DNA of 64,000 nt from Escallonia rubra (taxonomy: Eukaryota > Streptophyta > Magnoliopsida > Escalloniales > Escalloniaceae). A program made the position numbers and the translations under genes. This document shows, in pieces, positions 1 to 64,000 of this stretch. The stretch covers positions 186,001 to 250,000 of the forward strand of contig JAVXUO010002765.1 in the NCBI GenBank assembly GCA_033065855.1. The letters are read 5' to 3'. The stretch's first letter is position 1, and every line of letters begins with the position of its first letter. The notes under the pieces were generated by a model. That model did not search any database and had not been told where the DNA came from. It was given only the letters and a program-made list of their open reading frames with translations.

Positions 1-640
1 TGGAATACTCGAGCAGTGCAATGGAAAACAACGGCATCAATAAAGGCCAACACAGGCACGTGAACTTCACGCGGACAAATAAAGAACCAGGCCTACTGCA
101 TGATATGGCATTAACAAGCATGAATAATGCGCGTGCTCTACACACAATTCCTAACAAGTTGGCCATTTGTCATAGGAGATTTATGTCTGTCCAGATTTAA
201 GTTATTTTAATAGGAGGTGAATAAGAAAAGAATAAATTTTTGCTACTATCCGGATTGTAGAAATATTCCTCCAACCCCGTTTATAGTTGTAATTAATAGT
301 CGTTAAATGTTTCTACTAACTTTTCTGCTAACACTTTCAGCGATAATTTTTAGTAACATTTTTGTAGTATCACTAAATGAAAGTCACTAGAAACATTCAG
401 TGACAATTAATTAACGCTATATGAGAGGTCAGAAGAAGAGTCCTTTGACCCCAGTAGCAACCAATTTTCATAAGAAAAAGTTTCAGTCTACAACCAATTT
501 TGGTTCTTTGTTTTTTCTTCTTCTTTGGCCATTCTATGGTTTTCTCTTTTGATTTCCATTTACCATCTTCATTCAAAAAAAACATAAAAATCCAATTTAA
601 ATTAGATAATTACCACAAGATTACTAAGGGAGCGTTACCA
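1..640 (+). repeat. 5' LTR of a Ty3/gypsy element, left end outside the window
   Basis: This stretch aligns by eye with 4447-4964. Both share the motif around tttaagttatttta (near 197 and 4690), the pyrimidine-rich block near 480-560 and 4805-4900, and the same last bases before the internal region (gcgttacca here, gcattaca there). It is followed at 642 by a primer-binding-site-like sequence, which fixes the LTR end at about 640. About 58 bases of the LTR start lie before the window. The middle (about 205-475) differs from the 3' LTR because a palindromic MITE and flanking sequence sit there. Confidence 0.8.
265..462. mobile_element. Palindromic MITE, copy 1, inside the 5' LTR
   Basis: The core at about 279-423 is an imperfect inverted repeat: the left arm carries tagttgtaattaatag and the right arm carries its near complement around attaattaacgctata. 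The same sequence occurs at 18894-19084, including the flanks ccaaccccgt and a distal cagtagcaacc-like end. The matching position of the 3' LTR (4389-4964) lacks it, so it is absent from one of the two LTRs. It has no coding capacity. The superfamily is not certain; internal tcactaaa motifs recall other tcgctaaat-type MITEs. Confidence 0.6.
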
Positions 641-641
641 T

Positions 642-654
642 TGGTGTTCAGAGC
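642..654 (+). other. Primer binding site (initiator-Met tRNA type)
   Basis: The sequence tggtgttcagagc closely resembles the plant LTR-retrotransposon primer site tggtatcagagc, which is complementary to the 3' end of initiator methionine tRNA. It lies immediately after the inferred 5' LTR end, as expected. Confidence 0.75.
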
Positions 655-780
655 AAGTTCACAATCCTGTAACTGCACGAATTCATTTGAATCTCTTAAT
701 CATTACTTCAATTATGGGCTACACCACTAAAAATGAATAAGCATCAATTAGGTGAGCGGATCAGTCTAATGGAGGCTTAA

Positions 781-3700
781 TTTACCGAAAACTTTGGGGC
801 ACTTGACGACCATTAGCTAGCATGGCATCAAAGAAACCAATTTCAAGATCCAGACCTTAAAATATCAGTGGATCAATTAAAGGATGAGTTACCTATAGCC
901 CGACAAACCCTAGTTGAGCCATAGTTGATGATGCAGCAGTTGGTGACCTCAAAGGGGAGTGAAGGTGAAGGATCGAGATCTAAACAAGCTAGGCATAATA
1001 GCCCTAACCACTGACACGAAAAATACTTTCAAACAATAACTGGCAACTCCTTTTGAAAACTACCCAAATTAGAGTTTCCAAAATTATGTGCTGATGTTTC
1101 GTTTGGTCGGGTAAGGAAGGCCAAAATATACTTTGAGTTTAATCCTGTAGACGAGAATCATAAGGTAAGCTTTGTATATGTGCATTTTGAGGGCTAACCA
1201 GAATACTGTTTGGCACCTAATCAAGGCAAAAGACGCAGGAGTTATGGCCTGAGATCATAAGGAATTTAAACTCAAGGTTTGTTGTGTTATATAGGGAATG
1301 TGTGATTGGCGAATTTCACAAATTGAGGTAACACACCACTGTAGGGCAAACATGGTACAAGAATTTTTCATCCTTGCTGCTGCAAGGTCCAGTCATAATT
1401 TCATTGGCCCTGCTACAATTGAGAATTTTGGATGCATAGTTACCCAATTACACCTATGATAATAATGGTAGCAGATGCGAATAAAATTCATGATGTCAAC
1501 GAGTTACAAATTCACTTGGGCTATACTAAGGAGTGATTTTGAGACTAACACGATGATGCAGCAGATAGGGGGTATGACTGTGTGCTTGGCCTACAGTGGT
1601 CAAAAGGATTTAGGCAAGTCCAATTTGACTTCCAAGCCACGACTATGACCATTGACAGAGGAGACCAAACAATAACGGTCCAAAGAAGAAATGGAAAAGT
1701 TAAGGTCAATATGCAGCCAACACATGCTATGTTTAAACACCTCGCTGATAACCATGGAGCCTTGTATAGCCAAGTCTATACCATTACTACCTTATCTACA
1801 GACCAACCAAATAAACCCTATCTCACGACACTACTTCATGAATTTGTTAATGTCTTTGCTCAACCAAAGGGGTTGTCTCCACCTAAACCATAACATCATC
1901 TTATTCCTTCTAATCCTAACGTTGAGCCTATAACATCAGACTGTAACGAATTCCTTGTGCTCAGGAGACAGAGGTGGAAAACATAGTGCATGAGATGTTG
2001 GAACCTGAGATAATACAGCCTAACACATTCCTGTTTGCCTCAGATGTGATGTTGGATAAGAAAGAGATGGCTCAGGGAAGATGTAAGTGTATTATTGATG
2101 ACTTAACAACCGCACTACCAAGATCAAGTTTCTCATACCTTTGGTGGATGACTTGTTAGATGAATTTAATAGAGCTAAACTGTTTGCAAAGTTGGAGCAC
2201 ATACAACAGCTTGTTGTGGTCTTACAGATCTTGAGAAATCAAAAAATCATTTATCAAACAATCCAAATACTCTTTTATTGCACAGAAAGATGAGTATCTA
2301 GGTCATCTAATCTCGAGATAAGGGCTGGCTGCAGACCAAAGAAGACTATAACAATTGTAAAATGGCCTTTTCCAAAGAAAATTAAATAATTCAGTGTGTT
2401 CTTGGGGCATACTGGATACTATAGGAAGTTTATTCCACACTATGGCACCTTAAGCGAGCCCCGAACAAGGCTACAAAAAAAACCAACTTTTACTGGACTC
2501 CAGAAGCCACTAAAGCCTTTGACACTCTCAAGGAAGGAATGTTCAGTGTTATTGTGTTAGCCCTGCCAAAATTTTCATTACCTTTTGGGTTAAAGTAGAT
2601 GCCTTGACCAAGGGACGGGGCTGTACTTATGCAAGAGGGCATGCCTTTGGCTTTTTTCAATAATGGTTTGGATGCAAAGCCTTAGCTATGTCAACTTATG
2701 AATACGAGTTGATGGCGCTACTTCAAGTTATGATCCATTGACATACTTACTAAAGTAATTCACATTTTGGGTGAGGACTAATCATTGCAGCCTTAAATTT
2801 CTCTTGGGACAAGTTGTCACGTCTTTGCTACACACTTATTTGCTACAACAAAAAATGCTAGTCAAAATTATTAGGGTTCAACTTTGATCCTTATCATAAA
2901 GCTGGAGTAGAGAATTGGTGCCAAAAAGGAAGGCCAGTGCCAAGCTATGTCTAAAGTGACAACAATTTGGTTTTCTGAGCTACAAAGTAGTTGTGAAGAA
3001 GATAGTTATATGCATCAATAATTTCAACGGTGGGTACCAGAGCCCTATGCCACCTCAGATTTCACTTGTGAGCATGGTACACTAATGGTCATGGGCAGAT
3101 TATGTGTTGGACACAACAGAGAATTAAGGACTTAGATACTACAAACTCTATATAGATTCCTCAAGCTTAGACGGATAACTGTAGCAGCACACCGACATAT
3201 AAAAGAGTAGCTTCATTATTCTATTGGCCTAACCTAAAAGCGGATGAGAAATCATTGGTGCACTAATGCGATATATGCCAATCAAGTAAACATGAGCAAG
3301 TTCCTTATCATGGCCTCATTTAACCATTAACCATTCTTAACTAACTAAGGAGCAGTGCGTCTATGGATTTCATTGAAGGGTCACCAAAGTTTGAGCACAA
3401 GGATGTAATCATGGTTGTATTTGACTAGCTTGGCAAACTCTCGTATTTTATTGCACTCAGCCACCCTCACACTGCACGGGATGTTGCTCAAGCCTTCTTT
3501 GATCATGTATTTGAATTGCATGGCACCCCTAGCAATATAGTCAGTGACAATGGCATTGTGTTCCTCAATAAATTTTGGTAGAAGCTATTTTCACTAATGG
3601 GCACCAAGTTGAATATGAGGACATCATACCACTCCGAGAGTGATGGTCAAAGTAAAAAGGCCGACTAATGTTTGAAGACTTATATAAGGTGTTTATTGTG

Positions 3701-4270
3701 GGGATAGGCCAAGGACTTGGAGTAAAAGGCTGACGTGGGCTCACAACTCCTTCAGATTGACGCACTCTGGGGCATTTTATGGCATGCCCCAAGGCCCCCT
3801 CAATCTTGAAGAATACGCAACCACTCACATAGCATGAGTGGACTCTTACATGACAAAAAGAAGCAAAGTGCTCGACCTATTAAAGGATTACCTAGTGATG
3901 GCCCATGGAAAGAATGAAGCTTAATGCAAATAAACACAAAAGTAAAAGGAGAGAATTTGTAGAATGGAATTTGGTCTACATAAGACTCCAGCCTTATAGG
4001 CAAAATAATTTGGCCCTTCGAAGAAATTTGAAATCATCTCCTAAATATTATGGTCTATTTCTTGTTGTAGCCAAGATTGTCAGTGTAGTCTATCAGCTTG
4101 ACCTACCCCAAATTCCTAAATTAACCATATTTTTCATGTCGTATTGGTGAAGGCTTCACTGGATAGACAACCTGTTGCTATTGCTACTCTTCCAACTAAT
4201 GTAGAGGGTCAAGTACTTTTGGAACCTATCCAATTTTGGCTTGGCAGCTAAACTTCGTATTTATCTTAAG
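781..4270 (+). pseudogene. Degenerate gag-pol of a Ty3/gypsy retrotransposon
   Basis: Many stops and frameshifts break this reading, but the domain order is clear. Gag: 1050-1200, with KLPKLEFPKLCADVSFG followed by KAKIYFEFNPVDENHKVS. Protease-to-RT region: 1567-1890, with GYDCVLGLQWSKGF and FVNVFAQPKGLSPP. Reverse transcriptase fragments: 2060-2330, including DEYLGHLIS. RNase H: near 2690, with ALAMSTYEYELMALLQV. Integrase zinc-binding fragments: 3190-3310. Integrase core: from 3362, with MDFIEGSPKFEHKDVIMVV, then SHPHTARDVAQAFFDHVF, HGTPSNIVSDNG and a remnant of YHSESDGQ. A chromodomain-like tail (YYGLFLVVAKIVSVVYQLDLP) lies near 4040-4110. Order PR-RT-RH-IN identifies Ty3/gypsy. The element cannot make its own proteins. 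The 3' LTR follows at 4389. Confidence 0.85.
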
Positions 4271-4373
4271 ACTTACTAGGTAGGTCAAATTTACCCAGAG
4301 AAGATACCATTTGGGAGATAGGGAGGCTGTAAATCCAAATTCCCAACTTTTGCTATAGAAGAGGAGACATAAT

Positions 4374-4388
4374 TTAAAGGGGAGAGAA
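4374..4388 (+). other. Polypurine tract of the gypsy element
   Basis: The purine run aaaggggagagaa lies directly before the TGTCACG start of the 3' LTR. Plus-strand priming sites of LTR retrotransposons have this form and position. Confidence 0.75.
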
Positions 4389-4964
4389 TGTCACGTTCCT
4401 CGAAGATCAACTCTCAAAATCAAATTCAAATTACCATAAAAGATTGTGGAATCCCCAACTAGTGAGATGCAAAACAGCAGCATCAATGGAGGCCAACACA
4501 TGTGCATGAAATTCAGTGGACAAATCAAGAATAACAACTAACACATGATATGATATCAAAGAGGAGGACTAAGGCGTGACCTTTACAGAAAAAGACACTA
4601 ATATCTAAGAAGATATGTCCACGTGGTTAGTTAGTGCAACATAATTAACTGAGTTGACCATTTATAATAGAGTATTTATGCCTGTCCTTTTTAAGTTATT
4701 TTACCAGTTTTCCATTCAATTTTTGTTTTATTATTTTCTTTTTTATCTCTTAAAAATTAGCTGAGTAGTTATAAACTTCATAAAGGAGAAAGGAGCACAT
4801 GAATGGAAAAAGTTCAGTCTGCAACCAATTTTGGTGCTTCTTCTTCTTCTTTTTTTGCCATTATATGGTTTTCTCTTTCTATTTCCATTTCCATCTTCAT
4901 ATGAATCCATAAACATCCCATAAAAATGTAAATAAATTTTCACATTATTACTGAGAGCATTACA
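4389..4964 (+). repeat. 3' LTR of the Ty3/gypsy element
   Basis: It begins TGTCACGTTCC straight after the polypurine tract and ends gcattaca, giving TG...CA termini and about 576 bp. It matches the 5' LTR at 1-640 apart from the MITE region and many substitutions. The divergence is high, so the insertion is old. The left target site lies outside the window, so no target duplication can be tested. Confidence 0.8.
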
Positions 4965-5480
4965 CCAATCACTCCAAATTACTCCCATCTTCTCCACCAC
5001 TGCTCCCCCCCCCCCCAATCTCTCTCTCTCTCACACACACACACACACGTAGAGACCAGATTTGACAAGTTCTACCAATCTAGAATCCCTAATTCTATAT
5101 CCTCGTTCCACACGCACCCACAGCACACCACACATACCCCAAATACGAAAATTTCCCTAACCCAAAAGCCTTAATTCTCAATCCCCAATCCACGTGAAAT
5201 ATTGTCAACAACGTACTTCTTCTGGTTGGTAACCACAATAACTATCCCCCTTGTCGCTCATTGGTAATGTTGTATCACGATGAAGGAAGAGATGATATGA
5301 CTACCAGGAGGTGGGATCAAGAAAGGAAATACTTTAGGATATTGCTAGGGAAGATAAAGGTAAGTTGAAACTATGTTTCTTGTCATGTTTGTGTTAAAAC
5401 TACAGAGTTTACTTCAAAAAGTACTAACAAGAAGGATATTTTGTGATTTTGGCTATTGCACGTAGGTGTGCCATCGTTAT
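4965..5480. other. Spacer with C-tract and TC/CA microsatellites; no gene seen
   Basis: A poly-C run (about 5003-5012) is followed by tc repeats and ca repeats up to about 5048. The rest shows no convincing coding frame or recognised repeat. Confidence 0.5.
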
Positions 5481-5675
5481 TGTAGTGTAGCATATACTCC
5501 CTTTGTCCTAAAAAAAAAAAATCCACAAAGTCACTTTTCTCTATCCCAAAAATTTGTTGCAAGCATTTAATTAATGCACAAATTCATCCTTTTCTGAAAA
5601 CTTATCTTGCTACTTTTATCACAAAAGACTTCTGGTCATTCTATCCAAGGATTTACTTAGACATTCAAATAATAT

Positions 5676-5781
5676 TAACTACTTGTTCATAAAAAGTCGG
5701 TATTCAAAAAGAGACTATTATTCTGGGACAGAGAGAATAGTCTATTTTTTGGAATACCGACTTTTATGAGCAACAAGTTAA
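5676..5781. repeat. Palindromic MITE-like element
   Basis: The left arm 5676-5718 (taactacttgttcataaaaa and onward) is complementary with few mismatches to the right arm 5735-5781 (which includes ggaataccgacttttatgag). Arms of about 43 bp surround a loop of some 16 bases with ctgggacagaga. The tctgggacagagagaa core resembles Stowaway-like termini of the ctccctctgtccc type. A related terminus is seen upstream near 5488. No coding capacity. Confidence 0.6.
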
Positions 5782-6055
5782 TACTCCTTGATAGTAACGG
5801 TTAATGCTTGTCTTCCCCTTTGTCATTATTGTTAATATATGTACGTGTGTGTGTGTACTACGTATATTTGGATTATACTGATGCCTTCTTTACTTTCCAA
5901 ATCTCTGGTCCTATTTTCTAGAATTTCAAAAATTTTAAGATACAACTAAATAAGTGTTAAACCATGATTGGCTAGAAAGTAACTTCTAACTCATCAACTC
6001 TAATCATACCACCCCATAACCTCTCTTTGCCCACTTCATAATTTACTACCCCCCT

Positions 6056-6137
6056 CTGGTACATAGCACGTGGTTCTAGCTAGTATATATATATATATAT
6101 ATATATATATCTGGTACATAGCACGTGGTTCTAGCTA

Positions 6138-6200
<63 letters not shown>
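6056..6200. repeat. Duplicated 35-mer with (TA)n microsatellites
   Basis: The phrase ctggtacatagcacgtggtt occurs at about 6056 and again at 6111, each time running into a TA tract (about 6082-6110 and 6140-6200). The second tract is about 60 bp of pure TA. The arrangement looks like a duplication with slippage. Confidence 0.85.
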
Positions 6201-6201
<1 letters not shown>

Positions 6202-6655
6202 TCCCTTATACGAAAAGACCTAAAATGATGTTTGCTAGTAACAAAGGCTAGTATTAGAAAGGGAATGATTTATATGCATTAAATTAAATATGTTTACAAT
6301 GTTTATATTGGGGCAGAATTGCATTATAAATGTTTAATTTCAGACGAAGGAAGTATTATTTTGGGATAAAGGTGGTACTTCCTCTGTTTTATTATTCTTG
6401 TCCACCTTGACTTTTGCAAATTCCTATAATCGAATCTAACATGTAAGTATACACCTTGCTCATTGTTTTTACCAGAGGCTTCCTCTCCAAAGAGACCAAC
6501 TTTATAGCAGTCTCCTTGATCTTAATTAGCCAAGATATCTCAATCCTTCAAAATTGCTACCTTTTCTCCTCCGAACCATAATTTCCTTAAGATCTTACTA
6601 GATCATGAGTCTGCAACCCCAAACTTGGATTTTCTTTTGTTATTTCCCCTGAGGG

Positions 6656-7348
6656 CAGTGTTATCAAAAGAGCGCCTAGGTACAAGGCGCTCCCTGCGCC
6701 TCGCCTAGGGTTACGCACAACCCCATTCGAAAGGCGTGCGCCTTGCGCGCCTAGGCGCAAAGCACAAGGCCGCAGTGGAGGCATAAAGAAAAGCCCAAAA
6801 ATCCTAAATTTGATTTTTGCATCATGGCATCATCTCAACCGTTCATTATTCTTTATTTCATAACATAATAAATCAATATCTAAACCACAAAAAAACCTAA
6901 AAAAATTCCTAATCAATCAATTGTCGTATTGTTGTTCATTGTGCTAGCATCCTGTCTCCAATATTAGTATTTTTAAGTAAATATACTCATTCACTTCACC
7001 TTGTAGACAAAGAAGATGAAAATGAGGAGGAATATCTACCAGACTTGGAGCCTATGGTTCCCTTTTGAAGAAAACATTGTTGCTTTAGCCTTCACTAATG
7101 ACACGGATGACGTTGTCATATTCAATTAGGATCAACTACTTCTAATTGAATCTGAAATTTTTCTAGTGTTCAAAGTTTGTTAAATTGCCATGTTTTGAAT
7201 TTTTTTACGTGATTTTATTGGTTCAATGCACTAATATCTATTTATTTTTATTTTGTGCCTCACTTCGAAAAGACGCGCACATGCGCCTTGCGCCTAGGCT
7301 CTATGGACCCTTTGCACCTTAGGTGCGCCTGAGCCTTTAATAATTATG
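6656..7348. mobile_element. Non-autonomous hAT-type element with 8-bp target duplication
   Basis: The element runs from cagtgttatcaaaagagcgc to tttaataattatg. It is flanked on both sides by the perfect 8-bp direct repeat cctgaggg (6648-6655 and 7349-7356). Its ends are imperfect inverted repeats rich in gcgcctaggcgc motifs (6665-6770 and 7260-7340). An 8-bp duplication is the hallmark of the hAT superfamily. The interior carries a short acidic frame (KEDENEEEYLPDLEPMVPF) near 7010-7068 but no transposase. Confidence 0.75.
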
Positions 7349-7580
7349 CCTGAGGGTTAAATATTTTTAGGTTCCCCTAGCCCTGAGGGTTGTTATTCTT
7401 ATATGTATATCTCTAGGAACACTTTTCTTTCCTTTTCAAGGCCTCAACTTGCCTTAAGCTCATATTACTTCATTGAAGACCTCTATTGTACCATCCAAGA
7501 GTAATATGGCTCAGATTAAAGAAAGACTTAATCCTGCCTCAAGCTCGTATTGTTTAATTGAAGATCATCATGGTTATATT

Positions 7581-7931
7581 TGTTGAGAAATATAAACCTC
7601 ACATTAGATAAATAATTAATACTACTTCAATATATAAGCCTTGTAGGTCTCTCTCCTCATTGCCAAATTTGATTTGAGTTGGATACTTTCTCATAGTACC
7701 AGAGTTGGTCGATCCATGCCCAGCAAACAATTCAAAAATTAATTCTTCACAGTCACCCACTCAGTTTCTCCACGTGCTAGGCCTACTCAAAAATCAGTCG
7801 GGTCACACGTGAGGGGGCATGTTAAGAGATATGAACACCACATCCGGTAAATAATCAATAATATTTTAGCATATAAGCCTTGTAGACCTCTCTCCTAATT
7901 GTCAATTGGTTTTGAGTTGGATGCTTTCACA
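7581..7931 (+). mobile_element. TRIM (terminal-repeat retrotransposon in miniature)
   Basis: Two direct repeats, 7581-7693 (113 bp, TGTTGAGAAATAT...TCTCA) and 7820-7931 (112 bp, TGTTAAGAGATAT...TTCACA), share ataagccttgtag, the ctctctcct block and gagttggat. A primer-site-like tagtaccagag follows the first repeat at 7694, and a purine tract gtgagggggca precedes the second. Only about 126 bp separates the repeats, so there is no coding capacity; TRIMs depend on enzymes supplied in trans. The flanking 5-mers atatt and ctatt are a near-perfect target duplication. The LTRs differ at many positions, so it is not recent. Confidence 0.85.
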
Positions 7932-8790
7932 CTATTCAAGAGAAATAGGGCATCATAATTATTCAGTTTCATATCAATCCTCATCTTAAAAAGCTTGAGA
8001 CTATTTAAGTCGAGTTTGTCTTGGACCCATTTATCCACACGTGGGTTTTAAGTGTCTACAAACTACACATGTTTCGGCCCACATGTTATAAGTATGTGCT
8101 TGTCAGATTAGACGGCCAAATGTAAGTATATAGTTTTATGTAGGATTATTGTTATAAATATGTCCAAGTACAACATCAAGGAGGTGGATTTGGATGAGAA
8201 GGATGAGAGAGGATAGAGACAGAGTTTAGCCGCATGTACTTTTTTTTGTTGTGCTAAAAAAAAGTCTCGTAAATGCGCGGGGCATTCATAGGCATGTCAC
8301 TATGCGAGGGCTAGTTAGATGTACAAGCAATAATAAAAGAAAGAACATGGGTCCACTACTCTATACCAAACTCTCTTTAAACAAGCATCTTTATAAATAT
8401 GCTATTTTGGGCTTAAAAGTATGTGCTCGTACCCAAGGTGGCCATGGCACTTAGGATTCTATCGGGATGTCCCACAGTCTGCTGATAAATGCCCACTTAA
8501 AATAAGTGTTAGATATCTCTCTCTTGGCCCACCAAACCACAACCTCCTTGAACAGCCCTAAGTGATGTATGAAGTATAGTTTGGTGAACCTGTCCATGTG
8601 GTATACGTGATGGGAGTGTTTAGGCCATATGCTACCGTTTGTCATAAACCATACACATATCGATTGATAGTGTAAGACGCACAATTAGTATTAATGGTAT
8701 TCAACATAGTATGTTGTTGACGACTCATGCCAAATTCTTGATTCCGATGATTTTAATCATTGACTTGTCTTGAATTTGATTTTTATGTTA
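7932..8790. other. No gene or recognised repeat seen
   Basis: Short open frames at 8251-8454 (+) and 8451-8684 (-) show no recognisable domain. I found no repeat relationship with other parts of the window. Confidence 0.4.
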
Positions 8791-8799
8791 AGCGTTTTC

Positions 8800-10077
8800 A
8801 TGATCTATCACAATAAATATTCAAGTGCAATGATTGCAATTTGCAAAGGCACCTTGGGGAGTTTTTAGAGCTATTACCGGTAGATTAGCTAGACTTATTT
8901 CTAAACTGTAAAATGATCAAAGTCCACTTAAATATCTTCGGTTTATCATTATTGCGCTCTTGAAAGTACCTTGGTTTTAAAAAATGGTTTCGACATATCT
9001 ATCAGCAAAAAGTACATTTTGCGGCTAAAATAGCTCGATTGTTACCAAAATATTGAAACTATTTCTGTTGGCAAATACTTTCTAACAATTGCTGATGGAA
9101 ACAGTGGAGCTGTAAGGTTATTTAGCTCGAGTGAATTTTAATTTATATTAGTTCAACTATTTACCTAACAGTCAGACTGTTTTCCTTAGTGCGCCGCGCC
9201 ATTAAAAATATCTAAGCAAAACAGTTGAACTGTTTTGTAAAAACCGTTTGACTATTTCAAAAATAGTCTAACTAATTTGTTTTGTTTCAGTGTGCAAAGT
9301 AGTTCCACTATTTAACTTGATAATTCCATTGATTTACTTTTGAGCAATCCAACTATTTGGTGATCAGTTTCTCTCTTTTAACGATCAAGCCAGTTCAATC
9401 GTTTTGAGAAACATTTCAAGTACTTTTATTTTGAGCGAATAGCTTGATCAATTCCAATATCTTCTATAACAGTTCAACGGTTTCCTGATTAGTTTAATTG
9501 TTCCTTATGAAATAGTCCAACTGACTTGAAAAACAGTTCAACAGTTTGTTTGTTCTCTCATCCTATGTAAATCATTCTTTTCCACTTTGGACAACCAAGT
9601 CTTGCACTCTTTCAAAAAGCTTTCTTGCACTCTCTAGAATTTTTTTTGCTTTAGAGCATCATCTAAATGAGAATACATTACAAGAGATCTTTTCTGAGCT
9701 ATATAATTTCTCCATTCCTTTATAGATATTGATTTTTCGCACCTAAGATCACTTAGCTCATACTTGGTATATCAATTGTAAATCTGTTAATCAAGGATTT
9801 TTAGTTGTAAATAAAAGTTCTAATTAGTAGATATTGTAGCCTTGTGAAGGCATTGAGTTGTACTGTGATGTGATCTGTGCTAGAACCCAAAGCTAGGGAT
9901 ACAACGAAAGGCTCAAGCACCTCCCCTTATGTGAAGTGCTCGAGGACACGACGTTGGCAGGTAGGGCCAAACTAGTATAAAGCTTATGTTGTTATTTTTT
10001 GGAATGTTTGCTTAAGTATTTCTTTGTTTTGAACTTAGTTCTTGGTTAACACACTATCTTTGAACTTAGTTCTTGGT

Positions 10078-10080
<3 letters not shown>
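8800..10080 (+). repeat. Probable decayed Ty1/copia LTR relic
   Basis: From about 9090 to 9540 the sequence repeats variants of cagttcaactgttt, a style seen in large copia LTRs. Near 9890-9960 it has the phrase gaagtgctcgaggacacgac followed by ttggcaggtagggccaaac, which resembles the U5 end of Tork/SIRE-type LTRs. A 22-base direct repeat (gaacttagttcttggttaac plus flank) occurs at about 10031 and 10062. I see no matching second LTR, primer site or coding region, so boundaries and lineage are tentative. Confidence 0.35.

Positions 10081-10152
<72 letters not shown>
10080..10152. repeat. Compound (CA)n(CT)n microsatellite
   Basis: About 34 bases of alternating CA are followed by about 36 bases of alternating CT. 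The minus-strand frame at 10046-10291 is only a translation of this tract. Confidence 0.95.
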
Positions 10153-10154
<2 letters not shown>

Positions 10155-12531
10155 GACACCCACCCCCACATGACCCTATATACATGTATATAAATATATG
10201 CATACATATGTATGTATAAATACGCAAGCATGATTCTTACAGTCTTGGCCCAACTATATTGGCGGTCCAAGATGCCTTTCATTAAAACCAAAAGTGTGCG
10301 TTAGAAAAAAAATAAAGCTATGCATTTTTACTAAATTGCCCGTCTGCCCATTTTCTAAAACTTGTGGCCATTTTCACTTTTTGCATATAATAATCTTGGC
10401 AATATAGGGAGCTAGGTGGAATAAACTAGCATCGAAATTTTGTTTCTCATTATCTATCTCTCTCTCTCCCCTTAAATTTTTACAAACCACCAATGAAATA
10501 AAATAATACCTTTAAAATCCCTTCACAAAACTCAATCATCACGGTATTATCAATACCTTATCAATTTGCATTATCCTTGGCAAACATTTTACCCTTAAAA
10601 TGAAGTATAACATGTCAATACCATGACGAAAACCAAAATCGAATCAGTTCAATTCAACCCCACAAAATGATACTAATAAGCCGTGGCCTAGTCTACAAAG
10701 GCATCCTTCACAACAACCGCTGAATCACTTTTAAAAAACCCTCCAGTGCCAAGTGCCAACACTAATAAACCCCTAGTTGTAATAAAGTTGGTGTCAACGT
10801 GGACATTATTACATAAATGTTTGCAAGGACTTGATGAGTAGTTACTTCACTAAAAAGATTATAAAGAGTCCTCAGATCATTGGATGCTACATCTTAGAGA
10901 TGTAACAAAATGTGCCTCAAGGTAGGTCAAAGTTAGACATGTAAAGAATGGAACCCAAAAAGTATCTAACTATATGGTAAGGTTGGACAATCATGCAACT
11001 TCCATAAAGAGCATTGATTCTAAATTATGGCTTGGTAACTGTTAAGGGTGGTCCAATGACATGGCACAAGCTGACCAACCAAGGCAAAGGTCAAAGACTA
11101 AGAACTTGTCCACGATTTAACGGTCTCAGGGTCAAACCATGATCATAACTTGGCTAGTTTTTTTAGGATACAAGATGCAAATATAATGCTTATAAGTTGA
11201 TATTAAAGTACTTCCTCGAGGCTCCCTAATCCCAAACCTCAAGGGTCTTCGCCTTTGAGGTCCCTTTTTTTCTTATCTAACCTCTAAACGCAGCTCAATA
11301 GTCCACCTGTGTGAATCGAAGGCAAGGCCTCGTGCTGGAAGGCATGAGGTCATCCTTTGTTCCTTAAAAGCGACACCCCTAGCGAATTCTGGAAGTAAGT
11401 AGTTATGTGGCTAGGACTAGGAGGTGCCACAAGGGCCAGGCTTTATGAGAACCGTCCCGAGACAAAACACGAAGCTTACAACCTTTAAAGATGGTACTCC
11501 TAATCCTGGTGTTGACATGAGGTGCCCTCCTAGAGGGAGAAGATAAGATCTGCTCCAAGTTGTCGTCCTTTTTCGTCCCTAAGGTTGACTATGACAAAGT
11601 AAAGAGACCAATACCCACCTCATAGCCACCGATTGTGGTTAGAGGGCACATGACCCCTCACATCAGCCTTTACCTATCCTAGCATATATACATTACCTTG
11701 GCATAAAGAATGAAAAGAAATAAATCAAAATAGTAGGCCGACTTTGCCCAATAGTTGTGTAATAAATTAAATCTAAATAGGAGTGAGTTAGATAAAAAAA
11801 AATTTAGATTAGTATTAGATTAATTAAGGGCATTTTACTTGTGAGATTAATTAATTTCATTTCAAACTAACATTAAACTAATTAGTTATTTAGTAACTAA
11901 TCTAATAGTTTTTAAAAGTGAAGACATAAAAGGGGAAAGAGAGGGAAGGGGGATTCGGTTGGAAAACAAAAGAAAAGAAGACAAAAAAATAATAAGAAGC
12001 AAGCATGACAAGGCCTTTCTTTAAGCATGAGGTGGTGACTCCATAGCTTAGGTGAAGAGGGCATCAAATGGTCTTGATAGACCATTAGGTGGAGAAGAAT
12101 TCAAAAAGAAGAAAAAGAGGAGGAAGAGGAAAGAAAGGAAGGAAGAAGAGAACGAAGGGAAGAAAAATCAAGCTTTACCATTATCTAATGTTTAGCGCTT
12201 GTTCAGTTATTCGCCCGGAGGTATTTTGGTAATTTTCTTATAAAGTTCCTGAAGAACTTTTTGGTCATTTGTGAGGTGCATAGAAGAAGTTGTTTTAAAG
12301 CGGTTTTGGGGTGTTGGTGGTGTAATGGCTATCAAGGAATATTTTGGTAATTTTCCAAGTCGGCGCTGAATTTCTGTGAACGTGTATAATTAAGCGTCAA
12401 TAGTGACGAGAATCGAGGGATGATGTTAGTATGCATCAACATAGGGAGTTTGATATTGCTAATGCATTGATAAGGCTATGTTAAGGATCCGATTATCAGA
12501 TTGAAATAACTAGCTGTCGTAAGACGATGTG
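10153..12531. other. No gene seen; unclassified AT-rich sequence
   Basis: No open frame here shows a recognisable domain. A purine-rich stretch lies at 11925-12170. The segment around 12000-12070 (caagcatgacaaggc, gcatgaggtggtgac) resembles part of the solo LTR at 61095-61200, so it may be a remnant of a related LTR. Confidence 0.35.
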
Positions 12532-13339
12532 AACGGTGATGCCAAGGAAAGTGGGTTCGTACTTACGTGGAGGTGCCACAAAGGCTACAGTCCGTGTCAA
12601 CTTCCAAGTATGCAAAGTGAGAGACATCAAGGACGGAGTAAGGGCTGAGAGCAAGGCTTCCCAGACAGGCCGTGAGGAATGACAGTGCTGCGAAGGCAAA
12701 GCTAAGATGAACAGGGCCGGCAGTCGATAGTCCAAGTCATGGTCCAACGTTATGATCTTAAGTTATGTCCAACTTTATGTTTCTCTCTCTAGAATCCAAG
12801 AGCTCTCCAATTCTAGAGTGAGAAAGTGATTTTGGTGAGAACGAAGAAGCCCTTTTTTGAGTTGTAAAGTTCACTATTTATAGGAAACAGTGTGCTTATG
12901 TCATAAAGTGCCACATGTCTTCCCCTGGGAGTGACACGTCACCAGGGGGTCCCAAAATACTGGTTCTCCATTGGATTGCCGGTTCCCAAATTCGCGTTGC
13001 CTACCTCGCACAACGTCGCTCTACCTGTCTGAGAAGACTGACCATACCATGACGACATGATCAGAGTAAACCCATTGCCCCAGCCACCAATCCAAGCCCT
13101 TACTGAATCCCACGAGGTGCGTCGAGAGACGCGTAGAGAACCTGACAGCGGTGAGGGTTGCCACTGTAGCCAACTGCCAGGCGAACTAGGCGCGATGCCC
13201 TCTGAGGACCTGCTCCTGTCCCGGAGTGACCCGTGGGTCATTGTTCTGGTGGTGTCGACGATTGACAGTAACATGAGTGGACATGGTCACAGCTCAATGC
13301 TCAGAGTCCGCTGTGAGGGGTCCTCGTGCCGGAGCCCCC

Positions 13340-13725
13340 CGTGATTGAGACGGCGATGGCTATAAGGTTATGAGCCCATCCCGATATGAGGGCCAAAGCC
13401 CCCCCTTGTGATTGAGACGGCGATGTCTATAAGGTTGTGAGCCCATCCCGGTACGAGGGCCGAAGCCCCCCCTTTTGATTGAGACGGTAATGTCTATAAG
13501 GTTGTGAGCCCATCCCGGTACGAGGGCCGAAGCCCCCCTGTGATTAAGATGGCGATGGCTATAAGGTTGTGAGCCCATCCCGGTACGAGGGGTGAAGCCC
13601 CCCTTTGATTGAGACGGCGATGGCTATAACGTTGTGAGCCCATCCCGGTACGAGGGCCGAAGCCCCCCCTTTGATTGAGACGACGATGGCTATAAGGTTG
13701 TGAGCCCATCCCGGTAGCATGCAAC
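13340..13725. repeat. Minisatellite 1 of copy 1, about 66-bp unit
   Basis: The phrase gagcccatccc recurs at 13372, 13439, 13506, 13571, 13636 and 13702, a period of 65-67 bp. Each unit also carries gattgagacggcgatg and aagccccc. The minus-strand frames here are repeat artefacts. Confidence 0.9.
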
Positions 13726-13734
13726 ATGATTGTG

Positions 13735-14170
13735 GTGCATGGGCGCGGTGCCTATAGCACGAGACAATACCTGGTGCCGGGGGTACATGTTACGAAAGTG
13801 GCGCGGTGACAATCGTCGCGAATCAATACTTGGTGCCGGGGCACGTATCATGACGATGGCGCAAGGGCACGACGACGAACGTCGCAGAGTAATATTTGGT
13901 GCCGGGGCATGTATCATGAGGATGGCGCGCAGGCGCGGCGACAAATGTCGCGGATCAATAGTTGGTGCCGGGGCACGTATCATGAGGATGGCACCCGGAC
14001 GCGGCGACGAATGTCGCAGAGACAATACTTGGTGTCGTGGGCATATGTCATGGAAGTGGCGCACGAGCGCGGCGACAAATGTTGCGGAGACAATACCTGG
14101 TGCCGTGGGCACATATCATGAAAGTGGCGCACTAGCGCAGCGACGAACGTCGCGGAGACGGCGCACGGGC
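13735..14170. repeat. Minisatellite 2 of copy 1, about 65-bp unit
   Basis: About six units carry tggtgccggggcacgtatca and a gcggcgacgaatgtcgc block. CpG density is very high compared with the AT-rich surroundings. Frames on both strands stay open because the period is divisible by or near a multiple of three. Confidence 0.85.
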
Positions 14171-14354
14171 GCGCGTCGGGTGTCCCAAAGACGGGATGTG
14201 AGCTGAGTGTACCTGTCATAACAAGATAATGAATGCAACATGTAGTAATGACAAAGTTGGGAGTGGTGGTATGCGGTCGTCGGTGACGGGTCATTCGGCG
14301 GTAGCGCGTGACTTCGGGCGATGGGAATCGCGGGAGCGGTGTGCGGTCACGGAC

Positions 14355-14645
14355 GACGGACGTCACGAGGTTGATGCACGACGGACATCACGAGGTTGAT
14401 GGACGACGGACGTCACGAAGTTGATGTACGACGGACGTCGCGAGGTTGATGTACGAACGGACGTCGCGAGGTTGATGTACGAACGGACGTTGCGAGGTTG
14501 ATGCACGATGGACATCGCGAGGTTGTTGCATGACAGACGTCGCGAGGTTTATGCACGAGGAACGTCGCGAGGTTGATGTACGAACGGACGTCCGGAGGTT
14601 GATGCACGACGGACGTCGCGAGGTTGATGTACGAACGGACGTAAA
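14355..14645. repeat. Minisatellite 3 of copy 1, about 23-27-bp unit
   Basis: At least ten units of the form gacgtcgcgaggttgatgta occur, with variants of the terminal bases. Each contains the palindrome gacgtc or a close variant. A gaggccaaggcca-type short repeat follows at 14690-15110. Confidence 0.9.
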
Positions 14646-15401
14646 CATCGGGGAGGTGCAAAGACTCGAGAAAACAAGTGCACGCGGGAGGGGAGGCCAT
14701 AGGCCAAACATTGGGGGGAAGGCCAAGGCCACCACCCCTGGGGAGGCCGAGGCCGAGGTCGACCCTAGGGGGTGGCCAAGGCAAAAGGCCAACTCCCATG
14801 AAGGGAGGCCAAGGCCATTCCCCCCTTCGATGAACTTCGGTCGCGCCGACGGTAGGTGTTTCGATGAGCAATGGCAAATCCAAAAGTTGTGTTACAACGA
14901 GCGTGTCGACGTGAATCGTACCCATGTGACAAATAAGGTTCCAAGGTTATGTACGAAGCATACGAAACAAAAAAAGTGCGAAAAGGACTTTGCGCAAAAA
15001 GTGAAGAACCGAGGGGGAAGGCCAAGGCCAACCCCATGGGAGGCTGAGGCCGACCCCATGGCCTTGGGGGAAGCTGAGGCCGACCCCATGGGGTTGGCCA
15101 AGGCCTTTGCCCCTTGACCCCGTTGCTCCGGTTGCGCCGTCGGTCGACATTTTTGCTGAAAAGGTGTTTGGGTGGTCTCGGCATGACGATCGTGCTAGCG
15201 TGAGTGACGTCAACATGAAATAAATCATGCCTAAGTCGCGCACAAGGCGCGCGGAGTGAAAAACGCACGTGACTTGAGCGTGCGCACGCTGATTAGTACG
15301 ATGCGTTGGAAAAAAGCACGTTGTATCTGTCGACGTGTTTGCGTGAAGCGGGACCCCTAGTGGGCCCTTGGGTACGACCAGAATAGGTTGGGAACAAACG
15401 G

Positions 15402-15512
15402 TTAAATAGGAAGGGATATAATAGAGAAAGAGAGACGATATGAACGGTTAAATAGGAATGGGTAGAATAGAGAGAGAGAGAGAGAGAGTGTGTGTGTGTG
15501 TGTGTGTGTACA
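15402..15512. repeat. Duplicated flank and GA/GT microsatellite
   Basis: The phrase aacggttaaatagga occurs at 15397 and again near 15440, followed by ga repeats (about 15470-15487) and gt repeats (about 15488-15509). The 5' flank of copy 1 (agacgatgtgaacgg, ending 12536) matches agacgatatgaacgg at 15432-15446, so the target was already repetitive. Confidence 0.75.
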
Positions 15513-17170
15513 TTTGAATGGTATCTGACGAGCTAGGTCTTATTTGATTAGGTGATCCCGCTCGTTGCGCCGGTTAAAAGCCAATCAGATAAGGATAATG
15601 CAATTCCTTGTATGCTAAGAATTGATTCGCTTAGCATACCTGTCGTCGATGATCTATGCAGAGACTGTTGTGTTGTTTTAATGAAATGTTGACAATTATT
15701 GATAACCAATATTTCTCCTATTTAAGAATGCTGTTGAGGACTTCTGATAAATTTTCTCCCAAGTCTGCCCTGTTGTTAAGTCGTAACGCGGTTAGGGACA
15801 AACATTCTATATGAGTTCCCTTATTGATGACAGTGTCTCTTCTAATTACATGAGACTTAGATGAACACCCCATATAATGGGACATCAAAATGAGGATGGC
15901 CTGTAAAATTTGATCACTGGCAAAAAGGAGGTATGGCGCTAAAGTCTGTCATGTGTGGTCGAGTCTAATCTGAGTCTGCATTACAATTGAATATTTATTC
16001 AATGTTAATGATTTTAATTACTTGTAATTCATTGATGTTTACTTTTGTAATTTTTAATTTAATCTCTACGTGCATACTTAGTCAGTTCGTCTTGTCCATG
16101 AAGAGGTGACAATAATGTTGTTCTATTGCATCCAATGAAAGAAAAAGATCGTTTGAATGAAAGAAAAAGATCGTTTGACAATTTACGTTGATGCTGAGCT
16201 TATTATTAAATTCTTAATTCACTTTTTGGCGTTGAGATGATCATTATTCCTCCGTTACTTCCTAATAACTTGTACACGATGCTTCTCGTGTTGTTTTTAC
16301 TGGGCGGTTTGCGCTCATTCCTTATCTCTGTTGTATCAGGTTATAAGATTGATTAAGGAGAAACTTCTAGGAAGGGAAAAGAGAAATTGCTCAAAGGCAT
16401 AGAGAAAGACATAACACGGTAACAACCGTGCTTTTGGTCGTTGATATTGTTGTGCTAAGACTTCCATTGTATAATGCTAGATGTTTTGAAGAAACTTTTT
16501 GTAAGGATGCATTTTGAGGTTTATGTAACTAGAGTTGGTCTGTATTCCGCACAGAGTTATGATGTGATTATGATAGACAACTCAACTCGGTTGGTGTCAC
16601 CAGGGTTGAGGCCAGGGTGTCGCAAGTTGTCTGGCACTAAACTTAAACAAGCTCAACTATCTAAATAGACCCAAACCTAAACCTCTTATAGCACCTACCT
16701 CTTGCCCCTCCAGTCTCAGCTCATGCATTATTCTCACCCTCCCTGCTCTCTTGCATCTTGCATCCTTGTGTGTCATAAGACCAGCCACCCACAGGTTCAT
16801 ACGTGGCTTCTCTGCCATCTTATCAAAATGACCACAACATTTTAGCGACTTTAATGGCCTCGTGTTCCTCTGGAGTACATGCCACCCGATACACACAAAA
16901 GCAAGATGGTTATGAGCAAAAAGAATCAAAAGACTCGAGTAGAAACCAAATAAGCCACCACCTTGAGAGTTAACACCATTGTACTTCAAGGTAACATCCC
17001 TAAGGCTTGCATAATCTCAGTGATGAAGAATTAATTTGCCTTTGAACTCCATGAAGAATATCCTCCCTCCCCTCATCTTGAAATGCCAACAAAAGGAAAG
17101 ACGATAAAGGAAGCCTCTCCTCTCAAACGATCTCTTGCAAGTTCAGGCCACATAATTTTGCCGCAGATGT
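15513..17170. other. No gene seen; one 22-bp tandem duplication
   Basis: A perfect 22-bp tandem duplication (aatgaaagaaaaagatcgtt plus tg) lies at 16134-16155 and 16156-16177. Otherwise the stretch shows only short frames without recognisable domains. Confidence 0.45.
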
Positions 17171-17177
17171 CTATTTG

Positions 17178-18160
17178 GTAGCCATGCTTGGGAATCATTG
17201 TGCTCAGACAAGCAACTCGGACTTAAGCTCTTGGGGGCATAAGCCATATAATATCCCCCAACTAGTCTGTTTGGGACCCATGCTCGGGAAGCATTGTGCT
17301 TGGGAAGGCTACTCGAACGACTTATGCTCTTGGGCAGGGGCGGAACCAGGACTTTTTTTCAGGAGGTGCAAAAATTATATCGAATTCACCAAAAAAATTT
17401 ATTAGTAAAATAATAGTAAATTAAGAATTAGCAAGCAAATTAACCAAACATATTTTTTAAATCTCTATATAATCACTGAAATTAAACTAAAATTTAAGAA
17501 CTTACCTCACAGTCAGTAATGCAGAGAAACAGGAGTAGCCTCAGTCCGTACTTCCAGTTCCAGATCTGGTCGGACATTTGGAGTGAGTCACGGACTCATG
17601 GTCGTCACCTTGTCGGTTGGCGTCATGGCGTCTCAGTGGCCGGTGCTCGATGAGGTCATCTTCGTCTGTCAGTCCGTCACCGTCGTCAAGCCGTCAAGGT
17701 TGTGATCGCGGTCGGAGTGAGTCGATCGTCGTCACGCCGGTCACAGTCCAGATCTGGTCATAGCCCACAGGCTCACCGTCGCGGTCGTCGGTCGGAGACT
17801 CGGAGTGAGTGTGAGTCACCGGTTGGCGGTCATGACTTGAGCCTCAGTCCTCACCGGTCACAGAGAGAGAGAGAGAGAGAGAGAGAGGTGACTGTCTCGG
17901 GGGGAACCGGGTCTTGTGGACGGCGGCGCACTTCTCGAAAAATAAAAAATATTTTTTTTTTTGTTTTTCAAAATTTCAGGGGGTGCACTAGCCCCCCCCT
18001 AATCCTAATGTAGTTCCGCCCATGCTCTTGGGAGCTAAAGCTACAGAATTTTTGCCCTAGTTGCTATCCACAAGTCATGCTCAGAAACCATTATGCTCGG
18101 ACAAGCTACTCGGACTTAAGTTCTTGGGAGCTCAAGCCACGGAATTCGCACAAGTAGTCT
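17178..18160. repeat. Three-unit tandem array (about 97 bp), split by a transposon
   Basis: Units begin catgcttgggaatcattgtg (17181), catgctcgggaagcattgtg (about 17278) and catgctcagaaaccattatg (about 18077). Each continues through a ctactcgga-type block and a cttgggagctaaagcc-type block. The middle unit is interrupted at 17335-18021, so the neighbouring units give the uninterrupted sequence. Confidence 0.8.
17335..18021. mobile_element. Non-autonomous DNA element with 11-bp target duplication
   Basis: The insert starts caggggcggaaccagga and ends tagttccgccc. Its ends are inverted around ggggcggaac, and it is flanked by the perfect 11-bp repeat atgctcttggg (17324-17334 and 18022-18032). Sister units of the surrounding array lack it. 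A 9-11-bp duplication fits the Mutator superfamily better than hAT. The inside has a GA microsatellite (about 17864-17887) and tcggagtgagtc-type repeats but no transposase. The frame at 17702-18013 is not supported as a gene. Confidence 0.7.
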
Positions 18161-18734
18161 GATGTAAGTATATTTCAACTAGTCTTTAACCAAAAAAAGG
18201 GGAAAAGAATAGAGATGACGTTTAGCCCATCCACCTTGGTGACCATAGATAAAGTTCCGACGGTAGCCAAAATTCAAGCAATAATGAAGCTGGCAAGTTT
18301 TGGTTAGTAGTCAGTGCCTCAATAAAGCATTTCACATAATACAATTGACTCTTTTATGTTTGATAATCTCAAAAGATTGAATAATTATTATTTGTTGAGA
18401 GTATTAATTAAGTTTACTCATGGAGTATTTTTGCTTGTTGAAAAAGTTTCTTTCAGGAGCAAGGCAACCTACACAAAATCTCAACTCTAGTTTAAAAGTA
18501 CATATGGAATCAAACCAGAAATTGAAAAAGCTTCCTACATTATTTAGAACTAATATAACTCGAGCTTCTGCACTTCCTTGAATCCATTTTTCAGATCACG
18601 TGTATATTCTTTTTTTATTAGTTAATTAACTTGTACAAAAAAGAAGACTTTATTGGTATATTTTTTTAAATCAAATCACGTTCTACATAACATATATAAA
18701 CACATTGAAATCAAGTTCCTTCTAAAAATTAGTA
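18160..18734. other. No gene seen; AT-rich spacer
   Basis: No recognised repeat or coding domain is visible in this stretch. Confidence 0.4.
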
Positions 18735-18895
18735 GAGGTCCAAGAATGAAGAAGGGGTAGAATTACTGAATGAATACGAGCTGTGGCTAATACCCGAGGC
18801 ATAAAAGAAGCATTTTCTACGGGATCCCGAAACCACCATCCACCCCAACCTAATTCATGATGAGCCCACCAACTTCCTGACAAAATTCCTACGCC
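18735..18895 (-). pseudogene. ccmFN: Nuclear insert of mitochondrial DNA: ccmFN fragment
   Basis: The minus strand reads without interruption through [20 protein letters not shown] and [20 protein letters not shown], then [10 protein letters not shown]. The WGGWW...[10 protein letters not shown] core is the diagnostic WWD-type signature of the cytochrome c maturation protein CcmFN, which is encoded in plant mitochondria and takes part in haem attachment to cytochrome c. Positions that are normally Trp, Cys or Tyr in the mature protein are Arg or His codons here (cgg, cgt, cat). That is what genomic, unedited plant mitochondrial DNA looks like, because C-to-U editing happens only in the transcript. 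So this came from DNA, not cDNA. It is about 160 bp, a small part of a gene, and non-functional. Confidence 0.85.
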
Positions 18896-19084
18896 AACCC
18901 CGTCTATAGTGACAATTAATAGTTGCTAAATGTTTTAGTGACTTTTCTTTTAACACTTTCAGCGATAGTTATTAGCAGCACTTTTTTAGCGTCACTAAAT
19001 AAAAGTCACTACAAACATTTAGAAACGATTGATTGTCGCTATATAGGGGGTAGAAGGAAGATTCCTTCAACTGGGGTAGCAGCC
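18894..19084. mobile_element. Palindromic MITE, copy 2
   Basis: It is the same element as 265-462. The left arm (tctatagtgacaattaatag and onward) is complementary to the right arm ending gattgtcgctatata, over about 45 bp. It directly abuts the mitochondrial insert, sharing the ccaaccccgt edge with copy 1. Confidence 0.65.
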
Positions 19085-20230
19085 AAATTTTTTCCATTAT
19101 AATATATTAATTAAAGTATGTCCTATGGAACGAAGTTGGTTCTCCAAAGAGTTGTTAATTTTTGGAGAATGACCGAAGAGCGTCAATCGTGCCAAAAAAG
19201 AAAAAATTAATAAAGAATAAAAAACCTTTTTTTTCTCATAACTAAGACAAGATAACCAACTTTGTAAGAATTGGATTTCATTGATAACAACAACTTTACA
19301 TACGAGGGTGATGGGACTTTTAGATTAAGATTTTGGAAACATTTAAAAGTGGAAAAATAGCATTTGAGCCAATTAGATGATGCTTCCCTTTGTTTGAATA
19401 GTAACAAACCAGTGTTGCTTTCACATACACAGTTTGGTCCGGGCAATGGAAAAAGGAACACCGAGAACTGCCAGAAGAAACTTAGGCAATTCAAGACACA
19501 TGTGACGTTACAGCAGCGATCTTAGCTTAGAACCCTTAGTTCTGCAACCATCAATGTAAAGTTCTTCGCAAAGCATTGTGGATATAGGGAGAGAAGCAAA
19601 GAAAGGGACAAAAGGGAAGTTCGTCATCCCTTAGCACGAGTGCACCTGTGGTCCAAACCAAACCTTGTGTCTACGAATGTGTGCCAGCAAGAGCATCAGT
19701 TTTCTTTTCAACAACACTGGGCAACACATGACTGAGAACATGAACGTTCAGAGACTTGAGACATCATCAATATTAGTATATAGCAATTCAATGTCCTCAC
19801 GTGGAATATGGAACATGTCATGGCTTAGGCTATGAAACATATATGAAAAATGTCAAACTTGTGCACGTACTATGAGTCTTAGACAAAATTCCAGAATATA
19901 GTCGGAAAAAATGGACACAAAAATGATTTAGGAGTAGATAACAATGTACTGCAACCATCCTAATTAACGGTCTCTAAATGTGTATAGCATCATTTCAAGT
20001 AAAAGGATTCGAAGGCAATAAGGAAGTGACGTCGAAATAGAAGTGAAAAAGACGGTACTGTCCCTTAGGAACTACCAGATGTCTAATCAAGAGGGGATTT
20101 AACCATCAATTACTGTTGGGCATACCTATGTCAGAAATTTAAGGTGCTGGATGCCAAATTTTAAACAATAACAGTTGGGTGCAACGAACCCCTAAGTTTG
20201 AGAGCACAATTAATTCATGTTTTTATGTTG
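19085..20230. other. No gene seen upstream of the duplication
   Basis: The minus-strand frame at 19207-19494 has no recognisable domain. No repeat shared with the rest of the window was noticed. Confidence 0.4.
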
Positions 20231-20255
20231 GCCAATCAATTATCTCTATAAATTA

Positions 20256-20538
20256 CTCGCTCTCCCAAAAATTTTGATTAGATTTGACTTGTAGTGCTTA
20301 TTTAGTATATGAATCATATGTTATGAGTTTCTCATTCTAATTAATCGGGGGGAGAGAGAGAGAGAAGAAAATGAGTTAGTGGATGTTTAAACGTAGAGAG
20401 AGAATAAAAAAAGTATAAAAACGGTAAATATAAAAAAAATCCCTAAAGAACCTTTCTTTACATGGAAAGTGAGCACTTTTTTTGGTATAACTAAAAAAAA
20501 AAAAAAACATGGTCAATTTTTTTGGTACGGGGAGGATG
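20256..20538. mobile_element. Stowaway-like MITE, copy A
   Basis: It starts ctcgctctccc after a TA and ends ggggagg-atg before TA. The interior holds cttatttagtatatgaatca, gagtttctcattcta, a gagaga run and gttagtggatgtttaaa. The same interior is found at 23463-24976 and 32278-32640. The termini match the plant family with ctccctctgtccc-type ends and TA target sites. Confidence 0.65.
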
Positions 20539-20654
20539 TATCATTTAGTTGCAACTTGAATTAAGAGTCTCCATAGGCAGCAAAAGGAGAACACAAAGCT
20601 CCAACTCTGGAATATTCCTCTTGACCCCATGTTTCATCCTCCGCCCCCCACCTC

Positions 20655-20663
20655 TATATAAAA
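20655..20663 (+). promoter_or_regulatory. TATA box of the first microprotein gene
   Basis: The sequence tatataaaa stands 90 bp before the ATG at 20753, in an otherwise C-rich stretch (ccgccccccacctc). The 5' leader between them carries gagaaagagaaagag repeats. Its position makes upstream in-frame codons (from 20549) untranscribed. Confidence 0.7.
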
Positions 20664-20752
20664 ACTTGGGTACGAACGTTGAACTTGAATTCTTGCAACA
20701 GCCATCAAAATATACCCTCAGAGAAAGAGAAAGAGAAAGAGAAACAAATAAT

Positions 20753-20950
20753 ATGGCGCCTTTGTGTGGTGAGGAGGAGACGGAGTTGGGAAGGCAGCAA
20801 GCCCCCGGGGCGTGTCCATACTGCGGAGGGAAGGTGCAAGCGGTGGATGTGCAAGGCAGGTCGAGGTTCTGTTTTCTACCCATTTGCCTCATTATCAAGA
20901 GGAAGTATCTCTGCACTCTTTGCTCCAGACGTCTGGTCTTGTACTCATAG
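20753..20950 (+). CDS. Zinc-ribbon-like microprotein, paralog 1 (65 aa)
   Basis: The product has 65 residues and no intron. A short acidic N-terminus (CGEEETELG) leads into RQQAPGACPYCGGKVQAVDV, then a basic C-terminus with KRKYLCTLCSRRLVLYS. Cysteines at 21, 24, 54 and 57 form two CxxC knuckles suited to one zinc ion; C40 and C45 are also kept in all three copies. I know similar short CPYCGG...CTLC proteins in plants, but no function can be named. No signal peptide or membrane segment is visible. The ATG at 20753 was chosen because the TATA box lies at 20655 and because homology with the other two copies starts just downstream. The frame remains open upstream only by chance. It lies in unit A of the duplication, 215 bp downstream of a MITE. 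Confidence 0.85.
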   Translation: MAPLCGEEETELGRQQAPGACPYCGGKVQAVDVQGRSRFCFLPICLIIKRKYLCTLCSRRLVLYS

Positions 20951-22654
20951 ATCATGTGCTTTCACATGCTTCTCTTTGTCTTTCCGGTTTATCTATAGAC
21001 TCGCCTGTACTCTCTAATCCAGACTGTAATTTGGCTGTAAAAAGTCTGATCTAGCTAGTAAAGGGTTAGCCCAGTTATTACAAGAAAATGGGTCCTAAAG
21101 TGTTGGACCCCTTCACTTGTCAAAATCTTGCGGTAACATTAGTTTTGAACGTTTGTCATTTGATCTTGGCTCACCGTTGTGATACCTAATTTCTTTGATG
21201 CCCTCAAAGACTTGCCCTCCACTTTGCTCTAATTATTATTTATTATGAAAGTAATACAATAGAAAGATGAACCTGTGGCTTGTACGGATAGTTATCAACC
21301 CAGCTCACGGGTATAACGTACATTACGACTGTATTTTCTCAGTGATAACGAAGCATAACTTGTAATGATGTACGCTAGGTTGGTGCACTTAATTGCGTTT
21401 CCGACGTTAATTCACTTTTGTGGAGATCAACAAAAGTAACGGTTCATATTTCATTATTGATTCATTTACGTTTCTTTAACACAGTTTTTTTTTTCTTCCC
21501 CGAAAACACTTTCAAAAAATGTGAAGTAAAATTCAGCAGTATAGCATTGTTGAAATATAAGCTTTTGCATAAACGATAATCTCCCCACGTCAGCTAATAA
21601 GACGCATAGAATGAAGAAACCCGTCTTTGGTAGGAGAATTGCGGTGGCCGGTGGAGTTTGCCGCAAGTGGAAAAGAAACGTGTTTGGTAACAAGATGTTC
21701 ACTTTTGGGCTTGGTTTCAGGACAAAAAAAACTAGGTGATCAATTTTCTTCCCTTTCTGGTCTAAATGTAGCCTATTAAGTTTGGGTAATCTTTTGCTCA
21801 AAAAGTTCTATATCAATTCAATTTGTAGATTACTGCTAGATCATCTGTTACAACGTTATTAAATTACTAATCAAACCCCTAGTTATGTGAGAATTGAACT
21901 TTTGACAGGAGCTCAACAGTTCTTTTCTGACAAGTATTTATCTACCTACATAGTTTGCAATTTATCGAAAGCTTAAACAAAACCAACATCTTCCAAAGAG
22001 GATTAGGAACCAAAATGTGGAGGATAATCACATCATCTTGATTTCTCTCAAATATCATAAGCAAGACAATTTTCAGACACAAAATCGTATTGAAGTTAGC
22101 ACAATCTTTGCCGGAACTTGTTGACAACAAAAGGGGCATGGTAAAGCATGCCAAGAAGAGCATACGTCGGCGTAATCTTTCACTTCAAATGATGTCCTTG
22201 TCTCTCTGTGTCAAGATTTCAATATATCTTTCCGATCATTCTCGCTTTTCTAACCTCTCCAAATGAGATACTTAAGCACCACCCAAAACGATCTGTAAAA
22301 AGTATTCTCAATCTACGAGTCTGTGTTTCCTTCTCTTTTTGTTGATTTTAGATTGAATCACTCAGGGGCCGCTTGATGACGTTCTCGTTTCTTGATTCTT
22401 GATCATTTTTTGTACAAAGAACAGAAACAAAAAGAGAATGAGTTTTGTATATCTGTTCTTGCTCTTCTTCTTCTTTCCAGGACTATTCTCAGTTTTGGGC
22501 AAATAATGATAAAAAAAACTTGTTCTCGTTCTCGTAATGGGATTCCCGGAACACAGGTGTCCATCTTTGAGTTAAGTGATGTTCAATCATCAAACTATTT
22601 TAGAAGCATATAAACAAACATCCTATATAACCATACCCAACCAATCCCACCCCC

Positions 22655-22686
22655 ACCCCCCCCCCCCCCCCCCGCGCGCGCGCGGG
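22655..22686. repeat. Poly-C and (CG)n tract
   Basis: About 20 consecutive C bases run into gcgcgcgcgcgggg. Unit B has a matching run of about 22 C at 29790-29811 without the GC alternation. Confidence 0.9.
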
Positions 22687-22879
22687 GAAAAAAGGAATCG
22701 TCTTATCTTGCAATCACCAAGAATCGTAGGTCCATAAATTACCCGATTTGTTCTAATAATTTCGCATTTATTTATATTATTCGATTGTGTTGTACCCATG
22801 TAAGATCTGTTATTTTCTTCGCATGGTGGCCGGTGGGTGAGAGGTTAATTAGTGCCTGGCATGGCGGCCGGTGGGGGGT

Positions 22880-23210
22880 GGGGTGATGGGGAGCACGATA
22901 GTGAGTGAGTGTGTTTGTGCGTGTGTGTGTGGGTGTGAGGGTTTATGCAAGCAAAACCCATCCCCGCACACCACCCCGACGTGCGGGGACGTGTGTTTGT
23001 GTGCATTTTTGGGCATGTTGGGGTGGGGTGGGGGGACGTAGATGGGAAGGATAATGAATGTGTGTGCGCGCGCGCGCGCGTCTATGTGTACGTGAACATG
23101 TGTGTGTCTGTGTTGGGGGAGGTGATTTTGGGGGATGTGTGGGTGGTGCGGGGGGATGAATGTGAGGGTGGGGTGGGGGGACGGAGGTCGGAGTGGGAGT
23201 GGTAGTGGGT
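22880..23210. repeat. GT/GGGT-rich microsatellite region of unit A
   Basis: Runs of gtgtgt, gggtgggg and cgcgcgcg alternate. The related region in unit B is 30060-30380. Open frames here are repeat artefacts. Confidence 0.8.
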
Positions 23211-23720
23211 TGTAGAAGGATTTCTAGAACCTTCTTTCATATGTGATTCTCTCTTGTTGATATACTTTGTTTAAGCTTTGCATTCTTTTTCAATTTGCAT
23301 ATATGGAGCTACCCCTTTTTTCAAACAGTTTTATGCATGCACGCACTTGAAATATATAATTGAAACAAACAAGACTGCCTAAGTGATTAGTTTCTTTGTT
23401 CACTTCTTTTTTATAGATCGCGCACGCACAATTGTCGCCAATCAATTATCTTTATAAATTAATTCCTCTCCTAGATTATTTGATCGGGTTTGACTTGTAC
23501 GCTTATTTAGTATATGAGTCATATGTTATGAGTTTCTCATTCTACCCCGAGAGGAGAGAGAGGGGGGATGGGAGAAGAAAGCGTGTCAGAAAAGTAAAAA
23601 TGAGTCGGCGGATGATTAAATGTGAAGAGAGAAAATTGAAAAAAAAAAAGTGTAAAAGAAGATAAATATGAAAAAACCTTTAAAGAATTTTTCTTACCTT
23701 GAAAAGTGATCAATTTGTTA

Positions 23721-24919
23721 GGGTAAATTACACTAAATACCCCTGAGGTTTTACGTAATTATATTCCACTACCACTATCTTTAAAAATTACACTCAGTTC
23801 AAAAAGTAAATTTTTCTCTTACGGTGTTAATGGTGCAATGCAAAAAGACATGAATGCCCCTCAGACTGTTTTCTTGGAATTTTGGAGGGAAAACTTGTTT
23901 TTGAGAATTATTGGAGGGACTTCCCCTGTTTCTGCCTTCTTCTTCTCTCCCCCTGAGCCCCACGGCCGCAACAGCCCCTTGCCCCGCCGCCCTTCCTTCG
24001 GTATCTTACGCCGGCACCCTACAGCGCCCCTTCCCCCTCAGTGACGTCAACCCCCTTCGTCCTTCTTCTTCTCTCCCCTTGTCCCCCGCGGTCGCAACAA
24101 CCCCTTGCCTCGTCGCCCCTCCTGCAGCATCTTAAACCGACGCGTCACTCTCCGCTGACAGCGCCCCTTCCCCCGTTGGCGACGCCGACCCCCCTTCTTC
24201 TTCTCTCCCCTAGTCCCCCGCGGTCGCAACAGCACCTTGCACCTCCTGCAACATCTTAAACCGACGCCTCACTCTCCGCTGACAGCGCCCCTCCCCCGTT
24301 GGCGACGCCGACCCCCTTCTTCCTTCTTCTTCTCTCCCCTCGTCCCCCGCGGTCGCGACAGCCCCTTGCCCCGTCGCCCCTCCTGCAGCATCTTAAACCG
24401 ACGCCTCACTCTCCCCCGACAGCGCCCCTCCCCCCTGTCGGCGACGCCGACCCCCCTTTTCCTTCCTCCTTCTTCTCTCCCCCCGCAGCCGCAACAGCCC
24501 CTTGCCCCTCCTTTTGCATCCCACGCCAGCAGGGTCCCTCCCCCCGTCGGCGCCGCCCTTCCTTCCTCTTATCGCAGCTGCAACAGCACCGCGCCGCCGC
24601 CCGCCAAACCCATTAGCTTTTAGATTCAACCCTAATCTTCCTTTTTTAATTGTTTTGACCAAAATGCCCTCCTTGTTTGAGTTAAGATGATCACACATGT
24701 GAGTAAAGGACAAAGGAGGGGGGGGGGGGTATTTTGGGTATGGAAATTGCATAAAGTGATGTGTCAAGGAATCTTTCATGGAGTTGGGCTTGCTGTTAAA
24801 TGTATGTAGTTGTGTGTAATGCGGGTACAAACCTCAGGGGGACGGAGTGTAATTTTTAAAAATAGCGGTAGTGGAGTGTAATTACGTAAAACCTCAGAGG
24901 TGTTTAGTGTAATTTACCC
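23721..24919. mobile_element. Mutator-like element with 75-bp inverted ends and GC-rich cargo
   Basis: The left end gggtaaattacactaaatac and the next 55 bases are nearly complementary to the right end 24845-24919. Both carry cctgaggttttacgtaatta and the ttaaaaattacactc block. Long inverted ends of this kind are typical of plant Mutator-like elements. The flanking sequences attTGTTA (left) and atttttttGTTA (right) fit a target duplication altered in the T-run. Unit A has no insert at the corresponding place. Instead of a transposase the inside holds a GC-rich tandem array, so it resembles a Pack-MULE that picked up GC-rich sequence. Confidence 0.75.
23930..24600. repeat. GC-rich tandem array (about 137-bp unit) inside the Mutator-like element
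   Basis: The phrase cagcgcccc recurs at about 24022, 24159, 24283 and 24420, giving periods of 137, 124 and 137 bp. Each unit holds cttcttcttctctcccc, cccgcggtcgcaac, cagccccttgcc and gcatcttaaaccgacgc. Several overlapping proline/serine/leucine-rich frames are by-products. The source sequence is unknown; it could be part of a captured gene, but no domain is recognisable. Confidence 0.85.
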
Positions 24920-25011
24920 ATTTTTTTGTTACAACTTAAAAAAGAAACATGATTGACTTTTTTAGTACGGAGGGAGTATCAATTGGTTGCAACTTCAATT
25001 AAGAGTCTCCA

Positions 25012-25190
25012 ATCGTGAAAAGCATCATTTCTAGGCAACAGATTTAGCCGCATTGAGAAGATGTCACCAAAAAACTTGTTTATAGAGATCGAGGCACCTC
25101 TTTTTTCCAACACAGTCGTACATTTTGAAGGGATAAAGTGGTAAATAGCATACAATCAGCAAAAAATATAGGAAGCTGCGGGTGCTATCT
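25012..25190. other. 179-bp indel upstream of paralog 2
   Basis: Unit B reads aagagtctccaatcg ... gtgctatctaggcagc, whereas unit A reads aagagtctccataggcagc. The extra sequence lies about 80-260 bp upstream of the paralog 2 TATA box. Whether it is a gain in B or a loss in A cannot be told from two copies. Confidence 0.8.
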
Positions 25191-25268
25191 AGGCAGCAAA
25201 AGGAGAACACAAAGCTCCAGCTCTGGAATATTCGTCTTGACTCCATGTGTCATCGCCCCCCTCACCTC

Positions 25269-25275
25269 TATAAAA
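25269..25275 (+). promoter_or_regulatory. TATA box of the second microprotein gene
   Basis: The sequence tataaaa stands 77 bp before the ATG at 25346, in the context cacctctataaaacttggg. It corresponds to the TATA box of paralog 1 but lacks two bases of it. Confidence 0.7.
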
Positions 25276-25345
25276 CTTGGGTTTGAAGGTTGAATTCTTC
25301 CAACAGCCATCGAGATACAGAACCAGAGAAAGAGAAAGAAAGAAT

Positions 25346-25543
25346 ATGGCGTCTTTGTGTGGTGAAGAGGAGAGGGAGTTGGGAAGGCAGCAAGCCCCCG
25401 GGGCGTGTCCATACTGCGGAGGGAAGGTGCAAGCGGTGGATGTGGAAGGCAGGTTGAGGTTCTGTTTTCTGCCCATTTGCCTCGTTATCAAGAGGAAGTA
25501 TCTCTGCACTCTTTGCTCCAGACGGTTGGTCTTGTACTCATAG
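25346..25543 (+). CDS. Zinc-ribbon-like microprotein, paralog 2 (65 aa)
   Basis: This copy has 65 residues and differs from paralog 1 at about five positions (P3 to S, T10 to R, Q35 to E, S37 to L, I48 to V). All six cysteines (21, 24, 40, 45, 54, 57) are kept, with CPYCGG and CTLC knuckles and the same KRKYLCTLCSRRLVLYS end. The 5' leader again has gagaaagagaaag just before the ATG. The start was chosen for the same reasons as paralog 1. The 3' flank stays alignable for more than 500 bp. Preservation of the frame and cysteines while flanks differ suggests it is or was functional. Likely nuclear or cytosolic; no targeting signal seen. Function unknown. Confidence 0.85.
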   Translation: MASLCGEEERELGRQQAPGACPYCGGKVQAVDVEGRLRFCFLPICLVIKRKYLCTLCSRRLVLYS

Positions 25544-26929
25544 ATCATGTGCTTTCACATGTTTCCTTTTGTCTCTCCAGTTTATCTATAGACTCGCCTG
25601 TACTGTCTAATCCAGATTGTAACTGGCTGTAAAAAAGTCTGATCTAGCTAGTAAAGGGTTAGCCCAGTTATTACAAGAAAATGGGTCCTAAAGTGTTTGA
25701 CCCCTTCACTTGTCAAAAACTTGCGGTAACATTAGTTTTGAACGTTTTGTCATTTGGTCTTGGCTCACCGTTGTGATACCTAATTTCTTTGACCTCAAAG
25801 ACTTGCCCTCTACTTTACTTTAATTATTATTATTAGATAGATTAGTATAACAGTAATGCAATACAAAGGTGAACCTGTGGCTTGTACGGATAGTTATCAA
25901 CGCTCATAACGTACATTATGGCTGTATTTTCTCGGTGATAACGAAGTATAACTTGTAATGATGTATGCTAGGTATCACTTGTAATGATGTACGCTAGGTC
26001 GGTGCACTTAATTGCGTTTCCGGCTGTAATTCACTTTTGTGGAGATCAACTAAAGTAGCGGTTCATAATTCATTATTGATTCATTTACGTTTCTTCAACA
26101 CAGAGTTTTTTTTTCTTCCCCCGAAAACATATTGATGCCAAGGAAAGTGAGTTCGTACATACATGGAGGTGCCACAAAGGCTGCAATCCGAGTCGGTTTC
26201 CAAGTGTGCAAAGTGAGAGACAGCGAGGGCGGAGTAAGGGTAGAGAGCAAGGCTCCCCAGACAGGCCGCCAGGGCTGGCAGCGCTGCGCAGACAGGGCGA
26301 CGACGAACATGGCCGGCAGTTGACAGTCCAAGTCAGGGATATAGCATCAGGGGTCTGATGTCAGAAGTCCAAATGTGTTTCTCTCACTAGAATTTCAGAG
26401 AGAATGGGTTTTTAGAGAGAGAAAGTGAAAATGTCAAATGGGAGAGCCGTCGTTTAAATGAGTTCCAAAGTCCACTATTTATAGGCAAAAGAAAGCCTAT
26501 GTCATCAGCTGACATGTGTCATCCCCTGGGAGTGACACGTCACTAGGGGGTCCATAAATACTGGTTCTCCGTAGGACTGCTGGTCCCCAAATCAGCATTG
26601 CCCTGTCCACGCAGCATCTCTCTACCTATCTGAGAAGACTGACCACACCGCAGTAGCATGATCAGATTAAGCCCGTTTCCCCAGCCACCGGTCCAAGCAC
26701 TTACTGAATCCCACAAGGTGCGTCAAGAGACGCGTAGAGAACCTGGCCGCGGTGAGGGTTGCCCCCGTAGCCAACTGCCAGGCGGACTAGACGCGATGCC
26801 CTCCAAAGACCTGTTCCCGTCCCGGAGTGACCCGGGGGTCATCGTCCTGGGGGCGCCGACAATAACCGGTAACATGAGCGGACATGGTCGCAGCTCAGTA
26901 CTTAGTGTCGTGCAAGTCACCCCAGACGA

Positions 26930-27625
26930 CGATAGCTTTGCGGTAACGAGCCTATCCCGCTGCGAAGGGTCCTCGTGTCAGAGCACTACGAGCGGAGCCC
27001 CCCGGAATGAAGACGGTGATGGCTTTGTGGTAACGAGTCCATCTCGCTGCGGAGGGTCCTCGTGCCAGAGCACTACGAGCGGAGCCCCCCATGATGAAGA
27101 CGTTGATGGCTTTGTGGTAACGAGCCCATCCCGTGGCGGCGATGGCTTTGTGGTAACGAGCCCATCCCGTGGCGGAGATGACTTTGTGGTAACGAGTCCA
27201 TCCAGCTGCGGAGGGTCCTCGTGCTGGAGCACTACGAGCGGAGACCCCCGTGATGAAGACGGCGATGGCTTTGTGGTAACGTGCCTATCCCGTGGCGGTG
27301 ATGACTTTGTGGTAACGAGTCCATCCCGCTGCGAGGAGTCCTCGTGCTAGAGCACTTCAAGCGGAGCCCCGCGTGATGAAGAAGCGATGGCTTTGTGGTA
27401 ACGAGCCCATCCCGTGGCGGCGATGACTTTGTGGTAACGAGTCCATCCCGCTGCGAGGGGTCCTCGTGCCGGAGCACTACGAGCGGAGCCCTCCGTGATG
27501 AAGACGACGATGGCTTTGTGGTAATGAGCCCATCCCGTGGCAGAGATGACTTTGTGGTAACGAGTCCATCCCGCTGCGGAGGGTCCTCGTGTCAGAGCAC
27601 TATGAGTGGAGCCCTCCGTGAGCAT
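26930..27625. repeat. Higher-order minisatellite of copy 2 (about 41-bp subunit, 122-bp unit)
   Basis: Subunits like gatggctttgtggtaacgag alternate with gatgactttgtggtaacgag. The phrase gagcactacgag recurs at about 26981, 27068, 27227, 27349, 27471 and 27595. Because 123 and 41x3 are divisible by three, the array stays open and gives a 230-residue pseudo-protein of VVTSPS repeats, which I do not accept as a gene. Confidence 0.9.
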
Positions 27626-27639
27626 GTAGTATGATTGTG

Positions 27640-28420
27640 GCTCATGGGCGCCGCGACGAACGTCGCGGAAAAATACTTGGTGCCAGGGGCACGTAGTGTG
27701 ACAGAGAGCAAGGGGGATGGCTGTATCAGTGGTGCGGCGCATGGGCACGGCTGCGTGTGAGAGTGCAGTGTGCGGGCGCCGGGAATTGCGGAGACAGCGC
27801 GTGGGTGCCAGCGACGAAGGTCGCGAAGCTATCGTGTGGGCGACGGGTGTCATGGAGACGGCGCGCGGGCGACGGGAGTCACGGCGCTATCGCGCGGACG
27901 CGGGCGACGAAAGTCGCGGAAACGGTGGGCGACGGGAGTAACGGAGTTGTCACGCGGATGCGGGAGACGAATGTCACGGAGGCGACACGCGGGCGCGGTC
28001 GAAGGGCGTCGTGAAGCCAACGTGCGGGCGACGGGAGTCACGGCGATGGTGCGCGACCACGGGCGACAGGCGCCGTGAAGCCGGTGCGTGGGCAACGGCG
28101 ACGGGCGCCGGGATGCTGGCGCGCGGCCACGGGCATCGTGAAGCCGGCGCGCGGGCGACGTGAATCGCGGCGACGGCGCGCGACCACGGGCGACGGGCGC
28201 CGTGAAGCCGGTGCGCGGGCAACGGCGGGCATCGCGGAGTGAGTGAGGTGATGGCGCGCGGGCGCGGGTGAGGGGCGCCGTTGAATAGGTGCATGGGCGA
28301 TGGTGGGCGTCGTGAAGACAGCGAGCGACGGTCGTCGCGACGACGAAGCGTGGCGACGAGCGACGGTCATCGCGACTACGACGTACGACCGCGAACGACG
28401 GTAGTCGGTCGTCAAGGTAG
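27640..28420. repeat. CpG-rich short-period repeat of copy 2
   Basis: Variants of gcgcgcgggcgacgggagtc recur with irregular spacing, with cgtgaagccggtgcg interspersed. Copy 1 has a different but similarly CpG-rich array at the same relative place. Confidence 0.8.
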
Positions 28421-28660
28421 GTGGCAGACCCCTTAAGGTGGCCGACCCCCCCAAGGTGGCCGACCCTTTTAAGGGGGAAGGCACGCCAAGGTTACTTCAC
28501 AAAGGGAAAATACACGTGACTTGATTATGTGAATGCTTTCACCGGTCTGTAAGCGTTGAAAAGTTGACGGAAGTTGACGGTTGAATGTGCCGACGTGTCA
28601 TGTGAATGGGGACCCCCAGTGAGCCTATAGGTGTAGTCAAGATAGGTAGAGAACACATAT

Positions 28661-30608
28661 CTAAAAAATGTGAAGTAAAATTCAGCAGTATAACACTGTT
28701 GAAATATACGCTTTTGCATAAACGATAATCTCCCCACGTCAGCTAATAAGACGCATAGAATGAAGAAACCCGTCTTTAGTAGGACTGTAGGAGAATTGCG
28801 GTGGTCGGTGGAGTTTGCCACAAGTGGAAACGCAACGTGTTTGGTAACAAGATGGTCACTTTTGGGCTTGGTTTCAAGGGAAAAAAAATATTTAGGTGAT
28901 CAATTTTCTTCCCTTTCTGGTCTAAATGTAACCAACTAGGTTTGGGTAATGTTTTGCTCAAAAAGTTCCATATCATTTCAATTTGTAGATTACTGCTAGA
29001 TACAAGGCTAGGATACTTCTGGCACAACTCTATTAAATTACTAATCAAACCCCTAGTTATGTGAGAATTGAACTTTTGACAGGAGCTCAACAGTTCTTTT
29101 ATGAGTAGTATTTATCTACCTACATAGTTTGCAATTTATCGAAAGCTTAAACAAAACCAACATCTTCCAAAGAGGATTAGGAACCAAAATATGGAGGATA
29201 ATCACATCATCTTGATTTCTCTCAAATATCATAAGCAAAATAATTTTCAGACACAAAATCGTATTGAAGTTAGCACAATCTTTGCCGGAACTTGTTGACA
29301 ACAAAAGAGGCATGGTAAAGCATGCCAATAAGAGCATACGTTGGCCTAATCTTTCATTTCAAATGATGTCCTTGGCTCTCTGTGTCAAGATCTCAATATA
29401 TCATTTTGTATCATTCTCGCTTTTCTAGCCTCTCCAAATGAGATACTTAAGCACTACCTAAATAATCTGTAGAAGGAATTCTCAATCTATGAGTCTGTGT
29501 TTCCTTTAATTTTTGTCGATTTTAGATTCAAACACTAAGGGGCCTTATGATAACGTTCTCGTTTCTTGATTCTTGATCGTTTTTTGTTCAAAGAACAGAA
29601 ACAAAAAGTGAATGAGTTTGGTATATGTGTTCTTGCTCTTCTTTTTTCTTTTTTTTCTAGGATTGTACTTAGTTTTGGGCAAATAATGATAAAAAAAACT
29701 TGTTCTCATTCTCGTAATGGGATCTTTGAGTTAAGTGATGTTCAATCATCAAACACTTTTAGTAGCATATATACAAACATCCTATATAACACCCCCCCCC
29801 CCCCCCCCCCCACGGGCGAAGAAAATGACCAAAATCGTGGTGGACTCGTCTTATCTTGTAATCACCAAGAATCCTAGGTCCACAAATTACTCGGTTTGTT
29901 CTAATCATTTCGCATTTATATTATTCGATTGTGTCGTACCCATGTGAGATCTGTTATTTTCTTCGCATCGTGGCCGGTAGGTGAGAAGTTAGTGCCTAGC
30001 ATGGCGGTGGGTGAGGGGCTGGTTGGTGGTTGATGGGTTCCCATAGGTAAAAAATGTGACCGCGGGGGGGGGGGAGGGGAGCCCGACCGTGAGTGAGTGT
30101 GTGTAAGGGTTTAATTTATGCGGGGATGGGTGTTTGTGTGCATTTTTGGACATGTTGGGGTGGGGTGGGGGGACGGAGATGGGAAGGATATTGAATGTGT
30201 GTGTGCGCGCGCATCTATGTGTACGTGAACGTGTGTGTGGCTGTGTGTATGTCGTGTGTGTCTGTGTGGGGGGAGGTAATTTTGGGGGATGTGTGGGTGG
30301 TGCGGGGGGACGAATGTGAGGGTGGGGTGAGAGGAAGGAGGTCAGAGTGGGAGTGGGAGTGGGAGTGGTAGTGGGTTGTAGAAGGTTTTCTAGATCCTTC
30401 TCTCATATGTGATTCTCTCTTGTTGATGTACTTTTGTTTAAGCTTTGCATTCCTTTTCAATTTGCATATATAGAGCTACCCCCTTTGTTTTTTATCAGTT
30501 TTATGCATGCACTCACTTGAAATATATACTTGAAAAAAACAAGACTGCCTAAGTGATTAGTTTCTTTGTTCACTTATTTTTTAGAGATCGCACACGCACG
30601 ATTGTCGC
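28661..30608. other. Non-coding remainder of unit B
   Basis: This continues the alignment with 21516-23436 of unit A, including the minus-strand open block 29116-29337, a run of about 22 C at 29790-29811 and GT/GGGT-rich sequence at 30060-30380. No independent gene is supported. Confidence 0.6.
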
Positions 30609-30947
30609 AGCTCACCCAATCAAGAGTAACGGTTGAAGCCCTTGAGCTTCCTAGTTGCGAAACAATTTTCGACTGCACTCTCACCTCCAAGGCCATTGTA
30701 CCAAAAGCCTCCTTGTTTCTTAATCTATCAAACGATTTGTAAACGTACAGATGACCACCCATTATTAATTATCAGAGCAACAAGTGTGAGAAATATTATG
30801 CAAATTGAGTCGATGGAGTAACCTTAAGTCGAAGATTGAAGCAACCACACACCTGAACTGTGTTTTTTAGGATTTTCCCTTTAGATAGAGCATTTATTGA
30901 TTTTAGGGTGCATAGGCAAGGAAACCGGCGAGTACACCTTAAAACTA
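30609..30947. other. No gene seen downstream of the duplication
   Basis: Short frames on both strands show no recognised domain. Confidence 0.4.
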
Positions 30948-31341
30948 GCCTACTCTTGAAAAAAGAAATCGCTAAAAGAGGTCCCTAGTGAACTGGCCGG
31001 TAGACTCAAATGAGAGTACCAGACGGTTTAACAGTGACCACTTTGTAGGATGATGAATACCGGCCGGTAAATTTAGTGACTGCTATTGTGGTTGCTAAAT
31101 ACAGTCGCTAAATTTGATGATTGCAACTGTTGTCACTAAATGCAGTCGCTAAATTTGGCATATGCCAAAGAAGTTTCTAACTTCTGTAGCTAAATTTAGC
31201 ATTGTTAAATTTCGGGCCAACGTTCTTGTTGACCCGCTAGAATATGTGCACATCTAGCGACTGCTATCAAGAGCAGTCGCTAAACTTTAATTCAGCTACC
31301 GCTATTCATGGCGATCACTAAAGTCCTTATTTCTTGTAGTG
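30948..31341. mobile_element. CACTA-like MITE 1
   Basis: The right end ttcttgtagtg (31331-31341) is the complement of the canonical plant CACTA terminus cactacaagaa. The left end near 30952 (ctactcttgaaaaaagaaat) is a weaker match to the inverted terminus. Between them, cagtcgctaaatt and its complement recur many times, as the subterminal repeats of CACTA elements do. No transposase is present. The 3-bp target duplication cannot be assigned with confidence. Confidence 0.5.
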
Positions 31342-31344
31342 TTA

Positions 31345-31800
31345 GAAACAGTGTCAGCACAAAAATTAGCCTCAGCTCGTCTGTTAAAAGCATCCCATGA
31401 TGATCTTTAAGAGAGTACATGTCATGGCATCGTCGAATAATAGTGAATTATGTGAAAGCTTTAGCATGGCGTTCACCTGGTTCAAGCCAAGCAGATTTAA
31501 ACCTCTGCACCTAGAATACCTCTTTACAATCCAGCAAGAAAGCCAACCTACCTCTCCTCGAAAATCAGCCTGCTGAGCCTCATCAAGAAGGGACAGCGAC
31601 TGTACAAATCAACCAAAAGGTGTGCGTTGACTTAATTTGCTCAAGTTGGTGATTCAAACAATCTTTATTCCAAATTCTAAGAGCATTCACCATGATTTTG
31701 AGATAGGCCTTTTGCCGAAGTGAACCACTAGTTAATGCCATGCCAGAAGCGGATAGTGAAGAAAAGGACCACGACAAGCATGATCCTTTGGACGATGATT
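31345..31800 (-). pseudogene. LINE ORF2 fragment, linker before reverse transcriptase
   Basis: On the minus strand, frames contain VNALRIWNKDCLNHQLEQIK, LLDEAQQADFRGE and KSAWLEPGERHAKAFT, then SLKDHHGMLLTDE. These match the stretch of plant L1-type LINEs between endonuclease and reverse transcriptase, where the usual form is K.KSRAKWLKEGDRNTKFFH followed by ...SLKD..G.LLTDE. A stop and frameshifts are present. It belongs with the fragment at 32841-33065, from which it is separated by transposon sequence. Confidence 0.65.
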
Positions 31801-31857
31801 GAATGTATTGAGCTTACATGTGTATTTTTAGCCGCCCGGATATTTCAACCCCCCGTT

Positions 31858-31882
31858 ATTCCCCTCCCCCCCCCCCCCCCCA
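31858..31882. repeat. Poly-C tract
   Basis: About 15 consecutive C bases follow ttcccct and precede aacccggc. Confidence 0.85.
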
Positions 31883-32149
31883 ACCCGGCAAACCTCCTTT
31901 GATGACTTTGTATTTGTTATGCATTTGAGTCTCAACTGCGAAAACGTTGATGGTGTGACATGTGACATTGTATACATTTGTATTTAGGAGTTGGGTGGAG
32001 GGATTGGTTTGATTAAGTTCAATGTAGATGAATTGGTTGATTAAATTGTGATGTGCACTGAAGAAACAAATTTGAATTTTTTAAAATAACAAAAATTTTA
32101 AAACAATTGTTGTTGACTTTCTGCCAGCAAAAGTATTTCAAGCAATTCT

Positions 32150-32840
32150 CCAACTTTTAGCGCCGGAATTCCGTCCCTAAAAATCTCTAACTACGCACTT
32201 TTAATTAGCGAAAAAATTCTGTAGCAAAAATCCTCCAACTTGTAGCGACGACAGAAAATAGAGAATCTATTAAAAAAACTCCTTCTGTCCCACATAATTA
32301 GATCACTTTTTTTTTTGCACACAGATTAAGGATATTGATTATATATTGCATGTTTCTCATCCTACCCTCTAGAGAGAGATGAGGAAAAAAGTGGGCCAAA
32401 AAACAGAAAATTGATTAGTGGAGTGTTAAATATAGAGAGAGAAATAAATTATAAAAGTGTAAGAAGGTGGGTCAGGAAAGATAAAATGAGTTGGTAGAGA
32501 GTTAAATGTGGAGAAGGAAATAAAATAAAAAAAGTATAAAAATGATAAATATGTAAAAATACTTATAAATTTGAAGAGTGGGCAATTTTTGTGGGACGAC
32601 TGAAAAAGGGAATATGATCAATTTATGTGGGATGGAGGGAGTACTATTATCCGAATTCCGTCGATAAAGGTAAAACCTGTCGATAGAAGTCTGATTTTTA
32701 CCGACAGATTACAACAACCCGTCGGTAGTTTTTTAGAGACGGAGTTATTCTTAGCGCGGAAATCTTGTCGGTAAAAGGCTTTAGAATAGGGTCTTTACCC
32801 ATGAAAATTTCTGTCGGTAAATATTCTTTTTCTTGTAGTG
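32150..32840. mobile_element. CACTA-like MITE 2, containing a nested Stowaway-like MITE
   Basis: The right end ttcttgtagtg (32830-32840) is a CACTA terminus. Subterminal motifs ccggaattccgt (32162) and ccgaattccgtcg (32651), with several cgtcggtaa variants, lie on both sides of the nested MITE 32278-32640. The left terminus was not found, so the start is approximate. Confidence 0.5.
32278..32640. mobile_element. Stowaway-like MITE, third copy
   Basis: The left end actccttctgtcccacataa and right end atgtgggatggagggag are inverted repeats of about 28 bp, with TA following on the right. The interior (gtttctcatcctaccctct, gattagtggagtgttaaata, gagagagaa) matches the copies at 20256 and 23463. 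An internal duplication of the gttaaatgtgga block makes it longer than copy A. Confidence 0.7.
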
Positions 32841-33065
32841 CATTAATTGCGGTCAACAACCACATAACCTCAAAACAAAGACATCGAAGGAACCACTGCC
32901 GAGGGCCGTCGGTGCCACAATATAAAAGGAGCATGGTCCAACATTGAATTACTGAGTTATAGGCCTCTGCCTCAGGGTGTAAGAGAAGCCAAGCAGAATT
33001 AGTCATTGCACGGTTTGATTTCTCGCACATAAAACATAAGAAAACAAGGGTCATTAAGGAACGGT
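32841..33065 (-). pseudogene. LINE ORF2 fragment, end of endonuclease domain
   Basis: The minus strand reads EKSNRAMTNSAWLLLHPEAE, then AYNSVIQCWTMLLLYCGTDG and FLRCLCFEVMWL. This follows the pattern of the plant LINE endonuclease C-terminus: a LDRA...W...FP.A start, an SDH.PLLL block and a RPFRFE.MWL end. The Ser-Asp-His catalytic triplet has decayed (WTM in its place). The CACTA element ending at 32840 interrupts it directly after the FEVMWLLTA motif. The longer open frame at 32698-33111 is a chimera of this fragment and CACTA sequence. Confidence 0.55.
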
Positions 33066-33180
33066 CTGTTTTTAAACATGAGAATTTTATGTCATTAAAA
33101 AGCGGCCACAAATAATAATTGGTAAACTTTTTTTGTTAAACATGAGAATTTTATGTCATTAAGGAACGGTCCGTTTTCTC
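33040..33180. repeat. Direct repeat of about 25 bp
   Basis: The phrase aaacatgagaattttatgtc occurs at about 33074 and 33138, and cattaaggaacggtc at about 33053 and 33158. No function is apparent. Confidence 0.7.
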
Positions 33181-33592
33181 AGTTACAAGGGTTCCTATGT
33201 TACCTTCTAAGAATACCAATGTACATAAGAGTAAACTAGTACAACCGCATCGAAACTGAAATTAATGCGAGTTATTGAGCGTATCTCTTAACTATACTAA
33301 ATTCTTGCTTGAACGATTCTTTAAAGCAGATTCAGCATCGAGTTGGAATAATTTGTTGTCTGGCCAGGGAAAGAGCCGGAATTAATTGGTAAATCTGTTC
33401 TTTGTTTTTCGGTTTGAGAATTGGGAAATCGAATGCGGCTAAAGTGTACAAATTGGTTACCCGTAGGAGGTTTGCTGAAGTAGAGTAACTGCCCACATGT
33501 GTTTAACAGCAGCCTCGTGGAAAGCCTTATGAGTTCTGCTCGTGCCAACTTTTTTGTTCCGTTAAAAGGTTAAAACCGCGTCACTCACCTCT

Positions 33593-33598
33593 TATAAA
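33593..33598 (+). promoter_or_regulatory. TATA box of the third microprotein gene
   Basis: The sequence tataaa in cacctcttataaagg lies 142 bp before the ATG at 33735. The surrounding cacctctt resembles the cacctcta that precedes the TATA box in the other two copies. It sits only 8 bp before the upstream in-frame ATG at 33606, which is therefore too close to be in the transcript. Confidence 0.6.
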
Positions 33599-33734
33599 GG
33601 AGGCCATGTGCGCGTGTTCATCAACGAAACTCACAGCTAAGTTCCCAGAATCACACCCACACACACACAGCCACACACACACTGACACGCAGTCAAACAC
33701 GCAGAAAGGAGAGAGAGGGAGAGGGGGAATACCT

Positions 33735-33938
33735 ATGGTGGGCGTATGTGGTGAAGACTGGGAGGAGAAAGAGATGGGGAGGCAGCAAGCGCCTGGGGCG
33801 TGTCCATACTGCGGTGGGAAGGTGCAAGCGGTGGACGTGGAAGGCAGGTGGAGGTTTTGTTTCCTACCCATTTGTTTCATAACCAAGAGGAAGTTTCTAT
33901 GTACTCTGTGTTCCAAACGGTTGGTCTTGTACTCTTAG
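33735..33938 (+). CDS. Zinc-ribbon-like microprotein, paralog 3 (67 aa)
   Basis: This copy has 67 residues: a distinct N-terminus (MVGVCGEDWEEKEMG) joined to the shared RQQAPGACPYCGGKVQAVDV core and KRKFLCTLCSKRLVLYS end. Cysteines lie at 23, 26, 42, 47, 56 and 59, matching the other copies with an offset of two. Conservative changes (Y to F, R to K, VI to IT) suggest selection on the protein. The flanks do not align with units A and B, so it is an older paralog. The 5' leader has CA repeats and a gagagaggga stretch. The start at 33735 is preferred over the in-frame ATG at 33606 because of the TATA position. Function unknown. Confidence 0.85.
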   Translation: MVGVCGEDWEEKEMGRQQAPGACPYCGGKVQAVDVEGRWRFCFLPICFITKRKFLCTLCSKRLVLYS

Positions 33939-34125
33939 TTTCAACCCCTGTGCATTAGGGAGGGCTTTGAATTGCTATTGTATTCAGTTTGTTTGATTTA
34001 GCTTAGCATCGTTTCAATAGTGGAAGTACTCCTTGTTCCAAAGGTTTGGTCTTGTATTCTTACTTTTAAACCCGTATGCATGTGGGTAAGGTTAAGCTAA
34101 TATCTTATTCAGTTTCTTAGAATGG
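33905..34125. repeat. Tandem duplication of the 3' end of paralog 3
   Basis: The phrase gttccaaacggttggtcttg near 33909 is repeated as gttccaaaggtttggtcttg near 34035. Downstream bases (actcttag / attcttac, ttattcagttt) also match. The unit is about 126 bp. The second unit repeats the last codons and 3' flank but has no start and no knuckles. Confidence 0.75.
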
Positions 34126-35864
34126 TGAAAGGACATTTGGGGTCTATTCTCTAACCAATCACATGTTAGCTGTTGTATAAACAGTTACATGGTTAAAGAG
34201 AGTTGCCTCAAATGAATCTATCTCCGATCAATATCTTAAACACAGTAATGATTGACATTATAAAGGTGTAATCATATCACGATTCTACCTTTTTGTAACT
34301 ATATCAGCATCTGATCCCTTGGAAACAATGACATTTTTGTTTTACATCAACGGACGCTCTGAATCGGCTCCCAGTAAAGCAGATAAAACACGAAAAGTTT
34401 GCTGTCGAAATTCTTTGTTGTTTCCATTGCGTTTACAGAAGATTGTAGTTTATTCTAGATCGAGCTACAAGCTCTCGAATTGATGTTTTTGCCAACAAGA
34501 AAAATCTGATGAGCTGTTAATGTCTTCGCGAGATTTCTTGAATACCATTTTATGGAAACCTTGTTGATGCAAGAGAGACCGGAATGAAGCGTTCTTGAAA
34601 GCCTAGCTAAGACACTCCATTTTGCGCAAGTGCAGACACTCCATTGAAGTTGTGGTGAGACGGTGGTAGGTGGTCATATCTGTGCGTTTGCGTCTGTGTG
34701 CGCGCATGTTTGTGTTTGGGTGAGTTGGTTGTTGGGGGGGGGGGGGGGGGGCAGGGGATGCTGATGAAGGACAAGGACGGCGGTCGGTGGCACAGGTCTA
34801 TGGGTGTGTGTAGGGTAGGGGTGCGTGCGTGTACGATGGCAAAAAGTGGTTTGGTGTTTGGTGGCAGTTGTGGAGGCTTCGACAGCCGTGGTGATGGGCA
34901 GTGGTTGGGTAGTGCCGTCGGTGTGGTGGCTGGTGTTCAAGAAGAGGAAGATTCTTAAGGGGGCAATTTTGGTGGATCGGGCTAAATAGTATGATTTCCT
35001 AACTTTTTTTGACTGTTCCTGACGGAAGAGGGCGTTAGTGTGAAACTACTTCAAACCACATGATCCGGAGTATAATAATTTCAATAGTTAGGCATAGCCG
35101 TATATATCAAATAGAGACCTCATGATTGATGAGTGTAATTAACCTTTAACTTAAAGTCGATACCCAAAATTAGCCCAGTAGGTTAAGTAATTATGGAACT
35201 ATTGGTAACTACTGTGAAGAAAAGTAATTGATTGACAACCTCGCCTCCAGGAAGAGGTTACGGATACAACACTTTCATAACGTGCATCGTCACTATTTTG
35301 GCGTTGTAGCTATATCGGTGTTATAACTGCGGTAAAAATTTTGCCTCCTCAACAAAGTGTGGAGTGAATTGGCCATTCAATGAGTTGTATGACAATAGCA
35401 ATACCATTCAAGGACTTGTATGGACTGGCCATCCCTGGCGCATGTTACCTAGAGGTTGAATATCAAAGAAAATTATACCAGGACAAACTTCTTTTCCTTG
35501 ATAAAATACATGCGCCTGTCCCCACATAAGGTAGCTTTTTCTCTCTGGTCACATTCTTGAGAGACAGAGAATGGGGAGGGGGAGAAGTACAATAATGATT
35601 TTGGTTTGTACAGTGAGACACTTAATAACCTTCTTACTATTTACACAACCTGTATAAATAGTCATTATACATTTTGAATTCAGCAACAAACCATTAGCTT
35701 GAGTACCAAATATTTTGTGAGATGCGGTTACATGTACATCTTGTAAATGATAAATGCATATAACTGTAGAAGGTATGACATGTAACCCACGCAACAAGTC
35801 TATACTAAATTAGTGCAAGTCTTAGTAACTATTTTTATTCATCATATTTCATCACGTCAGCTTA
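34126..35864. other. No gene seen; G-tract and GT-rich patch
   Basis: A run of about 18 G (34734-34751) lies within GT/GGT-rich sequence at 34660-34930. The minus-strand frame at 35549-35797 shows no domain that I recognise. Confidence 0.4.
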
Positions 35865-35990
35865 TGCATATGAGGTTAAGTCATACACCCAGTGGACAAA
35901 ATGGAAACCAAGGCTCAATAAAACTTGAACTAGCAACTTCAAGAACAATTCTCTACTATATTTACCAGTTGAACTATCCATCACCTCTCA
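35850..35990 (-). mobile_element. SINE-like sequence with a tRNA-derived head
   Basis: On the minus strand, tagttcaactgg (35965-35976) matches the RNA polymerase III A box of tRNA genes. The sequence tagttcaagttt (35921-35932) approximates the B box, about 32 bases on, which is the spacing in tRNAs and plant SINE heads. The stems of a real tRNA do not close well, so a decayed SINE (body towards lower coordinates, to about 35820) is more likely than a tRNA gene. Confidence 0.45.
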
Positions 35991-36047
35991 GATTCTCTAT
36001 AAACAAGACTATATATATACTTGTTATTTAAATCATTTTCAAATCTT

Positions 36048-36078
36048 GCTAGAGAGAGAGAGAGAGAGAGAGAGAGTG
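36048..36078. repeat. (GA)n microsatellite
   Basis: About 26 bases of uninterrupted alternating GA. Confidence 0.95.
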
Positions 36079-36099
36079 CAGCCTAGTTATTGTTGCTCT

Positions 36100-36315
36100 T
36101 GCTAAATGTACGGCTTGTTATCATTGAAAATGCCAGTGGTTGAAGCTTCACCTTCAATTTAATACGTACTTGTTGAAGCTGTGATTAGGATACAACATAC
36201 TGAATTGCTAAACGTACGGCTTGTCATCATTGAAAATGCCAGTGGTTGAAGCTTCACCTCTTCAATTTAATACATACTTGTTGAAGCTGTGATCAGTCAT
36301 ACAGCATACTGAATA
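36100..36315. repeat. Tandem duplication, unit about 107 bp
   Basis: The phrase cattgaaaatgccagtggtt occurs in both units (about 36122 and 36228). Each unit starts gctaaa(t/c)gtacggcttgt and ends at cat-actgaa. The units are about 93 percent identical by eye. Confidence 0.9.
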
Positions 36316-36824
36316 AGGCCATAGAGCTATTGAGTTCCTTATCAATGTTGCTCACGTTTATCCACGGATCGGTCCCAAAACTACGATGGAACTATCCACA
36401 GTCCACACACAAAATGAGCAAAAGGAAAGAGAGAGGAAGGAGAGGGGTGAAAAATGGTTTTTCCACAATAAGACAACATTTGCATACAAACGAATTTCGT
36501 AGACTCGACCTTCTGCCATAACACAAGAAGAGTGAAATGATAATTTTTGGCGAGAAAAAGAACATTTTTATTTTTCTATAAGGCCACAAGTTCAAGCTTC
36601 ATATAGGGTAGATTATTAGATGTAATAAACTTCTATTGGTACAACAAAGAAAAATAAAAAAAGTAAGCGAGGTACTATTTTAAGTTATATTGTGCATAAG
36701 AGGTGAAGATGTGTTTATATACACATACGTATCTGTGTGTGTGTGTTTATATATATATTTGCATGCGTACATGTACATGTATACGTACATGTATCTACAT
36801 ATATGCATGTACATATATAGGGCA
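36316..36824. other. No gene seen; TA/CA-rich low complexity near 36716-36820
   Basis: Alternating purine-pyrimidine steps (catatacgtacatgtat type) dominate the end of this stretch. Confidence 0.5.
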
Positions 36825-36825
36825 A

Positions 36826-37045
36826 ATATTTTTCTGTTGAATTTCGAGCTCAAAATGCAACTCTGGGACTCATTTCATAAGATTTAATTGTGCCAAGTCC
36901 GTAACAAAAGCTCTTGTTCGGAGCCCTAGTTTTAAGACTCGGATGGTTCCGGCCGAGTTCAAACGAACATTTTTCTGTCGAATTTCGGGCCCAACATGCA
37001 AATATGAGAACTTGATACCATAAGATTAAGTACCCGAATCAGCTA
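36826..37045. repeat. Diverged tandem duplication, unit about 138 bp
   Basis: The phrase tttttctgttgaatttcgag near 36830 is repeated as tttttctgtcgaatttcggg near 36969. Each is followed by matching catgcaa-type and ccataagatta-type blocks. Confidence 0.65.
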
Positions 37046-37093
37046 AAGTATCATGTGATCTAGAAGCTAAATATTGGGAAGCAAGGAGCTACC

Positions 37094-38358
37094 TAGAGAT
37101 GTCAATGGGCCGGGCTTGGGCCGGCCCAGCCCAAGCCCAACGGGCCTCCAAAGAAAACGGGCCGGGCCTGGCCTAAAATCTGGATATATGGGCCCAGCCC
37201 AAGCCCTGGCCCTAGGCCCAATATTTAGGGTCGGGCCCCAAAAAAAATTTATTTTTTAGTTCCCAACTAGTTGTTATTTACATGCGTCGATGGCCAACAA
37301 GAATACATCAAATTAAGGTTGAGATTGATACATGTTAATTTTGTGTAATATTGACAACCTTTTTTGGCCTACTAACATTATAATTTATAAGTAGTATTTT
37401 TCGGAAGTTTGGTAAATAAAAAATGACAATTACATTTATCAAATTACTTAATACAGTAACTCTTTAAATTTTCGCAAATGTTTGCACGGTATTTGGCTTT
37501 TCTTTCTTTTTTTAATATAGTAACATCTTCTTCTTCTTTTTTTTTTTCCAATAAACATTTGTTGAAGTCATATGCACAATTTTTTTACCTTATCCAAGCA
37601 AGTAGTAGCAACGCTAAATTGCCCTAGAGACTATTTCTACTATTTGAAAGAGACTATTTCTATTATTTAATATTTTACTTCTTCTTTCGTTGCTGAAAGA
37701 ATAACAATTATTTTTTAAAGTGATTGAAAACTCATAAAAAGGTGAAAATAATATTATTATTTTACTATCTATTTTGTTATTATTATTTAATAATATAAAC
37801 ACTAGCTTTTTATATGTATTTTAACAGTTATTTTTTTACGCACGGTGCCAATACTAATTTATATGTAAGAGGGTGGAATTAGTCGGTTTGGCATTTATTA
37901 ACAAATAAGTTCAGCCCAACCAAGACCGCCAAGGCCTCTTCAAGGAGGCTCATGATTTTTTCACAGTTCGATTGTAATCTAATTCTTGTTTTACGTCAAA
38001 CAAACAAATCTTTGATTATTGCACCAAGGAAGAACGATCATCATAATTCATGTTCAGTTTCATTGCTCATTCGATCATCGTTGGACACGCACACTTATAT
38101 ATAATAATGTGTGTATACAATAATACTGGGCCAAAAGAGGGCTTGTGTGTAGGGCCAAAAAAGGGCCAGAAATCGGGCCAACCTTAGGGCCAAAAGGGGG
38201 CCAGGCCAAAAACGGGCCATTTTAGGGCCGGGCCGGGCCTGTTTCTCAAATAATTCGGCCTGGCCCTGGCCCAAGCCCTAAGGGTTAGGGCCAGTCCGGG
38301 CCAAAAACGGGCCGGGCCGGGCCAGCCCGTGGGCCGCCGGGCCCTTTTGACATCTCTA
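37094..38358. mobile_element. Complete non-autonomous hAT element, 1265 bp
   Basis: The ends are inverted: tagagatgtcaa at the left, and its exact complement ttgacatctcta at the right. The perfect 8-bp repeat gagctacc flanks the element (37086-37093 and 38359-38366). Both subterminal regions are packed with gggccgggc and its complement (37110-37230 and 38120-38345), while the middle is AT-rich. No transposase is encoded. It fits the plant hAT family with ggcccgggcc-type subterminal repeats. Confidence 0.9.
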
Positions 38359-38366
38359 GAGCTACC

Positions 38367-38629
38367 TAAGAACTCAGCCGTAGGATCCTAGTGAACTTCG
38401 GTTACGACGTTGATAGTCTCAACAACGAAATTATGTGCCAGACTTCTCTTGTAGAGGGATACTTGAGATAAGAAACCTGCTAACCTCACGTTGCTTATTC
38501 CATTGCCTGTAATGGTGAGATATTTTGCAATAAGGTATAGGGCAAGAGCCGCGATTCTATGTTTAGCATATCTCTTGTCGTTGCTATCAGCTTTATCCAA
38601 AAAATATTCCATAATGGCAGAGAGCATAA
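38367..38629 (-). other. Unrecognised coding-like fragment beside the copia element
   Basis: The minus strand has an open frame of 79 residues, 38388-38627, with YAKHRIAALALYLIAKYLTI and GFLSQVSLYKRSLAHNFVVE. It faintly resembles the helical gag-like domain found with plant mobile-domain transposons, but I cannot confirm that. The copia element is inserted at its N-terminal side. The continuing host sequence lies at 44574-44850. Confidence 0.25.
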
Positions 38630-39328
38630 TGTTGTGAAAATGGTTGGGAAATGGAAACGAAAAAGGCTTTGAGGCGTAGCTAAAGACACTTTCTTTATAA
38701 CGTTATTTGCCCCCACTCAAGATAGAGTTTGCTAATGGGTTGCAGACAAATTCGTTCCCAGAATACAACAAAGCCTGAGAAGAATCGCGACTAGCAATAT
38801 CGAAGATCTCCAAAAATCTTTTTGAAACAATTGTAGATAGACTTTGGGAGATTATGAGAGTATTCTAAAAAACTTTAAAACAAAATGTTTTTAGTATATA
38901 TAAAAACTGAATTGCCTAAAAATATATTTATATGGATACACAAACACCATCTGGAGATCACAGAGTAGAGGACGACATGCCTCTTCCCAGAAGTCGTCAA
39001 CAACAACAGGTGTGAATATTGTCTCTTTTACCGTTAAGGAATTGAAAATGGAATCAACCATTTTCCTTCTCCAATGGCGTCACTTCATTTCAAATGAAGT
39101 GGCAGATGCCACCGCTTCATGAAGTGGTCTGCCGTTTCATTTGAATTTGAAAGATGGCTGCCCAGGGAGTGGCCTGCTTCTCCACTCAAATACTGGTTGT
39201 TTCTCCAATCAAGTGATGGCTGTCTACTCCAGTATATAAAAGAAAAGGCAATCCACTTTAAGTTTATCAAATACCCAAGTTAATTAAATAATCAAACACC
39301 CAATGAGATTTAAGATTAAATCTCAACA
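38630..39328 (-). repeat. 3' LTR of the copia element
   Basis: It is 699 bp, with TGTTG...CAACA ends. It aligns with 43831-44567 throughout, apart from a missing stretch of about 44 bp next to gatggctgcc (near 39155) and scattered substitutions. A TATA-like tatataaaaac motif lies in the shared region. Confidence 0.9.
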
Positions 39329-39342
39329 ATCCCCCACTTTGA
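39329..39342 (-). other. Polypurine tract of the copia element
   Basis: On the minus strand the purine run aaagtgggggat directly precedes the 3' LTR, as expected for plus-strand priming. Confidence 0.8.
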
Positions 39343-40080
39343 TTATTTAATTACAAATTTCCTCAAAATCTACTAATCGGTCTTATTATGTTTTCAAGAA
39401 TGTGTTTTTCAACTTAAACCTTCCATAAGTATAAGTAACTTAAAGTCTTATCAAAGTCTTTGGTGGTCAGACCTTAAACCAAGTACTCCAGAGATAATTC
39501 CAGAATTACCATACGCAAAATAATATCTTGTTTCGGTAAAGAATTATATAAACTCACTCGACACTTTTATGGTCATGTGCTCGATCCTAGATTCATGAAC
39601 GCTCTCGAGAGTAAACTCAAATAACTGTCTTAAGAAGCGGCACCACTTCTACGTTCACAAATGTGAAGCTCTCTTGCGTCTCCGTTACTAAGAACACATT
39701 TAAACAACTCCATTAAGAGATGTACTCAACCTCTTTTAGCGTAACAGACATCACTAATTTATTAATAATTCTAGAGAGACACGTAAAATTAGTGCTAACA
39801 GTCACACTCAATCACTTGTTCTTACCCATTAAAACTCAGGGACTAGTTTTGGACTAGTAATGAGTTGGGTTACCATTATTGGTGACTAATGAATGGGTTT
39901 TAATCCTATCTCTCTAGAAGTTATTCTAACCAACTCTCGAGATAACCTGTTAGTTAGAGGGTCAGCAAAATTTTTATTTGACTTCAAATAGATGATAGTA
40001 ATGATACCATCTTTAATTAGTTGTCTTACAAAATCATGCCTCAGACTCATATGTTTGGACTTACCATTGTAAGTACTACT
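39343..40080 (-). other. Copia 3' untranslated internal region
   Basis: This lies between the RNase H end and the polypurine tract. No coding frame is seen. Confidence 0.6.
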
Positions 40081-41415
40081 TTAAGCCCTTGATAAAGTAG
40101 CTTCACTATCACAATATATTGCAATTGGCGGCATAGGATTAGGCCGCAGATCTATATCCAACAACAGATTCCTTATCGATTCGGCCTCCTTGCATGTAGC
40201 TGCTAGTGCTACAAATTCGGATTCCATAGTAGAGTGAGATATACAAGTCTGTTTCTTAGAAGCCCATGAAACAGCTCCACCGCCAAGGGTAAAAACCCAC
40301 CCTAATGTGGACTTGATATCCCATGTACTTGTAATCCATCTAGCATCGGTATATCCCTCAAGTGTACCTGGTTCTTCACTATAAAACAAACCAAGTTCTA
40401 TAATTCTCTTTATATATCCAAAAATTCTACTATTTCCTTTACAATGCTCTACACTAGGGTTACATGTAAATCTACTCAATTTACAAACTGCAAATGCTAT
40501 TTTAGGTCGTGTGCAATGCATTAAACAAATAATAGCACTAGCATACTCTAGTTGTGCCACCGGTCTTCCAAGATTTTTAGTCAACTTAATGCTAGAATCA
40601 TAAAGAGTACTAAAATCTTTGAAACCAAGATGTTGGAATTTAGATAGAATTTTCTCTACATAATGTGATTGGTAAAGAGCAAAACCCCCACTATGTTTTG
40701 TCACTTTAATACCTAAGATAGTATCAACCTCTCCTAAATCTTTCATTTTAAACTTAGAAGAAAGATACTGCTTAGTCTCATTTATGCCAATCATATTAGT
40801 CCCAATAATAAGCATGTCGTCAACATACAAACATATAATAACACTATAATCCTTAGTAAATTTAGAATTGATGCACTTATCTGCACTATTATGCTTAAAA
40901 CCGTATGACAACACACATAAGTCAAAAATTTTGTGCCACTTCTTTGGTGCTTGTTTTAAACCATACAAGGATTTCACTAGCTTGCATACTTTATTCTTAT
41001 TGCCTAGTAGAACGAACACCCTTCTGGTTGTTTCATATAAATCTCTTCATCTAAATTACAATTTAAAAATGCAGTTTTAACATCCGTTTGATGGATATAA
41101 AGATGGCATATAGATGACAAGGCAAACAAAATTCTAATAGAAGTAATCCTAGCAACATGAGCATAAGTATTCAAAATAATCTACTCCTTCTTTCTGCTTA
41201 AAACCTTTAGCTAATAATTTAGCCTTTAAGGTTTGTACAGAACCATCAGAATTATATTTCCTTCTAAACACCCATTTACAACCTATAGGCTTTGACCCTG
41301 GAGGTAAGTCAACTAGTGTCCAAGTTCCATCCGACATGATAGAGTCCATTTTATCATTAATGGCATCTTTCCAGAATGCATCATCTCTTGAAGTTACTGC
41401 TTCAGTATAGGTCAT
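40081..41415 (-). pseudogene. Copia reverse transcriptase and RNase H
   Basis: The minus-strand frame begins with MTYTEAVTSRDDAFWKDAIN and GTWTLVDLPPGSKPIGCKWV (41415-41149). It shifts through DVKTAFLNCNLDEEIYMKQP (about 41090-41030) and continues as VKSLYGLKQAPKKWH, then the catalytic YVDDM near 40830. RNase H follows with GWVFTLGGGAVSWASKKQ, STMESEFVALAATCKEAES and CDSEATLSRA, ending at 40081. The TDADW motif is changed to TDARW. At least two frameshifts and a stop mean no full-length product. Confidence 0.85.
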
Positions 41416-42730
41416 TGGATCACTGTCAAGTTAAGGAAAATATGAGTCTGATTTAAAACTATTTCTCGACTTCCTTCAACTAGGAAAACTATAAAATCAG
41501 GTGAGATAAAATCTTTACCTAAATCTTTTTCTTTCTTATGCCTTTGACTCCTCCTAGGCTCCTCACTAGGAACCATTGAATTGTCTGCGTCAAAATTTGG
41601 TTCAGTTCTTGAATTAGATACTAAATCTGATTTAGAACTTTCACCTCTAAAATCTGAGATGAACTTACATTCAAAGAATGTTACATCTCTAGATTCAACT
41701 ATCACATTTGATTCCAAATCAAGAATCCTAAAGGCTTTATTGTGTTGTGCATATCCAACAAACACTCCTTTAAGAGCTCTCGATCCTAATTTAGTTCTTT
41801 TAGGATCCGGAACTCTGTAATATGCTAATTACCCCCACACTTTTAGATATTCTAGATTAGGTTTTCTACCTTTCTAAAATTCATGAGAGTCTTATCAGAA
41901 TTCCTAGCGAGGATCCTATTGTGCACGTGACAAGCAGTTAACAAAGCTTCTCCCCACAAACTCAAAGGTAAGCCCGCATTCATAATAATACAATTAGTAA
42001 TTTCAACTAGCGTACGATTTTTTCTTTCAGCTAAATCATTCTATTGAGGTGTATAAGAGGCTGTCTTTTGATGTATAATGCCATGCTCTTCACAATAGGC
42101 ATTAAACTCATTTGAAAAATATTCTAAACATATATCAGTCTGGAAAATCTTAATCTTTTTACTGAATTGATTTTCTACCTCCGACTTATAGGTTTTGAAC
42201 ATACTAAACGCCTCATCTTTAGTTCTCATAAGATACACGTAAGTATATCTAGAGCAATTATCAATAAACGTGATGAAATATCTCTTACCACCTTTAGTTA
42301 CTAAACCATTTCATTCACATATATCTGAATGCACCAAATCTAAAAGTTCAGATTTCCTTTCTACACTTTCAAAAGGTTTCTTCGTCATATTAGATTTAAT
42401 ACATACTTTGCATTTATCAGTACTAACATGAGAACATGAAATTAAACCTAGATGCTTCATGTTTCTAATGTACTTGTAATTTAAATCTGCTAATCTACTG
42501 TGCCAAAGATTAAAAGGCTCAACAATATAAGAAGAAGCAACATTTATATCATTAAGACTGAGTTTGAACATCCCATCACAACCATATCCCTTTCCGACAA
42601 AGTTTCCGTTCTTAGACATAATTAACTTGTTGGAATAAAAAAGAACACGAAAACCTTTCTTACAAATAAGGTTAACAGAAACTAAATTCTTTCTAATATC
42701 AGGGACATGAAGAACATTAAGAAGAGTCAA
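41412..42730 (-). pseudogene. Copia gag-pre-integrase and integrase
   Basis: Reading on the minus strand: VPDIRKNLVSVNLICKKGF and LWHSRLADLNYKYI (pre-integrase zinc region), KCKVCIKSNMTKKPF, then the core with FQTDICLEYFSNEFNAYCEE and KTASYTPQ (42041-42238). The usual SDNG is altered to TDIC, losing part of the active-site context, although the Asp remains. The C-terminal part follows with MFVGYAQHNKAFRILDLESN and VIVESRDVTFFE (41765 down). A stop and shifts separate these blocks. Confidence 0.85.
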
Positions 42731-42751
42731 CGTCTTTCCAGATGTGAAGTT

Positions 42752-42964
42752 TTATTCCACGCTGCCTTTGCCAACAACCTTTGCCCTTGCTAGATTTCCC
42801 ATTTGGACCTCTTGATTATTAGGCAACTCTTCGTAGGTCTTGAAAAGAGATATGTCCTTGCAAATGTGGGCTGTAGCTCCCGAATCAAACCACCATCTGG
42901 AACTCGAAGATGAATCGGTCATATTGATTTCGGTAACCATGGCTACTAGATTCTCCTCGACCAT
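42752..42964 (-). pseudogene. Copia aspartic protease
   Basis: WWFDSGATAHICKD carries the catalytic Asp-Ser-Gly triad of retroelement proteases. The frame then runs through VQMGNLARAKVVGKGSVE before it breaks. It is separated from gag by a frameshift near 42985. Confidence 0.85.
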
Positions 42965-43006
42965 GTTTGAGGACTCACTGGTGGCTCCTTTTCCACTCTT
43001 TCGATG

Positions 43007-43805
43007 TCAGCATTCTCGCGTATAATACCCATTCTTTCCGCAAACATGACATTTACTCTTCTTTTTGTGATTGGTGTTCCTTTTAAACATGTTGTCTTCT
43101 TTCTTAACTTGAAGAGCATGAAATGATTTTCCACTAGCGGCATCAACGTAATTCGCTCTGGAATTAAATTCAGCTTCTCCCTTTTTATCTCTATTACGAG
43201 ATTCATCTTCTATACGAAGATGTTTCTGATTTTTTTCCAAAGTATACTTTTTCTCTCTATGCAACAATTTCTTCCTATAATCTTTCCAAGATGGTGGTAA
43301 CTTTGCAATTATCATACCAACTTGAAAAGATTCCGGAAGTTTTCCATCAAGTTCGCAAATTTTATTTGCAATATCTTGCAATTCGTGAACTTGGTGGAGA
43401 ATAGGTATGCCGTCTAACATGGTAAAATCATTATACTCAGAAATTAAGAACTTATTCGTACCTTCTTCTTGAACTTTATACTTACACTCCAATGCCTTCC
43501 AGATTTCTTTAGCCAAATCAAATGACTTGCAGTAGTTGTAAAGACGATCCGAAAGTGCGTTGAAAATATGGCCGCGACACAAAACTTCGTCATCGTTTTT
43601 CCTTTGTCATTCCTTCTTTTTGTTCTCACTAGCATTATCATCGTGCTCCGAAAATGGCTCGCAATTTAAAATGTAGACAATCCTTAATGATGTGAGTGGG
43701 AATTTGACTCTCTTGCCAATGACCAAAATTGCTACCATCAAATTGATCCTACTTGATGAGGTCTTGATTCATCATCTTGATAGATACACTAGTTTTCGCT
43801 TCCAT
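43007..43805 (-). pseudogene. Copia gag
   Basis: The likely ATG is at 43805-43803 (minus), and the early part has DQFDGSNFGHWQ. After a stop, a frameshift and a probable deletion the main frame covers 43582-43007, with LSDRLYNYCKSFDLAKEIWK, the DIANKICELDGKL block, LPPSWKDYRKKLLH and a zinc knuckle CHVCGKNGYYTREC. In that knuckle the conserved His of CX2CX4HX4C is Tyr, so it would bind zinc poorly. Confidence 0.85.
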
Positions 43806-43830
43806 TTTCTTCAAAATAACGTTCTAAACT

Positions 43831-44567
43831 TGTTGGGAAAATTGTTGGGAAATGAAAACGAGAAAGGCTTTGAGGCGTATCTAAAGACACTTTTGTTATA
43901 ACGTTATTCGCCCCCACTCAAGATAGAGTTTGCTAATGGGTTGCAAGCAAATTCATTTCGAGAATACAACGAAGCCTGAGAAGAATTGTGATTAGTAATA
44001 TCGAAGATCTCCAAAATCTTTGTGAAACAATTGTAGATAGACTTTGGGAGATTATGAGAGTATTCTAAAAAACTTTAAAACAAAATGTTTTTAGTATATA
44101 TAAAAATTGAATTGCCTAAAAATATATTTATATGGATACACAAACACCATCTGGAGATCACAGAGAAGAGGACGATATGCCTCTTCCCAGAAGTCGTAAC
44201 AACAACGGCGTGAAGTTGTCTCCTTTACCGTTAAGGAATTGAAAACGGATTCAACCGTTTTCCTTCTCCAATGGCGTCACTTCATTTCAAATGAAGTGGC
44301 AGATGCCACCGCTTCATGAAGTGGTCTGCCGTTTCATTTGAATTTGAAAGATGGCTGCCTTTTCCACTTTGAAGAAGCAGAAGACACATGCATGCACGGC
44401 TTCAGGGAGTGGCCTGCTTCTCCACTCAAATGATGGTTATTTCTCCAATCAAGTGATGGTTGTCTACTCCAATAAAAAAGAAAAGACAATCCACTTTTAA
44501 GTTTATCAAATACCCAAGATAATTAAATAATCAAACACCCCATGAGATTTAAGATTAAATCTCAACA
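43831..44567 (-). repeat. 5' LTR of the copia element
   Basis: It is 737 bp and matches 38630-39328. It retains about 44 bp (ttttccactttgaagaagca and onward, near 44361) that the other LTR lacks. The internal region next to it (43806-43830) does not show a clear initiator-Met primer site. Confidence 0.9.
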
Positions 44568-44573
44568 GCATAA

Positions 44574-45630
44574 TGTTAATACCTCAGATAAAAGACTTGG
44601 CAGGCTCAACAGTGATGAGAAGTTGCATGAAAGGAGTGTGATATCCATCTTGAGTTGTTGAACACCGCAATGGCTAACCCTGTAGGAGGGTCCACCAAAG
44701 CAAAAAATTCCTCGTGTTACTCTCAAGGCCTCTTAGCGGATGCGCATGGAAAGTAAACACATGATGGCTCTTAGGCCAAAGCACCCTTCGAGATGGATTA
44801 GGTCAACCTCGTTGAAAGAATCCTTCCAAGAACGAAATTGAGCTTAAAATTTTGGTGATGCTCTTCAGGTTGTGCCATTGGGATTCTTCTGTGCTAACTA
44901 TGGCAAAAAAAGGTTGACTTATCACAGAATAGTTTGATCTTGATACAAAATGGAAAACGAATTCTAAACTATTTAAAGTTTAAATCATATTTATTAAGAG
45001 AACCGGCCGGTAAAGGAGTGAATCGGCCGATACTCTAATGTTTCCAAAAAAGGCTTGCTCTTGAACTGGGTCGTAATAGAACTTTCAAGTGTACCAATCA
45101 GTGTTGTTGAGTTTGAAAATAACACCTGGTGTACCAGCCTATTTCAGCACATGTTCAAGCTCAATATCTCAATCTCTAAGGTGTTTTCCCGTGCTTCTTT
45201 GATTCACATTAATATTATTGTCTTGCAATTAGAAAGTAAATTGCATTCTATGATATGAAAAGTAAAGTTATTTAATGACAAGTTAATATCAATTGTTTGT
45301 CTAGATTAGCCCCAGGAGTCTATTTCCTATCCTTAGTCTTCTTTACAATTGACTCGTAGTTAGTCCAGCTCGAGCTCTCTTCCTCCTAAAAGTCCATATC
45401 ATCTCCTCTGAACTCGTTGATATCTCAAAGCTCATTATTGCTATTAATAGGAGTGCCTGCACTCGATTAACTGATCAATATCCCTTATAACTTACATGGT
45501 GGGGCCATCATACTCTTATTCTTCCATGAGAAAACCGACATCTTCTCTTTCCTTATCTTGACACTGGGGGGTTTTGACTTAACCTTTACTCGCCCCTCAC
45601 GACCCCAATCTCTCCCTCATCTCTTGGGAT
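44574..45630. other. Host sequence right of the copia insertion; no firm gene
   Basis: Minus-strand fragments (for example LEGCFGLRAIMCLLSMRI near 44810-44750) may continue the broken coding-like sequence at 38367-38629. No domain is identified. Further on, no gene or repeat is seen. Confidence 0.3.
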
Positions 45631-45639
45631 AAAATAATA

Positions 45640-47285
45640 GGACCCATAGCCACCCAAGCTGTGATCTTGATCTCGGCACTAAATCTGTTTTGTCAGCTTG
45701 ATGACCATGTCATTCAAGCTATGAATCATCTTGTACGCACCACAAAGTTTCTTGGCAGTAACCTGCATGACAATAGGAATTGTATAAATAAATAATGAAA
45801 AGGTACAAATGCAATTGAAAATTTGAGGTATACATTCTCGATGTGTTCTAGAGCCTTAAGCCCGAAAGCTCATCCTCTGGCTTCGATATTGGGAATAGGC
45901 ACCACTTTAAAGCTCTCCTTCAGCTGCCGTATATTCACCATTCACAACAAGAAGGGAACGCCTCGAGTGATGTCCTCTTTGTTGTCATCATCATCACTAT
46001 TATCATTACCTCCCTTTCATGATGGGTTGTGTACTGCGTGATGCAATGTCAAGGAAGGGACTAGTTTCATTTGGGTGAAAATTCATAAATCCTTGGGTCA
46101 GAGTTCAAGAAGTACGTACCAATGACTACCCTGCTCATCAACTCTGTGCCATAAGTCCGGATTCATTGTCTTCAAAGACAAATATTTCTGCATGCAAATC
46201 ACGTAGAATCCAGGGCTCTACTCTTGAGTGATGTTATCGTAACACCCTCTCCCCTAGATGGAATTGCCAATCAGCAGCGCGTGGCTCCATGTTACTCGTA
46301 GCTCCTCCACGTATTAGGCCTCCGCCCACTATTTCGTGAACGACTCTTGCATTAAGATTCATGTTAGCCATAATGTGAATTTTTTAAGGAAAATAACATA
46401 GATGAAAAGTTTAGAAATTACCGGTCGTTAAATGTAGTTCTTCATACACTCTCGTTAGACCAAAGTGTCAAGAACCAACCTCTCTACTAGATAGTTCCAC
46501 CTGTTTATTGCGGGCACTTTGCCCTTGGCATCCGATGTTAAGGTTGGAGCGCCAACTCCAAGACCTCATAAGCCCATACCTATGACAAGATAAAGGAAGC
46601 ACTAGAAATTTTCAAAAAAAAAAAAAAAAGGGATGGACTTTTAAGAACAAGCTAAAATGTAGCTCTCAAATGTCATTCTAGCCCATGAAGCTCGAGTTCA
46701 TGTTCTGCAACACCAAGCCTATAGGAACAGCTGCGAGAGTGCCGGCATCCCCTAGTTAAACTCCTCGATTCGGCTGATGTGCAGTAGTGCTCTCGCAGAC
46801 CAGAGATGGATGGAATTGTCCGCGTTGCTAAAGAGTGTCTCTTGGAGTACATATAGCAGGACGCACTGAGCATACTAATGTACTACCACCTTCGCGACTC
46901 CCTTCAAATCCATTCCCATAAGTGCTTCTTGAAATATGGGAGCAAGATCATACCCCATACTTAAACTCGGGGATGTACCCTAGCATCCTCGATACAAAAT
47001 TCAAGTCTTGGTCTACCTCGTATCCCCAGATGATCGACGTACCCGCTACCCAGAGTCCCATGATATTTGTGATATCATAAGGGGTGAGCGTCACCTCCCT
47101 AGAGGGAAGATGGAATTGGTTGGTGGTATCCCACCAACACATTCGTAGCTAGTGAACAAGTGCATCCCATCTAGAATAATGCCAACCTAGCTATCAGAAC
47201 CTTATTCCTCACAACCTCGGGGACTTTGATCTACCACTCTTGGACCATATTCATTGAATCCCTAAGTTCCATATTGATTGGGTGG
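45640..47285 (-). pseudogene. Plant mobile domain (PMD) protein relic
   Basis: On the minus strand, WWDTTNQFHLPSREVTLTPY and DITNIMGLWVAGTSIIWGYE (47142-46985) match the N-terminal part of the plant mobile domain, as in MAIN/MAIL proteins and related transposons. Further down, frames carry LYVLQETLFSNADNS-like and ALLHISR-like pieces, then WGCRHSRSC (46873-46673) and a WAYEVLEL-like piece near 46560, in the correct PMD order. A weakly conserved tail near 45960-45680 (VNGEYTAAEGEL, AKKLCGAYKMIHSLNDMVIK) recurs at 56640-56930. Many stops and frameshifts make this a pseudogene. It may derive from a Mutator- or gypsy-linked PMD gene. Confidence 0.6.
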
Positions 47286-47689
47286 GGCTGAAAGTTCAGA
47301 AACATAACAAGAAATAAAAAAAAAACTCTTTTCTTTCAGGCATTTCATCAAGCATTCGGTGTGCGTAAATTCCACGGCATTATTTTTGCAAAACGTTGCG
47401 ACATATTTGCATACATCCAATATATATGATCAATCTAGCTATTCCGTATTTCATTTATTTAGCGTCCAATTTACATTGTCACGTGAAAATTTCGATTTCA
47501 AAGTAGTGTGCCCTAGAATTGTGCACATATTACAAAAGAAATCTAGAATACGGTTATGATTCGCACCTTGCGAGGGAAGAATTGGTGTGATAGGAGTTGT
47601 TGCTAATCCTTCACAAATGCGCTTTGATCTTTTTCTTCGTGAGATGGAATTTCTTCAACCTATACCATTTGGTTTTATTGGCTCTGGCT

Positions 47690-48440
47690 CTTTCTCGTTA
47701 GAATAGTATTCCTAGAAGACCAACCTCTGCATGTGATATTGTTGGCTACGGCATCTAGGGGTGTGTCGTTTATTAGATGACCAACCTCTGCGATTTGGTA
47801 TTGTTGCTCAGGCATGATATACATGATACCCTATTTAGTATTGTCAGACGACCAACCTATGTCGCGTGATATTGTTGGTTCTGGCGTCTAGGGGTGCGCC
47901 CTTTATTTGATGACCAACCTTTGCCACTTAGTATTGTTGGCTTCGGCATCAGAAAGAGATGATGATACCCTATTTTCCAAGGTGACCAACCTCTATCAAT
48001 TGGCATTATTAACTCCGGTATCTAGGGGTGCGCTATTTATCTAACAGCCAACCTTTGTCATTTGGTAATGTTGGCTCCGACATTTAGATGCCTTACATAG
48101 GTTCAAACTCTCTTTGTGTAAGTCTTCACGTCAGTTGTCTATCGGTGGTCTTTTCAAAATCCTTACTACAAAAATGTGTCGTTTCCGTAGACATCTCATT
48201 TTTGTAGGCTCTAATTTATGCCTAAACTCTCTTGGGCTTTATTTAACTTCGGTATCTAGGGGTGCGCCATTTATCCAGACAACCAACCTTTGTCGTTTCG
48301 TAATGTTGGCTCTGACATCAAATATGGGCAGTATTCCTATACAACCGACTTCTTCTATTTGATATTTTTGGTTCTGGAATCTATGGGTGTGCTTTTGCCT
48401 CATGACCAACCGTTGCCATTTGGTATCGCTGGCTGCAACT
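47690..48440. repeat. Tandem array, 62-72-bp units in about 130-bp pairs
   Basis: The phrase gaccaacct recurs at about 47719, 47781, 47851, 47912, 47983, 48048, 48281 and 48402. It is followed by t(g/a)tattgttggct and often by tctaggggtgcgcc. A segment at 48098-48247 that matches 48523-48720 interrupts the array. Confidence 0.85.
48098..48247. repeat. Dispersed copy of the LTR edge inside the array
   Basis: The text from ccttacataggttcaaactc to cttgggctttatttaac is nearly identical to 48523-48720. It differs in lacking about 42 bp (tgatgttagctcataggcgt and onward) before tagacatctc. Array units resume immediately after it. Confidence 0.85.
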
Positions 48441-48655
48441 CCAGATGAAGTTAATTTCGAGTGTCAGGTGCCTAAACTATATTGGTCTAATTCATTTCCC
48501 AAAGGGTACTTTAGAAGCCTTACATATGTTCAAACTCTCTTTGTCTAAGTCTTCACGTGAGTGTTCTATCGGTGGTCTTTTCAAAGTTCTTACTACAAAA
48601 AAGTGTCGTTTCCGGTGATGTTAGCTCATAGGCGTGCTTCCCTCTCCGAGAGCTC

Positions 48656-49330
48656 TGTAGACATCTCATTTTTGTAGGCTCTAATTTATGCCTAAACTCT
48701 CTTGGGCTTTATTTAATTACTTTGAGTCTACTTCAGTAGTCAAAGTCCAGTTAGTCCAATACACTTAGTAAGTCCAGTCAATTGGTGCTTAACCTAGGCC
48801 AGACTGGTTAGGATAGAGAGTTTGGTAGTTGGATTTATTTAAATTTAGGTTTTTATACCAATTTCATCTTAATCACGTGCATTTAATTAAAATGTAGTCT
48901 TTTCCTTCTGGAACTGGACTTAAAGTAAATTAAGGAGAGAAAGAGTTTCAGCTAATTCTCCTTTGAACCGCCTGATTCTTGCAAAAGGCTTAAATGTATC
49001 GGTCGATAAAGCATTTTGGTATTTTTAGGCTTTTTTTGTCTTATCACTTTGTGGCCATAAGGATCGCGAATGGGTCTGCATTTTTTTGTTCCCTAGGCCT
49101 CTATATAAAGAGCCCCAGGCTACCCCAAAAGGGACAGAAAAATTAGCGAGAGAAATCACCCGTAGAGGTTGTTAGTTTTTTGTGAGAGATAGATTAGCAA
49201 GATAGAAAGAGAGATACATTAGAGACCATTTGTTCATAATACTGGGGGGTACGCATCATTCTCGCATCGTACCGTGGATAATTCGGAGTTGTCGGTAAAG
49301 AGGTCCCTGTCAAGAGGTATAACTGTCTAC
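48656..49330 (+). repeat. Tat/Ogre-like LTR
   Basis: It starts TGTAGACATCTCATTTTTGT, a beginning typical of LTRs in the Tat/Ogre group of plant Ty3/gypsy elements. It carries a good TATA box at 49102. Tandem repeats directly upstream are a known feature of the 3' untranslated region in that group. The 3' boundary is uncertain, and no second LTR, primer site or coding region is seen. Confidence 0.5.
49102..49109 (+). promoter_or_regulatory. TATA box of the Tat/Ogre-like LTR
   Basis: The sequence tatataaa, in the context ggcctctatataaagagccc, is a consensus plant TATA box positioned about 445 bp into the LTR. Confidence 0.6.
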
Positions 49331-49860
49331 TTTAACTTTTTTTTTAAATGTGGATTAGAATGGTTATAGAATATATTGGAATTAAATCCCCTCCCTACGA
49401 TCGATTTTTTATCCGTGAAGAATAAAAGAAAAAGTGTTTTCATACATTTAACTAGAAGAATTGATTAGAATCCCACTTTCAGTAAAATCATAGACCAAGA
49501 TTCAAGTCGACTCCTCCAGGGTCAGAGCTTCGAGGTTTTGATCCCGATTTGTCCGATCGAGTATGTAGACCACTATGTTGTTGAGTTCAAACCAAAAACT
49601 GTTTAACTTAGGATTTGTTCTTGTTCTTATGCTTGGAAAAGAATCATAAAAGCACTAAATGAAGTACATACCAATTATGATGAGGTTTGTATCACCATCT
49701 CGTCATAAAACCATGTCCCCAAACCGAACCTCTGGTTCTGTAGATTGGATAGCCTAGTTGGATAATTAGAGTCAAGTTAGGGTTAGAATTTTTTTCTCGT
49801 TAATTAGTTTGATTAACCTTAAAATAGGATGACGACTCGAGAAACCTGTCTTTCAAATTC
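49331..49860. other. No gene seen
   Basis: AT-rich sequence with no recognised repeat or domain. Confidence 0.4.
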
Positions 49861-50097
49861 ACGTCGTTGCAATGAGGATGATCATACGCCAATAGAAAAT
49901 TCAAGGATGGCAAGCTCTTTGTCCCCTCCTTCCACTTCAGCAGCAATAGGCACCCTTTACTTCTTCCTACTCTTGCTAACGTCGTTGCAATGAGGATGAT
50001 CATACGCCAATAGAAAATTCAAGGATGGCAAGCTCTTTGTCCCCACCTTCCACTTCCGCAACAATAGCCACCCTTTACTTCTTCCTACTCTTGCTAG
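49861..50097 (+). repeat. Tandem duplication, unit 118-119 bp, with signal-peptide-like frame
   Basis: Two units start acgtcgttgcaatgaggatg, at 49861 and 49979, and are over 95 percent identical. In each, a plus-strand ATG (49907 and 50025) opens a frame with an N-terminal stretch MASSLSPPSTSA followed by a hydrophobic TLYFFLLLL. That is the shape of a secretory signal peptide. Confidence 0.85.
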
Positions 50098-50129
50098 TCG
50101 CACTATCAACACGAGTATGTAATAAATAA
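50025..50129 (+). CDS. Putative signal-peptide exon remnant
   Basis: The 34-codon frame MASSLSPPSTSATIATLYFF, then LLLLVALSTRVCNK, ends in a stop at 50127. The sequence gtatgt after cacga would also fit a 5' splice site, so this could be the first exon of a secreted protein gene that has lost its remainder. The minus strand is open too, so the hydrophobic run may be chance. No mature domain was found downstream. Very tentative. Confidence 0.2.
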   Translation: MASSLSPPSTSATIATLYFFLLLLVALSTRVCNK

Positions 50130-50688
50130 TAGACCCATTACATGTAATTGGATTAAATCCCATTGCGTCGTGTTGGAATAAATCCACTAATTATCGTGAT
50201 GAACGTGTGTCTTTGCTGCGAGCCACAAGAAGTCTTAATCCTGGTATATTATGTTTAAACCTTTGCTAATCATAGTATCAATGACGCTAAAGCTGTTGCA
50301 GACCTGAGAGCATTTTTGTAATCTTGTCTACCTAACAGCTCTAATAATCAATGCCTCTACCTCAAAGCTAGGCATGCGGGCCATAAAAATTGACAACGAG
50401 CATGGGGAGGTCACCACGTTATAAGGGAAAGTGCACCAAGCTCAAAATTAATTTGTTAGGGTTAAAGTACGAAAAATGGGCATCGCCATGAAGGACATCA
50501 TAATCAGAAATATGGGGGCTATCTAAAGTTATTCCAGCATGGTTCCCGAAAGAATCAAACATGAACCCAGCAGTGGAGCCATTACATGTGTCCATTGTTA
50601 GCCGTTAGTAAGACCTCCATATCATGTAAGCATTTGTGAGAAACATCTTTTAAATAGTGGCAATGTTTTGGCTAGTAATAAGGTAATG
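50130..50688. other. No firm gene
   Basis: A stop-free minus-strand stretch without ATG near 50600-50430 reads NGSTAGFMFDSFGNHAGITL and more. I do not recognise it. Confidence 0.3.
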
Positions 50689-51664
50689 TTCATGCCAAGG
50701 AAGTGGGTTCACAGTATACGTGGAGATGCCACAAAAATGCATCCTGAGATAGAAACCAAGTGTACTGATGTGGGACATAACAAGCATAGAATAAGGGCAA
50801 AGACCAAAGTTTCATAAAAAGAACCTGAGGAATGGCAAAGCAGCCAGGATGAAGGCACATAGTGAATACACAATGATAGTCACTAGTCCAATCTTAGGTT
50901 CAGTGTCAGGGTCCCGTGTGTTTCTCTCTAGAATTCTCGAGCTATGAAGTTCTAAAGTTTTAAAGTGATATTTGAAATGAGTTCGATTCTCCTAATAATG
51001 AATTTTCAAGTGGTTGAGAAGGTGATGTTATCAAGCGACGCGTGGTGTTCCCTGTGAGTGACATTTCGTCGAGGGAATCTAAATGCTCGTGCTCCATAGA
51101 CTATTGGATCGCTTATTCATGCGGCTTGCACCGCACTGCTTCATTCTATATGTCTAGAAAGACTAGTTCACATTGGCCAAAGAACCCCTTGATCTAATCA
51201 TCAGTCCAAAGACTTTATCGAGTCTTAAAGAGGCATCGAGAGACATAAGGAACCTACCAGTGGTAGGGAAGGCTTGATGTCAAACTACCAGGTAGACTAG
51301 CATTGATGCGCTCCAGAGACCTGTTTCTGTCTCAAAAAGATCTGGCCAGCATGTCCCTAGGGGTGCCGATGAAGAGCCTTCAGTGCCAGAGTGCATAGAC
51401 TAGTCATGTAGACACTTAGACGGAGATAGTAACCCTGAGAAGTTGCCCATTTCGTAGGCGAGTTCTTGTGTCATAGCACTCAGACCACGCCAAGGTAGTA
51501 TCTAGGCGAAGTTGCCTACCTAACGGGCTGAGGTAGTGTCTTGAAGGAGTAACCTAATCAATACGCCAAGGTAGTGTATCGGAGGAGTTTCTTACTCGAC
51601 AGGCCAAGGTAGTGTGGTGAGAAAAGAGTCCTCAATGCTAGAGCACTTGCGTCATAGCCCGAAC
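50689..51664 (+). mobile_element. GC-rich LTR-like family, copy 3, decayed and truncated
   Basis: It matches copies 1 and 2 from catgccaaggaagtgggttc onward, through tttctctctagaatt, the ccctgtgagtgacat block and the ctccagagacctgtttctgt block, and ends in degenerate repeat units (gcactcagaccacgccaagg, aaggtagtgt). CpG sites have largely decayed to TG or CA. The far end is missing, and the sequence runs into gypsy LTR-like sequence at about 51665. Confidence 0.7.
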
Positions 51665-52040
51665 CTAGGGTTGGGTTTATGGTAAAGTAAACCAGATTAA
51701 AATTTATTTTAGCGCTAGTTGTTGTAAGTAACTGATATTATTGGATCTTTAGCGATGATTTTTGTGAGCGACATTAATTGGGACCTTTAATGATAAATTA
51801 TAATAACCATAACTTGCAAATAATGAAGTTGGGTACAATAGCAAATTAACAAAACCGAGGGGGGTGACTTGGAAAATTATAATTGATTTAAGGGTTATTA
51901 CGTAAAATAAGTCAGGCTCTGGTTAATTCTTACACTAAATCGATTTTACACATATAGAAGGTCAATGGAGAAAGAAAGCAAAGAAGGGGAGAGATTTTGG
52001 GGATTGTCTACAAATGTGCATGGGAAGATAGTATGTTTGT
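51665..52040 (+). repeat. Partial 5' LTR-like segment, paired with 55760-56040
   Basis: It shares with 55760-56040 the phrases gatattattggatctttagc, ataataaccataa/ataacaaccataa, aaataatgaagttggg and gttaattctt, then tacacatatagaaggtcaa versus tatatacatagaggtcaa. About 60 bp near 51850-51900 is absent from the other copy. This looks like the left member of an LTR pair. Confidence 0.6.
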
Positions 52041-52049
52041 GTGTGGTTG

Positions 52050-52495
52050 CAAGGTGTGAAGAGTGTGTGTGTGTGTGCACGTATATCTGAGGTGTGTGCA
52101 AACATGTTGCTGTGTTGACGTTTGTGCATGCTTGTGGTATTATCTGTTCATGTCGAGCGCTTTGGTGTGTGCTTGTGTATTCAGTAAGCAGTGTGGTGGC
52201 CTGAGGGGGGGGGGGGGTGTGTGTGTATGCAGAAAGCAAGCACGTGCGCATTTGTGTGTGTGCGTGTTTTTTTTAATTTAAGTGTATGCGCGGGAGCGTG
52301 TAAACAATATGTGTGTGTGCGTGTACAACGTTTGTATGTGTGATACAGTCGTGTTATGGTTGTGTGTGTGTGTGGGCGCCGAGGGGGGATTTCGTGTGGT
52401 GTGCATGTATATACACTGTGTGTGTGCATAGGAAAGTGCGTGTGTGCGTCTACTATGTGGTGTGATGTGTCTGTACGTGATGTGTTGTATGTGTA

Positions 52496-52564
<69 letters not shown>

Positions 52565-53320
52565 TGTCTACTATGTGGTGTGGTATGTCTGTACATGATG
52601 TGTTGTATGTCTAATGTGTGTGTATGTGCGCGCGCGAGTGTGCATGTGTGTCTACGTGGTGTTTGTGTATGCCGAAGGGGGGCTGTTCTGCAGTTGTGGG
52701 GGTGTGTTGTATGTGTGCAGATGTCTGTGTATGCACGCATTTGTATGGGGGGCATAAGTGTGGGAGTGTATGTGTGGTCAATTTTTCACTCTATCAATAA
52801 CCAAGCCGGATCTAGTGCATCATAATCGATTTTCCTTTTCTATTGATTCCTACAATTGTGGTGCGTGTACTTTGTGTGTGTATGTGTATGCGTACGCATG
52901 TGTGTGTGTTTGTATTGTGCGATGCACGTGCGTGTGTGTATATACAATGTGCATGTGTGTGTGTCTACATGATGTGTCTATACAGTATGCGTATATGTGT
53001 GCATGTCTATTGTGTACGTCACGGTGATGTGTGCTCTTTGTGTGTAGATGTGTAATTTGTGTTGCGTATATGGAGTAGTGTATGCAACATGAGTAGTTTG
53101 TTGCATATATGAGTAGTGTGTGCAACATGTGTATGTGTATGTGTGTGTTAATGCGCGTAGATGTATTTATGTGCATACATGTTTGTGTTGTGCGATTTAT
53201 GCTCGTGTGAGTGTCTGTCCAATGTACATTCATGTTGATATGTGCATAAAGTGTTTGTCTGTGTGTGACCGCTTATGCAGCCACGTGTGTGCGTGCGTGT
53301 GGAAGAGAGACACATAAAGA
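52050..53320. repeat. GT-rich microsatellite tract, including (GT)30
   Basis: About 1.3 kb consists largely of gtgtgtg, gtatgtg and gcgtgtg steps. A pure GT run covers about 52500-52560. Long Cys/Val and Thr/His frames on both strands are translations of this tract. Confidence 0.95.
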
Positions 53321-54584
53321 AAGACAGGGGAGGTGTTTAGTGCCGGTTGCCAAGCGGGTTTGGTGTGTCAGTTGTTGTCTTGTAGAGTCCAAGAGAGTGA
53401 GTCGAGAAGTTAGAAAAGTAGGGTGCAGTACATAAATAATAAGAATGAAAAAGATTGCGCGATTTTTAGAAGAAGTTGGAACGAGCACATAGAAAATTGG
53501 TTCGTTCAGGGGGAGCTTAGAGTGCTTTGACAGTTCTTTTAGTCAAGATGTAGCAAGTGATCATCGCGCGGACTTTGGAATCGAGGAAATGGGTAACGTT
53601 ACGTTTATCTATTTCTTAGAGAAAGTATTGTTTACCTGAAATGGACTACTTTTAGTTACGTTTATGTCTTCTTCTAGAAGATAGAAATGTTTACCAAAGT
53701 ACGTACAGCTTTTAGTGACTGTTATTTTTTGTTAAAAATTGGCCAGGCATGTAAACAATTTTGGTAGGATTGATGTGGAACTTTTATATAAGATGCTTTG
53801 CGCAAAGTGGGAAGGTACTCTAATTTGACATGTTTGTTGATTTGAATTTTTTCAAAGAAATATCGGAATGTCGTGGGATGGTTTGTTGTGCCCCATATTG
53901 AATGGGGGAAAGTTAGATTTCATGCCCTTGTTAACGGGGCTATATATATGGTGACGTAATGCGCACGACTATTACGCATGGTCGCCCCTGCTCCACAATG
54001 ATGATTAATACAAAGTGGGAGTCTGAGCCGAAGTCAATGCGGCTATGTGCGCAAACAGTAGTGTTTATTTTGAGTTATTTTTGGTGTGAACTTCTTATGA
54101 TGATATAATTCATGCAAAATGATTTTTATGCCCTAAGAATTGTTTTACTTATACTTTGTTATGCTTTATGGAGTGAATCTCCATTTACTGCTTTATAATA
54201 TTATCTTTCGGTAAAATTGCTATTTTGTTAACTGTGTTAATTTCTGACATGCTGAGATCTAACAAGTTGGGTCACTGGTAATTACTGAGCACGAGAAAGT
54301 TCACTCTTTACATAACATTTTAGGTTTAAGATTAAGGTGACAGCGACAATCGAGGGATTATAATTTTTAAGGTGGATCTTCGTTGTATTAGTCGACTTTG
54401 AGTTCTGCAGGTGTTCTTGTAATAAGGATTGTAATGAAATTGAAAATGCAGTCTTAATATGAAATTGTAATTGTAGTGTTACTGTTGTGGTTTTGTTTTT
54501 AGTGAGCAAGGACTAGTGGTACCCATGAGAGGTTGTCAAATGGGCCTATGCCCGATCACCCTCAAGCCTTTTGGACTCACCGCA

Positions 54585-54633
54585 GAAAGGGCCTAAGCCC
54601 TTTCCGCAGTTCCTTTCTTGCGGAAGGAACTGC
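54585..54633. other. Two adjacent perfect hairpins
   Basis: Hairpin 1 (54585-54604) pairs gaaagggc with gccctttc around ctaa. Hairpin 2 (54606-54633) pairs gcagttcctt with aaggaactgc around an 8-base loop. Neither is followed by a T-run, and the role is unknown. Confidence 0.8.
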
Positions 54634-55287
54634 ATAAAGCGTAGGATGATCTTGACAAAGTTCGTGCTAACGCTGAAAAAGAAAAAAACAGGCGTGACCG
54701 CATTTGAAAGGACTTCTTTCATCTTGGTGAAGTTGGCTCTCGATGGTGAGGATCATATATTAGTAGAGGCCAAAAACCTAACCAAGGTTGGGGAGCAAAA
54801 TGTGACATAACAGCTAGTCGTAGATAATGTAAGGCTACGTTTTCACGTTTGGAGTGTAGAGACTTCGAGATTTTTGGAGCATAATGTTGTCTCTTGAGGT
54901 TAAAGACATGAAAATTGTGAGGGATTATTCTCTTCTGGAACTCGTTATATGTGATTGTGAAATTCCAAAAGTTAATGAGTTAAAAAATTTGGGACTGTAG
55001 CTTTTGAAGTTAAAGTCCATTTGGAATGAGGAACTAAATTTCAAACATCATGGTCATCAAGTGGTGACCATATGCCACTGCTAGAGCGTAAGTGATGATT
55101 TGATAAGTTCGAACTTAGCGTCACGATTTGAACGAGACTTGTGACATTTGGATATTTGTGAGACATGAACTTTGGTACGGAGTTTAGGTAGTGCTCAGCT
55201 ATTAAGTTGGTTCATATCAAAGTTACATAGTAAAAGCGTAGTGCTTGGGCGTTTTAAATTTGTGAAATTCGAGGACAAATTTCTTTT

Positions 55288-55300
55288 AACGAGAGGAGAA
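55288..55300 (+). other. Polypurine tract
   Basis: The purine run acgagaggagaa directly precedes TGTAATGCCC, the start of the 3' LTR. Confidence 0.7.
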
Positions 55301-56009
55301 TGTAATGCCCTGGTCTCAAATTGGGCTTACGGCCAGTTGTGATGAACTTGATTGCACTTTTGGCGACGATTGTTCATTTGGTGAGACTTCATTGTTTTGC
55401 GATGATTTAATTCTACAAATGAAGAAAGAATAAAATGTAGCGATATTCTAGCATGGTAGAGCATGCGATTAAGAATACTAATATTTGTTGTAATTTCTAT
55501 TTGTGGGTTAAAGTTTGTTAAATGTGTATCTGACAGCAATGTGTTTTTTGGCGTTTAATGCATATACTTTATAAAGTCGCTCGAAGTTGTACCAGGGTTG
55601 CATGCCAAGCGCTTAAATGACTCTAGTTATGTAAGCACTTTAGGTGTTACGACACTTTGGTGTCTGAGATTAGGCATAATTAAAACAACAATCTTAGGAA
55701 AACCAAATGCCAAGGACCAAAATTTCTTTAAGGGAAATATAATGAAATGCCCTGCACATAGGGTTTGATTTTTTGTAAATTCAAGCATATTAAATGTTAT
55801 TTCAGGCTAGTTGTTATAAGTGATATTATTGGATCTTTAGCGACAATTTTTGTGAGTGACATTATATGAGACCTTTAGCGACAATTTATAACAACCATAA
55901 GTTTCAAATAATAAAGTTGGGCGCAGTAAAATAGGCCAGTCTCTAGTTAATTCTTTCATTAAATGGGTTATATATACATAGAGGTCAACACAGAGAGGGG
56001 GGAGGGAGG

Positions 56010-56046
<37 letters not shown>
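55301..56046 (+). repeat. 3' LTR of the Ty3/gypsy relic, cut by later sequence
   Basis: It starts TGTAATGCCCTGG after the polypurine tract and contains the segment shared with 51665-52040. It ends in a GA microsatellite (about 56018-56046), where copia sequence takes over, so its right end is missing. Confidence 0.65.

Positions 56047-56047
<1 letters not shown>
56018..56047. repeat. (GA)n microsatellite at an element junction
   Basis: About 30 bases of alternating GA lie at the boundary between gypsy LTR and copia fragment. Confidence 0.9.
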
Positions 56048-56050
<3 letters not shown>

Positions 56051-56059
56051 TATTCTCAG

Positions 56060-56545
56060 GTGTCTAACTTCATACTGGTTGGCCTCTCGAATAGCGATTG
56101 GGCTGGTTGTTCAGATGATAGAAGAAGCACTTCTGGTAGTATGTTTAATTGTGGATCTGGGGCTATCACTTGGACTTTAAAGAGACAAGCAGTAGAGGTG
56201 TTGTCATTATCAGAAGCAGAGTATATGGCTGTAACTTCTTCACCGTGTCAATCAGTATTAGTGAGGGAATTGCTGGAAAATCTTCTTCAAGATCAAAGAG
56301 GAGCAACTGAGACATTTTGTGATAATGCATCAGCAATAGCAATTAATAAAATCCAGTTCTTCATGGGAGGTCAAAGCATAAAGACATTCGACATCATTTC
56401 ATTTGAGAGCTGGTAGCTAATGAGGTGATAGCGTTGAAGTTTTGCAGTACAAGTGAGCAAGTTGCAGACATTCTCACGAAGTCTTTGCCCCAAGAAAAGC
56501 ATGTCTACTTCAGATCAGGTCTTAGTGTGTGCCAGTTTGAATGAA
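56060..56545 (+). pseudogene. Ty1/copia RNase H and polyprotein C-terminus fragment
   Basis: The frame reads SNSDWAGCSDDRRSTSGSMF, AITWTLKRQAVEVLSLSEAE and YMAVTSSPCQSVLVRELLEN, then CDNASAIAI. After a break comes the LTKSLPQEKHVYFRSGL-type C-terminus (about 56475-56540). These are the standard RNase H motifs of copia (DWAG..DDRRSTSG, SLSEAEY). The upstream part is missing, and the end ...VCQFE is followed by stops. It is a different lineage from the element at 38630-44567. Confidence 0.85.
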
Positions 56546-56639
56546 GCGGTTGTGTTGAAGAGTAATTTAAAGTTTGAATAAGTCTCTGTTATTAGTTAAG
56601 ATTTTTCTGTTTCTTTTCTGATTTGTTGATCTCCTGTCA

Positions 56640-56940
56640 CCGGAATTGAGTACTCAATTCGACTACCATATCCCTCAAGCTCTGTATCGTCTTTTAAATG
56701 CCTATGAGCTTCTTAGTGGAAACTTGCACAATAATCAAAAACGACTTTAAGATATACATTTTGGATGTGTTCCAAAGCTCCTGTCCAACTGCTGCACATT
56801 CACCATCCATGGCCAGAAGGGAATGTTGTGGTTCACTGAGTGATGTACCAGAAAATCTCCTTTGGTACTCAATAAAAATCTGCTTACGAACAGCTTCTGT
56901 TCCTCTAGCTGTCCCATTTTCATCATTCATTCTGCCTATA
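56640..56940 (-). pseudogene. Fragment related to the PMD-relic tail
   Basis: The minus strand reads MDGECAAVGQELWNTSKMYI and VQVSTKKLIGI, followed after a stop by KTIQSLRDMVVELSTQFR. This pairs with VNGEYTAAEGEL, MQVTAKKLCGAYKMIHSL and NDMVIKLTKQ in the relic near 45960-45680. It is a second, partial copy of the same gene tail. Its function is unknown. Confidence 0.5.
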
Positions 56941-57600
56941 TATCTTACATGCCAAATTCTTATAATATTTTTGGGTGTGGGAAATGTGCATGTGATCCGT
57001 AGAGTGTGCTCTCCGAACTGATCAGATTGGTAGTATTAAATTTTGACCGTTAAATATCTATTAACATGTTGCATGAGCAATATCCGTAAGTAGTTAAAGG
57101 TGAATAGCTAAGATGGACTAGCAACAACCTTGATGGAAAATTTGGAAGGACGATTCCTTATCTCCAAGACGCCTGGAAGAAACACCAAACATAGCAGCAT
57201 GGCAGAGCTCAAACACTTCTTCAAGCGAGTCTCAGCAACTAATTTCAATAGTTTAGCTACCAATATTAAGTAAAAAAACGGAAGTTCGTGTAAGTTTGAC
57301 TTCCTTAAGGTGCGAAGGTGTGTGCGAATGGTGTGACTGCTTTTAACCACAGTCTTTGACCAACTTGTAGTCTCTTCATCCCTGGGAGGCTGATGGTCAG
57401 TGCGAGGGTCATCTTTCTGTGGTTTTTTGGGTTTGATTTTGGTGCTTTTGCATAGTTTTCCTCTAGTGTTTGTCTCGTCAGTGGGTTACTTGAGTTTGTG
57501 CTGAATTGGGTTCCATATAGTAGTTGTACTCCATCTGGGTTTTGGTTAGTAGATTGGCTGAGTTTGTGCTTGCTGGGTATTTATTGTATTTTAGTTTGGT
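56941..57600. other. No gene seen; probable LINE 5' leader from about 57350
   Basis: The T/G-rich run before ORF1 (57400-57600) is likely the 5' untranslated part of the LINE. No domain is seen in the minus frame 57108-57350. Confidence 0.4.
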
Positions 57601-58830
57601 TTGCGTTTTCTGAATTTGGTTGAGTTTTGGAATGGCAGAATCAGGGATCGACTAGTGTATCTGGAATCTCCACACTCACTTGCTCGGTATGGCCGATTAT
57701 TGTGTTCGGAATCTGAGGTGATTGCTTCGCGGCAACAATTGTGGGTGAATACTTTGATCGGTCAAATTTATGATTCTCGCCAGCTCTCCGCCTCCTTACT
57801 CCAACGTGTGGTGGATCGGTTTTGGAATCTGCATGGGAATGTTCTGGTTGAATTACATCTGGGCAGATTCTTTGCGATTCATTTTGTTCTTAACTCTGAC
57901 TTGGTAATGGTTCTGAAAGATAACCCTTGGAACGTGAGGGGGAAGCTATTGATCTTACAATGCCGGAAGCCCTTAATGGCTTTAGAGCAGATCGAATTTT
58001 CTCATGTGGACTTATGGGTACAGTTTCACCATGTTACTCTGGAACTGTTTTTCTTCGATATGGCTAGAATGCTTGGCAATGCGTTTGGTAGACTACTCGA
58101 GATTACTCTAATTAGGCAGTAGGGTCGACATTACTTTCGTATCTTTGTTAGGCTTCGTCTCCATGACCCACTCATTCTTGGTCTTTTCCTCCAAACTGAC
58201 AATGGAGGAACACATTTGATTCAAGCGAGATTTGAAAAGGTGTCCCATGTTTGTTACAGGTACGGGGTACTTGGGTACAACATTGATAGTTGTCGCCTTC
58301 CGTTGCGGGTTGTGAGGGATAATTTGGAACTGATGTGCCTTCGTTATGCACCTGATGATAGAATTGGCATGCTGGCATTCAGGGATGAACCATGTTTCAC
58401 GGTTGTTTTACGGGCTTTTGCGAACACGAATAGAAATCATACTACCCGTATTGTTCTCATTGACTCCAATGAATGCACGGATGTGAGCACAAGTGTGGAC
58501 TCATCGGAGGACTTGATTGTCGAAGTGGTTAATCTAGCCATGGATTTGGATTCGCAATCCCCTAGTTTGTTTGCAAACGAGTTCTTTTTGGCTGAAAGTA
58601 GCTATACCATTGCATCAACTTCCGATGGCGATGCAGCACCAGAGGAGGCAGAGGGCGGCGTTTCAGGCATGGTTGGTGGACTCCTTGGAGGAGATGATAA
58701 CGTGGCAGTTTCTGATTCGTCGCACGTGGTACACATAGCTGTCCTTTTCCACCTCACAGTCAAGGGTAGTGGAAGACTCGAAAGATGGCATTCGTACCTG
58801 TGTGTTGGCAAGAGTGGATATCCAGAGTGA
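57601..58830 (+). pseudogene. LINE (L1-type) ORF1: DUF4283 domain and decayed zinc knuckle
   Basis: The first half has LLQRVVDRFWNLHGNVLVEL, FFAIHFVLNSDLVMVLKDNPW and ALEQIEFSHVDLWVQFHHVT. This is the DUF4283 pattern of plant LINE nucleic-acid-binding proteins, in which W..Q.H and W.....L are typical. A single TAG at 58120-58122 breaks the frame; the same frame continues through RIFVRLRLHDPLILGLFLQT to the knuckle HVCYRYGVLGYNIDSC (about 58247). There the second Cys and the His of CX2CX4HX4C are both Tyr. No ATG start could be fixed. The rest of ORF1, with more breaks, may continue to about 59680. Confidence 0.75.
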
Positions 58831-59687
58831 AATTGTACCGGAAGCAATTTTTATCAGTTGAGCCGTTGGATACGAATTAAGCCACATAACAACCTGCTTT
58901 GGACTACATGACTGTGGTAGATGGATTTTTATGCAAAGGGCCTATTTTGGAACAGGGTAAATAGGCAATAAAGTTCTTGAATATTAGTCAGCCCTAGTGC
59001 CTTGGATTCGGCCCAAGCTATGAGTTTTGGAGTGCCTCACCGAGATGTTTATGGGAAGTTCAACCAATATGGATCTTATCTCGTGGCTCATGGTTCTCAC
59101 AATGCAGAGGCAAGGCCTTTTCAGTTATTGTCAGCCTTTACGACTACGGCGCCATCTACGCTTTCTCCGTCTGCCTTCGTCCTATGTGTCCCAGAATATT
59201 CTTCTGATAACGATGACTCTATGCACAGACTGCAATAAGTAGAAGATTTGAAAGACATTATGTGCCGAATGGGGTTGAATAATGAACAAATTGAAGGTTT
59301 GCCCATCCGTTCTTTCTCTTCTTCATTTTCATCATTTTCAAATAAGTGAAAGTTGCCAAATGTGGTGAAAACAGCTTATATGGAACACAAGAAACAAAAG
59401 CATTCATTTGCACAGAAATGTGGAATCGCTCGCAGGGGCATGTATATGTAACACGGCAGTTGGACACAAGGAGTGGTGGCAGGATGCTTGGAAGTCATGA
59501 TGGATATGCGGTGAATGCAATGGTGTCGCAGGCCCCTAAAATGGCCCTTTTGCTTGAGACGAGTAGTTCAACCTCCAGCGCCAGCCCATAAAAATGAGAC
59601 ACAAGGCTTATCCAGCGTATGATCTGTATTTGTCCTACCCTTAAACGTGTTTGATCAGGGGACATCCAGCCCTCAGAGCAGCTGCCG
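58831..59687 (+). pseudogene. Probable distal part of LINE ORF1
   Basis: Frames such as FGVPHRDVYGKFNQYGSYLV, SAFVLCVPEYSSDNDDSMHR and QGHVYVTRQLDT resemble the low-complexity tails of plant LINE ORF1, but no conserved domain can be named. The stretch is contiguous with ORF1 and stops at the solo LTR. Confidence 0.4.
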
Positions 59688-61580
59688 TGTAACGCCCCAA
59701 CTTAGGGTTATCTCAACCCGACTGGAGCATTATAAAACATCAGCTAATTACATCATCCTAATAATACAACTCATTCTAACTCACTTGATAATTAAACCAT
59801 ATCATACAAAATTAAAGAGTTTACTTTTACAAAACACACCTAGCAAGTTCTCTGCCAGATCTCAGAGTTGACATACTGTTCTATTCAAGTACAACTTAAG
59901 TCACAAATGTACAAGTGTCCCCTTGCTCGTCTTCTCACTGTGCCTCACACATTTTTCTTACCTTTCGAAGGACCGACTACTTGATCTAAAATATTATGGG
60001 TATAAATCCGTCAGCCCACTTGTTCAATAAGATAATCAAAGACATTTAATGTAACTGTCAACTCAAGAATATTGATAATGCACACTATTGCAATTCAATC
60101 ACATTAAATAGTTCTGCATGTGCCCATTACACATATCACACTTTTACACTTAGTTGAGCATTACAAGAGTTTTAACCTTCCCGAATTCAGTCACATCAAT
60201 AGACCACCCTTATGTCACCACACTCGGGATATAAGTTCACAATCTTTGCCTCGGCGTGATATTACCTCGGGTAGCAGTCGGAGATATAAATATTCGGCTC
60301 ATACGGTGCACTGCTATTCAAACACAATCAAATACCCCCAATCATTGAATGGGGTAACATAATAATCATCAACAATATATCAACCATCCCTTACAATGAA
60401 AGGATGTAACATGCTCATGTGCAAGAAAATATATCATTTCATAAATGTGGTTGTTATAATCTTCATTTACTTGTACTATAAAACTTAGCTATCAAATATG
60501 TAGTCACTTTCATCATGTAACATCATCTTCGTAACATTTTGAACATGTAATATAATCATTTATATTCAGCAAATTAGTTCAATTATAGAACTTAACAAAC
60601 ATGTCCAAAATTATATTCTAACCATGTCTAGTTTGATATAATTTCATAATTCACACATATCATAACATATTTCACGTCTTTCATAATCTCCAATATGTTA
60701 AACATGAATAGATTCACTTATTAACAAGTCTCTAAGAAGTATTCAAAATTTTGGCAGAGAATTCATACTAAAAGAATTACGCTAACATAGCATATATCCA
60801 TATTCATGTCTTAAAAGCCCATTAAAAAGTTTTAACTATCTTTCCTTAAAGAAAGGATGAAATAACCAAATTTTTAGATTTGAAACACCTTCAAAACGCT
60901 GTTTGAAGCTCATAAAAACTTTCCAACTGCTTAAGGTTCCCTTTAAAAAAAAAAAAACCTTAATTCTAGATTTTGTAAGATTTTTGTTTGATTTTCTTGC
61001 AATTTTTTCTCAAAAACGAGGTAGGAAGATTTAAGCATGTCAATTTAGGTCTTTTTAACTCAAATTAGAGGCAAGTAGAAGGTGTCAAGTTGAGGTGAAG
61101 AGGTGGAGAAGTCAAGCATGATGAGGCTCTAAGCACGAGGTGGCAAGACACGGTTGTGCCACCTATCAAGCACGACAAGGCTCGAAGCATGATGTGTCAC
61201 GACAGTGTGTTGACACGTCACAAGCACGAGGTGACACAATTCTGTGTAAAAAGCACAAACAATTCGCAGGCAGTCTGGTCAACAACTGATTACTCTCGAC
61301 TAGAGTTTTTACCAAAAAAATTTCCAACTGTTCTAAAAATATTTTTAGTCATTCGAAGTGATCATTTATGGTTTCTAAACATCAAATAATCTTTTCCATT
61401 TCTAGCACTTCGTTCACCTTCTTAGACAAATTGCTCATTTCAATGTGTTTAATTTAACATTTAAACATACATTCAAATATGTTATCATGCATAGTTCATC
61501 ATAACCATTTTCACATAGAGTGATGCATCTAATCATACTTAAATATGTAGTCAAAGTATATGAAATGTTGGGTTCTCACA
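59688..61580 (+). mobile_element. Solo LTR inserted in the LINE, 1893 bp
   Basis: It starts TGTAACGCCCCAACTTAGGG and ends GTTGGGTTCTCACA, both typical of plant Ty3/gypsy LTRs. The flanking 5-mers are tgccg (59683-59687) and tacca (61581-61585). They differ only by two G-to-A changes, which is what decay of methylated cytosines on the other strand would give. LINE sequence lies on both sides: ORF1 before it, ORF2 after it. No primer site or coding region is present. The middle is AT-rich with a short aagcacgaggtg-type repeat near 61095-61230. Confidence 0.7.
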
Positions 61581-61972
61581 TACCAGGTGTGTTTAGCTTC
61601 TTAACGCTCTCACTTGTCTCCTGTTTTAATGGAAAATTTTACTGTAACTCTTGTTGCTTTTGTTATTTTTTATCATCTCTGCTTGCTTCGTTATTTTGCT
61701 AATGGGATGGGATTTGCTAATGTTGTGGGCTGGAGTAAAAACAGTGATTTGCGAGCTATGTTGCAATTTCTGGAGGAATTAGTAATATTGGGTCATGCGC
61801 GTAATGTTAGGGGTGCAATAGTTCTTGAGAGTAGGTTAGGTGTTTAGTTGTCTCGAGTTGAGCTAAACGGGAACGATGTTGGCTCAAATTTAGGGTGATT
61901 GTTGGCTTTGGTTTCTTCTATCATTTTCCTTGTGGCTTTGGTCGTTGGGCCTTACAAACTGCAAGTGTCTCA
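61581..61972 (+). other. LINE spacer between ORF1 and ORF2
   Basis: This connects the solo LTR with ORF2. A few open frames are present, but no domain is identified. Confidence 0.4.
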
Positions 61973-62452
61973 ATGATTCTTGTATGCTTGAACTGTGGGG
62001 GCTTGGGGCAGGCTACCACAGTTCGTACAGTGTCTGGGCTGATTCATCAGCACAATCCAGACGTGGTTTTCCTTATGGAAACCAAAATGCTGGTCTCGAA
62101 AATAGGCATTTTCTTTGGAAGTTAGGTTTCTCTAGTTTTGTTGGTGTTGACCCGGTTGGTCTCAGTGGTTGGTTATGGCTCGGGTGGCTGCCTTCTCACC
62201 TTTTGTCGGTTGGTGTAGTGCATAAAAACTTTATCCTATCTTCATACAAAGGTCAAGATGATTATCGAGTTCACTATGGCTTTGTCTATGGTCATCCTCG
62301 GGTTCAGTGTTGACCTGAGGTCTGGCGTTACATGCCTCCGTTTCATCATTTCTTCTTAGACCTTTCTGTTTACCTAGGGATTTCAATCAGGTGGTCTCCC
62401 CGGATGAAAAATCCGATAGCAACTCAGCTACTATCCCTGGTGCTCAATCCTT
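61973..62452 (+). pseudogene. LINE ORF2, apurinic endonuclease N-terminus, truncated
   Basis: The start MILVCLNCGGLGQATTVRTV, then LIHQHNPDVVFLMETKM, matches the first motifs of plant LINE endonucleases (usual form ..WNCRGLG...TV..L..L.....PD..FL.ET). After a frameshift come a LGFSSFVGVDPVGLSGWL-type piece and, near 62371, PRDFNQVVSPDEK, equivalent to the GDFNE motif. The tract ends with a stop at 62452. Reverse transcriptase is absent, so this LINE is truncated on the 3' side. Confidence 0.8.
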
Positions 62453-64000
62453 AAGAGAAAATTAGGGAAAATTAGGAAAAAGTGGGTTTTTGGGGCAAAA
62501 TTAGGAAAATTAGGCAAAAGCAACGCTTGTGCCCCCCGTAATTTTTACATAAAAAGACTGGGGCATTGGCAGAATCCGACATGCACTTCTGCAGAAAGTG
62601 ACTTGTGTTTCTGCAGAAAGTGACTTGTTTCACCCAGACCGTGCTTCTACACCGTTCTTCTATGATTGATCGATAAACACACTCCGAAGCGGATCATTTT
62701 CTCCTCATCACCTACATGTATATTTGGGCCGAAAAAATGCGGCCTAATTGAGAGGTGACAAAATGCGGTGCTTTTCATTACAAAATAAGTTCATATATGA
62801 TAAAAATTCTAACTTCTAAACATGGTTCATTTTGCTAACTGAAGTTCTAATGCTTAATTAATATGAGGTCAATTGATGGAAAAATAACATTCATCAAAAT
62901 ACGCATATTGATTGGCACAAGAGTCCGAGATCATAGTATTTTTTGTCCTATATTAACCCATGCACCCTCACTCTCGATGCCCAATTTTTAAGTGACACAT
63001 GTATGCTGATTCTCATCGATACATGACATTAATGACGTGATGAAGAGTCTCTAAGCCTATTGATAGTACAATGATTAAATCGATGCACAACGAGAAATAA
63101 ACACAGAGCATCGAATAAGATTTTCAATAAACGTGTAAGGCTCAAAACAGGGTTTTCAAGGCAAACAATGCGACTTTATGAAAATAACAGAATCCAAAAG
63201 AATAGCGATAACAAATCAAGAGAATGTACGAAATCAAATATAAAGAGTTTGGTTCGGATAAAAATCCCTTAATACGATCCAGGTTATGCGCTCGCTGTTA
63301 TTCAACTTTGTTCAAACCTCGAATTAACCTAAATGGAAAAATTAATTATTATAATTCAGCCTAACCTCACAAACTATTAATATAATGCTTAATCTTAATC
63401 ATTGCTCACTCCGACACTCTTAAAGTAAACGAAAACGAACCGGATTGCTCGAGCAGCTAAACCTAGCTAACCGATAACCTTGCACACTCTGTAACGCATT
63501 AAGACACTCTAGAATGATAATAAATTCTTATAAAATGGTTTTGTACCTTAAAACAGCATAACAAGTTACAATATAAATTTTCTGAATTTTTGAATATTTT
63601 CAAATTAAAAACGATTTTCTTAAATACCATAAAAAAAACCCAAAAAGAGCAATTAATGCTTCTAGCCCAAATCAGAGTCCCATAATTTTCATGATAGCTT
63701 CAAAATATATAAGAAAAATAGTGAAACAGAAATTAGGATTTAAAAAGTAACGAAACCATTTTAAAATCATCCATTTTTCTAAATCAAATGCGATATGGAA
63801 TTAGTATCAAATCAACTCTAAAAATTACGAAACTTAAACAGAAACTTATTTACATCATAAAATCATTAAAATAATTTTTCCAGAATTTATTAAGAATTTT
63901 AAGAGCTCCAAATTAATTTTAGAGTAACTGAACTTTCAAAAAATATTGAAAACATTAAACGATATCGGAAAAATCTGAAATTTTAACAGTAATTCTATAA
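62453..64000. other. No gene seen; AT-rich sequence
   Basis: A 21-bp direct repeat (ttctgcagaaagtgacttgt plus g) lies at about 62588 and 62609. The rest has no supported coding frame, RNA gene or recognised element. Confidence 0.5.

Follow-up and report, generated by a model that had tools for sequence, protein, structure and literature searches.

The islands found in a 64,000-nucleotide stretch of Escallonia rubra DNA (here termed the window; contig JAVXUO010002765.1, positions 186,001 to 250,000) are very probably long terminal repeats (LTRs) lying on the minus strand and derived from a Ty3/gypsy retrotransposon that is present in high copy number and belongs to the Ogre type of the Tat lineage. 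Copies 1 and 2 represent solo LTRs, and copy 3 represents a truncated old LTR. The element belongs to a known kind, Ogre/Tat, and its tandem arrays, which gain and lose units, are the fast-changing part. This reading explains the GC-rich islands in an AT-rich genome and corrects the orientation initially given to them. The features of the window are as follows.

12532..12536, no strand: target duplication AACGG, one side of copy 1
12537..15396, minus: copy 1, solo LTR (2860 bp) with TG…CA ends, a target duplication and an array of type A, whose units measure 65-67 bp
12875..12882, minus: TATAAATA of copy 1; R-U5 falls between this motif and 12537
13328..13716, minus: promoter-proximal array of copy 1 (array A, in U3), with about 6 units measuring 65-67 bp
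13800..14159, minus: array B of copy 1, in U3; 66-bp units, 5.4 copies (TRF)
14353..14642, minus: distal array of copy 1 (array C, in U3); 25-bp units, 11.4 copies (TRF)
15397..15401, no strand: target duplication AACGG, other side of copy 1
26128..26132, no strand: target duplication CATAT, one side of copy 2
26133..28655, minus: copy 2, solo LTR of 2523 bp, second subfamily (87/123-bp units)
26476..26483, minus: TATAAATA of copy 2
26924..27621, minus: promoter-proximal U3 array of copy 2
28656..28660, no strand: target duplication CATAT, other side of copy 2
50690..51664, minus: copy 3, remnant of an old LTR from the subfamily with 169/131-bp arrays, lacking the LTR 5′ part

Copies 1 and 2 have the structure of solo LTRs

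The first-pass annotation had placed copy 1 at 12537-15396 and copy 2 at 26133-28655, and these coordinates, the ends and the perfect 5-bp duplications AACGG and CATAT were all confirmed. In the orientation of that annotation, the termini read TGATGCCAAGG…GGGAACA for copy 1 and TGATGCCAAGG…GAGAACA for copy 2; read on the minus strand, both correspond to an LTR running from TGTTC to GGCATCA. Each copy consists of a single LTR with a target duplication on both sides and without internal sequence. When the interiors of the elements C1603, C2003, C54 and C487 were compared with the window, the sole match was one 33-bp stretch inside copy 1, and neither Rfam nor tRNA scanning of the window found anything. 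Three elements with paired LTRs (C289, C1603 and C2003) matched the 3′ part of copy 1 (772 bp) at 91-93% in those LTRs. Solo LTRs of this kind would be produced by recombination between both LTRs of one insertion.

Copies 1 and 2 had GC contents of 0.557 and 0.604, compared to 0.405 for the window, and CpG observed/expected ratios of 1.08 and 1.14. A GC content of 0.56-0.60 together with such ratios would also be expected of cellular CpG islands or independent minisatellites that are not transposon ends. However, the TG…CA ends, the target duplications, the many dispersed copies and the interiors flanked by a primer-binding site (PBS) and a polypurine tract (PPT) argue against this explanation, and the paired copies contradict it, which leaves it with practically no probability.

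Of 23 LTRs, 22 carried the motif TATAAATA in sense orientation, at a distance of 327-360 bp from their 3′ end; the exact motif was absent from the remaining one (C487_3). A promoter on the plus strand was rejected, as the motif occurred in antisense in 0 of the 23 LTRs. The TATA sequences proposed near 12871 and 26477 do exist, but they are the minus-strand TATAAATA at 12875-12882 and 26476-26483, and the element is therefore oriented opposite to the direction in which it had been read. Since the LTR lies on the minus strand with TATAAATA about 350 bp from its 3′ end, the arrays are located upstream of the promoter, in U3.

Copy 3 is what remains of an old LTR, truncated and belonging to a sister subfamily. 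It had been reported to start with TGATGCCAAGG at 50689; we found TCATGCCAAGG at 50690 instead. Over about 800 columns it matched most LTRs of the 169/131 subfamily at 66-68%, and its array units could be matched, up to position 51612, to the 169-bp array of the sister subfamily. In the LTR tree it grouped with the 169/131 set (100/100), on a long branch and with a deviant base composition.

The LTR family is abundant and retains paired copies

A first look yielded 3381 LTR candidates in the 566-Mb genome of the window, 40 of which were scored. Exact LTR heads were found 1206 times and exact PBS-LTR junctions 373 times, while reversed-pattern controls gave 0 hits in both cases. Among 100 listed of the 1206 heads, 19 had an exact PBS junction, and 12 of those 19 had an exact-head partner; 69 belonged to neither class, a number that is an upper bound for solo LTRs in that list. 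For the PBS-junction sample, plus-strand places were picked by hand among 100 listed of the 373 junctions, and 10 places were fetched. Ten LTR pairs with TG…CA ends were obtained in all, 8 of them from this sample, with heads 6.0-13.5 kb apart and LTR lengths in the paired-copy sample of 1,558-3,657 bp. C316 and C666 were kept outside the pair counts because their second LTR was not fully found (the single LTR of C316 was retained in the LTR comparisons and the tree), and C2262 is left out of the paired set.

All 10 pairs carried the PBS TTTTGGCGACTC(C/T)(G/A)(C/T)TGGGGA after the 5′ LTR, a putative complement of tRNA-Arg as in the Ogre subclade, and CAG(G/A)GGGCTTA on the PPT side before the 3′ LTR. 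The target duplications of the islands were likewise maintained in other copies. Perfect 5-bp duplications flanked 8 of the 10 pairs (C54, C161, C373, C469a, C469b, C487, C825 and C2003), which amounts to 7 of 9 independent pairs, as C469a and C469b share their flanks; one of two further solo copies, C2087 (LTR of 2738 bp), was also flanked by a perfect duplication (CACAT/CACAT). In the other three cases, namely, pairs C289 and C1603 and the solo copy C836 (GTTTT/ATTTT), 4 of 5 bases matched.

The same LTR subfamily flanks gag-pol and gag-only interiors

The interior of C2003 encodes, in sense orientation, Pfam matches to Retrotrans_gag, an aspartyl protease, RVT_1 and RT_RNaseH. Its order is that of Ty3/gypsy elements, gag-PR-RT-RH-INT, with a weak integrase match (rve; partial and below the Pfam cut-off, E 0.0034). 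An antisense open reading frame (ORF) of C2003 matched the plant mobile domain (PMD, PF10536; E 1.2e-13). TRP28 (PF04195), the antisense mark of Retand, was not found in the 10 frames scanned of C2003 and C1603. At C304, an additional RNase H (RVT_3, E 1.4e-17) followed the RNase H in frame. The Ogre order is thus assembled from two copies, the integrase side coming from C2003 only and the additional RNase H from C304. A genome search with the RVT_3 profile, in which 150 of 4550 candidates were scored, gave 0 hits at identified RT places. The placement in the Ogre subclade is putative and is drawn from domain order and PMD.

Three kinds of interior are enclosed by LTRs of the copy 1 type, namely gag-pol in C2003, gag-protease in C1603 and gag alone in C289, so that each solo LTR may derive from any of them. 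The LTR-like nature proposed for the islands was upheld: the copies are LTRs of an element that occurs in this genome with gag and pol. The accompanying proposal of an undescribed family lacking coding capacity is unsupported because the same LTR subfamily surrounds gag-containing interiors. A literature search recognised no description of this LTR family, which is a weak negative.

TR-GAG elements are flanked by LTRs and contain gag without pol. It is conceivable, though unlikely, that the solo LTRs derive from a self-standing nonautonomous family of this gag-only kind that merely resembles the autonomous element. Like TR-GAG, 8 pairs of the PBS-junction sample, including C289 with its copy-1-type LTRs, had interiors of 4.2-5.1 kb with a gag match, in which no match to RT or PMD was detected at E 1e-8, and one gag frame among the gag-only copies is open over 610 amino acids. 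Unlike in TR-GAG, however, copy-1-type LTRs flank gag-only and gag-pol interiors alike: LTRs close to copy 1 also surround the gag-pol or gag-protease-PMD interiors of C2003 and C1603, and copy-1-type LTR heads lie about 3.05 kb from RT at C304 (3.07 kb), C1376 and C2978. This distribution looks like that of a mixed family, not a separate one.

Unit type of the U3 arrays follows the LTR phylogeny, while unit number changes within insertions

In copy 1, TRF identified units of 67, 66 and 25 bp, close to the 66, 65 and 25 bp noted earlier. For copy 2, it returned units of 87, 36 and 123 bp (the last close to the 122 bp noted earlier), longer multiples and short irregular ones, but no 41-bp unit. 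The arrays had been described as different in each copy. They are in part shared, however: within copy 2, two stretches of about 42 bp resemble unit A of copy 1 at 76-79%, and a third resembles unit B at 86%. The type of the promoter-proximal unit follows the LTR phylogeny by subfamily (type-A clade, 100/99; copy 2 with L017, 100/99), so that copy-specific promoter-proximal arrays were rejected. Copy specificity held in part for unit number and for the distal 25-bp array, which varies within subfamilies and does not follow the LTR tree: it was matched in copy 1, C289, C54 and C161, members of two clades, and had no match in C1603 or C2003. A further 36-bp array of 5.3 copies was located in the internal region of C1603 near the 3′ LTR.

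Even within a single insertion, the two LTRs differed in unit number, often by whole units. Indels of at least 10 bp separated the LTRs in 10 of 10 pairs. Across the 9 independent pairs, with C469b omitted because it duplicates C469a, 27 such indels were counted. Arrays, which make up 41% of the LTR on average, contained 23 of them, or 26 under a laxer definition. Whole multiples of a local unit of at least 20 bp accounted for 13 of the 27 indels, compared to 5.0 expected by permutation, and for 15 when 6-bp units were counted too. The 3′ LTRs of C469a and C469b differ in length by 131 bp, one unit of their array. These patterns are consistent with a scheme in which retrotransposition would copy the 3′ U3 array into both new LTRs, leading to inheritance of the array type by subfamily, and in which unit number may change after insertion by slippage or unequal exchange. 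With its many copies and with paired LTRs as internal clocks, the family constitutes a system for determining the rate of promoter-repeat change after insertion.

By analogy with what has been proposed for retroviral and Tnt1 U3 repeats, the promoter-proximal array is probably a repeated upstream regulatory sequence. That the arrays lack any regulatory role and are neutral repeats free of selection is a serious contender with a little less than an even chance: unit sequence differs among subfamilies, unit number jitters in single insertions, the distal 25-bp array comes and goes, and 14 of the 27 larger indels do not correspond to whole units of at least 20 bp. On the other hand, the promoter-proximal array occupies about the same site upstream of the TATA motif in all three subfamilies seen here and in the decayed copy 3, which suggests long retention. 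The U3 array might even act as an evolvable promoter module, in which unit number shifts after each insertion and successive replacements of the unit type found new LTR subfamilies, array type and number together tuning the expression of this very abundant element; we consider this extension quite improbable.

Comparison with known systems

The Ogre subclade of Tat Ty3/gypsy elements is described as having an additional RNase H that follows RNase H and precedes integrase, and 57% of Ogre elements as carrying a plant mobile domain in an extra ORF (Neumann et al. 2019, PMC6317226). The element described here resembles Ogre in its additional RNase H after RNase H, the PMD in an extra ORF and its TG…CA LTRs; it differs in the kilobase arrays inside U3, which that account of Ogre does not mention (PMC6317226). 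With Retand, as characterized in a recent survey, it shares the Tat clade, an antisense ORF between pol and the 3′ LTR, tandem arrays and nonautonomous forms (Vicient 2025, PMC11963269). However, Retand LTRs measure 315-1,194 bp, compared to 1,558-3,657 bp here, and the antisense ORF contains TRP28 in Retand and PMD here (PMC11963269). The survey looked for arrays in the internal region, whereas those reported here lie in U3; LTR arrays would therefore have gone uncounted in it (PMC11963269). Soybean Gmr9/GmOgre is likewise an Ogre-type element associated with minisatellites (PMC3305785), but these probably lie outside the LTR, in the region that separates it from the coding part. Tandem repeats in U3 are known from Tnt1 and retroviruses (PMC3601003); the arrays here differ in making up on average 41% of LTRs of 1.6-3.7 kb.

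GC-rich islands and orientation of the element

Copies 1 and 2, the two main islands of the window, are inserted solo LTRs, and a third island is an old LTR fragment.

LTR islands of the window
12537-15396: copy 1, LTR island, 2860 bp, GC 0.557, AACGG on each side
26133-28655: copy 2, LTR island, 2523 bp, GC 0.604, CATAT on each side
50690-51664: copy 3, old LTR fragment, far end missing, GC 0.451, CpG observed/expected (o/e) 0.57

The first-pass annotation had reported 5-bp target duplications for the two main islands, and this was borne out by the coordinates and flanks; the chance of each duplication at a given place is 1 in 1024 with equal base use. Copy 3 begins with TCATGCCAAGG, and its base composition, CpG depletion and missing far end fit an old copy. 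Copies 1 and 2 both carry TATAAATA on the minus strand. Among 23 LTRs (two of the window and 21 of the genome), this sequence was found in the sense defined by the primer-binding site (PBS) in 22, with 327-360 bp separating it from the 3′ end of the LTR, and on the antisense strand in none. The element is therefore read from TGTTC… to …CCTTGGCATCA, the reverse of the orientation initially assigned, and its layout is TGTTC… (U3, with arrays) – TATA – R-U5 – …CCTTGGCATCA.

Copy number, paired LTRs and coding interior

The window corresponds to C127:186001-250000 in the 566-Mb assembly of 3222 contigs. Searches of this genome with the heads of copies 1 and 2 returned 3381 and 3755 first-look candidates, respectively (best 40 scored in each case), and the two sets probably overlap. 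The exact 26-base LTR head occurred 1206 times and the exact 29-base PBS-LTR junction 373 times, while reversed-pattern controls for both gave 0 occurrences in the genome. Ten places were fetched as a sample of the junction, eight of which yielded two complete LTRs. The interiors of these eight pairs measured 4.2-5.1 kb and matched gag; RT and plant mobile domain (PMD) matches were absent from them at E 1e-8. In a further pair, C1603, the interior showed gag, protease and PMD matches and no RT match. Including C1603 and C2003, perfect 5-bp duplications flanked 8 of 10 pairs, or 7 of 9 independent ones, because C469a and C469b have common flanks and duplication; those of C289 and C1603 match at 4 of 5 bases. 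Two further solo copies were tested: C2087 carried the perfect duplication CACAT, and C836 matched at 4 of 5 bases. The two gag-only elements of C469 (L028-L029 and L030-L031) lie 29.5 kb apart with identical 8-bp flanks and the target duplication AAGGT, and represent a segmental or assembly duplication.

C2003 comprises LTRs of 2862 and 2731 bp with the target duplication CATTA, the PBS TTTTGGCGACTCTGCTGGGGA, presumably fitting a tRNA-Arg primer, and the polypurine-tract-side sequence CAGGGGGCTTA. Its interior encodes, in sense, Retrotrans_gag, aspartyl protease, RVT_1 and RT_RNaseH, together with a partial, sub-threshold rve match, and an antisense ORF carries the plant mobile domain. C2003 seems to have been deleted after RNase H, because the frames there are much longer in other copies. 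At C304, an LTR of copy-1 type plus PBS starts at 11520, RT occupies minus-strand positions 7100-8455, and the open frame holding RT continues through an additional RNase H domain (RVT_3, E 1.4e-17). According to PMC6317226, Ogre and Retand are distinguished by an additional RNase H placed after RNase H and before integrase; the plant mobile domain is given for 57% of Ogre elements and Transposase_28 for 23% of Retand elements. The additional RNase H and the plant mobile domain thus point, at the level of domain content, to an Ogre-type element. Since 47 of the 61 RT matches listed (10998 genome candidates, best 60 scored) had no stop in the matched stretch and the eight junction interiors lacked RT, gag-pol and gag-only forms occur side by side in the genome.

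Inheritance and turnover of U3 arrays

The promoter-proximal array stops 734-987 bp short of the 3′ end of the LTR, and its unit length differs among loci (for C825_3, the script picked a different array).

Promoter-proximal array units
65-67 bp: copy 1, C289, C1603, C2003
87/123 bp: copy 2
169 or 131 bp: C54, C161, C373, C469, C487, C825, C316

On a tree built from the 760 bp at the 3′ end of the LTRs, the four unit-type labels required 3 changes, the minimum possible. Seven unlabelled rows in the clade of unit A (the 65-67-bp unit of copy 1) had 2-9 unit-A matches apiece, and L017, an LTR placed next to copy 2 on the tree, had 8 copy-2-unit matches and zero unit-A matches. The proximal array type is thus inherited with the LTR. 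Copy 3 grouped with the 169/131 set; its branch is long and its base composition deviates. The distal 25-bp array C, however, was matched in copy 1, C289, C54 and C161, which belong to two clades, and in neither C1603, C2003 nor the remaining LTRs compared; distal arrays are thus gained and lost. In all 7 LTRs compared for CpG o/e, arrays had the higher value and non-array sequence the lower.

Unit number jitters: copy 1 has 6 units A, and the paired LTRs have 13 and 9 (C289), 5 and 4 (C1603) and 6 and 5 (C2003). LTR pairs diverged by 1.0-5.1% outside arrays, and every one of the ten contained an indel of at least 10 bp. Of the 27 indels of this size in the nine independent pairs, 23 fell inside arrays (binomial 3e-6 at 41% array content) and 13 comprised whole units; permutation gave an expectation of 5.0 whole-unit indels, and none of 20,000 permutations reached 13. 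C469a and C469b, which duplicate either a single insertion or a single allele, have 5′ LTRs of equal length; their 3′ LTRs differ by 131 bp, one unit of their array, which speaks for a change in unit number after insertion. C487 diverged by 11.0% in arrays versus 3.6% outside, reflecting either turnover or misalignment.

Other elements of the window

Additional features
38630-44197, minus strand: Ty1/copia element, LTRs of ~368 bp at 38630-38997 and 43831-44197, frames for copia RVT_2 and for gag lying in separate pieces
23721-24919: ~1.2-kb element, GC-rich tandem repeats of 126-137 bp between terminal inverted repeats of 78 bp (91%)
20720-21019, 25313-25612, 33708-34007: three copies of a short gene-like sequence containing CPYCGG and additional cysteines
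57595-58122: DUF4283 frame, as in plant LINE-like elements

The element at 23721-24919 appears to be a non-autonomous DNA transposon, likewise with a minisatellite inside it. The second and third gene-like stretches are 93% and 64% like the first, and the two of three scanned gave no Pfam family above cut-off.

Proposed mechanism and comparison with known elements

The solo LTRs may have arisen by LTR-LTR recombination, and the arrays would change by slippage or unequal exchange, with the 3′ U3 array being copied into both LTRs at every transposition. The arrays may have a regulatory role, by analogy with the U3 repeats of retroviruses and Tnt1 described in PMC3601003. The element belongs to a known kind, and our literature search returned no recognised description of this LTR family. 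Retand LTRs measure 315-1,194 bp (PMC11963269), compared with 1.6-3.7 kb here, and arrays were sought there in the internal region, whereas those described here lie in the LTR and make up 41% of its length on average.
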